From Diplocarpon mali (lineage: Eukaryota > Ascomycota > Leotiomycetes > Helotiales > Drepanopezizaceae), in assembly GCA_024741835.1 (NCBI GenBank), contig JAENRP010000271.1:9049-62508 (forward strand): a stretch of 53,460 nt of DNA. The letters run 5' to 3'. Positions 1 to 53,460 of this stretch are shown piece after piece. The notes below the pieces were generated by a model. That model saw only the letters and a program-made list of their open reading frames with translations. It was not told where the DNA came from and did not search any database. Position numbers and translations under genes: made by a program. Numbering within the stretch: position 1 is the first letter of the stretch; every line of letters starts with the position of its first letter.

Positions 1-3
1 TTA

Positions 4-575
4 ACTCGCAGGTTAGGCCTGCGAGTAGATTTTAAAGAAATATATAGAAGGAGAGGGGGAAGGGGGGGAAGGTGCGGTAGTAAACAAATAAAAATGATAA
101 AACTCCTTTTTCTCCTTTAGTAATGCGACTCCTAGGCCGGGACCGCGAGTCAAAAGCTCGAAGTTATTAAAGCTATTAAATCGCAATTTTAAAGAAAATT
201 CGAAGATAATTTTAAGTAGTCTTAAGTATATATACTCTAACTAACTTAAAAGGCGTCCTTACTAAAGAAAATCCAAGCTTTATATAGAATTCGATTAATA
301 ATCTAGGAATTCCTTTAATATAGCCGTTTATTAAGCCTTTCTAAAGTGGCAACTCGCTTATTCAACTTAAGGGAAGCTGGATTTAAATATTTAAAGTTCG
401 CATGCTGGTTTTTGCCTTCTAAAGCCTATCGATTTTTAAATTAAAGGGTATGATAAGTTTTCTAAAGAAGGCCTTCGATTAAGGTTTTTAAATATTAAAT
501 GCAGAGTTTAGAAAACTAGGCTTTGAGTTCTTTGATTTTTAAGGCAGATTTTACTCCTAAGCCGGGACTGCAAGT
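4..575. repeat. three palindromic motifs in Gyp3 region
   Basis: Copies at 4-26 (both arms CGCAGG-like), 128-150 (ACTCCTAGGC with CCGCGAGT) and 553-575. The copy at 553 reads T-P-K-P-G-L-Q-V on the plus strand and T-C-S-P-G-L-G-V in the gag frame on the minus strand. Confidence 0.8.
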
Positions 576-1500
576 AAAGGGAATTACTATTAGATTTTTC
601 TTTACCTCTTTAGTAACCTTTAGAGCCTTCGAATATTCTTATACTAAGCTTTTAAGATCTTTAGTAAAGGAGGAGGTAGGCTCTTTTTCTTTCTTTATTA
701 CTTTGATAGTCCTTTCGCTAAGATCTGATTTTAAAGCAAAGGTTGAGAAGTCTTCGAATTAAGCGTATATTATAAGATCCCGCTTATTAACTCTAAAATG
801 TTTAATAATCTTATTTTAAAGGCTAATAGGTAATCTAAGTAAGAAAAGGCGTCCTCTTTTAACTTTATTAAGAATCTTCTAATCGATTAAGGTATTCGAC
901 ACTTAAGTAAAGGTCCGATAGTAGTTTTTAAGTTCCTTAAGAGTATAAGTAATAAGAATAAACTCCTTTAGAAAGGCTAGAGTATTACGAATCTGCTATC
1001 TATCAAATTCCTAAAATTCAGCTTTAAAAGCCTTAATAAGTAGTTCCTAAGAATCGCGAAGCTTCCACTTAGGTAGAGATTTAATAATATCTTTACTAGT
1101 TTAGTCGCAATAGTAGGGAAGTCGATTGATTATCTTATTATATCTAATACCGAAATTATAATAAGTCTCTTTATATTATTTAAGGAAATTAGTAATATTA
1201 GCTTTAGTAAAATAAGAAGCGCTAGGAGAATTAAGGAAGGGAAAATGATTAGTGATAGCTTTAAAGGCGGCTATTATCGCTTTATTCGTTTCGGTAAGAA
1301 GAGAAGAGCCAGGTCGAATATAAGGCTTAAGGTATTCTAAAGAGTTTTCAAAATCTGAATCAATCTTAGAGTGACTAAGGCGAGCTTGAAAAGATTTAAG
1401 CAAAGGGTTAGTAAAAAGTTTAAAATTGTTATTATTTTTAGTATTTTTAAGTATCGATATTAAAAAAGCAGGTATAGTTGCCGAAGGGGAAGATAAAGAA
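60..1500 (-). pseudogene. gag-like capsid frame of Gyp3, stop-ridden
   Basis: The minus strand reads as one gag-like polypeptide interrupted mainly by TAG/TAA at likely Gln/Trp positions. The longest open stretch is 1176-1403. Further on, a segment near 800-1000 reads L-K-E-L-K-N-Y-Y-R-T-F followed by V-S-N-T-L-I, then K-R-G-R-L-F-L-L-x-L-P, which resembles fungal gypsy Gag (D-L-R-x-Y-Y-R-x-F, then a short x-G-L-P motif). The C-terminal part becomes Pro/Ser-rich. The start is not certain; a TTG near 1403 is only the start of the open stretch. Palindrome copies at 128-150, 553-575 and 1535-1557 are in or beside this frame. The plus-strand reading frame at 523-762 is a shadow. Gag identity is inferred from weak motif resemblance. 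Confidence 0.5.
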
Positions 1501-1534
1501 CTTAAGGTATATAAAATTGCATTTTTATATTCCT

Positions 1535-1557
1535 ACTTGCAGGCCTGGCCTAGGAGT
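1535..1557. repeat. palindromic motif near Gyp3 gag start
   Basis: The arms are ACTTGCAGGC and GCCTAGGAGT. On the minus strand it reads F-T-P-R-P-G-L-Q-V-G. Confidence 0.8.
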
Positions 1558-1560
1558 GAA

Positions 1561-2249
1561 AATCCGGCTTCTATTAAAAGTTTATTTATACTTTGCTAAG
1601 ACTTCTTTAGTAGGTGCAAAGTAGCAAATAAGGGTACTATGATTACTAGCAGTAAGTAAAGGTTTATTAAGTTAAAGACTAATTTCTAAGATAAAGTTTC
1701 TAAAAAAGATTTATCTTAGCTTCTAGGATAATTCCTATTAGTCCTCAGAATAAAGGGGTCTCTAGAGACGATTCTAGGGCAGTTTTTAGAGTTCTATTAA
1801 GCTAAGGCGGCTGAATTATCAGATTCGGATTTTTAAAGATTCTAAGGAGATACTTCCAGTTGGAGTTTGCGCTTAGTATTACTTAAGTACTCGAAACTAC
1901 TACTATTTAAGACTGCTATTATAGGGTTTGCTAAACTTTTTATATTAGGAAGCCGAAAATTCCAAAAACCTTAGAGTAAAGGAGGAAAATAGGGGTTTTC
2001 GGAGCAGAGCCGAAAAGGGGAAATCTAAGGTTATTAATAGTAGAGAGTGGCAATCGACAGTTCTAAATAACTAAGTGATTATAAGGTCGATAATAGAGGA
2101 GTGACAATTGATAGTCATAAATAATTGAATAATTGTTGTTTTAAAAGGTTTTCAAAGGGTTGATCTTTTGTTTGCGAATTAAGAGAATCAAAAGGAGAAG
2201 TTGTATAAAGACGAAATCTCAAAGGAATTGTCCCTGCGTAGGTCACTAA
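1561..2249 (-). other. Gyp3 untranslated leader, no gene seen
   Basis: This stretch lies between the 5' LTR and the gag-like frame. I see no coherent frame on either strand. It holds a small palindrome at about 1756-1772 (GTCTCTAGAGAC) and purine-rich runs. No primer-binding site could be identified next to the LTR. Confidence 0.4.
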
Positions 2250-2495
2250 TATAAAAGGGAGTAGGAATAATATAAGAATAGGCATATATAAAGACTAAAG
2301 ACAAGAGGGAGGAAGCACTATAAGCGGGCTCTCCGAAGACAAGAACTAAGACAATTCACTAGTTAGGGGTAGAATAGGTGGTTGGCATTGCGCGCTATTT
2401 CTAAGTATAACAGTAGTCCTATATATACCCCTTTCTTGCTCCTCATCTGACCATATGACCTATATCACGAGATCCTCCACTTCCAGGTCTCTATA
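2250..2495 (-). repeat. Gyp3 5' LTR
   Basis: This 246-bp LTR is nearly collinear with the solo copy at 12534-12777. Read on the minus strand it begins TATAGAGACCTGG (TG mutated to TA) and ends TTTTATA. It is more RIP-mutated than the solo copy (for example CATATGACC here against CATGTGACC there). It abuts Cop1' sequence directly at 2496. Confidence 0.8.
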
Positions 2496-4268
2496 GTATA
2501 TGCTATTACTTTAAAGTATATACTCTTTTAAAGCAATATTGATTTACCTTGCTCCTTATATATATAAGAGTTTATATCGACCTTTTAAGCAAATGAATAG
2601 ATAAGAGAGGATAGGAAGGACTATTTAATAGTTTATATAGTTATTAAAGCTATAGTTGATAATTAAGCAAAGGATAGAGCGTAGTCTCCTAACTGCCTAT
2701 AGTACTAAGGCTCTCTACTAAAGCCTTCGAAAGGATGGCTAGACTTAAAGAAGTACCCTTTTAGCGAACGATTTAAAGAAGAAGGGCATTAGGAGATTAG
2801 GAATTTGGAATCTCGGAGTTGCTAGAAAATTGTGCAAAGGGACTACTCAAAGCCCTTATTAATATTATTAAAATGGGTTTTTACCTATAAATTCAATAGC
2901 TCTAGCAAGCTTCTAAAGTGCTAATTATAGCTAGTTATACAAGGGGATCTTTAAGATAAAGCTTTAATTTTCTTAACCTACGCAGCCACGCTTATAGTAA
3001 GGTCTTTTAAAGTACTAATAGCGCTTGCTATATACTTCGATATGGAAGTAAAGTAGTTCAATATCGTTAATGTATTTGTCAATGCTTTTAAAGACTTAAG
3101 GAGTGCTTTAATCATATATTTCTTATTAAATGGCTTTAAGCGCCTTAGTATAGTAGTAGAACTAGACTGCGCGCTTTATAGGCTAAAAGACTTTTTAGTA
3201 CTATAGTATAAGAACTTCGTAAGAACGCTTAAGGGCCTTTAACTTAAGCTATTAGGCAAGGAGCCTTATATTTTTATAATAAAGGATCGTATAGTCTTTA
3301 TAGCATTTTATATTAATAATATTTAAGTATTATATAAGGCCTTTAACTTAGATCGGGCGACTTATCTAATTAAAGACCTAAAGAGGGCATATAAGCTTAC
3401 TATTATAGGAGATATCTCCTAGTTCCTTAAAGTAAGGATTATTTAAGATAAAAAGGCAAAGAGGATCTCCTTAGTTTATAATACCTATATTAAGAAGATC
3501 GCTCAAAAGTTTAAAGCAGATATAAGGAGAGTGCTTAATACTCTACTATTAAAAAAGGAGTTTATTAAGAACTTAAAGCAAGCTTTTTTAAAAAAGGTAA
3601 AGGAGTACTAAGAGAAAATAGGCTCTATTCTTTATATAGCAATTATAATATACTTAGATATTACATTTATAGCCTCTTAACTATCTTTCTTCTTAATTAA
3701 TCTAAGCTCTAAGTACCTTTTAACCGCAGACTAGACGCTTTAATATATATATAGCACGCGCTTCTTAAGAATTGCCTATAGCTTTAAGGCTAGGGAATAC
3801 TAATTAGTTGCATCTTTAGATGCTTCTTTTAAGGATAACCGAAAGACTTGCAAATCCTCTTAAGGATATATCTTCTTCCTATTTAAAGGACCGATTATTT
3901 AAAAAGCGAATCGCTAAGCGACTATTATACTCTTTTTTACTAAAGTAGAACTCTATAGTATAGTTTCTATTATAAAGGAGATAATAGCTATAAAACGCCT
4001 TTTTAAAGAGATTCGCATAGACTTCCTCTTTAAATGGAATATATATTATAATAACTAATAGACGATTCGGCTAATTGTTATAAAGAATAAGAAGATTAAG
4101 ATAAGCCTTTAATATATCGAAATTAATAATATATAAATCCGCTAAGAGTATTAAAAAGGAAGCTTTTAAATAATCTACCTCTTTATTATAGAAATGTATA
4201 TAGATAGGCTTATTAAAAACCTAAACTACTAGAAGTTTAAAAGCTTTATTTATTTATTAAACCTTTAA
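2496..4268 (+). pseudogene. Cop1' pol remnant: reverse transcriptase and RNase H
   Basis: This is the C-terminal half of a copia polyprotein, killed by RIP. Readable landmarks in order are: W-V-F-T-Y-K-F near 2873; the RT catalytic segment at 3309-3320, now Y-I-N-N where the family has Y-V-D-D; W/Y-K-F-V-R-T-L-K-G-L; I-G-S-I-L-Y-I-A near 3620; and RNase H with A-S-x-D-A-S-F near 3810 and the usual R-Y-I-E-I-N-N tail near 4110. The stop (ctt taa, 4266-4268) matches the ctt tag stop of the Cop1 copy. Nearly all internal stops are TAA/TAG. Both catalytic Asp codons are lost (GAT to AAT), so the enzyme is dead. Confidence 0.88.
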
Positions 4269-4537
4269 AGCTTTTAAATAATCGTTTAGCAACTCGCACT
4301 TATTAGTAAGTAGTCACTTATTACTAAGAGACTTATACTTATAAGTTCCTACTCTTTTATAATTATATTTATTTATTTTCTTTTATAAAGCATATTATAA
4401 AAGCTCTTCTTTTTTAAAAATATAAGAATAGGTAATATTTTTAAGCTGCTATTATAAGGCGTAACCCTTTCTTAGATTCTCTTAGCTAAGGCTAAGAGCT
4501 GAGATGCTATAGCTATAAGCTCTGTATAGATCTCCTT

Positions 4538-5320
4538 TTAAGAGAAGCCTACTAGCACTCCCTCGGCCAAAGGCCTGCTGCCAAATATACTAGCGATAGT
4601 AAGGGCAAAGGCAAGAGGTGCGGCAGAGGTAATAGGAGCAAGGGCAGCAAGGGCGGCGGCAAGGATAGGCGTAGCGATAGCAAGGGCTAAGGAGACGAAT
4701 AAAGAGACTATAGCAGTAGCTGCAATAGCGAAGGCAGAGGGGATAAGAGCGGCAGCGACGGCAAAGGCGAACGGGTCTAAGCCGAAGGGGCTAAGAGCAA
4801 ATAGGAATAGTACGCTAGAAGCAAAGGAGGTAGCAATACTACTACTTATAAGAGTAGCAGGCCCTTTTAGTACTAGGGTCTAATCGCTCCTATCTTTTAA
4901 AATCAGTCTAAAACTTAATAAGACTTAATAAGATATACTATAGAAGCTTTAAAGCGCACCCTTTATTATATTAAGTAGTAGTACTACCTCTTCCTTAAAG
5001 GCGCCGCAGGCATAGGCCGATATAATAGCCTCTTAAGAGGTAAGGAGAGGTCCGCTGGCCTACTAATAGCTATTACTTAGTATTATATAATAAATGCAAT
5101 ATATACTAAAGGTGCTATTAAAGTATTAATAATTGAGATTACTAGTACTCTTATATGCGATATAACGCACGCATGCATTATTATACTTTATTATAGGCTT
5201 AGGCATATAGCGCGCAATAGGGGCAGGGCTCTTAAGTGGCGGCGGCGGCGGCAGGGGTAGCGGCAGCAGCAGTAGGGATAGCGGCGGCGGCTTATTACCC
5301 TATAGGCGCTAAGAGGACTG
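4538..5320 (-). pseudogene. antisense cysteine-motif frame of Cop1' (decayed)
   Basis: On the strand opposite to pol, between the pol stop and the 3' LTR, a long frame is recognisable with only RIP-type stops. Reading right to left there is a Pro/Leu-rich stretch, a Met near 5204, and a Cys/His-like segment with C-V-R-Y, then Y-x-Y-F-N-S-T-F-S, then C-I-Y-Y-I-I-L-S-N-S-Y. Taking the Tyr codons TAT/TAC as mutated Cys, this gives C-x2-C-x10-C-x10-C-x2-C-x6-C. It is followed by a conserved A-N/S-G-P-L-L block and an Ala/Pro/Ser-rich tail ending at a TAA (4538-4540). Copy 2 is at 50026-50780. The function is unknown; see the finding on the shared motif. Confidence 0.55.
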
Positions 5321-5754
5321 CGCTAGGGTTATAGCTCCCGAAGGAGCGCTAGCGACTTAGCGCAAAGTTAATATAACGCAAGGTATAAGGACTCTAAGGG
5401 TCTTACTTTGCAAGGGCGGCTAAGGCTATAACAAGCGGGAGTTCCTTCTATATTTAAAAATTATTAATATAAAGATAATATTTTGAATAATAAAGGAGGG
5501 TTATTTTTAAAAGAAGGGAAGGAGAACCTTTGCAATAGAAATACTCTATAGGAAGCCTAATAGAGTACTAGCATAGAATCGCAAAGATTCTTAAGCGCGC
5601 TTATTGCCTATAGTAACCCTTCTTATTCTAAAAGGAACAACCTTTAGAGGAGTAGTACGTAAGATAGAGCCTCTTTTCTTTACAACTGCCATTCTTTCTT
5701 TTATTTTATCTATATAGCTAAGCGATTCTAAGAGCATCGCCTAACTAAGAGGTA
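5321..5754 (+). other. Cop1' 3' untranslated region
   Basis: There is no coding frame. The stretch is collinear with 50781-51247 of Cop1. It ends with a degenerate polypurine tract (AACTAAGAGGTA) immediately before the LTR. Confidence 0.6.
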
Positions 5755-5957
5755 TATTATATAAAATAGGCGGAGTCTCTACTTATTCTAAAGACCCTCT
5801 ACGTAACTCTGCTAAGTTATAGACTCTCCTTTTTCTTTCCAAAGTCTCCTTACTATATATATACTAAAAAAAAAAAACAATACAATCAATCATCTTCCCC
5901 TACTTCTACGAGCCTCCTGAGCGACCTAATGAAGGCCCTCCAGCCGACCGCACCACA
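5755..5957 (+). repeat. Cop1' 3' LTR
   Basis: The 203-bp LTR starts TATTATATAAAATAGGCGG and ends CCGACCGCACCACA. It is the same family as 43844-44041 and 51248-51445 (198 bp each); the extra length is an A-run near 5868-5880. The termini are TG...CA type before RIP. Confidence 0.9.
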
Positions 5958-6193
5958 GGTTCTCTGATAGTAAACTTGATAGTAAACTAGAAGAGGGCAT
6001 AAAGAAGTATAAGGTGCAAACGACGATATTAGATATCTTGATTTATAAGAGCTCTTTAATTAAAAGCTATTTAAGGTAAGCGGGCTTCTTAGCGAAGCCG
6101 CTAAGTTATATAACAAGTTATATGATATATTATATATATAATATATTATATGATAGATCATATAATAAATATATAATAGGTATACTTATAATA
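5958..6193 (-). repeat. Cop2 3' LTR, outer end cut by Cop1'
   Basis: This matches 19152-19387 almost base for base, with heavy TG to TA and CA to TA change (for example ATATAATAGGTATAC here against ATGTGACGGGCATAC there). It contains a doubled TGATAGTAAACT motif at its right-hand (element 3') end. The missing 11 bases were separated by the Cop1' insertion. Confidence 0.88.
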
Positions 6194-6202
6194 CACCCCT
6201 TT
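6194..6202 (-). promoter_or_regulatory. Cop2 polypurine tract
   Basis: The minus strand reads AAAGGGGTG directly before the 3' LTR. This is the usual plus-strand DNA primer site and fixes the element's orientation. Confidence 0.7.
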
Positions 6203-6370
6203 AGGGAGACCTTTAAAGGTACTTGCCAGCAATATATATAATATTATAACTTTTGTTATAATTTATAGTTTCGTATAAAAAATCAACCTGCAGATATAGG
6301 AAATAGAGTAGAGTTCGCTAGCGCGCTCTACTTTAGAGTAGGAAATCCACCTTTTAAAAAGTCAAAATCA

Positions 6371-6393
6371 ACTCGCAGGCCTGGCCTAGGAGT
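6371..6393. repeat. palindromic interspersed motif, Cop2 3' UTR copy
   Basis: This is one 23-bp copy of the dispersed palindrome, with left arm ACTCGCAGGC and right arm GCCTAGGAGT. It is one of the best preserved copies in the window and lies outside the coding frame. Confidence 0.8.
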
Positions 6394-6482
6394 AAAAAAA
6401 ATCACCCCTTAATAGAAGTGTAAAAAAAAAATCACCTTATAATAGAGGTATAAAAAAAATCACCTTTTAATTGAGGTGCAAA
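6394..6482 (-). repeat. three tandem short hairpins in Cop2 3' UTR
   Basis: Three units of about 29 bp follow one another, each an A-run followed by CACC, a short loop and a GGTG-like arm: CACCCCTTAATAGAAGTG, CACCTTATAATAGAGGTA and CACCTTTTAATTGAGGTG. The last is a perfect 5-bp stem. They lie between the end of RNase H and the palindrome copy at 6371-6393. Confidence 0.7.
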
Positions 6483-8779
6483 ACCTTTATATTTAACAAT
6501 TTGATAAAGGCGGCATAGTTAAAGCTATTTAAGCTCTTAGTAAGTCTATCGGCGGCGTTATCTTTAGTATTAGCATACCAGAGGTCTAAATGGCCTTTCC
6601 AAAGCTCTTGCCGAATATAATAGAACTTGATATTAATATACTTTATTCTCTAATAATATTCGGGGTTTTCAATAAGATAAAGGGCTCTTTAATTATTGTA
6701 AATCATCTCGACTTTAGTAGTATTATCGCTATTATAGCCTATTTCTTTAAGTACCTAGCGTATCTAAGAGGCTTCTTATACGAATTTGCATATAGTAATA
6801 TACTCTACTTCTATAAATGAGAAAGCGATAATAGTCTATCGCTTAAAGGAGGCGGTAATTACGCTATTATTAAGGAAGAAGACAGCCCTAGAATAGGAGG
6901 CTCTACTTCCTCTATTACCTGCTTAGTCAGAATCGCAGTAGCTATATAATTTCTAAAGCTCTAGGTTAGTTGTTTTACTTCTAAAGGTAGTATAATAGAA
7001 TCGCGTTCCTTATAAGTATTATAAAACTTATTTTAAAGCTGCTATATATTATAGTAAAGGGTTAGTAAGGAATTTGCTAAGAATAAAGCAGTAGTATAGT
7101 ATATCCTAATATATATAATGCGTAAGGTACTATAGAGAACTATAGATCTTTTAATATAGCTTCACTTCTTATAGAGTGGCTTAGCCTTCAAATTTGACTA
7201 TATGAACTTTATAGCTATTAGTAAAAGGCGTTAGTACGCTTTTGCAATTAGTTATATGAAAACGTTTAAGAACCTTATTAATATAGGCGTTTTAATAAAG
7301 TAAGATTGTTTTATTTTATTAATCTCTAACTATATATACTTTTAAGAAGTAATTAGCCGGTTCGCTACTTATAATTTTAAAGAGGTTGCGAAGATCTCTT
7401 TTAAACTTATTATATATATTACTCTTCTTTGCTACTATAAGGAAGTCGTCGATATAAGTAATAATAAGAATCTAAAAGGCGCAATTAATATATATGCAAT
7501 TATTAGTATTAAAAGGTTGAAAATCGAGCTTTTATAGCTCAGACTATAGCTTTTCTTACTATAGTCGTAGAGATTGCTTTAAGCTATATAAGGCCTTAAG
7601 AAGCTTAAGATAGTAGTCTTAAGGTAAAAGAACGACCTTATCTTAAGTGTATTTAGGAGGTAACTTAATATAGATATTAGAGTTAGCTTCTGAATTAAGG
7701 AAAGCTATCTTAACGTCGAACTGATCTAGTTCGAAGTTGTAAAGAGCTGCAAGCGCAATTGCAATCTTTCAAATGGCAGATTTGCAAACGCTAGCAAAGG
7801 TTTGATTATAATCTCGACCTTATTATTATATATAGCCTTATATAATAAATCTGACCTTCTATTAAGAGATTTTCCTATTTTAATCTCTTTTTATTTTAAA
7901 GATAAGCCTTGATCTAAGTACTCTATTGTCTTTAAAGAGTTCTAAGCGTTTTACTACTACTTATATATCCTTATAAGTAAGGGAGTTATACTTAAAGTTA
8001 ATTGCAGATCGCCATTTATTGGCGTTAGCGTAAGAGAGGGCTTATTCGACTGTTTTTAGGTCATTTGGGTATAGAGAGTCGAGTAAGGCTATATAGAAGG
8101 CGCTTAAATAGGCTTCCTTATTATTAGAGTTATTAGCTTTGAATCTAAGAGCAGTAGAGCGAGTAGCTCTCTTTTCAGAAGGCTAAGGGTAAGCCTTGTT
8201 CTTTAAACTAGGAGGTCTTCCTCTCTTTCTTAAAGTTGGAAACTTAGCTTTATTAGCTTCTTCTAAATTGACTCGCGGTCCTAGCCTAGGAGTGGAATTA
8301 TTATAAGAGTCAGTATTGACTCGCGGTCCTAGCCTAGGAGTGAAAATATCGTTATTTTAAGAAGTAACTCGCGGGCCTGGCCTAAGAGTGAAATCACCCT
8401 TCAATTACAGCTCTATAATTAGGCTGTCTTTATCAAATCGAATATAAGATGATCGAATAATCTTTTCACCTATTTATAATAGCATATAGATCTGATAAAT
8501 ACTTTTACTATCAAATCTAATAAAAGTACCTACCTTTGCTCTTAAAGCGAGTTTATTACTTTAAGTTCGCTTTTCTTTCTCAATTAGTATATGGACGCGA
8601 TAGCCTAGTACTCTAAGATGCTTGATTAAGGGAGTATAAGGCTTATTAGGCTCGATATTGTCCTAAAAGACCTTATATAGAGTCTTGCCACCTAGAATAT
8701 CAGAGGCAGTAAGATTAGTGATATATATTATTAAAAGAAGGAAGTAAGGCTAAAGAAAGGAGGGGATATCTTAGTCAAT
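6480..8779 (-). pseudogene. Cop2 pol: integrase tail, reverse transcriptase, RNase H
   Basis: The minus strand gives the second half of the copia polyprotein. From the right: a post-integrase segment with T-L-Y-K-V-F and L-R-V-L-G-Y-R-V (8700-8590), a linker containing three in-frame palindrome peptides (8389-8271), and an R-K-R-G-R-P basic stretch. RT follows with Y-I-D-D-F-L-I-V near 7455-7435, so both catalytic Asp appear intact. Then come I-Y-S-S-L-Q-Y-L, the RNase H Y-C-D-S-D near 6900, and the tail A-D-R-L-T-K-S-L near 6545. The frame is broken by RIP stops and small shifts, especially around 7850-7600. The plus-strand frame at 6590-6820 is a shadow. The N-terminal half continues at 16610 beyond Gyp1. 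Confidence 0.85.
8271..8389 (-). repeat. three in-frame palindromic motifs in Cop2 pol
   Basis: Copies at 8271-8293, 8319-8341 and 8367-8389 have start-to-start spacings of 48 and 48 bp. On the minus strand they encode T-P-R-L-G-P-R-V (twice) and T-L-R-P-G-P-R-V in the same frame as pol. They sit in the low-complexity linker between integrase and RT. Confidence 0.85.
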
Positions 8780-8784
8780 TATAG

Positions 8785-9025
8785 TATTACGACTTGCTCT
8801 GGAGCGTACAGAGGGGCGATAATCGAGTAACGCTGACTGTATTACCTCAAGAGGTACGCTATATAATAGAGAAGAAAAGATGAAGAAGAGAGAGTCTTTA
8901 GTAGAGCTCCTCTAGAATAAGTACAGGTGCTTTACTAGCGTGCACGTGATCTAGCCACCTTGCTACCTTAGCGTGCACCTGACTTCGATATATGATATAA
9001 CTGTATATATGATACGGCTATAATA
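8785..9025 (-). repeat. Gyp1 3' LTR
   Basis: This 241-bp copy starts TATTACGACTTGC and ends CGGCTATAATA on the plus strand. It is the direct repeat of 16364-16604. It contains AAGAAAAGAT at about 8868-8877, which pairs with the primer site at 16353-16362. Confidence 0.92.
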
Positions 9026-9040
9026 CTACCTCCCCCTTTT
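9026..9040 (-). promoter_or_regulatory. Gyp1 polypurine tract overlapping the pol stop
   Basis: The minus strand reads AAAAGGGGGAGGTAG directly before the 3' LTR. The final TAG also ends the pol frame (K-R-G-R-stop). The tract is nearly identical to that of Gyp2 (34187-34201). Confidence 0.8.
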
Positions 9041-10682
9041 GAAAAACTGCGCCTATGCAGTTGTATCTATAGGCGTATTATCCTTTAGGTCCTTATAATC
9101 GTCAACTCTATTGTTATATGACCTAAGCCAGCTTAATAGCGCCTTTAGTGGCCTCTTAGCTTAAGGGTTCTTTAAATGGAAATCTCGAATAGCATATAGC
9201 GCTATTATAGCATTAGAGCATAGGTACTATTTAAGGTCTTTATTAGCTCCTTTCTACTTAATCTGATATTCGAGCTTCTTAGCTCGAATATAAGATCCGA
9301 TTATTTTTTCTATCTCTTATTCCTCTTATTCTAGCAGTACTTTAATTAGGGCAAGAGGTTCCTAAGCTTGGCCTAGTAAAGGGTTGGGAATGTATTTCCG
9401 CAGTAAGTAGGAGTAGAATATAAGGTAGATCGAATAGAGCAAATCAGGCAATTGTAGCTTCTAGCTTTCTCCTAGCTTTTTTAATACTTTTACTAGGCTA
9501 TATTACTTATTAAAGAGCTTTCGGCTCGGCCGGTCTAGTTTCTAATTTTTAGTACTAATTAGTACGTCATTTCCTATAGTCTAATCAACTAGCTAGTAGT
9601 AGAGATCTGCGAGCCGTTTTATTTTAGCTTATTATACTTAAAGAGACAATTAAGCGAATTAGACTACTTTTTAAGCTTTAGTAGCTATATAGAGTACCGT
9701 TTTACGATTTAATCTCTCGATTGCTATCTATAAAGGCTTTAGGTTAATTAAATTCCAAGAGGAGCGAGCTTTATAGCCGTTTAGCACTTAGAAAGGGGAA
9801 ATTTGCCTTAGGGATTTATAAGGCAAGGTCAATTGGATAATATTTATCAAAGGCAAAAGATAACTCTAATTATCTTAATAGTATAAGTAGAACGGTCTAA
9901 GGCGTTATTTTAAGTATTAGTTTATAATCTTAGTTTAGCTATCGACATTAGGGTTATAGGCTATAGTTAGCTTGACCTTTATACCTAGTATCTAATAGAG
10001 CTCTTTTTAAAAGGAAGAGACGAATTAGGCGCCTCTATTTGATAGAATCGAATTAGGCATATTGAAATGGTATATTTAGTAAATTAAAAACAACTTTGCA
10101 AGGCCTTTTACATTAACTGTCTTATAATATAGGATCGATACTACCTTCTTTAACAATCGGTCTATTATTACTAGTGCAAAGTTGTAGCTAAGTTCATTAA
10201 GCAGGAGCTTTATAAAATCTATTATTAAATATTAATAGGCTCGTTCGGGGATTGGCAAAGGTTATAGGAAACCTGGTGCTTTATTATATTAAGCTTTTAT
10301 CTTTAAATAATAATAGTTCTAGATATATATACCAATATCGCTGCTAAGGCTTTTTTAATAGTATTTTCTTCCTATTAGAAGTCTGGTCTTTCTAATTCCT
10401 ATATATACAATATAGGGTTGCTTATATATATGACGAATTAGGGCTATTTGCAGTTCGGGAGGTTGGGATAGTACAATGAGTCTACCTTAGAAGAAGAGTT
10501 TGCCTTAGCTGAGTTTATAGTCGAGGCTATAGCTTTAAGCCTTATCTCGGAACTTCTATAGCTTAAGGGAGGTCTTATTAGCTTAAATGACCTTATTAAT
10601 AATATAGTAGTTCGCTATATTATACTCGACCTTAGATATTAGGTCGGCAGGTGCCTCTATTAGTGCGATTGGTATAATCGTT

Positions 10683-10750
10683 ACTTATAGGCTAGGCCTA
10701 GGAGTGGAATTGATCTGCGCTAAAGTTACTTATAGGCTAGGCCTAGGAGT
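10683..10750 (-). repeat. two palindromic motifs in Gyp1 pol
   Basis: Copies at 10683-10705 and 10728-10750 lie 45 bp apart (15 codons). On the minus strand both read N-S-T-P-R-P-S-L-stop-V in the integrase-region frame; the stop is TAA, expected from CAA. Confidence 0.85.
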
Positions 10751-12533
10751 GGAATCGCCTTTAGTAGCGAGTACTTCTATAGAGAGCTTATTATTAGGTA
10801 AGAGCTGCTAGTAGCGTAAAGCTCGTTTCCTAGCCTTAAGAGGGGTTAGCTCCTAGTCTTAATATAAGAGTATATTAGCTAGCGTATTCGTTATGCCTAT
10901 TTAATATATAATAAGGAAGTTGAAGTTAGCGAAGAACTCCGCTTAGCGAGCCTGCTAGGCTATTAAGTCCTTAGTTGTTATAAAGTACTTAAGGGCTTTA
11001 TGATCTATATATATATATACTATTTTCTAAGCCCTAAGTAGCTTTGCCTTATACTAGTAAAACGATTTAAAAATTACTAAGAGCTCTTTATTATAAATAG
11101 GGTAATTTAACTTAATGTTATTTATAGTCTTTAAGAAGTACTCGATTAGGTGGTAGTTATCGTCTTCTTAGAGTTAGGAGAGTATGCTAACGACTATACT
11201 ATTAGAAGCGTTGGTCTTAAGCCTTATCTACTTCTAAAGGTAATAGTAGTATAAAATCAGGGTTATTTAAAGGCTTAAGCGCAGAGCTTCCTAAGCTTCC
11301 TTATAAGTATTATTAAAGTTAAAAGGAACGTTTCTTATAAGAGCTATTAAAGGTCGGCAGATATGACTATAGCCTTGAATAAACCTTTAGTAGAAGTTAT
11401 AGAACCTTAGGAAGCTTTATACACTGCGTATATTTTTAGTATATTTCCACTTTTAAATAACTAAGACCTTATTAAGGTTTACCTTAATTCTATAAACTTT
11501 GATAATAAACCCTAAGAACTTAATCTTAATAACCCTAAACTCGCTTTTCTTAATATCTACTTAAAGGCTATAGTATTAAAGAATTCCTAAGATCTTTTTA
11601 ATATAAATCTTATAGTTAAAGGAGTTTTCTAAGTAGATTAGAATATCATTTAAGTAAATAGAGTAGAAATCGTTAAGGTAGTTAAGGAGAATATTATTAA
11701 TAAACCTTTAAAAGGTAGCAGGCCTATTTATTAGCTTAAATAGCAAAACCTTATATTTATAGGTCCTATAATACGTGCAAAAGGTAGTTAGGTCCTTAGC
11801 GTCAGCTAATATGCAAATATAGTAAAAGGCTTATTATATATTGATTTTTATAAAAATACAAGCTTTCGATATATATGCTATTATCTTATTAATAAGTGGA
11901 ATCGGATAAGGGTCTTTCTTTATTAGGGCGTTCAGTTTCTAATAATCGACATATAAATATAAGGAGCTATTAGCTTTTCTAATAAAGAGGATTAGGGCTA
12001 CCTAAAGAGAACTTAAAGCTTTAATAAATCCTTTATACAAATTCTTAAGAATATAGCTCTTAACCTTTAAGAGCTATTCGTTAGTAAGGCGGTAAAGGGG
12101 TTCGATTATTAAGTTGTTTTTACCTATTAGCTTGATTTTATAATCTACCCTTAGCCTAGGTTCTAGTAGCTAATTAAAGGCCTAGCAACTAAAGATATTC
12201 TTAAACTCAGCGTACTAAGGCAAGAGCTTTTAGTCTATTAGCTTATTATTGCTCTTATACTTGGCTTGCAGCGCCGAACTAAGGCTAAGGGAGCTAATTT
12301 CAATTTACTTAACCAATTCTCGGCGATTGATTTCTTAGCGATTGATTTCTTAATTTAAATCGTAAATAAAGCTTACGAATATAAACTCTTTAAGCGCTAG
12401 TTCCTAAATTTATATAGCTTATCTTACCTTAATTATAAAGCGGTAGTAAAGGGCGCCGATTGCTAAGGCTAATTTAATAAGCTATCTTTAAAGGAGCGTT
12501 TCTCTTTATTAAAAGAGGGAGCAAGGGGTTTAG

Positions 12534-12777
12534 TATAAGAGGGAGGAGACAACACAAGAATAGGCCTACGTGAAGACCAAAGACAAGAGGGAGGAAGCAC
12601 CATAAGCAGGCTCTCCGAAGACGAGAACTAGGACAATTCACTAGTTGGGGGTAGAATAGGTAGTTGGCATTGCGCGCTGTCTCTAAGTACAACAGTGGTC
12701 CTATATATACCCCTTTCTTGCTCCTCATCTGACCATGTGACCTATGTCACGAGATCCTCCACTTCCAGGTCTCTACA
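12534..12777 (-). repeat. solo LTR of the Gyp3 family, little RIP
   Basis: A 244-bp LTR copy with no internal region sits inside Gyp1 pol. TTAG occurs directly on both sides (12530-12533 and 12778-12781), consistent with a 4-5 bp target duplication. CpA and TpG are common here, unlike in the neighbours. The minus-strand open frame 12474-12728 spans the LTR and is not a gene. Confidence 0.85.
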
Positions 12778-12866
12778 TTAGTACTTTTAATAAGGCCTTC
12801 TTTATATAGTTCAGATCTCTTTTTAAGTCTTTAAAGAAACTACTATCCTTAGGTTTGTAAAAGGCC

Positions 12867-12934
12867 ACTCGCGGGCTAGGCCTAGGAGTAGAATTCGAAT
12901 TTGTAGTTTTCACTTATAGGCTAGGCCTAAGAGT
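12867..12934 (-). repeat. two palindromic motifs in Gyp1 near protease
   Basis: Copies at 12867-12889 and 12912-12934 lie 45 bp apart, the same spacing as the pair at 10683. The first has intact arms ACTCGCGGGC and GCCTAGGAGT. Confidence 0.85.
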
Positions 12935-13560
12935 GGAATTTAAGGCGTTATTACTTACTAGCATTAAGAGCTAAGCTTAGGCTATTTTTAAGTCTTTATC
13001 CTTAGCGTCTATTATAGCTACTTAACGATCGACGTCTTATTAGGCTATTAAGGGTTTTATTAGCTATAAGAGATCGATTAGTATATATTAATTAAAGTAG
13101 AAGATAATAGGCATATCCTTAGGCTAAGAGATACTGTTTTTTCCCTTTCTATAAGACTATTTAAGGTTATAGTACTTTAGGAACTTCCTACTAATTAAAA
13201 CGTCAGTTGCTCTTAAGCTTATAATTAGAAAAGGGAAGTTTATTTATCGCCTATTAATTATAAGGGTAAGTAAGATAGCAAATTAAATAGTTTCTCCCTT
13301 AAGGCTATTATAGCTAATAAAGGTAATCGGTTTAAGCAGTTTAATAAACTTTACCTTAAGTCTTTAAAAGAGCTAGTATACTAAAGATATCTTAAAAATA
13401 CTAAAAATATTAGCTCTATTATTAATATAGGCAACTGTTTTAATAAATGATCTATTTTAAACTAATTCTATAGGAACTAAAAACTAGCGGCCGCTTATTA
13501 ATAGGTAGGAATTAAAATTTAAGTCTTTTTATAAATTGTAACTTATACTATAGTAAGAGT

Positions 13561-14890
13561 CTTTGCTATAGCTTAGTAGTTTCCTAATAGTAGGTCGTTT
13601 TCTATTTCAACTTTAACTATTATAAACTCGCCCTACTTCTTTAGCTTAAGGCAGTCTATCGCATAGTAACTAAGGGCTCTATAATTATAATAAAGATTAG
13701 ACGACGGCTTTAGGCTAGCAGACCTTTTTTAATAGGCCGCCGGCAAAGGGGAATAAGTGCAAAGAGCTAAAGAGGTAGCTATAGCTATAGGTCTTTATAA
13801 CTCCCTTTTCAATATACTAAGGACGCAGTCCTTCGAAGGGGAGAATGCGATAATAGGGGCGACTTATTAAGTATTATAAGCTTCTTCTTACTTAATATTA
13901 TAGGCCTTACGGTTTGCAATAGCTAAGAACTTATCTAAAGTAGTATAATTATTATTTATTTTATACTTCTTTACTTAAAGGTCGTTCTTTAAGGCTAAGG
14001 AGACCTTTTTATAAATATTATCAAACTAGCGAGATTAGTCGATCTTACTAGCTATAGCAAAAGTAATAAACTTAGATTAGAACTTATTATATAATATTAA
14101 ATCTATAGTTAGCCTACTATATTTAAGCTTAGTAGATTAAATATAGTTATAATTAAAGAACCTTTAATCTAAGACCTTAAGGATATTAGTAGTATATATA
14201 AACTTATTAATAAAAATAGGATTTATATATTATAAGATTAGGTTTTAAGCTTTATCTATTATATACTTAAAATAGGTAATAATCTAATCCTTTCTTAAAG
14301 TGAAGTTACTTAAGTACTTTTAAATAAATACCTTTATAGCCATTTTCTAAGTATTATAAGTGATTTTGCCCTAGTGGTTATTAAAATAGGTTTAAAGGTA
14401 CTTAATCTAATAAGGGTCGATAGCTAAGACTAAAGGTCGAATGATCAAAAGGTAGTAGTCTAAGGAAAGTAGTAAGTCGGCGGTAAAGGACTAAGTATTC
14501 TAAGGGCTAGCACTTAAAGAAGAAGGGGCAGTAGTATTATTTTAAAGAGCAGCGGCTATAGTAACGCTAATAAGGTTTACGATTTCGGCCTATTAAGCAG
14601 CTAAAAAGAAAGGGGCCGATATAGTAAGAGTAGATATTATTAAAGAGAGTATATCTTCTTCCTTAACTTCAATTAATAGCAATAGGGTATTTTAAGAATC
14701 TACTAATAAGCTAAGCCTAGGAGTAGAATCTATATTAAGGGAGGTTTCTTCCTAAGTGAGCTTAAGAGGGGGAATATCTCTAGGACCGGGGTTAGCAGTA
14801 AGGCCTGTAGAACTGGTAGCAGTAAGGCCTATAGAACTGGTGGCAGTAAGGCCCGTAGAACTAGTAGTAGTAAGGCCCGTAGAACTAGTG
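13561..14890 (-). pseudogene. Gyp1 gag with zinc-knuckle remnant
   Basis: The minus-strand frame carries many RIP stops. The C-terminal part near 13695-13655 reads Y-N-Y-R-A-L-S-Y-Y-A-I-D-C, which fits a CCHC knuckle (C-x2-C-x4-H-x4-C) in which Cys and His codons became Tyr. Upstream is a helical capsid-like region with L-D-K-F-L-A-I-A (about 13945-13920). The N-terminal part contains the 8-residue tandem repeat A-T-S-S-T-G-L-T from the 24-bp repeats at 14794-14892 and is then interrupted by the solo LTR at 14893. The true start is not determined; it may lie right of 15316. Confidence 0.65.
14702..14724. repeat. degraded palindromic motif in Gyp1 gag
   Basis: Only the right arm is preserved (GCCTAGGAGT). 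The left arm reads ACTAATAAGC. Confidence 0.5.
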
Positions 14891-14892
14891 GC
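14794..14892 (-). repeat. 24-bp tandem repeat in gag, four units plus a split fifth
   Basis: Units start at 14794, 14818, 14842 and 14866, each of the form AGCAGTAAGGCC then a GTAGAACTGGT-like half. The fifth unit is split by the solo LTR: GGC at 14890-14892 resumes as GTGGCAATAAGGCCTGG at 15317. On the minus strand each unit encodes eight residues. Confidence 0.9.
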
Positions 14893-15316
14893 TGTTAAAT
14901 ATAGAATCATAGCTATACTAGCTAAGTAGGAATAGCTAAGGTGGAGTAGCTATACTAGCTAAGTTGGATTAGAAATCATAGCTATACTAAATTTAGCTAT
15001 GAACTCTATATCCTAGCTATGAGTCATAGTTCTATATTTAGCTATGACTTATAGTACTAAGTTTAGCTAAAACTATATTANNNNNNNNNNNNNNNNNNNN
15101 NNNNNNNNNTATACCTATATTGATTTATAATCTAGTATAACTCCAATATACTAGAAGGTTCTAGAAGCTCAAGATATTTTGTATATATAGATTGCTTTGC
15201 TCCTGTAGTTAGGAATCAAGCCTCCAAAGTCTCTAAGTTCTTCCACTACTACTATTACTTACTACTCAATACTACCTTACTCTCTTTACCATATCGGCCA
15301 GCCCTCATATTTCACA
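14893..15316. repeat. solo LTR of an unseen family, hairpin-rich, little RIP
   Basis: A TSD GTGGC flanks it exactly (14888-14892 and 15317-15321). The termini TGTTAAATA and TATTTCACA form an inverted pair with one mismatch. The left half is built of short repeats of ATAGCTATACTAGCTAAGT and inverted copies (ATTTAGCTATGA, CATAGCTATAC) that can fold. It contains the window's only sequence gap. CpA and TpG are frequent. No full-length relative is in the window, so orientation is unknown. Confidence 0.88.
15081..15109. other. sequence gap (29 N)
   Basis: The run of N lies in the repeat-rich, hairpin-prone left half of the solo LTR. The true length is unknown. Confidence 0.95.
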
Positions 15317-15321
15317 GTGGC

Positions 15322-16352
15322 AATAAGGCCTGGTGGTAGAGGTATAATTAACCTTTCACTTCTCTTAAATGGCATAAGATTAGAGGTTATAAGTACTAAC
15401 TCTTCTTATATTATCTGGTTTAATCTAAAGGGACCTAATGCTAAATAGTGACCTATTTAAAAGGGGGAAGATTAATATAGGCAGAGCTATATATATTCTT
15501 AAAGCCTTCTAATAGAGTATATATTAAGGTATTATAGGTTTATAGATCTTAAGAGAGAAGGTTTTACTTTAAGATCATATCTCTATACTAATCAGGAGTT
15601 GCAATAAGGTTATATAAGAAGGGGTGTAATACAAATCCGAGGAAGTAGGGTCTAAAGCTTATTATTCTACTAAAGTTGACCTAGTCTTAAACGGTATAGT
15701 ATAACCTATTAAGGCTAACTAAGTCTCTATATATATATATAGGTATAGGTCTCTTAGTTTATACTTAAGGGTTTCGAAGGAAGGAGTAAGGAGCTTCGAA
15801 GAGTATAAGGAGAGTAGTCGATAAGTATAGGTCGATAGGGAGTATAAAGAAGGTCGATGACTTATTCGCAAGGAGGGTTTTTCAAAGAGTCGAGTTGTAT
15901 TTAAGGGTTTCAAAGGAGTAAGGAGCTTCGAAGAGTAAAAGGAGAGTTATCGATAAGTATAGGTCGATAAAAATAAGGGATATTAAGTATTTATAAGAGA
16001 GGAAGAGATTTAAAAAGAGAAAAGTTATTATACTACTCTAGGCAGCAGCCTATGCTAGTAAAGCAAGGATATAGTAAATAAATTTTTTCTTTTCGAATTG
16101 AAATTAAAGGTGAATTTCCATTTGCAAAATAGAGTAGGTAAAAGGTCGAAAAAACAAGCTAATCTTATATTTAAAGGTCGTTTTTTAGCTTCCTTTAAAA
16201 ACTAGATTAATAAGATCTAAGTGCTATATACAAGTTACTTAAGGCAGTTTATAATAGAAGTATCGAGATCGAGAGATCGAGTTGCTTAAGGCAGTTCGAA
16301 GTGATAATTCTAAAGAGGGTAGATATTAAGCTTCTTAGCAAAGGTTGAGTTG
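15322..16352 (-). other. Gyp1 leader or gag N-terminus, no clear gene
   Basis: This is the stretch between the first gag repeats and the 5' LTR. The minus strand near 15420-15340 is partly open but has no motif I recognise. The minus-strand frame at 15719-15913 is created by the repeat described separately. A purine run with AAAAGGGGGAAGAT at about 15457-15470 resembles a polypurine tract but is not followed by a recognisable LTR. Confidence 0.4.
15769..15969. repeat. direct repeat of about 67 bp in Gyp1 leader
   Basis: Copies are at 15769-15837 and 15905-15969. Both begin GGGTTT, contain GAGTAAGGAGCTTCGAAGAG and end ATAAGTATAGGTCGATA. Each holds the small palindrome CTTCGAAG. Confidence 0.85.
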
Positions 16353-16362
16353 ATCTTTTCTT
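16353..16362 (-). promoter_or_regulatory. Gyp1 primer site complementary to its own LTR
   Basis: The minus strand reads AAGAAAAGAT one base inside the 5' LTR. The LTR carries, on the same strand, ATCTTTTCTT (plus-strand 8868-8877 and 16451-16460), a perfect 10-nt complement. This fits the self-priming scheme known from Tf1-type elements. No match to a tRNA 3' end ending in TGG was seen. Confidence 0.55.
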
Positions 16363-16363
16363 A

Positions 16364-16604
16364 TATTATAACTTGCTCTAAAGCATATAAAGGGGCGATA
16401 ATCGAGTAATGCTGACTATATTACCTTAAGAGGTATGCTATATAATAAAGAAGAAAAGATAAAGAAGAGAGAGTCTTTAATAGAGCTCCTCTAAAATAAG
16501 TATAAGTGCTTCACTAGCGTGCACGTGATCTAGCCACCTTGCTCCCTTAGCGTGCACCTGACTTTGACACGTGATATAACCGTGCATATGATGCGGCCGT
16601 AACA
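16364..16604 (-). repeat. Gyp1 5' LTR
   Basis: This 241-bp direct repeat of 8785-9025 ends GCGGCCGTAACA, with the terminus still unmutated. The right third (16515-16604) is almost free of RIP, while the left part is mutated. Confidence 0.92.
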
Positions 16605-16609
16605 TATAG

Positions 16610-19010
16610 CTATTCGCAACTTTTCCATTAGTATACGAATTAATTATTCCGATCTACTATCTTATTTTAGCATATATAGAGTAGATTCCTTTAAAATCAT
16701 ACCGAGGTTTTCTATAAGTATTCGCATTTATATAAGAGAGTACTCCTTGCCTCTATTAGTTCTCTACCGCTTGATTGTGCAATTGTATTAAGTTTATAAA
16801 AGGCTGATTATCTTCTTATTTGCCTTAAAGGCATTAGATTTGTTTATATAAGTCTATCCCTATCTAGCTATTATAGCTAAGCAAGTAAAGATAAAAGCGT
16901 ATTTATAGCTATTAAGGCCAATTGGCTTTAGATAAACTATATCGACGTATAGCTCGTTAAGTGCCTTCGTAGGTCGAGGGCAAGCTAAACATTTATTAAT
17001 GTATTAGAAAGGTCTGCCTTTCTTATAAAGAGCGCAGATTCGCGTCTTCTTTAATTTTATTTCCTTAATTTGCATATTAGTAATAGTAGATTAGGTCTTT
17101 TTAACCGTTTATAAGCCAGCGTGGCCTAATCGACGGTGCTAGAACTTAATATTAAGAGGTCCATTCTTAATAGTAGCTAGGAAAGCATATCCACTTATAT
17201 AATTAGAAGAGTTAGTAGAAGGCTATTCCTTATTAATATATATATTATTATCAATAGTGCAAATTTCCTTCTTATTAGATAGGAATAGCTTACTATTTCG
17301 ATAGAAGCCTTTGATTTTATTAAGTTTACTACCTAAGTATAGGCAAATAGGTAATTAAGGTATATAGAGAGTATTAATTAACTTAAGAATATATACCTTT
17401 CTATTGGATTTAAGTGCATTGACTTTATAAGTACTAACGCCGAGAGGTTAAATAGATCTATTAACTATACTTAAAGAGGGTAGATTGTCTTAAGCAGTAT
17501 AGGAGGTGAATTTAGAGAGATTATTAGAGATATGCTTACTAATACCTATATTATATAGTCAACGATTCTTTAATTTTAATAAGAAGCAGGAGGTAGAAGA
17601 ACTGACTCCTAGGCCCGGCTTATAAGTGGAAATTGGTTCTAAAAAGGAATCGCCTCCTAATGATAAATTGACTCCTAAGCCTAGCTCGCAAGTGAGAATT
17701 GGCCCTAGGGTTAGTAATAGCATAGTATGCCTAAAGAGGTCATTATCTGACTCTTTGTCTTCCTTCTGAATCTTCTTAAAAGGCTTTTTGCCTTTTAATA
17801 ATAATAATAGTAAGGACTTATCGTCCTTGCCTTTAAGGTAACGGAATACGTACTTCTTTCCTAAGTCCTTCTCCTAGGCCTCTCTTTTCGATTTATTAAT
17901 TGCAAAGCAATCTTCTGCCTTATAGTATAGCTCTAGTTGCTTATAATAAGGATAAGAGGAGTTAGGGAAAGTAGTAGTATTCCTAAAGGTGCTCTTCTTT
18001 AAGTCTTTAAAACCTCTTTTGTTTTCTAACTTCTTATAGTTAGAGGAATACGGCTTACTAGCCGATTTATTACTATATAAGACAGTTCCGTTCATTTTTA
18101 AACTTTATAAGGCTCGAGCTTTATTAGTAATATCTTTAATAAGAGCTTTAAGCGTAATCTCTGATTTTCGTCCAGCTGCTATAGCTAAGCGAAGGTTAAA
18201 GCGTTATCGATCTGCTTAAATAGGCCATCTATTAAAATAGCTAGCAATAAATATAATAGGGTACTAGTAAGAGGGAGAGGCAGAGTCGAGAGCTTCCAAT
18301 TTAGTAATTAAAAGCCTAAAGGCGATAATATAAGCTTTAAGTGAATTGAAGTCGTTATATTTAATAGTGACGTAGGTCTGTATAGTATTATATTCAAGCA
18401 CTGTTCTAAATCCTTTATACTATTTTTAAAGAGCTTCCCATATATCTAAAGCAGATTTATCGCCTTTTATATAAGCTAGTAGGCCTAGTTTATAGTTAAG
18501 TATAATAGCAAGCTTTATCTAAGATTCCTTAGCTTCTTATTTAACCCAACTATCCCTTTTTTTAAGAGTGATAGAATAGTCCTATAAGTCAACCTTAAGT
18601 AGAGCATATATTCTAGCTTTTGTATAAAGATATATAGTTAAGGCGTTTGACTTTGCAAGGTTTAAAACCTTATTCCTCTACTAGCTATAGTCCTCTGCGC
18701 CTTTAAGCTTTTGAGACTTAGGGAGGCTAAGGGCAGCTAAAGATAACGATATCTTATTTATATATATATATATAGAGTTATCGAAAGGAGGAGAAGGAGG
18801 AAGAAGAGGAGATAAACTGTTATATTCGAGTTTAGGGTATTATATATCAGTCCCTATAAGATTAGGTGATTCAGGCAGTAGAGTACTTTTAGCAATTAAG
18901 CTAGTAATCTCAGCTATCAGTCCTAATGATTTAACTATAGTAACGAATCTCGCATAAGCTTGGATTATTGCATAGCGCTCCGGAAGGGGAGTAGCCACTA
19001 TTTTATTATT
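16610..19010 (-). pseudogene. Cop2 gag, GAG-pre-integrase and integrase
   Basis: The minus strand, from the right, reads as follows. Gag starts about 19010 (V-A-T-P-L-P-E-R-Y) and has D-I-W-E-A-L-K near 18440. The region 18095-17874 is the longest open stretch. A linker with two palindrome peptides follows (17693-17605). GAG-pre-integrase shows R-R-L-G-H-A-G-L near 17120. Integrase shows C-A-L-Y-K-K-G-R-P-F-Q then L-N-E-L-Y-V-D-I near 16950, the second catalytic segment R-T-N-R-G-K-E-Y near 16740 (the family has T-D-x-G-x-E-Y), and D-S-R-S-E near 16650. The frame breaks at 16610, where Gyp1 inserted, and resumes at 8779. A CCHC knuckle is not evident. Confidence 0.8.
17605..17693 (-). repeat. 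two palindromic motifs in Cop2 gag-pol linker
   Basis: Copies at 17605-17627 and 17671-17693 lie 66 bp apart (22 codons). On the minus strand they encode S-T-Y-K-P-G-L-G-V and L-T-C-E-L-G-L-G-V in frame, that is, in the opposite motif orientation to the copies in Cop2 pol. Confidence 0.8.
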
Positions 19011-19128
19011 GAAATGACGCTTTTTATATATCGTTAGTTAAGTAAAACTTAAAATATCGATCAGCCTTTTCGTTTATAAGGGAGACTCTAATCGATGGAA
19101 TTTGTCGAATACTATTTATAAGCATATA

Positions 19129-19140
19129 GGGCTTATAACC
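19129..19140 (-). promoter_or_regulatory. Cop2 primer-binding site, half-tRNA type
   Basis: The minus strand reads GGTTATAAGCCC directly after the 5' LTR. With one TpG to TpA change this is GGTTATGAGCCC, the complement of the anticodon arm of initiator tRNA-Met, as in the half-tRNA priming known for Drosophila copia. The same site is seen in Cop3 and Cop1. Confidence 0.7.
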
Positions 19141-19387
19141 TATAGCAAGGAGGTTCTCTGATAGTAAACTTAATAGTAAACTAAAAGAGGGTACGAAGAA
19201 GTATGAGGTGCAAACGACGATGTTAGATATCTTGATTTATAAGAGCTCTCTAACTAAGAGCTATTTAAGGTAAGCGGGCTTCTTAGCGAAGCCGCTAAGT
19301 CATATGGCAAGTCATATGACATATTATATATATGATGTGTCATATGACAGATCATGTGACAAATATGTGACGGGCATACCTGCAACA
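19141..19387 (-). repeat. Cop2 5' LTR
   Basis: The 247-bp LTR starts TATAGCAAGGAGG and ends CCTGCAACA on the plus strand. The end nearest Cop3' (19295-19387) retains many CpA/TpG pairs. The boundary on the primer-site side was set by the position of GGTTATAAGCCC; using only the shared part would give 236 bp. Confidence 0.88.
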
Positions 19388-20130
19388 TAAGTTAGAGCTT
19401 ATAAATAAAAATAAGTAAAGAGGAGATCTAAAGAAGTACTAATAAGATATTAAAGTAATTATATATACTATAATATATATAAGATTAGATATTGCCTTTA
19501 TTATTAAACAACTTAGTTAGAACTTAAAGGATCTAATGCTTTGATATAAGAATACAGTTAAGCGACTTAAAAGGTACCTTTAATTAATAATCATATAGAA
19601 TATAAGATATAGACTAACGAAATATATAAGCGCAAAGCTTAAAGTATATACTAATTCCAATTAGGTAAATATAAAAGGCAGGTAAAGTATATTTAAAAGC
19701 GTAATAGTACTATATAGTAGACCTATATTATAAGAAAGTAGGAAGTAGAAATCAATAGCTATTATAAACATTAAGGCTAAATATATATTGATATTATCTA
19801 ATTATAAGTTAGGATTATAAATCGCTTAAGTTTTAAAAGATATAGGTTTTATTAAGTATATTAAATAAGATAGGAATTATATTAATCTTTAAATAGATAA
19901 TATAAAGGCGATTGTACTTATAAAGAATCCATACTTATATAAGTGATTAAAATATATTAATATTACCTACTACTTTATTTATAACCTTATTATAAAGAAT
20001 AAGTTATTAATTACTTATATCTTAATTAATTAAATAGTAGCAAATGGATTTATAAAGCTATTAAAGATAGTTGTAAAGTTTAAAGCTTTTAAAGATATGC
20101 TAAGGTTATAAAAGGTAGTAAGGGCTTAAT
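19388..20130 (+). pseudogene. Cop3' RT end and RNase H remnant
   Basis: This is the same reading as in Cop3 at 37142-37885. It runs from A-N-K-N-K-Q-R-R-D-L-K-K-Y through I-R-P-D-I-A-F-I, P-I-L-Q-x-S-R-K-Q-K-S-V-A and Q-V-D-N-I-R-A-I to K-Y-I-D-I-A-Y-Y-F-I, with more stops than Cop3. It ends in G-L-P-Y-E-L at the first palindrome copy. Confidence 0.8.
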
Positions 20131-20143
20131 AGGCTTAAGGACG

Positions 20144-20292
20144 ACTCCTAGGCCTGCCTTACGAATTAGGTTATATAGTCTTATAAAGGAAAGTTTTTAA
20201 ATCGACTCTTAGGCTTAAACTGCAAGTTAAGTTACGTAGTCTTATAAAAGAACGCTTTTAGGAAAATTGACTCTTAATCCTATCTTATAAGT
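20144..20292 (+). repeat. three palindromic motifs after Cop3' RNase H
   Basis: Copies at 20144-20166, 20205-20227 and 20270-20292 have spacings of 61 and 65 bp, not multiples of three. They correspond to 37896-38048 in Cop3 (65 and 65 bp) and probably lie at or beyond the pol stop. Confidence 0.8.
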
Positions 20293-20432
20293 AGAGTTTA
20301 GTAATTTTAATAGAGGTTGCTATTAATTAATTATTTTTAATTTAAAGAAATACTTAAGAGTTGGATTAGTATAAAAGGATAGTTATTATTTTTTCTAATT
20401 ATAGGTTAATCAAAGTAAGGTCTAAGTAAAGG

Positions 20433-20627
20433 TATTAAGATAGGTGATATAGCTATTACTTTAATATATCATTATATAATCTTACTATTTAATTAATAGG
20501 ATATTAATATATATATAACTATAAGGAAGAAAGGGGTAACCTTCCTTCCTTAACTCTTATTAATATATCGACTATCGACCTTTAGAAGCCTCCTTTACCT
20601 ACTGCGCCGACCCACTTAAGCTCAATA
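20433..20627 (+). repeat. Cop3' 3' LTR
   Basis: The 195-bp LTR starts TATTAAGATAGGTGATA and ends CTTAAGCTCAATA, and is collinear with the LTRs at 24680, 38187 and 51892. This is the most RIP-mutated copy at its start (TTTAATATATCATTATAT). Confidence 0.92.
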
Positions 20628-20711
20628 AATTTAATAGTAAATTAAAAGAGGGTATAAAGAAGTATAAGGTGCAAACGATAATATTAAATATCTTGATTCT
20701 ATAAGAGCTCT
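20628..20711 (-). repeat. fragment of a Cop2-type LTR, deepest visible layer
   Basis: 84 bp matching Cop2 LTR positions just after the first TGATAGTAAA unit through AAGAGCTCTT. It is flanked on the left by the Cop3' LTR and on the right by the presumed start of Cop4. It is the only sequence that neither side explains as its own, so it is probably the target of both. Confidence 0.75.
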
Positions 20712-22400
20712 TATTGGTACGCAGATTCCTATGCAAGAGGCAAGCTGCCCTTGTTCCTAGGGTCATCTTATACAGCTGTACCATATGCGATATAAGGGGT
20801 TTTATATATATTTCAAACGGCTATTTAGCCAGAGGACTTCGGAAGGATATCTATATGCGGCTAGGAGGGACTATAAGAGGGAGGACATTTATAGGTATAA
20901 AGGTATTATCTCAGTTATATAGAGATAGATAGATATTATAATAGATTCTTTTTAATAATAAGTACTTAACTATATTTATATAAATATCGATTACTAGTAT
21001 ATAACCTATACTAATTAGTAGTAGCACCTTTACTATAGATAGTAAGGTTATTAAACTGAAGAATTCTTTCTTAATTTAAGGAGTACTTAATTGTATTTCC
21101 AGCTTACTTTAAATACTAACTTAAATATATAAAGTAATATTAGTTACTACTAAAGGGGAAAAGGCGAAAGGTATGCGAATTGAGCTAGAGTTATTACTTT
21201 AAAGGTAGATACTATCCTCTTTTACCTACGTTCTATTATATATTACAATTAGGGTAAAACTAGAGTGCAATCAGTATCTTAACTATAACTAGATAATAGT
21301 GTAATAATACGTAAAATATAACTATATTAGACTTCTTTCAAACCCTATTAGGGCGCAAAGCAATATCCAAACAATATTAGGAAATATTTAAAGGAGGACT
21401 ATTAATACTACTTAATCTAAGGTAACCCTAGATACTAAAGGACCTTGAAAGGGATATAAGACCCTAAGAGGATCAACCTAGCAAAGAGGCCCTTAGATTA
21501 AAAGACCTATACGTAGAGAACTTTCGAAAGATACTATAAGATGGCAAAAGGAGAGGGTTATACCTTGCTAAGGACTTTTAAAAGGAGTTCTAAGATTAGA
21601 CAGTTAGCGATTTTAAATCGTTAAATAAGGACGTTTAATAATGCCTAAGGGACGACCTTCGGTACTATAGAGTATATATTTAGTATAAGAAGGGCGTTTC
21701 GATCAGCTAGGCACTTTTCAATATAATATACTAAAAAGGGAATAAGTGGTTAGAAGATCAGCTAGAATTATAGACTTAAGAAGTACTAAACTCAGTTACA
21801 GTACAATCTCCGAAATATAAAATAAAGTCTACTTTAAAATTTGCCGAATCTATGCGAATAAGCAAGCTACCTGCTTAAAGGGTTATTATAATTGAATAAG
21901 AGATACTACGCTAAGACTCGCTTTAATAAAGATACCTTAGATATAATAATAATACTTCGCAAGATAACCTATATAAAGCAAACACTCTAAGATAAACAAT
22001 CGAATGATATAACCTTAAAAGAATACTATATTAACCTTAGTTAGGACGAACCTTAGTTATACAATACTTAGAGATCCTAAATCCGATACTAATACTACTA
22101 ATCTAATTAAGAGACGGATTATTGCTATCCTTTACTATAGGGAGGGGTTTAAGAGCACTTTTAGACTTAAACTAAAGCGACGCTTAACTATCCTAGTATA
22201 TTATAGAACCTTTGACTTTAGATTAGGCTAAAACTCTTATAAATTTAAATAAGATATATACTAAGGAAACTTAATACTTAAGCGGTAAAGATCACTTTAA
22301 TAAGAAGCTTTATATATTTGCCGATTTATACTAAAGAGCCTCTATAGACTAAAGTATATAATATAAAGCGTTTCCTTCTATACTATAAGACTTAGCCTTA
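20712..22400 (+). other. Cop4 5' LTR/leader and gag N-terminus, unresolved
   Basis: The first 225 bases (20712-20935) are less TpA-rich and hold overlapping small frames on both strands (plus 20714-20932, minus 20599-20784) that look accidental. From about 21300 the plus strand reads as a degraded basic, Gln-rich polypeptide (for example R-R-S-A-R-I-I near 21740) without a motif I can name. I could not define the LTR end or a primer site. Confidence 0.4.
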
Positions 22401-24679
22401 ACCTACTACTATTAGTACTTATAAAATAAGAACTTTAAGTTTGCCGACCTAGTAGAGGCCATTTAGGCCAATTACAAAACCGAAGAGAGAAGTAGTAGAT
22501 TCCTAAGGAGGTGGTTTCAGCTGACATTTGACCTATTCTAATAAGAGGACTACTAAAAGGGGAAACCGATCTTAACCTAATTTAAGAATTATACTAAGGA
22601 GCTATAAAACTTGCAATTGGGCCTATATGCTAGTATAAGGAACGATCGATCGATTAGAGATAGACTTATATAAGGTGTTTTTAAGAATCGGCTCTTTTAA
22701 ATAGCACTTTTTAAGCTACTAGCGACATTCCTAACTCTATTAGATAGCTTATAGGCTTATATAAGAGTAGTTGCCTAAGATAGACTATTTAAACCCTAGC
22801 ACCTTAGTTTAGCTATCAATAGACCTTAATATTATTTAGCTAAGGAGCAAGGGCAATCTATAGTATACTTTTCAAATAGAAAGATAAAGTTTACTTAAGG
22901 TAATAAGAGAGGAATAACCTTCTAATTAAAACCAGGCTATATAAGGTATATTATATATTAGAAAAAGGACTGCTATAGTAGTAAGCACTTAAAAGAAGAA
23001 AGAGCCGCTTAAAAGTCTTGCTATATAGTAAGCCGATAAGCCAAAGGGTATAAGCTAATAGATAAAATATATAAGGTATATTTAGCTTAAGAGAATAAAG
23101 GAGTATATTTAAAAGGCAATAGGACTAATAAGGATAAATAGGAAACGTCTTTAAAAGAGGAGGACTAAGCAATTAGCGACCTTAAGGATAGTAATATCAA
23201 CTTTACTATAGTATTCCTAGCTTTTAAGAAGGAATATGATTTAAGAACTATACTTGATTAGCTTGAAAAGCAAAAGGCTAAATACCTTTTAATAATAAGG
23301 GTTAATAAACTTATATAAATAGACCCTAAGGTATTTACAACTTAGTAGATAGATTAGTTCTTTTAAGGATTCCTAATTAATATAGGCGCTTTAAATAAAA
23401 ATATAAGAAGAATCAATTAATTTAAAGCCTTGCAAAATATATAAGATGCAATTCTAACTCCACTCGGTGCTGAAAAGTATAAAATTACCTTTAAGGTAGG
23501 TTTGCAAAATGCAATCGGCAAGATAACTATTCGAATACCGGCAGGCCCTATAGAGTTCTTAATTATAGAGGCAGATATACCGTTTTTAGTCTACTTATAA
23601 TAACTCGATAAAATAGGAGTTAAATATAATAATCTATGCAATTTACTTATAATTAGCAAGGAGAAACACTTAATTATTAGAAAATATAGGTACTTATAGC
23701 TCTTATTTAATATAATAGAGCAACTTCTAATGACTTTAAAGGGTATAATTAATATATGCCACTTAATAGAAATAGAGATCTAAAGGCTATATTAAAGATT
23801 CGGATATCCTTTGGTAAAACGCCTTAAATACCTTTTAAACTAAGCTAGTTATAATATAGACTCTAGCATTATAGTAAGAGTAAAGGAAATATACCGATAC
23901 TACTAACTCTATACCGACGCCTCTTATAGATTCCGATTTAAGCTTTAAAACGATATCGACTTCAATTATACTATATATATTAATATTGCTTAATTCAGTA
24001 GAAGGAACGCCCTCTATATAGTTAATAAAGTAATAGGATTTAAAGCCGCAAGATTCTTATAAAAGGAAATAGGAGCATATTCGGCCGACGCAGTATTTTA
24101 AGCCCTTAAATTAGCTTAGCTAGATACGTATATTAGACCTCTTGATTTTATAGTATATAATTATAATATTAACTTCAACTTAGTAGAGTTTAAAAGCTCT
24201 TTAAGATCTATAAAAATAACCCTTAAGCTAGTTCTTATAAAGATGTACTATTCTATTAGCAAGGTCGAATAGTATTATCGCCCTTTAAGATATACCTTTA
24301 AGATAATAATAGCTAAATACCTCCAATTAAGCGACGATAAGAGGCTATAAATAGCTATTAAAGCAGTTAATAATATAGTAGGGCTTAATAGGATGATTCC
24401 TACTTTACTCATTTTCGAGGCATATCTAAGGCTAATTGAACTAGATCTACTAAATCCATTAATAGAATAAAGGGCAGTAATAATTAAGAAGGCTATAAAA
24501 GAAGTAAAGAAGATATATATTACTCGCAAGGTCAATAATACTTTAGGCATAAGGAATGGCCTTAGAACCACTTATATCTATAATTTAAAGCTAAAAGACC
24601 TAGTATTAGTATATTAGAAGAAGAGAGGATAGATAGGCCTATTTGAATTCTTAGGCTTAAAGAACGAAACCTATATAGT
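22401..24679 (+). pseudogene. Cop4 gag, protease, GAG-pre-integrase and integrase
   Basis: With stops read as Gln or Trp, the plus strand gives a widespread fungal retrotransposon polyprotein. Gag has K-N-F-K-F-A-D-L-V-E-A-I then W-F-Q-L-T-F-D-L-F (22430-22540) and N-L-Q-L-G-L-Y-A (about 22610). The protease has L-I-N-I-G-A-L near 23380 (the family has I-D-T-G-A) and P-I-E-F-L-I-I-E-A-D-I-P-F-L (about 23545-23590). GAG-pre-integrase has Q-R-L-Y-Q-R-F-G-Y-P near 23790. Integrase has D-F-N-Y-T-I-Y then A-N-A-L-Y-I-V-N and a late block A-I-K-E-V-K-K-I-Y-I-T-R-K-V-N. The frame continues after Cop3 at 38387. The minus-strand frame at 24275-24571 is a shadow. Confidence 0.82.
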
Positions 24680-24874
24680 TGTTGAGATGGGTGATATAGC
24701 TATTACTCCGATGTATTATTATATGACCCTACTGCTTAGTCAGTAGGATATTGATATATATATAGCTATAGGGAAGAAAGGGGTAACCTTCCTTCCTTAA
24801 CTCTTACTAATATATCGACTATCGACCTTTAGAAGCCTCCTTTACCTACTGCGCCGACTTACTTAAGCTTAATA
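24680..24874 (+). repeat. Cop3 5' LTR
   Basis: The 195-bp LTR starts TGTTGAGATGGGTGATA with its TG terminus intact and ends CTTAAGCTTAATA. The GAAGAAAGGGGTAACC core is invariant in all four copies in the window. Confidence 0.94.
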
Positions 24875-24886
24875 GGTTATAAGCCT
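24875..24886 (+). promoter_or_regulatory. Cop3 primer-binding site, half-tRNA type
   Basis: GGTTATAAGCCT follows the LTR without a gap. GGTTATGAGCCC complements the anticodon arm of initiator tRNA-Met; the differences here are RIP-type. The same site is at 52087-52097 in Cop3''. Confidence 0.7.
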
Positions 24887-25272
24887 TAGCTAGACCAATA
24901 ATAGATTATTAACTTCCTTTAGAAAGTACTTATGCTGCAACTATTAGTAAGAAGTTGAACGAGACTTATAGTAAGAGGTAAGCAATTAGCAAATAAGAGG
25001 TATGATTCCCTATTTAGCCAACCTGTATTACAAGAGGTATGATTCCTTACTCTATAACCCTTTGGTACTGCAAGAGGTATAATTCCTTGCTTTATTATAT
25101 TTCGTAGGAGGTATGATTCCTTGCGTTATAGTTTAAAAACCCTTTTCGATAAGAGGACTTCCTCCCTATTTAATACTTCTATAATACCTGCTATTTAATT
25201 ATTTCGACTTTTCGATAGGAGGAGTGCCCTTAACTATTTAATTTATTTGATTTTAATGCAATTCTATTTGAA
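24887..25272 (+). repeat. Cop3 leader with four copies of AGAGGTATGATTCC
   Basis: The untranslated leader contains AAGAGGTATGATTCC, CAAGAGGTATGATTCC, CAAGAGGTATAATTCC and TAGGAGGTATGATTCC at about 24995, 25031, 25071 and 25105, spaced 34-40 bp. Cop3'' keeps four corresponding copies (about 52208-52335). A role such as RNA packaging is conceivable, but nothing in the sequence proves it. Confidence 0.75.
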
Positions 25273-26950
25273 ATGGCAATAGCTTCTGATTCCAATTGAA
25301 ATACTAGGCCTAGAGACCTCTAATTCTCTCGAAAGAACTGGCAATAATGGTTCGATAATTTAAAGCTTTACTTTAAGAGCAAAGGCATTAAAATAGCGAT
25401 TTAAAAGATACTTATTAAATATGCGAGAATAGCCCTTTATACTCTTTCTACTAATTTGTCTACTTCTACTTTAATAGCTAATATAACTGCTAAGGATTTG
25501 CCAAATATATTAAATAAGCTTAGCTTAAGAGCCTTAGTAGATAATAATTAAGAATCCTAAAGGTAGATTTTAAATATAGAAAAGGAGAAAGAGTATAGGC
25601 TGGCCTTAGCTAAATGTAAGCTTAAGATTAATAGAGGTTTAAGTAATAAAGACTGAGATTTTATTTAAGTTTATAATAATGCGAAGATAAGATAGGATAT
25701 TTTAAAGGCAAAATACTCTTAGACAACTGCCTTTAATACTTAGTATCTACTATAGCAGATTACTTTATTTTAATATAGAAAAGATAAAGATAGTAAGGAT
25801 ATAGATATAAATATAGACTCTGCCTAATTTATACTATATAAAGTAAAGAGGAGAGTAAGAGCTGCAGATCCTAAGATAGCTATGACTTTTAAGGAAACTT
25901 AGCTTTTTAGTTTTCTACTTAATAGCCTCCCTCTTAAGTTTGCTATTATAAAATAATCTCTTCTTATCTAACCTAACCTTAAGATCTATAAGAATATCGA
26001 CCTCTTTTGAACTATTAAGTAAGACCTTAAAAGACACTTTGAATTAGCAAATGCTGCGTTATAAGGCAATAATAAGCTTAAGAAGAGGAAGGAGCGTAGG
26101 ATAAGCCCTTAAGCTTATTAGGGATGCTACTTTTATAATAGTGCTTATAATATTATTAATTGTAAAGTTAGAAGGCAATTGATTAATATAATTGCTAGCT
26201 TTAATATTAAGAAGTAATTAAAGTAGAAGTTAAGAAGTAAATTGCCCTTATCTTACTAAAGGCTATAACTACTAAGGAAAGGTAAAGGAAAAGGCTATTT
26301 TGCCAGAACTTTAGCAGATACCTTTAATAATAATAGTAGGTCATTTGAACCTAAATCCACTTCTAATAATTTAAATAATAATTATAATAAAGATACTTAC
26401 ATTTTAAAAGCCGATCTTTATAAAATCCTTAAATCCAACTAGTATAGTAATACTAATTGTATAATATATATAATTGACAAATCCTACCTATTTAAAGGCC
26501 CGCTTACTAAAATAAAAAGGCGCTCTATTAAGGTTAGTAGTAGAAGGTTATATATAGATTCGATAAGTATAGTAGAGATAAATATTACTAGCGTTTCTTT
26601 CCTTTTATAAAATGTTCTCCTTATACCTAGCTTAAGTATTAATCTTTTATTTAGCTGCAAGATCTATATAAAGTTGAATTATATAAGAGTTTTTAATAAT
26701 CAATTTATATAGTTTATAAATAATAATTATAAAGTGATCTTTAAAGTTAAAATTAAAAATAGACTTTATATTATCTTAAAGGTAATATTATAAAAATTGA
26801 CTCTTAGGCTAGACCTATAAGTGGATTCCTTTAAAGAAAGTGCACTCTTTACTTTAATATAATTAAGCAAGGATAAGGAGAATAGATGGACTTTTAAGCT
26901 AAGATCGCAAGTAAAATTCGCGAAAATAACTTTTAAGTCAGAACTATAAG
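25273..26950 (+). pseudogene. Cop3 gag and protease
   Basis: The start is taken as ATG 25273 (M-A-I-A-S-D-S-N-W). Gag has W-Q-Q-W-F-D-N-L-K-L-Y-F-K-S-K-G near 25340 and a zinc-knuckle remnant G-C-Y-F-Y-N-S-A-Y-N-I-I-N-C-K near 26125-26165 (C-x2-C-x4-H-x4-C with one Cys and the His mutated). The protease region begins with C-I-I-Y-I-I-D-K-S-Y-L near 26460, where copia elements have W-I-x-D-S/T-G, then L-L-I-P-S-L-S-I-N-L-L-F-S near 26620. RIP stops occur throughout. Three palindrome copies follow (26800-26951), the last cut by Gyp2. The frame resumes at 34514. Confidence 0.82.
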
Positions 26951-26951
26951 T
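26800..26951 (+). repeat. palindromic motif array in Cop3 pol, left part
   Basis: Copies at 26800-26822, 26890-26912 and 26929-26951 have spacings of 90 and 39 bp. They encode T-L-R-L-D-L-x-V, T-F-K-L-R-S-Q-V and T-F-K-S-E-L-x. Gyp2 inserted at the last bases of the third copy. Confidence 0.85.
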
Positions 26952-27257
26952 GTAACGGCTGCACCTCCACTTAGTGCAATTACCTAGGAGTATGGCGTTT
27001 TAAGGTTTCGCAATCTCGATTCGATATAGGGTTTTCTTAAATCGACCCTAAAGGTATAAAAGGATATTCTTGTATAATATTACGTGAATAGGCAATAGAG
27101 CTTCTAGCTGCTATATATATAAGGAAGAAGGGCTCTCCCTTAAGGAGGGTTCTTTAACTTCTTCGTTTCCTTTATATTAGACCTATAGAATACGCCTTTT
27201 GCACTACTTCTTGCTCCTATACTTGATCTCGCACTTTAGCGGTTCTGTATTATTATA
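26951..27257 (+). repeat. Gyp2 5' LTR
   Basis: The 307-bp LTR starts TGTAACGGCTGCACC and ends TGTATTATTATA, where the right copy reads TGTGTCGTTACA. It contains a TATA-like run (27112-27122) and, about 35 bases further, AACTTCTTCGTTT (27156-27168), which pairs with the primer site. Confidence 0.93.
27112..27122 (+). promoter_or_regulatory. TATA-like element in Gyp2 LTR
   Basis: TATATATATAA lies about 35 bases before AACTTCTTCG. If transcription starts there, as the self-priming model needs, the spacing is right for a TATA box. The background is AT-rich, so the match alone is weak. Confidence 0.4.
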
Positions 27258-27259
27258 TT

Positions 27260-27272
27260 AAACGAAGAAGTT
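27260..27272 (+). promoter_or_regulatory. Gyp2 primer site complementary to its own LTR
   Basis: AAACGAAGAAGTT, two bases inside the LTR, is the exact reverse complement of AACTTCTTCGTTT at 27156-27168. This is the arrangement of Tf1-like self-priming retrotransposons. It overlaps the palindrome GAAGAAGTTCTTC. Confidence 0.75.
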
Positions 27273-27565
27273 CTTCTCTACTAAGGACGGCTTTTAATAA
27301 TATCCTACCCCTTTTGAAAATCGATTCGCGGTTATTTCGACTTTCGATAGAGTTAGGATCCTAGAGATCTCTTAAACAAACTGAGAGCTTAAGTATAGCT
27401 TGTTAACTAGTATAATCAAGGAACGCTTTTACTAGCCGGATTTTCTCAACTACTCCTTTTATAGAAGTGCTATAGGCAGAAGTTAGGAGAGCACTATACT
27501 ACTAGAACCCTTTTTCTATAGAACCCCTTTTTAACTGAATCACTACCGAAACTAAAATCGGTAAA
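27273..27565 (+). other. Gyp2 untranslated leader
   Basis: No gene is seen between the primer site and the gag start. The leader is closely collinear with 41192-41484 in Gyp2'. Confidence 0.5.
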
Positions 27566-28880
27566 ATGAATTCCCTACTAGCTGGAAGTCAGCAGATATA
27601 GAATATACCCGGTTTGTTTAAGGAAGCAGCTTCTATAAGGAGTACCCTTACTCTAGCCCTTAAGGCCAGACCTTCCTCTGCTGCTAAGGGCAAGAGACTA
27701 TAATACTATAGCTGAGCCAATTGAGATAAATAAGACTTCTTAAACCTAAACGTATTATAAGGAATAGTCTTAGGTTTAAAGGAATCCTTGTAATGCTAAG
27801 ATCAATCTAATCGATAATTGCAAAGCGAGATTAATAGGATTGCCTAGGCTATCTCTAGCCTAAAGACCTTAGCTTAATAAAGCTAAGAAACGGCTTAGCG
27901 CGTATATTAGACTATTAAGCGAGAATCCACCTACCTTCGCTAAAGCGAGTCTTAGCCTTCTTTAAAAGTCGATATAGATACGAAACGGCTAAAAATTCAG
28001 CTAATTGAAAAGATTACCCCCTTTAATAATAGGACCTCTTTAATATATAAGTAGTAGTTAGCTTTAGTCTAAGACTGATTGCAAGTTAATGCTAACTTAT
28101 ATCCAAATGAGCGAGCTCGCTAAGCCTTTATTTAAAGATCTACTATAGGATAAGCCTGAATATACTTTAAACCCTAGTACCTCTTAAAGACTAACCTCTT
28201 TTAAAACTATTAGGAAATGGTAGAACTGCTAAGCAGTTACTTTTTGACTAGCTAAAAGGTAGACCTATTCTAATCTACTTTCTACTACCTTTATATAAGG
28301 GAAGCTGGTTATTCTAAAGAAACTTTCCCTTAGTTTTAGGCCTAATTCTAATCTACTGCGATCTAAGAAGAGGTCTTAAGATCTAAGTAGTTCTTCTTTA
28401 TATAGAATAAGATTACCCCTTAGCTTAGAGCTGCCTATGCCTTAGCTAAGGCCTTTTAAGGGAAGGACTATACTATTATAGTTAACCAATTGAACGCCTT
28501 TGATGCTGAATATCGAAGCAATCAACTCCTTAACCCTTCGACTAGAAGTAAGGCGACCCTGGCATTATACTAGAAGATATCTAGTTTGCTTCTTAATAAA
28601 ACTGCTCGCGGTCCGAGCGCCGGAAGTACTACCTGAGTTCCTAGGCCACTAGCCCCAAAGCCTACTACCCCTTTTCGCCAAGACCCGCTAGCTAAGGCTA
28701 ATTCTCCTACTTTGCCCCTTAAGCAAGCCATTTACTAGACCTATAGTAAAACTAATTACTATAAGACCGAGTGCCCTTCTATAGGCAAGATTAATACCTT
28801 AAAAGATATAAAGGAAGCTGACCCGACTTTAGACTTAATTAAGAATAGGATTAAAACGGAAGAAGATTAGGAAAATGAAG
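27566..28880 (+). pseudogene. Gyp2 gag
   Basis: The start is ATG 27566 (M-N-S-L-L-A-G-S-Q-Q), conserved at 41485 in Gyp2'. The reading is Gln/Ser/Leu-rich at first, then a helical capsid-like part near 28210-28300 (M-V-E-L-L-S-S-Y-F-L, then L-Y-I-R-E-A-G-Y-S-K-E-T-F). A knuckle-like remnant near 28738-28775 reads T-Y-S-K-T-N-Y-Y-K-T-E-C-P, where Tyr probably replaces Cys/His. The C-terminal segment is acidic (E-D-x-E-N-E-E-A). Frames shift at least once around 27960-28200. Confidence 0.7.
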
Positions 28881-28899
28881 AGGCTTAGGAAAAGACTCC

Positions 28900-31800
28900 T
28901 ACTTAGGCTTGCGAAAGTGCGACTTATTGAAGCTAGATCTTAACTCTTTAATAAGAGGGAAGCAATTCCTAACCTCTTATACTATTAGTATAAATAGACT
29001 TAGAGTATTATTATTAGCTTTAGCAGATACTAAAGCCCTTAATTACCTATTTTTAAATCGTTCCCTTTTTATATATCTTTTAAAAGCGACCGGCTCTTAA
29101 ATTCTTCCTCTTTTAGCCCTTATTCCTATCTATGGATTTTAAAATACTATTCGCGCGTAAGCTATGTACTATATACGCTTTCACTTAACAATTGATAGAA
29201 GGCGTATTTATAACTGCCCTTAGGTTATCCTCGACCTAGGCTAGCGCGATGCTATTATTAGAGTCAAATGGATACGCCGATTCCGACTTAAACTTAATCT
29301 AAAGGAAAACCGATTTATATGGCCTTTGTATTACCCCCTATCTCCCTAATTCGCAAAGGAAATCGTCATTTGTCTTCCCCCTTTTAAAGGACTTCAAATA
29401 CAATCCGATTATTAAGCTAATATTAATTGCAAAAAATAGGAGATAGCTATAGATAAAGCTTAATAGATTAATAGAAGATAGTCTTGCGTCAATTTAGTAG
29501 TCTTAGCTAGGCGCAAGATCCCTATTGCTATTATTAAGCTAGCGCCCTAGCCTATAATTAAGCTAGATCTAGAAAAACAGTCTAATACGAATCGACTATG
29601 ATCTGACCCTATTTGCAAATGCCCTAAAGCTGCGGTTCCTATTTGTAAAATCAGTACTAATGCCTTTTATTATAATATAAAGTATAAGGAGACTGAGTTC
29701 TTTTAAACTAGTATTTATAAAGTGGATAGGATTCTAAAGGAAAGATATAAGCCTAAGAATCCTAATATTGAAAAGCTAATCAACGATCGACTCTTGAAAT
29801 AGTACTGATCTTTAAGATAAGCTTTCTTAAAAAGGAATGCAGATACCCTCCCTTCCTATTAGTACTACGATTATAAGATATAGCTAGAAGGGCCCTTGCC
29901 TAATACCTATTCGCCCCTCTACTATTAATCTACTAAGGAGCTTAAGGTTATAAAGGAGTACTTACTTAAGAATTTAGATAAAGGCTTTATTAAGATAAGT
30001 ACTAGCCCTTTTGCTTCACTAATACTATTTATAAAGAAGGCCGACGGTAGCCTTTGATTTTACATAAACTACCAGAAGCTAAACGCACTAACTCAGAAGG
30101 ACGCTTATCCGATTCTAAGGATAGACGAGCTTTTAAGGCGAGTATCTAAAGCCAAGATTTTTATAAAACTAGATATTTGGGCCGCTTTTAATCGGATACA
30201 AATGGACCTTGAATTAAAAGAATATACTACCTTTCGAATAAGGTATAAATCCTATAAATGTAAGGTTCTTCTATTCGGCTTCTATAACAGACCTAGTACT
30301 TACTAGTAGTATATAAATGACGTTCTTTTAAATTACTTAAATGATTTTTATATAGCGTATTTAAACGATATTTTGATTTACTTTAAGAATATTAAAGAGC
30401 ACTAGGGATATATTGAAAAGGTATTAAAATAACTCTTAAAGGCTGGCCTTTAAGCAGATATTAAGAAGTGCAAGTTCTATATTACTTAAACTTAATATCT
30501 TAGCTATATTCTAATAATAACTAGGATCGAACTAGACCTTGAAAAGGTCGAACTATTGCGCAATTAGAAGTACTTAAAAACTATTACTAAAGTAAAGTCC
30601 TACCTAGGATTTTGCAGGTTCTATTAATAATTCATTTGCAACTTTAGGCTAATCGCTAAACCCCTTTCAATTCTGACCCGACCGATAGTGCCTTAGAATT
30701 AGATAGAAGAGTGCTAAATCGCTTTTAAAGAGCTTTATAAGCAATTGCTCTCAATTTAGCAGATTTACCATTTTAACCCTAACTTACTTATAAAGCTGGA
30801 AACTAATGCTTCTAATAGCGTTATTGCTAAAGTACTTTCTTAGCAATACTCTGATAAGCAATAGTACTTAATTAGCTTCTATTTGCATATACTCTCTAGT
30901 TATAAACCTAATTGGGAAATATATAATAAGGAACTCTTTACTATTATTAAATCCTATTATAAATAGAGACTTAAGCTTATATTACTTAAGGAGCGAGTTG
31001 ATATTTACTTAGATTACCGCTCCCTTAAGTACTTTATAACTACTAAGGTTCTAACCGCGAAATAGTACTAATAGATGGAATTCCTATTTAACTTTAATTT
31101 TCGAATTATATATACTTTTGGTAAAGACAATCAGAAGGCCGATATTCTTAGCCGCTAAGAGTAGGATATGCCAGTTTATAAGCAAGCGAAGCTAGATAGC
31201 CGATCTTAGGTTCTAATTTCCCTAGCCTAGTTGGACCCTTGAATCAATACCGAACTAGCCGATAAATTTCTCGCCGAATCTGCCAAAGGCACCTTTGCCC
31301 TAATATTAACTAATAATCCTAATTCGACCCTAAATCGACCTAAGGATTCCTTTAATTTAATTAAAAAGCTTTATTAAAATAACTGCGAATCCTTTTAAGA
31401 GATTCGCGCTGACCTCCTTAAGAACTACTCTTTAAAAGACAGATTGCTTTACTTTAAGGAGCGTCTTTGCGTACGCTGCAATACTCCCTTATACACTTGT
31501 CTAATTTAGGAAGCTTATAACCAACCTTTAAGCGCGCACCCTAATGGCTTAAAGACCTACTAGCTTCTTGCTTTTAAGTACTATTAGGTTGGGATAGGTT
31601 TAGACTGTAAAAGATTTATCGCAAACTATAGACCTTATCAATTTTCGCATTTAAAGACAATTAAGCAATAAGGCCTCTTATAGCCCCTTCTTATTCCTAA
31701 TTATCCTATGCAGTACTTATATATAGATTTTAAGGATTTCCCTTTTAATAAGCACAGTTTTAATCGAATCTTAATTTTTATAAACCGACTTAATAAGAGC

Positions 31801-32892
31801 GCTATTACGATTCCTTATTAAAAAGATATCAACGCTTAAGGAACTGCCTGATTATTCGTTTAGTAGATATATCGATTCGGCCATACTCCGGAAACAATTA
31901 CCTTAGACCGAGGCCCCTAATTTATCTCCTTATTTTAAAGAGAGTTCTGCTGTATTATTAGTATTAAGATTAAACTCTCTATAGCATACTATAAGGAGAC
32001 TGATAGCTAAACGGAGATTATAAACAAGTATATTAATTTAAGGCTAAGGCCTTTTGTTAATTACTATTAAGATAATTAGAGTGAACTGATTCTATTAATA
32101 GATTGTGCGCAATCGACTCTACCTTACGCTTTGATTAGTATAACCCTATATTAGCTTAGGTATAGAGTTGCACCTTAGATAAGTTAAGATTGGATCTTTT
32201 TAAAAACGTCTAACCTATAGGAGAAATTAAACTAGGCAAAAGCTAAGCTAATAGTAGAAAGGATGCACGCAGCTTAAGAAGTAGCAAAAGGTAATATAGA
32301 ACGCACTTAAGAGAAAATGCGTAAGTCTATAAATCAATACTAAAAGGAGATTGATTAGAAACCTAAAGATATAGTCTACCTTTTAATAAAAAATCTTAAG
32401 AACTACCGCCTTAGTAGGAAACTGGCTAATTAATAGGATAGTCCTTTTAAGGTTCTTAAGAAGGTAGGCAATTTATATTAGATCAAGCTGCTTATAGGTT
32501 TTATAATATATAATATCTTTACGCTAAAGCTATTATTTAAAGATCTGCAGAACCCTTTACTAAGTTAGGAATAACCCTAGCCTATTATAGAAAAGATTGC
32601 TAAGTAAAAAGAGTATAAAGTATCTAAGATACTAAGTGTACGCCTATCTTAAGGAAAGCTAGAGTATTAGGTCAAATGGACTAATTATAATCCTAATTCG
32701 AGTTGGTATCGCGCCTTAAATTTTGTAGGATCCTTATATAAGATTCGCGACTTTTATTAGGCTAATCCTATAAAGCTAGGACTACCTCGGAACTTATAAG
32801 CTTAGCTAAAGGCTTAGGAAAGTAGTATAGATAATTATAGTTACTTAAAAGATAATAGGCCAGATGCAAAATGGGTTAGTAAATAAATTTAA
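28900..32892 (+). pseudogene. Gyp2 pol: protease, RT, RNase H, integrase, chromodomain
   Basis: The frame is long and clearly readable. A protease remnant is A-D-T-K-A at 29020 and the following L-F-L-N-R-S-L-F (family D-S-G-A). RT (about 29930-30560) has S-P-F-A-S, F-I-K-K-A-D-G-S-L, K-L-N-A-L-T-Q-K-D-A-Y-P and the active site Y-L-N-D-I-L-I-Y at 30358-30381 (D to N). RNase H has L-E-T-N-A-S-N near 30800 (family T-D-A-S) and D-Y-R-S-L near 31013. Integrase has a degraded HHCC (near 31500-31640), D-F-K-D-F-P near 31725, L-D-R-G-P-Q-F near 31900 and E-T-D-S-Q-T-E near 31998. The chromodomain has L-E-Y-Q-V-K-W-T-N-Y near 32660. The stop is at 32890-32892. Confidence 0.92.
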
Positions 32893-32940
32893 AAATATAA
32901 ATAAAAAAAAAAAAAAGGAGAAAAATAATAAAAATAGAAA
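32893..32940 (+). other. short A-rich run after Gyp2 pol
   Basis: About 14 A in a row (32902-32915), then AGGAGAAAAATAATAAAAATAG. It lies between the pol stop and the antisense frame. No function is shown. Confidence 0.5.
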
Positions 32941-34060
32941 AATAATAACGCTGGGCCAACTGCCCCTTCCCCTTATAACTCCTCCGACCCCTCCTTCTTT
33001 GCGCTTAAGGAGATAAGTTCCAACTCTGTTTTAAAGCTAAAGCTCGCCTCTTAAATACGCCCCCGCTTAAAACGACCCTGACCTCCTCCTTTAGCCGCTG
33101 CTAGCGCCGCCCTATTGGCCGCCGCGCCTAATGCTACCCTTACTACTACAAGCCGCCCTCCCCTTATAAGAGACTCTGCTACTATAGCAGTCCGCTTTAC
33201 TAACGCGGTAATAGACCTTAAGAGGCTTAGTATAGTTCGGCTGGATTACTCTAACCTTGCTAGCTAGGACTTAATAAGGTCGCTACGCTCCTATTAAAAA
33301 GTTAGCGATCGATTCGATACTAATTCGGGTTTAACTTATAGCAACCGTCGCCCGGATCCCCTTTAGCTGGCTTGCTATAGCCTTAGCTATAGAGTAGAGC
33401 TCCGCAAGGCTAGCACGCTCTAATTAGGAGCGGCTAGTCGGAGCCTTTGCGCTAGCCATTAGCAAAAGGTTGATAAGGATCCGGGCGCGCTAGACCGCCT
33501 CCTAATAGAGCATCTCGCAGTTCCCTACTAAAATTGTATATATATTATTATTATCTTTGTTATTATCCTCCTCTTACTACTAGAGAGCCTCCTCCTGCCA
33601 CTCCTCAAGGGCTGCGGATAGTGCCGCGAACTCCTTACTAATATAAGAGGGAAGCTATAAATAAGTATTAGCGCAACTAGAACTTTGGACTCGATTCGAG
33701 GTACTTATAGGGATGCATTCCGCCTTTTGCTCCTAGCACTAGTAGCACTTCTTACTACGCTCCGATTCGAACTCGCATTTATATATAATATCGTATATAA
33801 GGCGCTGCACGCACTAATAGCAGCATACGCAGTAGGCCACTGCAAGAGTGCCCGATAGCAAGGGAATTGGCACTATATATATTAGATACGATTCGACCTT
33901 AGACTAAGGCAAACTTACTTATAGTAGTTAGTAGTAGTAGTAGTATTTGTTTCTACTACTATGTATTAGCCCTGCGCTATAGTAGTAGGAGTAGGGGACC
34001 TATGCGATAGTATATAATTATTATACTAAAGAAGGAAGATCCTACGGGAGGAAAAACAAA
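32940..34060 (-). pseudogene. antisense cysteine-motif frame of Gyp2 (decayed)
   Basis: On the strand opposite to pol, one frame runs almost the whole distance between pol and the polypurine tract with only RIP-type TAG/TAA breaks. Reading right to left: K-V-E-S-Y-L-I-Y-I-V-P-I-P near 33890; V-A-Y-C-V-C-C-Y-x-C-V-Q-R-L-I-Y near 33835-33790; K-C-E-F-E-S-E-R-S-K-K-C near 33780; C-x-E-Q-K-A-E-C-I-P near 33735-33710; then helical K-E-F-A-A-L-S-A-A-L-E-E-W-Q-E-E near 33640; L-I-N-L-L-L-M-A-S-A-K-A-P-T near 33475; and A-S-L-A-E-L-Y-S-I-A-K-A-I near 33410. The Cys spacing is C-x2-C-x12-C-x9-C-x2-C-x6-C. The ends are not defined. Product unknown. Confidence 0.65.
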
Positions 34061-34186
34061 TTTGAATATATAATACGACTTATGCTAAACTAAATATAGA
34101 ATAGTACTATTCGTATAATAATGCGCTAAGTACGTTACTATACGAATATTATCACAACCTCCTAACGCTTATAGGCAAGCGTTCTT

Positions 34187-34201
34187 AAAGGGGGGAGGTA
34201 G
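34187..34201 (+). promoter_or_regulatory. Gyp2 polypurine tract
   Basis: AAAGGGGGGAGGTAG directly precedes the 3' LTR. It is nearly identical to the Gyp1 tract. Confidence 0.85.
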
Positions 34202-34508
34202 TATAACAGCTATACCTCCACTTAGTGCAATTACCTAGGAGTACGGCGTTTTAAGGTTTCGCAATCTCGATTCGATATAGGGTTTTCTTAAATCGACCCT
34301 AAAGGTGCAAAAGGATATTCTTATATAATATTACGTAAATAGGCAATAGAGCTTCTAGCTGCTATATATATAAGGAAGAAGGGCTCTCCCTTAAGGAGGG
34401 TTCTCTAACTTCTTCGTTTCCTTCGTATTAGACCTATAGAATACGCCTTTTGCACCACTTCTTGCTCCTATACTTGATCTCGCACTTCGGCGGTTCTGTG
34501 TCGTTACA
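34202..34508 (+). repeat. Gyp2 3' LTR
   Basis: This 307-bp direct repeat of 26951-27257 starts TATAACAGC (RIP) and ends GTGTCGTTACA (intact). Each LTR has private RIP changes. Confidence 0.94.
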
Positions 34509-34513
34509 ATAAG

Positions 34514-37500
34514 TAGATTATAAAGTATCTTTAAAGGTAACTCTTAAGCTAGGATTATAAGTGAATTTAGTAGAAATAACTCCTAAGTTAAGACTGCAAG
34601 TAGATTCTGCAGATTTGCTAATAATAACTCTTAAGCTAAGATCGTAAGTGAAATTTATAGAAATAACTCTTAAGCTAAGACTGCAAATGAAATTCGCAAA
34701 TTTATTAAAGATAACTCTTAAGCTAGGACTATAAGTGGATCTTGCGGTTTTATTAAAAACGACTCTTAAGCTAGGCTTATAATTAGAAAATGGCAAAACC
34801 TCGAACTACTATTATTAGTCCTTTTTAGCCACTAATAATAAAGTATCGATTAATAATAAGCTACTAAAGCTATTAAAAGCCAAAAGCCTATTTAAGTATT
34901 AGCTAATATATAAAAGATTCGCATATCTAAGGCTAAAGAAATTAAAGGGCCTATATAAAGTCTTAACTTTAAAACAGAAGATCTAAATACTAAAGGATCG
35001 CTTAGTATACTAAATTTGCAAGCTAATAAAACTTTAAAATCAAATACAAATTAAGCTTAATCTATAGAAAGATTCGATACTAGCACTAATATCTATTAAT
35101 ACTATTAGACTATTTATAACTTTAATTAAAGGAAATAATTAGTTTTCTTAAATAGTAGATAACTCTACTTAGCAAATATAGACTATTTGCACTAGGACTA
35201 AATCTAAGCTTATAAAAAAGCTAGAAACTTAGAAAGTAATAAAGGAATGCTAGACTTAATTAAAGCTAATAGCTATTAGGTCTAATAACGCATTAGAGAT
35301 TAAGATAAAGCTTAATAAATAGGCAAAATAAGGAGTTTATTATAAACTAACTATAATATATAAAGGTTCCTATTAGAATAGTATCGCTAAGCAAAGTATT
35401 TAATAAGTAGAGATTGACTATTGCACTTTATTATAAGATGCTGACCTACTACTGGAATTCTAAGACCTTGCGATTAAGGTAGATATATACTTACGAAATA
35501 AAATAGGTAGTAGACTAATAGTTAATAGCACTTAAATATTACTATATAAGGTATATTTTAAATAGAAACTAAGCTTAGATTATATCTATATCTTTAAAAG
35601 CGTTTGCTACTTCTATATTAGCCTAAAGTCCTAGCCTATAGGTATAAAAAGCAAGAAGCTAATAGATTAAGGTAAAGAGTATATATTTATTAAGTATATT
35701 AAATAGATAATAAAGTAATAGATAGTATATACGCTAGACTTAAGGCAAGTAATTATATCCTTAATAGTTAAGTTTGATAAATCTTAAAATAGGGGGGAGC
35801 TATCCTTAAAGCTTTATATACTTAAAGATTCGCAAAGTATACTACTTAATAGTAATACTATTAAGCTAAACTAATAATCCCTTTCTTTAAGCTTAGATAT
35901 ATTAAGCGTACCTATTGATCGACGACCTACTAGTTGCCTAAAGGCCAAATAGACTATTCCTATTATCTGCGAACTACCTAAAGTATAGAATAACTTTAAT
36001 ATTATTATCCCTTTAATTAAAGCACTTATAGTAAAGGATATTCTTAAAATAGGTATAAGTAATGATAAGCCTCTACTATTAGAAAGCGGTTCTTTAGATA
36101 ATAAGCCTATAGAACCTATAGCTGAACCTATGCCTTTAAAGAGGAATAGAGACCTAGAACTAGAAGATACCTTAGATAAACGCGAGTTTAAGCGTATTTA
36201 GGCTATAATAGTGCATAGGATTTATAAGCTTGAACTTTAATAGAGCTTCGATAAAGATAATACGTTCTTAACCGCTAGGGAGATAATGAAAATCTCTTTT
36301 CTAAAGATATATAATAAAGCTATTAATAATCTAAAGAATAGAGTAGTATAGAGTGAGGCAATTTAAAAGGAGATAAGCTTTCTTATTATAAATGGTATAT
36401 AAATAGAGGAACTAATGCTAAAGGATATGAACCTAGTATTAATAAAGTAGGTCTTTATAATTAAGATATATATAAATAGAACCTTAAAGCGTTATAAGGC
36501 AAGGCTTATAACTAGGGGCTTTTCCTAATAGTATAGAGAAGATTACTTTAATATATTTGCGCTAATAGTTCGCATAGATACCCTTTGTATATTTATAGTA
36601 ATAGTAGCCGCTAAGGACCTTAAATGTAGATAGTACGATATTAAAAATGCATTTACTAAAGCGATTATAAAGGAACGGATTTTTCTCTCCTGACCTAACG
36701 GTATTCCTATATACGCTAGCCACTTTCTTTATATACTTTATAGTATCTATAGGCTTAAATAATCAGCTTATAATTAAAACCTCTTATATAGCTTTGCTCT
36801 AGTAGAAATAGGATTCGTTTAAAGCTTAGCTAACCCTTATCTTTTTACCTATATTAAGTATAGAATCAAGTTACTCTTATATATTAATAATATTACTATA
36901 GCTGCGAAAACAACTACTTAATTAGATTGGTTCTTTATAATAATTTAAAAACGTTTTAATATTAAGGATCTAAGGGGAATTTATAAGATCTTTAGCATTT
37001 GCATTATAAGGAACCGCTCTACTTAAGAACTTTAGTTAGATTAAGAGTAGTATATTAAGAAGATCTTAGATTAAATAGGACTCTCTACTTATACTCTTAA
37101 CTTTAAGTTAAAGCGTACTCCAATCGAAGGAAAGTATAATAAGTTAAAGCCTGCTAATAAAAATAAGTAGAGAAGAGATCTGAAGAAGTACTAATAGGAT
37201 ATTAGAGCGATTATATATACTATAGTATATATAAGACCAGATATCGCCTTTATTATTAAGTAACTTAATTAGAACTTAAAGGATCTAATGATTTAATATA
37301 AGAATGCAATCAAGCGACTTAAAAAGTACCTTTAATTGATAATTATATAAAAGGTAAGATATAGATTAATAAAATATATAAGCGTAAAGCTTAAGGTATA
37401 TATTAATTCTAATTAGGTAAATATAAAAGGTTAGAAAAGTATATCTAAAAGCGTAATAGTACTATATAATAGACCTATATTATAGGGAAGTAGGAAGTAG

Positions 37501-37870
37501 AAATCAGTAGCTATTATAAGTATTAAAGTAGAATATATATTAATATTATTAAATTGTAAGTAAGGATTATAAATCGCTTAAGTTTTAAAAGATATAAGTT
37601 TCGCTAAGTATATTAAATAAGATAGGAACTATATTAATCTTTAAGTAGATAATATAAGGGCAATTGCACTTATAAAGAATCTATACTTGTATAAGCGATC
37701 GAAATATATTGATATTGCCTATTACTTTATTTGCAACCTTATTATAAAGAATAAGTTATCAATCACTTATATCTTAACCGATTAAATAGTAGCAAATGGA
37801 TTTATAAAGCTATTAAAGATAGTTGCAAAGTTCAAAGCGTTTAAAGATATACTAAGATTGTAAAAGATAG
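34514..37870 (+). pseudogene. Cop3 pol: GAG-pre-integrase, integrase, RT, RNase H
   Basis: This is the continuation of the frame cut by Gyp2. After the palindrome array comes K-R-F-A-Y-L-R-L-K-K-L-K-G-L near 34915 (GAG-pre-integrase), a heavily broken integrase (35020-35800), and an acidic linker with E-P-I-A-E-P-M-P-L-K-R-N-R-D near 36110. RT follows with Y-K-A-R-L-I-T-R-G-F near 36495, F-A-L-I-V-R-I-D-T-L near 36548, C-R-Q-Y-D-I-K-N-A-F near 36624, and the active site Y-I-N-N-I-T-I-A-A-K near 36880 (family Y-V-D-D). RNase H follows with I-R-P-D-I-A-F near 37223, Q-V-D-N-I-R-A-I near 37643 and Y-I-D-I-A-Y-Y-F near 37705. RIP stops occur throughout. Confidence 0.88.
34540..34784 (+). repeat. 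palindromic motif array in Cop3 pol, right part
   Basis: Six copies start at 34540, 34579, 34627, 34666, 34714 and 34762, with spacings of 39, 48, 39, 48 and 48 bp, all multiples of three. Each encodes a T-L-K-L-G-L-x-V or T-P-K-L-R-L-Q-V peptide in the pol frame. Together with the three copies left of Gyp2 this was one array of nine. The minus-strand frame at 34518-34796 is a by-product of the array. Confidence 0.92.
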
Positions 37871-37895
37871 TAGGAGCTTAATAGGCTTAAGGACA

Positions 37896-38048
37896 ACTCC
37901 TAGGCCCGCCTTATGAGTTAGGTTATATAGTCTTATAAAGGAAAGTTTTTCTTTAGATCGACTCTTAGGCTTAGACTGCGAGTTAAGTCATATAATCTTA
38001 TAAAGGAATGCTTTTAGGAAATTTAACTCCTAGTCCTACCTTGCGAAT
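37896..38048 (+). repeat. three palindromic motifs after Cop3 RNase H
   Basis: Copies at 37896-37918, 37961-37983 and 38026-38048 are exactly 65 bp apart. The spacing is not a multiple of three, unlike the copies inside coding regions. They lie between RNase H and the 3' LTR. Confidence 0.85.
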
Positions 38049-38186
38049 AGAATTGGTGATTTTAATAGAGGTTACTATTAATTGATTATTTTTAATTTAA
38101 AGAGATACTTAGGAGTTGGATTAGCGTAAAAGGATAGTTATTATTTTCCCAACTGTAGGTTAATCGGAGTAAGGTCTAAGTAAGGG

Positions 38187-38381
38187 TATTAAGATAGGTG
38201 ATATAGCTATCACTCTAATGTATTATTATATAACCCTACTACTTAATCAGTAGGATATTAATACGTATATAGCTATAGGGAAGAAAGGGGTAACCTTCCT
38301 TCCTTAACTCTTACTAATATATTGACTATCGACCTTTAGAAGCCTCCTTTACCTACTGCGCCGACTCACTTAAGCTTAATA
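38187..38381 (+). repeat. Cop3 3' LTR
   Basis: The 195-bp LTR starts TATTAAGATAGGTGATA and ends CTTAAGCTTAATA, and is followed by the TSD ATAGT. The preceding AAGTAAGGG is the likely polypurine tract. Confidence 0.94.
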
Positions 38382-38386
38382 ATAGT

Positions 38387-40370
38387 TAATATTAGCAGTA
38401 GAATAAAGTACTTTAGGTCGATAACCATACGCCTATTTAAAATCGATAATAAAGAAAACTGCCTAGAGGAAACTAGAGGAACTAAATCCAAGGATTGAAC
38501 GACTACTAAAAGGGAGCTGAACGCAATTAATATTAATAAAGAAGTAAAGCCCTTTTGCTTAATTGAGCTGCAACTTAATAGCTGCAAGCAATCGCCAAAA
38601 GTAAAGGTTCCCTTTATTAAGCCTATTTCCGGCCTTCTTATAATCGATAATAACTATAATATTAAGATATAGATATCCTTTAAAGTAAATAATAAGCTAT
38701 ATATAGTCAAATCGGAGGTATTCCTAATAGAGAAGGAGAATAAGGACCAGGAACTATTATAAAAGCTATAGGCAAAAGGCAAGATTACCACTCTTAGGCG
38801 CCCTTTTTAGCAATCTCGCCTAAAGGAGTACTAAAGGCTAATAAATAGGGAGGTATTTGTACTAATAAATAAAAATAACCCTATTATAAAAGGCAAGAGG
38901 ATCTTTAAATCGAGAATAGTTAATAAGATAAAGGGAAAGGAGATAGATCACCTATTTGAGAAATCATACCTAATTATATAAGCCTAGAACGATACTAATA
39001 AAAAGGAGGAAGGTATAATCACTTAATCCCTAACTATCTAATAAGCAAGCTAACGCCTTTTAGTATCACTTTCGGCATTAATCTAAGAACACTTTAAAGA
39101 ATAGGGTAAGAAGGGCATTCTCGGCCTATAGGATATTATATAAGCATATACTTAAGCAGCTTTAAAGCTATTATACGATATATTTGTATTTCTTTTATAA
39201 GATATCGCTAAGCTATTCCCTATAGGTACGGTCTTTAAAGTGGTACTGCCGCTCTATAGCATTCCTAAATTAGGAAATCACTAGTTCAGCACCTACTATA
39301 AGCACTATCGCAGCAATCTTAGTATAGCTAACTCAACTTATAACCCTTATCTATTATTAACTTTAAGCACTTCTTCCTTTTTCGGCATAGTAGGAATACA
39401 AACGGACGACACTTTAATACTTAGAGAAGTAGACTTCTTAAAAAAGGAGGAGGATAAGATCAAAAGGGTAGGATTCTTTATAAAGCTAATATAATACCTA
39501 TCGAGCACTAAATCACTAGCTTTTAATAGGTATATTATTTCTTAAGAAGGAGATATAGTATATATGCGATAAAAGGGCTAAGGCCAAAGGCTAGAACTAG
39601 TCGATACTTCTTAAGAGGGCTATAAGTAATAATACTTAGAGCAAAGAGCAAGAGGAGCTTATTTAGCTATAATCTACCAGCTAGAAGCTTCCTTCAATTT
39701 GTCAGCTGCAGCCTAATACTAGGATCCGATAGTTTAAGATATAGAGAATCTGAATAAGCGACTTAAATGGATTTGAAATAACCTTAAAAGAGGCCTGATC
39801 TACCTTGCTATTAATTTATAAAATGCTAAACTATTCGCATTTGTTAATGGATCTTTTACTAATAATAAGGACTTAAGCTCGCAGATCGGCTATATTATTA
39901 TACTAGCTACTAAAGAGGAAGGAGAATCGCAGTTTACTCTAAAAGGCAATATTCTATACTATAGCTCGACAAAGTGTAAAAGAGTGATAAGAGCTATACT
40001 AGCCTTCGAACTATACGCTATAGTAGCAGGTATTGATATGCTAGTTTCTATAGCTACGACAATCGATATAGTAATAGCTAAGCTGAGTCTACCCCGCCTC
40101 CTTACTATTATATATACAGATTCCCTCTCCTTATATAAGTGTATTGTCAAATTAGGCACTACAAAGGAGAAGCAATTGATAATTGATATAATAGCTATTC
40201 GATAATTGTATAAGAATAGGGAGCTTATAGAAATACGTTAGATCAATAGTACTAGCAACCCCGCCAACGCTATAATAAAAGCCAATTTAAATCAGGCCCT
40301 TTAGCAACTGGTAGATACTAATTCGATAACTATTAAGAAGGAGGGATAGGTACAAAGGCCTATTAGGGCA
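38387..40370 (+). pseudogene. Cop4 pol: reverse transcriptase and RNase H
   Basis: This continues the frame of 22401-24679. Readable blocks are F-K-S-R-I-V-N-K-I-K-G-K near 38910, Q-Q-A-S-Q-R-L-L-V-S-L near 39042, and the RT active site G-I-V-G-I-Q-T-D-D-T-L near 39384-39416 with both Asp intact. RNase H has F-V-N-G-S-F (39840, D to N) and S-S-Q-I-G-Y-I-I-I-L-A near 39876. A nearly clean stretch reads V-I-R-A-I-L-A-F-E-L-Y-A-I-V-A-G to Y-T-D-S-L-S-L-Y-K-C (39987-40140) and K-L-G-T-T-K-E-K-Q-L-I-I-D-I-I-A-I-R, ending near A-N-L-N-Q-A-L-Q-Q-L-V-D-T (40285). The plus frame 39984-40205 is part of this gene; the opposite frame 39959-40159 is a shadow. Confidence 0.88.
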
Positions 40371-40869
40371 TAACCAGACTTGAAAAGGTCTTAGATTAAC
40401 GATATCCGATATTTTTTAATTGTAAGCTATTGGTAATTTTTTTATTTATTTTTTTATTTTACTATAAGATATATTCCTATACTTGCTATTACTATCTTCT
40501 TTTTTATCTTTTCTTACTATATTCCTACACTTGCTATTACTACCTTCCTTTTTATCTTTTCTTAATATATTCCTACACTTGCTATTACTACCTTCTTTTT
40601 ATCTTTTCTTACTTACTTACGCGTACTTGCATTTTTTTTATCACTCGAGTAGTACTTAAGAAGGAGGTTATGGTAAAGCAGCGATTATTATATTACTAAA
40701 GATAATGATCTATTAATAATTCTACCCTTGATAAGCACCTATCTTAAGCACTAGGATTTCTAAGGCGTAGATCCCTAAACCCCTAAGGCTTAGAAGCCTT
40801 ACTACCTAAAATAGTAACTAAATTGGCCCGCTCCTTTTAAGCTTGCACTTAAGTAAGAGCGGCCGCAAC
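40371..40869 (+). other. Cop4 3' region
   Basis: It has no gene. It holds a pyrimidine-rich run, the 48-bp tandem repeat and, near 40660-40869, unassigned sequence that may be the start of the 3' LTR. The plus-strand frame 40430-40699 comes from the tandem repeat. GCAAC at 40865-40869 is the presumed left target duplication of Gyp2'. Confidence 0.5.
40472..40614 (+). repeat. three 48-bp tandem repeats
   Basis: Units start at 40472, 40520 and 40568, each TATTCCTACACTTGCTATTA followed by a CT-rich half ending TTTATCTTTTCTTA. They differ at a few positions only. Confidence 0.9.
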
Positions 40870-41176
40870 TGTAACGATTGCACCCCTAACTGGTGCAATT
40901 ACCTAGGAGTATAGCGTTTTAAGGTTTTGCAATCTCGATTTAATGCAAGGTTATTTCGAATCGACCCTAAGGGTGCAAAAGGATATTCTTATATAATATT
41001 ATATAAATAGGCAAAGAGCTTAGAGCTGCTTATGTATATAAAAGAGAAGGGCTCTCCTATAGGGAGGGCTCTCTAACTTCTTTATTTCCTTTATATTAAA
41101 CCTATAGAATACGCCTTTTGTACCACTTCTTACTACTATACTTAATCTTACACTTTAGCAGTTCTATATTGTTATA
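40870..41176 (+). repeat. Gyp2' 5' LTR
   Basis: The 307-bp LTR starts TGTAACGATTGCACC and ends ATATTGTTATA. AACTTCTTTATTT at 41075-41087 pairs exactly with the primer site at 41179-41191. Confidence 0.93.
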
Positions 41177-41178
41177 TT

Positions 41179-41191
41179 AAATAAAGAAGTT
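41179..41191 (+). promoter_or_regulatory. Gyp2' self-complementary primer site
   Basis: AAATAAAGAAGTT is the reverse complement of the LTR stretch at 41075-41087. Relative to Gyp2, CG became TA on both partners, so pairing is kept. Confidence 0.7.
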
Positions 41192-41484
41192 CTTCTCTAC
41201 TAAGGACGGCTTTTAATAATATCCTACTTCTTTTGAAAATCGATTCGCAGTTATTTCGACTTTCAATAGAGTTAGGATCCTAGAGATCTTTTAAATAAAC
41301 TAGGAGCTTAAGTGTAGCTTATTAATTAGTATAATTAAGGAACGCTTTTATTAGCCGGATTTTCTTAACTACTCCTTTTATAAAAGTGCTATAGGCAGAA
41401 GTTAGGAGAGTACTATACTACTAAAACCCTTTTTTTATAAAACCCCTTTTTGACTGAATTATTATTAAAATTAAAATCGGTAAA

Positions 41485-42830
41485 ATGAATTCCTTATTAG
41501 TTAGAAGTTAATAGATATAGAATGTACTTAGTTCGTTTGAGGAACTAGCTTTTATAAGGAGTACCTCTACCCTAGCCCTTAGGGCCGGACCTTCCTTTAC
41601 CGCTAAGGGCAAGAGATAATAATACTATAGCTAAGCTAACTAAGATGAATAAGACTTTTCAAATTTAAACGTCTTATAAGGAATAGTCTTAGGTTTAAAG
41701 GAATCCTTATAATACTAAGATTAATTTAATTAATAACTGTAAAGTAAGATTAGTAGGATTGCTTAAGCTATCTCTAGCCTAAAGACCTTAGCTTGTTAAA
41801 GCCAAGAGATAGTTTAGTATTTATATTAGACTATTAAGTGAGAATCTACCTACCTTTAATAAAGTAAGACCTAGCCTCCTTTAGAAGTCGATATAAATAT
41901 AAAATAGCTAAAAATTCAACTAATTAAAAAAATCACCCCCTTTAATAATAAAACCTTTTTAATATATAAGTAGTAATTAGCTTTAGTTTAAGATCAATTG
42001 TAAGTTAATGCCGACTTATACTTAAATAAGCGAGCTCGCTAAGCCCTTATCTAGGAATTTACTATAAGATAAGCCTAAATGTACCTCGAACCCTAGTACC
42101 TTTCGGAGACTAACCCCTTTTAAAACTATTAAGAAATAGTAGAACTGCTAAGTAGTTACTTTTTAATTAACTAAGAGGTAGACCTATTTTAATCTACTTT
42201 CTGTTACCTCTATATAAGAGAAGCCGATTATTCTAAAGAAACTTTCCTTTAGTTTTAAGCCTAATTCTAATTAGCTGCAATTTAAAGAGAGGTCTTAAGA
42301 TCTAAGTAGTTCTTCTTTATATAAAATAAGATTACCCTTTAGCTTAAAGCTACCTACGCCTTAGCTAAGACCTTTTAAAAGAAGGATTATACTATTATAG
42401 TTAACTAATTAAATGCCTTTAATGCTAAACGCCGAAGTAACTAATTTCTTAATCCTTTAATTAGAAGTAAAGCGACCTTAGTATTATATTAGAAGATATC
42501 TGGTTCGCTCCTTAATAAGACTGCTTGCGGTCTGAGCGCTAGAAGTACTACTTGAGTTTCTAGGCTACTAGCCTTAAAGCCGATTACCCCTTTTCGCTAA
42601 GATATGCTAACTAAGGCTAGTTCTCTTACTTTACCTCTTAAGTAAGCTACCTATTAGACCTATAGCAAAATAGGTTACTATAAGACTAAGTATCCTTTTA
42701 TAAGTAAAATTAATACTTTAGAAGATATAAAGGAAGCTAATCCGACTTTAGACTTAATTAAGAATAGGATTAAAATAGAAGAAGATTAGGAAAACGAAGA
42801 AGCTTAGGAAAAGACTCTTACTTAGGCCTG
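41485..42830 (+). pseudogene. Gyp2' gag
   Basis: This is collinear with Gyp2 gag, with the same ATG context (AAAATGAATTCC). There are many additional TpA changes, for example Y-S-K-I-G-Y-Y-K-T-K-Y where Gyp2 has Y-S-K-T-N-Y-Y-K-T-E-C in the knuckle region near 42660-42690. The 41192-41484 leader before it holds nothing else. Confidence 0.75.
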
Positions 42831-42839
42831 CGAAAGTGC

Positions 42840-43843
42840 GACTTATTAAAGCTAGATCTTAACTCTTTAATAAGAAGAAAGCAATTCTTAACCTTTTATA
42901 CTATTAGTATAAATGGACTTAGAGTATTATTATTAGCTTTAATAGATACTAAAGCTCTTAATTACCTATTTTTAAATCGTTCCCTTTTTATATATTTTTT
43001 AAAAGCGATTAGCTTTAAAATTCTTCCTCTTTTAGCCCCTATTCCTATCTATAGATTTTAAAATACCATTTGCGCGCAAGCTATATACTATATACGCTTT
43101 TACTTAATAATTAATAAAAGGTATATTTATAATTGCCCTTAAGTTATTCTTAACCTTAAGCAGCGTAATACTATTATTAAAGTCAAATAGATACGCCGAT
43201 TCCGACTTAAACTTAATCCGAAGGAAAACCGATTTGTATAGCCTTTATATTACCCCCTATCTCCCCGATTTGCAAAGGAAATCGTCATTCGTCTTCCCCC
43301 TTTTAAAGGACTTCGGATCCGACTTAATTATTAAGCTAATATTAATCGCAAAGAATAGGAAATGGCTATAGATAAAGCTTAATAGATTAATAGAAGATAG
43401 TCTTGCGTTAATTTAGTAGTCCTAACTAGGCGTGAGATCCCTATTGCTATTACTAAGCTAGCGCCCCTGCTTATAATTAAGTTAAATCTAGGAAAATAGT
43501 CTAATATAAATCGATTATAATCTAACCCTATTTGCAATTGCCTTAAAGCTGCAGTTCCTATTTACAAAATCAGCACTAATGCCTTTTATTATAATATAAA
43601 GCATAAGGAGATTAAGTTCTTTTAAACTAGTATTTATAAAGTAGATAGGATTCTAAAGGAAAGATATAAGTCTAAGAATCCTAATATTAAAAAGCTAATT
43701 AACGATCGACTCTTAAAATAGTACCGATCTTTAAGATAAGCCTTTTTAAAAAGGGATATAGATACCCTCTCTCCCTATTAGTACTACAATTATAAGATAT
43801 AGCTAAAAGGGCCCTTGCCTAATGCCTATTTGCCCTTCTACTA
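42840..43843 (+). pseudogene. Gyp2' pol, first part
   Basis: This matches 28909-29924 of Gyp2 (protease region up to just before RT). It is interrupted by Cop1 at the target TACTA. The frame resumes at 51446. Confidence 0.82.
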
Positions 43844-44041
43844 TATCGTGCAGAATGGGCGGAGTCTCCACTTATTCTGGAGACCCTCCACGTGACTCCT
43901 GCTAAGTCATAGACTCTCCCTTTTCTTTCTAAAGTCTCCTTACTATATATATACTAAAGAATAATATAATCAATTATCTTTATATATATTAGCAAGCCTC
44001 TTAAGCGACCTAATAAAGGCCCTCCAGCCGACCGCATTATA
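43844..44041 (+). repeat. Cop1 5' LTR
   Basis: The 198-bp LTR starts TATCGTGCAGAATGGGCGG, with a better preserved left half, and ends GACCGCATTATA. The intact-type terminus GCACCACA is seen in the right copy. Confidence 0.93.
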
Positions 44042-44053
44042 ATTATAAGCCCT
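44042..44053 (+). promoter_or_regulatory. Cop1 primer-binding site, half-tRNA type
   Basis: ATTATAAGCCCT follows the LTR. Relative to GGTTATGAGCCC it has one missing G plus RIP-type changes. TTATAAGCCC is shared with Cop2 and Cop3. Confidence 0.5.
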
Positions 44054-44067
44054 ATAAGCACTTTAAT

Positions 44068-45520
44068 ATGCTTTCTCTTTGCATGCAACCGGTTAAAGGG
44101 CCCTTTGAGCTCTTAACCGACTTTTCGAGTACTTATAACGATTGAAAGGACCTTTATTTTCAATTAATAAATCTCTATTTTCCGATCGAACCTTATTTGC
44201 AAACTTTATTTATATACCTAACCTTTTCATTAGACTCTATTTAATATATCTGACTTTTTAAGCATCTCCGAGCCTTGCTTTAATACCTTTGCCTCTTAAG
44301 TGAAGTAGTTTAGTAAATATATATTCTTCGCTAAGCTTTATAATATTACTATTTTTACTAATCTAAGACTCCTATTTAAGTCAATTATAGAGACCGAGCC
44401 TTAAGCTCTCTTTATATAAGAGCTTAAGGAATTAGAAATAGCTAACCTTTGCATAGTATATGCGAGGTTGTATAAAGAGTATGCAGCGACTCTATTCGAA
44501 TAGATTTACGCCTGCTTTCCCTTAGGAGATCTATTAAAGGCTCCTCTTCTATAGGCTTCTTATAAGGATATTAAGGATAAATATAAAATCCTAATAAAGG
44601 AGTACTATATATGTAAGGAGACTTAAAAGACCTAATGTAAATACTATAAACTACTCTTAGAATAGGTCTTTAAAACCGTTAATAGAACGCTCTTAGCTTC
44701 TGCGATAGCTTAAGTATAAATCCAAGCTAAGAAGCTCTCCTCCTTAATACCTAATAAAGATACTCCTATAAGTGGAACTACTGCTAACGACTTATATGCT
44801 AATTTAATAAATTAGCAACTCTTACTCTAAGGCCTAATATCTATTTTAAAGCGTGATATTACATCTTCTAATAAGGCTATTTAATCTTAGATAAGGCTCT
44901 AATACTGCGACATACTACGCTAAGGCAAGACTAAGAGAACTAATACTTAGTAGTAGATCTAGGAGTAATAGGAGGCGTACTGCCTAGTAGAATAATACAA
45001 TCTCCCTAAGATTAAAGGGAGACTAGAAGTTACTAACTTTTTAGACTCAATTATAATAAAGATTAATTTAAGTTAGGCGACTCGCTTAAAGGAGGAAATT
45101 ATTACTAATAAGTAGATGGGAACCTTATATAAGCATAACCTAATGCAGCTAAGCTGCGCCTTAGTAGGCATTGAATCTAATAGAGCAATCGATAATAAAG
45201 GGCTAGTAGTTTTTATTACTTAAGAGTCTTTCTTAAATGCTGAAACCCCTTTGCAGGCTCTAGCAAGTAGCTCTTGAAATCGCTCTATAAGCTTTAGAAG
45301 GGAGATCAGGCCTAAGTGCTCTTATAAAGGCTTTAAAAATCACTATTAGAAGCCCTAGGACTATCGGAAACTGTTATATGCTATAAATAGGCATAAGGAA
45401 AATATAAAGGTTCTCCCCTTGCGAGAGGAGGTCCTATAAATATAAAAGGCGTTAAATGCAAGAGACTAGTTCAAAGGTCTTTAAGCATAGCTTAAGAAGA
45501 ATAATATTGCGGTAATAGCA
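44068..45520 (+). pseudogene. Cop1 gag
   Basis: The start is ATG 44068 (M-L-S-L-C-M-Q-P-V-K-G-P-F-E-L-L), about 26 bases after the LTR. A helical Gag body follows with S-E-V-V-stop-stop-I-Y near 44295-44325 (the stops fit Gln). A knuckle-like segment near 45318-45350 reads K-C-S-Y-K-G-F-K-N-H-Y, compatible with a damaged C-x2-C-x4-H-x4-C. Stops are RIP type. The boundary with pol is not sharp. Confidence 0.7.
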
Positions 45521-48500
45521 ATTGATAAATTTAAGGGAAAGTCTTTAGCTTTTGGGGAGGATAGTTCAGGTAATAAAAGGGAGAACTCACTAGTCTTTAT
45601 AGTAATAGATCCCTTTGCCTTTAACGCTTTTAAAGAATCGTTTAATATCTACTACCTCTTTAAGTTAAAATGCCACCTACTCTTCTTAAGTACGCTCCTT
45701 AATAATTGCATAGCTACTTATATTATTAATTTAAAGGATTTACTTATCGCAAGTACCTTTAAGCCTTTTGGCGACTTATAATAATATATTAAAGTAGGTA
45801 CCTTAAGACTCTTAATTATTAAGAGAGGTAATAGATATATAGCGGACTCTCTTCTATAGTATAACGGCTCTTTTATAAGGATAATGTTATATAATATTGC
45901 TATTATAAAAGAGTTTACTATTAATATTATCTTAAAGAGGCTTCTTGCAGATAAGGGTTTTTAGTATTCTAAAGTAGACCTCACTTTGCGCTCTAAGAGT
46001 ATTAAAGATTCTATAAAGCAAGCTTAATTAAAGCATTGCTATAATCTCGTTTTCTTTAAATATAAGCCTATCAACTATTTAAATCTCTTAAATATACTTT
46101 AATATAACTTCTCTACCTTAATAGTATTTCTTATAGCTAAGATAACGCTTTATAATAGGTTCTAATCTAGCTATGCACCTACTAGGGTGCAGGATGATAA
46201 CGCGTATACTTAGCACCTTCGCGCTAGCCACTTAGGTGCAAAGGCTCTTTAAGCGCTAGTCAAGTGCGCTAAGGGAGTGAAGATTAAGGGAATACAAAGG
46301 CTGGAGTGCCTTATATATGCAATAGCGTCTGTTAGGTAAGTTATTTCTCGCACTACCTTTAAGAACCAATCTTTAAGGCCCTTCTTTAAGATCTCTTAGG
46401 ATCTCTTTAACTTTTTTAATAACTTATATAATAGCTACTTATAGGTTCTTTTAATTAAGGATAAGTATAGCAGTATGCTTTAAACGTTCCTATTAAGATC
46501 GAAGGGCAAAGACGTAGTTATAGAAGTCCTCTAGGCCTTTAAAGCATAAGTAAAACACTAATATAGGCTTTTAATTTGCAAGATCAGGTAAGATAATAAC
46601 ACTTTAGTAATCTCCTTAAGGAAAGACTCTCTTATAAAGTACTAGAGATAGGTAAAAGAGGAGAGAATCGATTTAAAGCTTACTTTTACCTATATATACC
46701 AACTTAATAAAGGCGTAGAGCGAGTAAGAAGGGAGTTAATTAAATGCTCTATTAAAATAAGGATCTACGCTAGGCTTTTAGTAAGCCTTTGGCCAAAGGT
46801 TATAAAGGCTGCTATATACCTTTATAATATCTCCCTACTTGCTAGGAAGAAGATGATCTTATTAAGTGAGGCTCTTTATAATTAGTTTAAGTAGTATTTT
46901 CGATTCTATAAGCTGCTACTTATTAAGTAGATAATAGCAAGCTTAAAGCTTAACTAAAGTCGCATTTATATATATAGCGCTTGCGCATACCCTTTAATTA
47001 AAGAGAGGGAGGCAAGGAGGGACCGCTGAACCTTTAAAATTAAACTATAAGGGCACCTAAGTTACTTAATTAAATATATTACCTCTAATGTTTATAAAAT
47101 CTAGGTTCCTATACTCTAGCAAGTAATAATAACTTATAATATCGAATTCGATAAGTCTCTCTTTTATAATCCAAAAGCTAAGCGCGTAAACCTTATATTG
47201 TACTAGGAACTTAAGATAACCCTCTAATTGATTAAAGAAGGAGAAGGAGCTTAGGACGCTAAGTTCGAAGGCATTTTCAAAGAATCGGAGCTTATCGCAA
47301 GGCCGAACGTAATCGCTATAAAAGAAGCCGCTATATAAGAAGAGCCTATATTATAGACTAACGCTACTCTATAGCCTTTAACTAATAATATAAAAGGCCT
47401 TAACTTAAATCCAAATTCTTTAAAAGACCTGCTTAGAAACTCAAAGGTAAAAGCAAGCAAACTAAAAGCTACTTCACCAGTCTTTAAAAAGGCAAATAGC
47501 AACTAGAGCTTAAGGGTAATGATTCCCTATAAAGGCCCTACTAAAGAAGGAATTATAGACGACTTTAAAAGAGTCTTTAAAGACGAGTTCTATAAGGCGA
47601 TCGGCAGATCTTTAGCTGCTATTTTATATAAGAATAGAAATAGCTTAAAGGCTTTAAAATAGAGTCTTTAATTATAAAGGCAAGCTTTAATAAACTCTAG
47701 TAAAAGGTTAAAGGTACTACTACTAAGATTTAGGAAAAGCTCTAATAGTCTTATAAAAAGCGACTTAATAAGAGGAGTAGGCCTTAATAATATAATACCT
47801 TAAGTTGTAATACTAGTTTAAAGACTATAGGCTTAAGAGATAAAGCTACCTAAACTCTTAAAGGAACCTTTAGTAATAATAAAAATAGAAGAGGAGACCT
47901 ATAGAGAAAAGCATAAGGAGGAACTCCCTCTTCTTAAGCAAAAGAGGATAAGACGCTTAAGCATTAAGTAATAGGAGACTTTAAAAGTATATACTACCGC
48001 TTTAAAGCATATGCTCTCTTAAAGTAATATTAATTTACCCTACTCCTTATATATAAGAGTTTATATCAACCTTTTAAGCGAATGAACAAATAAGGGAGGA
48101 TAGGAAGGACTATTTAATAGTTTATATAGTTATTAAAGCTGCAATTAATAGTTAGGCAAAGGATAGAGCGCAGTCTCTTAACCGCTTATAGTACTAAGGC
48201 TCTCTATTAAAGCCTTTAAAAGAATGGTAGGACTTAAAGAAGCACCCTTTTAGTAAACAATTTAAAGAAGGAGGGCGCTAGGAGATTAGGAATTTAGAAT
48301 CTCAAAGTTATTAAAGAATCGTATAAAGGGACTACTTAAAGCCCTTGCTAATACTATTAAAATGGGTTTTTACCTATAAGGTTAATAGCTTTAATAAGCT
48401 TTTAAAGTGCCGATTATAGCTAGTTATATAAAGGGATCTTTAAGATAAAGCTTCAATTTTCTTAACTTATATAGCTATACTTGCAGCGAGGTCTTTTAGG

Positions 48501-49757
48501 GTACTAATAGCGCTTACTATATACTTTAATATAGAAGTAAAGCAGTTCGACGTTATTAATATATTTATTAACGCTCTTAAAGACCTAAGGAGTACTTTAA
48601 TCATATACTTCCTACTAAATGGCTTTAAGCGCCTTAGTATAGTAGTAAAACTGGACCGCGCGCTCTATAGGTTAAGAGACTCTTTAGCACTATAGTATAG
48701 GAACTTCGCAAGAACGCTTAAGGGCCTTTAACTCAAGCTACTAGGCAAGGAGCCTTATATTTTCATAATAAAGGATCGCATAGTCTTTATAGCGTTTTAT
48801 ATTAATAATATTTAAGTATTATATAAGGCCTTTAACTTAAATCAAGCGACTCATTTGATTAAAGACTTAAAGAGGATATATAAGCTTACTATTATAAGAG
48901 ATATCTCTTAATTCCTTAAAGTAAGGATTATTTAAAATAAGAAGGTAAAAAGGATCTCTTTAGTTTATAATACTTATATTAAGAAGATCGCTTAAAAGTT
49001 TGAAGCTAATATAAGAAGAGTACTTAATACTTTACTATTAAAGAAGGAGTTTATTAAGAACTTAAGGCAAGCTTCTTTAAAAAAGGTAAAGGAATACTAA
49101 GAGAAAATAGGCTCTATTCTTTATATAGCGATTATAATACGCTTAGACGTTGCGTTTATAGCCTCTTAATTATCTTTCTTCTTAATTAATCCAAGCTTTA
49201 AGTACCTCTTAGCCGCGGACTAAACGCTTTGATACCTATATAGTACGCGCTTCTTAGGAATTACCTATAGCTTTAAGGCTAAGGAATACTAATTGATTGC
49301 ATCTTTAAATACTTCTTTTAAAAATAATTAAAAGACTTGCAAATCCTTTTAAGGATACGTCTTCTTCTTATTTAAAGGACTAATTATTTGAAAAGCGAAT
49401 CGCTAAGTAACTATTATACTCTCCTCTATTAAAGTAGAACTTTATAGTATAGTTTTTACTATAAAGGAGATAATAGCTATAAAACGCCTCTTTAAGGAGA
49501 TTCGCATAGACTCTCTCTTTAAATAGAATATATATTATAATAACTAATAGACGATTTAGCTAATTATTATAAAGAATAAGAAGATTAAGATAAGCCTTTA
49601 ATATATCGAAATTAATAATATATAGATCTATTAAGAGTATTAAAAAGGAAGCTTTTAAATAATCTACCTCCCTATTAAAGAGATACACGCAAATAGGCTT
49701 ACTAAGAACCTAGACTATTAGAAGTTTAAGAGCTTTATTTATTTATTAAACCTTTAG
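45521..49757 (+). pseudogene. Cop1 pol: protease, integrase, RT, RNase H
   Basis: The protease region has N-N-C-I-A-T-Y-I-I-N-L-K-D-L near 45705 (family L-D-x-G-A-T-x-H) and K-V-G-T-L-R-L near 45795. GAG-pre-integrase has H-L-R-A-S-H-L-G-A-K-A-L near 46218. Integrase covers about 46370-46960, with T-Y-I-Y-Q-L-N-K-G-V-E-R near 46690. A long linker (47100-47990) includes the antisense-open frame 47251-47502, which is a shadow. RT and RNase H (48370-49757) repeat the reading of Cop1', with the active site again Y-I-N-N near 48810. The stop tag is at 49755-49757. Confidence 0.85.
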
Positions 49758-50025
49758 AGCTTTTAAACAATCGTTTAATAACTTATACTTATTAATAAGT
49801 AGTTACTTATTATTAAAAGACTTATACTTATAAGTTCCTACTCTCTTATAATTATATTTATTTGTTTTCTCTTATAAAGCGTATTATAAAAGCTCTCCTT
49901 TTTTAAAAATATAGGATAGGTAACGTTCTTAAGCCGCTATTATAAAGCGCGACCCTTTCTCAAATCCTCTTAGCTAAGGCCAGGAGCCGCAAAGCCATAG
50001 CTATAAGCTCTATATAGATCTCCTC

Positions 50026-50780
50026 TTAAGAGAGGCCCAGAGGCACTCCCTCGGTTAAAGGCCTACTGGCAAATATACTAGCAATAGCAAGGGCAAAGGC
50101 AAGGGGTGCGGCAGGGGCGATAGAGGCAAGGATAGTAGGGGCGGCGGTAATAGTAGGAGCAGCAATAGTAGGGATAGGGATAGAGGAGATAAAGGGAGAT
50201 ACTATAGCGGCGGCTGCGATAGCAGCAGTAAAGGGGATAGGAGCGGCGGCAGCGATAGAGGCAAACGGGTCCGAGCCAAAGGGGCTAGGAGCGAATAGGA
50301 ATAGTATACTAGGAGCAAAGAAGGCAGTAGTACTACTACTTGCAAGAGTAGCAGGCCCTCCTAGCACTAAGGTCTAATCGCTCTTATCTTTTAAAATTAG
50401 CTTAGAACTTAATAAGACTTAATAAGATATACTATAGAAGCTCTAAAGCGTACCCTTTACTATATTAAGTAGTAGCGCTACCTCCTCCTTAAAGGTACCG
50501 CAGGCGTAGGCCGATATAATAGCCTCTTAAGAGGCAAGGAGAGGTCCGTTAGCTTATTAGCAGCTATTACTTAATATTATATAATAAATGTAATATATAC
50601 TAAAGGTGCTATTAAAGTATTAATAATCGAAATTGCTAATGCTTTTGTATACGATATAATATACGCACGTATTATTGCGCTCTATCGTAGGCTTAGGCAT
50701 ATAGCGCGTAGCAGGGGCGGGGCTCTTAAGTGGCGGCAGTAGCAGTAGGGGCGGTAGTAGCAAAGGCGACGGCAGTAGTA
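50026..50780 (-). pseudogene. antisense cysteine-motif frame of Cop1 (best preserved)
   Basis: On the strand opposite to pol, 50026-50367 is fully open (113 codons: L-G-G-P-A-T-L-A-S-S-S-T-T-A then an Ala/Pro/Ser/Ile-rich tail ending L-G-L-S). Upstream the same frame extends to about 50780 with RIP stops only: P-K-P-T-I-E-R-N-N-T-C-V-Y-Y, D-Y-x-Y-F-N-S-T-F-S, L-S-N-S-C near 50575, I-I-S-A-Y-A-C-G-T-F-K-E-E-V near 50510, and L-L-L-N-I-V-K-G near 50465. The low-complexity tail comes from trinucleotide-like repeats (GCGGCGGC). The Cys spacing matches the antisense frame of Gyp2. An alternative is a chance open frame in low-complexity DNA; the upstream conservation argues against that. Confidence 0.55.
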
Positions 50781-51247
50781 GCTTATTGCCTAGCAGGCGC
50801 TAGGACAATTGCGCTAGGGTTATAGCTCTTAAGAGAGCGCTAGCAACCTAGCGCAAAGTTAGTATAACGCAAGGTATAGGGACTCTAAGGGTCTTACTTT
50901 GCGGGGGTAGCTAGGGCTGCGATAAGTAAGAGTTCCTTTTATATTTAAAAATTATTAGTATAAAGATAATATTTTTTAAATAATAAAGGAGGGTTGTTTT
51001 TAAAAGAAGGGAAAGAGAACCTTTGCGATAGAAATACTCTATAGGAAGCCTAATAGAGTACTAGTATAGAATCGCAAAGATTCTTAAGCACATTTATTAC
51101 CTATAGCGACCCTTCTCGTTTTAAAAGGAACGACCTTTAAAGGAGCAGCACGTAAGATAAAGCCTCTTTTCCTTATAATTGCTATTCTTTCTTTTGTTTT
51201 ATCTATATAGCTAAGCGATTTTAAGAGCATTGCCTAATTAAAGGGTA
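50781..51247 (+). other. Cop1 3' untranslated region
   Basis: No gene is seen. It may hold the promoter of the antisense frame, but no such element can be proven. It ends with AATTAAAGGGTA, a degraded polypurine tract. Confidence 0.5.
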
Positions 51248-51445
51248 TATTATATAGAATAGGCAGAGTCTCTACTTATTTTAAAGACCCTTTATATAAC
51301 TCCTACTAAGTTATAGACTCTCCCTTTTCTTTCCGAAGTCTCCTTACCATATATATACTAGAGAATAATATAATCAATCATCTTTATATATATTAGCGAG
51401 CCTCCTAAGCGACCTAATAAAGGCCCTCCAGCCGACCGCACCACA
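51248..51445 (+). repeat. Cop1 3' LTR
   Basis: The 198-bp LTR starts TATTATATAGAATAGGCAG and ends GACCGCACCACA with an intact CA terminus. It is followed by TSD TACTA. Confidence 0.94.
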
Positions 51446-51891
51446 TACTATTAATCTATAAAGGAGCTTAAGGTTATAAAGGAGTACTTACTTAAGAATT
51501 TAAACAAAGGCTTTATTAAAACAAGTACTAGCCCCTTTACTTCGCTAGTGCTATTTATAAAGAAGGCCGATAATAGCCTCCGATTTTACATAGACTACTA
51601 GAAGCTAAATGCACTAACTCAGAAGGACGCTTACCTGATTCTAAGGATAGATAAGCTTTTAAGGCGAGTATTTAAAGCTAAGATTTTTATAAAGTTAGAT
51701 ATTTAAGCTGCTTTCAATCAAATATAAATAGACCTCAAATTAAAGGAATATACTACCTTTTAAATAAGGTATAGATCCTATAAATGCAAGGTTCTCCTAT
51801 TTGGCCTCTATAATAGACCTAGTACTTACTAGCAGTATATAAATGACATTCTTTTAAATTACTTAAATGATTTTTATATAATATATTTAAA
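51446..51891 (+). pseudogene. Gyp2' pol, RT part
   Basis: Collinear with 29919-30362 of Gyp2. Readable blocks are L-F-I-K-K-A-D-N-S-L-R-F-Y-I-D-Y, K-L-N-A-L-T-Q-K-D-A-Y, and D-F-Y-I-I-Y-L-N, where it is cut by Cop3'' just at the catalytic segment. Confidence 0.88.
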
Positions 51892-52086
51892 TGTTAAGAT
51901 AGGTGATATAGCTATTACTCCGATGTATTATCATATGACCCTACTGCTTAATCAGTAGGATATTGATACGTATATAGTTATAGGGAAGAAAGGGGTAACC
52001 TTCCTTCTTTAACTCTTACTAATATATCGACCATCGACCTTTAAAAGCCTCCTTTACCTATTGCGCCGACTTACTTAAGCTTAATA
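51892..52086 (+). repeat. Cop3'' 5' LTR
   Basis: The 195-bp LTR starts TGTTAAGATAGGTGATA (TG intact) and ends CTTAAGCTTAATA. Confidence 0.93.
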
Positions 52087-52485
52087 GGTTATAAGTCTTA
52101 GCTAGACCGATAATAGATTATTAACTTCCCTTAGAAAGCACTTGCGCTATAACTATTAGTAGGAAGTTAAACGAGACTTATAATAAGAGGCGAGCAATCG
52201 GCGAATAGGAGGTATAATTCCTTATTTAGCCAACCTATATTATAAAAGGTGTGATTCTTTGCTTTATAACCCCTTTAGTATTATAAGAGGTATAATTCCT
52301 TACTTTACTATATTTCGTAAGAGGTATAATTCCCTGCGTTATAGCCTAAAAACCCTTTTTAATAAGAGGACTTCCTTCTTATTTAATACTTCTATAATAC
52401 CTACTATTTAATCATTTTAACTTTTCGATAGGAGGAGTGCCTTTAACTATTTAATTTATTTGATTTTAAACGCAATTCTATTCGA
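52087..52485 (+). other. Cop3'' primer site and leader
   Basis: GGTTATAAGTC (52087-52097) is the half-tRNA primer site. The leader keeps four degraded copies of the AGAGGTATGATTCC motif between about 52208 and 52335. Confidence 0.65.
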
Positions 52486-53460
52486 AACGGCAATAGCTTT
52501 AGATTCCGACTGAAATACCAGACCTAAAGACCTCTAACTCTCTCGAAATAATTAGCAATAATAGTTCGACGATTTAGAGCTTTACTTTAAAAGTAAAAGT
52601 ATTAAAATAGTAATTTAAAAGACACTTATTAAATATATAAGAATAGCCTTTTATACTCCTTCTACTAATTCGTCTACTTTTACTTTAATAGCTAATATAA
52701 CTATTAAGGATTTGCTAAATATATTAAATAAGCTTAGCCTAAGAGCTTTAATAGATAATAATTGAGAATCCTAAAGGCAGATTTTAAATATAGAAAAGGA
52801 GAAGGAGTATAGGCTGGCCTTAGCTAAATGTAAGCTTAAAATCAATAGAGGTTTAAGTAATAAAGATTGAGATTTTATTTAAATTTATAATAATATAAAG
52901 ATAAGATAGGATACTTTAAAGGTAAAATACTCTTAAATAACTGCCTTTAATACCTAGTATCTATTATAGCAGATTACTTTATTTTAATATAGAAAAGATA
53001 AAGATAGTAAGAATATAAATATAAATATAGACTTTGCCTAGTTTATACTATATAAAGTAAAGAGGAGAGTAAGAGCTATAAATCTTAGGATACTTATAAC
53101 TTTTAAGGAAACTTAGCTTTTTAATTTCCTACTTAATAGCCTCCTTCTTAAGTTCGCTATTATAAAATAATCTCTTCTTATCTAACCCAACCTTAAGATC
53201 TATAAGAAGATCGACCTCCTTTAAACTATTAAGTAAGACTTTAAAGGACGCTTTAAATTGGCAAATGCCGCGTTATAAGGTAATAATAAGCCTAAGAAGA
53301 AGAAGGAGCGCAGGATAAGCCCTTAAGCTTATTAAGGATACTACTTCTATAATAGTACTTATAATATTACTAATTATAAAGTTAAAAGGCAATTGATCGA
53401 TATAGTTGCTAGCTTTAATATTAAGAAGTAATTAAAGCAGAAGTTAAGAAGCAAACTGCC
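52486..53460 (+). pseudogene. Cop3'' gag, partial
   Basis: Same reading as Cop3 gag (A-I-A-L-D-S-D-x-N-T-R-P-K-D-L, then F-D-D-L-E-L-Y-F-K-S-K). The position of the Cop3 start ATG reads ACG here, so the start is lost. The knuckle region near 53340 reads Y-Y-F-Y-N-S-T-Y-N. It is truncated by the window end. Confidence 0.8.

Follow-up and report, generated by a model that had tools for sequence, protein, structure and literature searches.

A 23-bp palindrome inside retrotransposons from a Diplocarpon-like fungus appears to be a tiny passenger or parasite of its hosts

The stretch of DNA analysed here (the window; 53,460 nucleotides, C271:9049-62508) raises the question of how one short palindrome came to recur inside the reading frames of several retrotransposons. 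The original prediction had counted about 30 copies of such a motif, hereafter PAL, and a PAL copy was present at each of the 30 coordinates. When the window was scanned with a decay-tolerant model, in which C may read T and G may read A, the matches at the loosest setting tried were these same 30 copies, while 100 Markov resamples of the window gave a mean of 0.25. Thus, no copy had been missed and none lies beyond position 38100. The 30 copies represent 12 distinct sites (three in Cop2, three in Gyp1, four in Gyp3 and two in Cop3), several of which are local tandem arrays. The sites and their hosts are as follows.

4 to 26, no strand assigned: PAL in Gyp3 with symmetric GC/GC arms (motif scan, flank clustering)
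128 to 150, plus strand: PAL in Gyp3, CT arm first (motif scan, flank clustering)
553 to 575, plus strand: PAL in Gyp3; site also in loci L012, L015, L018, L021 and L024
1535 to 1557, minus strand: PAL in Gyp3; site also in L012, L015, L018, L021 and L023, with some flanks diverged
5957 to 19379, minus strand: Cop2 (Copia) host; LTRs at 5957-6185 and 19151-19379, Gyp1 nested inside
6371 to 6393, minus strand: PAL in the 3' non-coding part of Cop2, between the pol end and the 3' LTR
6470-8791 and 16605-18749, minus strand: Cop2 pol (protein match)
8271 to 8389, minus strand: three PALs (8271, 8319, 8367; spacing 48) in the Cop2 integrase-RT linker
8704 to 16602, minus strand: Gyp1 (Gypsy) host; LTRs at 8704-9023 and 16289-16602, pol match at 9032-11884
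10683 to 10750, minus strand: two PALs (spacing 45) in the Gyp1 RNase H-integrase linker; other copies hold from one to at least three
12867 to 12934, minus strand: two PALs (spacing 45) in the Gyp1 protease-RT linker; up to four in L013
14702 to 14724, minus strand: one PAL in the Gyp1 5' part, putatively in gag, upstream of the pol-matching stretch
17605 to 17693, plus strand: two PALs (17605, 17671; spacing 66) in the Cop2 gag-protease linker
20144 to 20292, plus strand: three PALs (spacing 61 and 65) downstream of Cop3' pol
26800 to 26951, plus strand: first three PALs (spacing 90 and 39) of the Cop3 (Copia) array
34540 to 34784, plus strand: the other six PALs (spacing 39 or 48) of the same Cop3 array, on the far side of a nested LTR element
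37896 to 38048, plus strand: three PALs (spacing 65 and 65) downstream of Cop3 pol

Four retrotransposon families had been named as hosts. LTRs and reverse transcriptase were found for Cop2 and Cop3, which are Copia elements, and for Gyp1, a Gypsy element; the assignment of Gyp3 to Gypsy was not confirmed, as this element (window 1-2600) showed LTR-like ends only and had no match among 244 pol proteins. In L021 (3994-6944), Gyp3 seems to be a short element, only about 3 kb long and bounded by LTRs; it holds four PALs and is perhaps non-autonomous. Loci L011, L016, L017, L023 and L026 revealed the LTRs of Cop2, Gyp1 and Cop3. In Cop2, the gag-protease PALs and the integrase-RT array point in opposite directions. 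The Cop3 copies at 26800-26951 and 34540-34784 form one array split by a nested element (LTRs at 26949-27261 and 34200-34512), and a reading of the frames places this array, with some uncertainty, between protease and GAG-pre-integrase. A PAL array downstream of pol, in 3' non-coding sequence, is common to Cop3 and Cop3', and the 3' copies of Cop2 and Cop3 lie just upstream of the 3' LTR. The nested LTR element inside the Cop3 array (26949-34512; LTRs 94% alike, Gypsy match at 30130-32862) is PAL-free, as are two copies, 86% alike, of a distant Copia element (2495-5957 and 47986-51445; 26-27% identical to the protein P0001 described below). In L009, the Cop2 3' non-coding PAL has beside it, at 5097-5189, an AT-rich repeat of 32 nt in three copies, the core of which resembles CACCCCTTA.

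To see how far the motif extends, the genome (49.37 Mb in 676 contigs) was scanned. With up to three mismatches, the form listed from the window occurred at 1,766 + 1,802 = 3,568 strand-places, compared with 2 + 1 = 3 for the same pattern read backwards. In this search of the assembly, of the sort that the original prediction had proposed, the counts far exceed the controls, and an origin by mere chance fails against them. The GC-rich parent form, ACTCSCGGGCCNGGCCCGSGAGT, occurred at 382 places with up to two mismatches, compared with 0 for its control. Fetched loci plus the window, many of the loci having been fetched for holding PAL, contained 154 matches versus 2 in three resamples; eight arbitrary 5-kb genome stretches contained none at the same threshold, and a looser scan of them gave a few degenerate one-mismatch matches, which were taken as chance. 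Many contigs have PAL copies, which sit in retrotransposons and in some cases have GC-rich flanks. When 20 small contexts were picked for unusual letters, 19 matched repeats in hand and the twentieth, L052, was itself repeated. Rfam had no match to PAL. Sources outside the fungus were also considered: a prokaryote source was rejected, with two stretches matching the parent form exactly in prokaryote species genomes, and so was a viral one, with no exact match in viral contigs. A plasmid search with the protein P0014 (see below) returned three records at 26-28% identity.

In less mutated copies, PAL is a near-perfect GC-rich palindrome of 23 letters, ACTC-S-CGGGCC-N-GGCCCG-S-GAGT, in which one base separates the arms; the core of 23 bp becomes 35 bp with the flanking frame. 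The parent-form counts indicate that the form read originally is a product of C-to-T and G-to-A decay, as RIP (repeat-induced C-to-T mutation) produces. The motif first listed was thus real, and its arms, ACTCCTAGGC and GCCTGCGAGT, are those of decayed copies of the nearly perfectly palindromic parent. Beside the core, 116 copies have Y at position -2 and R at +24, within a looser RATTYN...NRAWTY frame, and one class of copies departs from the Y at -2. The arms differ at base 5, with C in one arm and G in the other or their decay products, and the direction of this difference is the same for 141 of 152 copies, a count that includes RIP derivatives and loci partly chosen with the lopsided pattern. 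Exact places of the parent pattern allowing either base were lopsided in 21 of 22 cases across the genome. Together, these two counts point to one founder. A GC/GC pattern occurs at 27 places. Against a single lopsided founder, symmetric arms were seen at no fewer than four of 20 sites (S8, S14, S15 and S21). The folding energies of three parent-like 35-mers, composed by hand from the consensus, were -23.8 to -30.1 kcal/mol, and that of a decayed 35-mer was -15.9 kcal/mol. No covariation between the arms was detected (487 standard pairs versus 491 in shuffles), a weak result since most copies are RIP-decayed. Transversions were found at 10 of 1,716 core positions (0.0058) versus 181 of 17,514 flank positions (0.0103). 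With P = 0.07 and pairs that are not independent, this difference is not decisive evidence of purifying selection on the core. Direct reading showed the parent form to be open in all six frames. The claim that the motif stays open on both strands accordingly holds for the parent, but decayed CTAGG copies carry TAG in one phase.

Protein relatives were examined as well. A search with a Cop2 segment returned six proteins, the best of which was P0001 (PZA11_001233 of Diplocarpon coronariae; 1,491 residues). In its intact frame, TREPGPGV occurs at 354 and 370, and TPGPGPRV at 849, 864 and 880; in the L011 DNA, these two peptides are opposite orientations of one DNA motif within one ORF. Pfam places gag at 65-220, Pol_BBD at 392-473, an SH3 domain at 758-828 and RT at 991-1240, so that all five PAL peptides lie between domains. 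P0002 of Rhynchosporium graminicola, which is 55% identical to P0001, has neither peptide. In P0014 and P0015, intact D. coronariae proteins of the Gyp1 type, PAL peptides near 379-401 lie between RNase H (216-321) and an integrase zinc-binding domain (475-531), and nine of the ten Gypsy rows from outside D. coronariae lack the peptide in this linker, which P0012 covers only in part. Three other Gypsy proteins carry related peptides, TREPGARV in the RNase H-integrase linker of P0007, TREPGPRV in the protease-RT linker of P0010 and the weaker TRDPGPPV in P0018; P0007 is 76% identical to P0014, and by likeness P0007 and P0010 are probably fungal. Among the 244 proteins, a tight peptide pattern had 11 matches, eight belonging to D. 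coronariae; narrower patterns written for the two remaining phases had none, and a loose pattern had 12 matches forward versus one backwards. Among 120 listed of the 2,502 proteins found with P0001 as query, the tight peptide occurred in P0001 only. In these predicted intact polyproteins, PAL is thus confined to inter-domain linkers and read in phase 0. Among named relatives, D. coronariae proteins come closest, L039 being 85% identical to P0001 over 871 residues; the window is probably from Diplocarpon or a neighbouring genus of the family Drepanopezizaceae. Fuzzy linker alignments (the single-copy Gyp1 of L025 against P0008, and P0001 against P0002) suggest a net insert of about 9-10 residues, or 27-30 bp. 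Since an insert of 23 bp alone would cause a frameshift, additional bases from the flanks must have been inserted too or duplicated.

The sites themselves were then compared across the genome. Clustering of 152 copies gave 43 flank classes, which were grouped by hand into 20 sites with different flanks (one edge copy, L025:6188, is left out). These sites lie in Cop2, Gyp1, Cop3 and Gyp3, the rest being in repeats without class; ten stop-free pieces of L009, L025, L024 and L023 gave nothing above the Pfam cut-off. As L009, L025, the L023/L024 end and L052 are unclassed and Gyp3 matched no pol protein, the restriction of PAL to LTR elements holds for the classed hosts only. Across sites, agreement between flanks ends about 6 bp from the core. 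Copia and Gypsy elements carry PAL at different linkers and in both orientations, and descent from a single vertically inherited ancestor, which would have undone the original prediction, fails on this ground. Joined-flank searches, which favour empty sites, yielded 156-254 candidates for each site, and the 40 best of these were scored. They resolved 225 copies at six sites: the Gyp1 RNase H-integrase site contributed 40, the Cop2 integrase-RT site 26 and four further sites together 159 (15 more matches, 14 and one, showed one flank only and are outside the 225). All 225 were filled, which counts against mobility. At the four further sites, which are single-copy, the extra length was 23 in 157 of 159 copies, with 22 and 24 once each. 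At the two coding sites, all 14 one-piece copies had an extra length of exactly 23, and all 52 two-piece copies had one of 23+3n (68, 71, 74, 77, 113, 116, 119, 122, 125, 131 or 167).

The spacing in multiples of three that had been noted inside ORFs thus extends from the window to genome copies at two coding sites. L043, whose flanks are GC-rich and so little mutated, contains three PALs in near-identical 45-bp units. These units and the 23+3n lengths indicate that arrays grow by tandem duplication under frame constraint, and neighbouring PAL copies are at least partly tandem duplications. The number of copies per site ranges from one to nine. In 3' non-coding arrays, the spacing was 61 or 65 in the window, as had been noted, and 63 or 64 in L022. 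A target duplication had been proposed as a check on insertion. A first direct-repeat test on site classes, within 8-20 bp, gave P values of 0.015-0.05, but arrays confound it; over 20 sites, with lengths of 5-9 and offsets of -2 to +4, no consistent fixed length emerged, and three of 35 tests had P values of 0.001-0.005. With no empty copy among the 225 and no fixed target duplication, present-day mobility is unsupported. Of the claim that the palindrome inserts into reading frames, it follows that PAL is dispersed, in frame and extra relative to homologues, but not that it is inserting now.

Based on these results, PAL is probably an ultra-short insert resembling the Rickettsia palindromic elements (RPEs). 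It would have moved among retrotransposons, persisting where linkers or non-coding sequence could accept it, and been multiplied along with its hosts; it forms one family in unrelated retrotransposons of a Diplocarpon-like fungus (Helotiales), with a 23-bp core and perhaps a net insert of 27-30 bp. Its history may have been as described below. A hairpin-forming unit would rarely insert into element DNA or cDNA. Selection would remove copies that break domains or frame, local tandem duplication would give rise to arrays, and retrotransposition of the host element would multiply PAL. RIP would then decay the host together with PAL, the latter less so because the palindrome has few CpA sites. Since every classed host is an LTR element, insertion tied to retroelement cDNA is favoured, and we offer this tie as a guess. 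A bolder version, which we regard as rather unlikely, would make PAL a retrotransposon parasite, in the form of an approximately 30-nt hairpin that replicates when it is patched into cDNA in either orientation during reverse transcription, with the virus-like particle as its vehicle, and among the smallest selfish elements of nuclear genomes, in several fungi. We know of no enzyme or source element for PAL.

The main rival is that PAL is a cis-acting site, either a DNA-binding dyad or an RNA hairpin for packaging or dimerisation, which was gained by recombination and kept by selection. The complete occupancy of the six sites agrees with this, as do the occurrence of PAL in non-coding and linker parts alike, the strong hairpin of the parent form, the conserved AT frame around the core and the lower rate of core than flank transversions (at P = 0.07). 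However, the window holds elements without PAL (the Copia copies at 2495-5957 and 47986-51445, and the element with the Gypsy match at 30130-32862), a dyad would not be expected to have lopsided arms, the number of copies varies from one to nine per site and the arms do not covary, although the last point is weak in copies that are mostly RIP-decayed. This explanation is thus considered unlikely. Exchange between elements by ordinary recombination or gene conversion, with PAL having no mobility of its own, would account for the location of all tested sites in repeats, for sites common within families and for the variation of arrays, which indicates duplication or recombination at work there. 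It fits poorly with letter agreement across sites that ends about 6 bp from the core, with both orientations in Cop2 and with the lack of an obvious common Copia/Gypsy stretch from which exchange could start, and we judge it improbable.

A selected peptide, that is, a polyprotein linker or cleavage motif T-x-x-P-G-x-x-V that is palindromic in DNA by accident, might be read from the five intact settings between domains in phase 0 (two in P0001, and those in P0014/P0015, P0007 and P0010), of which P0007 and P0010 were found via the peptide and so provide no test of phase. This reading is very hard to sustain, since PAL also occupies 3' non-coding stretches of Cop2 and Cop3, encodes two different peptides depending on orientation and is one DNA motif across families. 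Least credible of all is chance, or a single ancestral sequence inherited vertically by these families. Within the tested families the site is common to all resolved copies, as vertical descent would have it, but the controls were nearly empty, the hosts belong to unrelated superfamilies with PAL at different sites, homologues without PAL exist, and, in the searches outside the fungus, the exact parent form matched two stretches in prokaryote species genomes and none in viral contigs.

The reading of PAL as an ultra-short, RPE-like insert was finally set against known systems. MITEs are inverted repeats that occur in both orientations and have no coding capacity. PAL shares these three traits; it differs in having no inner sequence beyond the one base between its arms, in being far smaller and in that no target duplication of fixed length was found over the 20 sites. 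Features of bacterial MITEs are tabulated in PMC2229807. Palindromes have reportedly been described from the mitochondria of Neurospora and Podospora, by citation in PMC7218506. GC-rich palindromes, double-hairpin elements and ultra-short invasive elements of fungal mitochondria are very short and considered mobile in the passages of PMC7218506 that treat them; these are mitochondrial, unlike PAL, which lies in nuclear repeats with RIP-like decay and in open reading frames. Fungal GalEa Copia elements, in the relevant part of PMC5445492, have a conserved 9-bp hairpin palindrome next to the 5' LTR. It is likewise a palindrome in fungal Copia elements, but PAL is longer, lies in linkers and upstream of the 3' LTR and occurs in unrelated families. 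Among the open-licence papers listed, no title or abstract appeared to describe a nuclear fungal palindrome of the PAL kind, and the main text of the D. rosae genome paper has no word starting with 'palindrom' (PMC5628827).

The closest parallel, and the one originally drawn, is with RPEs, which in parts of PMC2229807 and PMC6649704 appear as elements of 105-146 bp with a long stem-loop in bacterial genes, also in Wolbachia. As seen in those parts, both are dispersed palindromes that are tolerated in frame inside proteins, and for both a target duplication is not established. In-frame insertion of the RPE type into otherwise normal proteins is seen in the predicted proteins P0001, P0014 and P0015, whose frames are intact. 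PAL falls outside the RPE length range; relative to the elements in those passages, it has a 23-bp core, nuclear LTR retrotransposons as classed hosts and in-frame arrays. The likeness is thus one of manner of working only, and size, host and target class differ. With PAL, one can ask by what route a sequence of only some 30 bp spreads, how foreign sequence is accommodated in polyprotein linkers and whether retroelements carry passengers themselves. Rickettsia and Wolbachia were already known to have in-frame selfish palindromes, and organelles to have mobile palindromes of very small size; PAL presents the same logic in nuclear fungal retrotransposons, in thousands of copies, with intact frames and a related element that lacks it.
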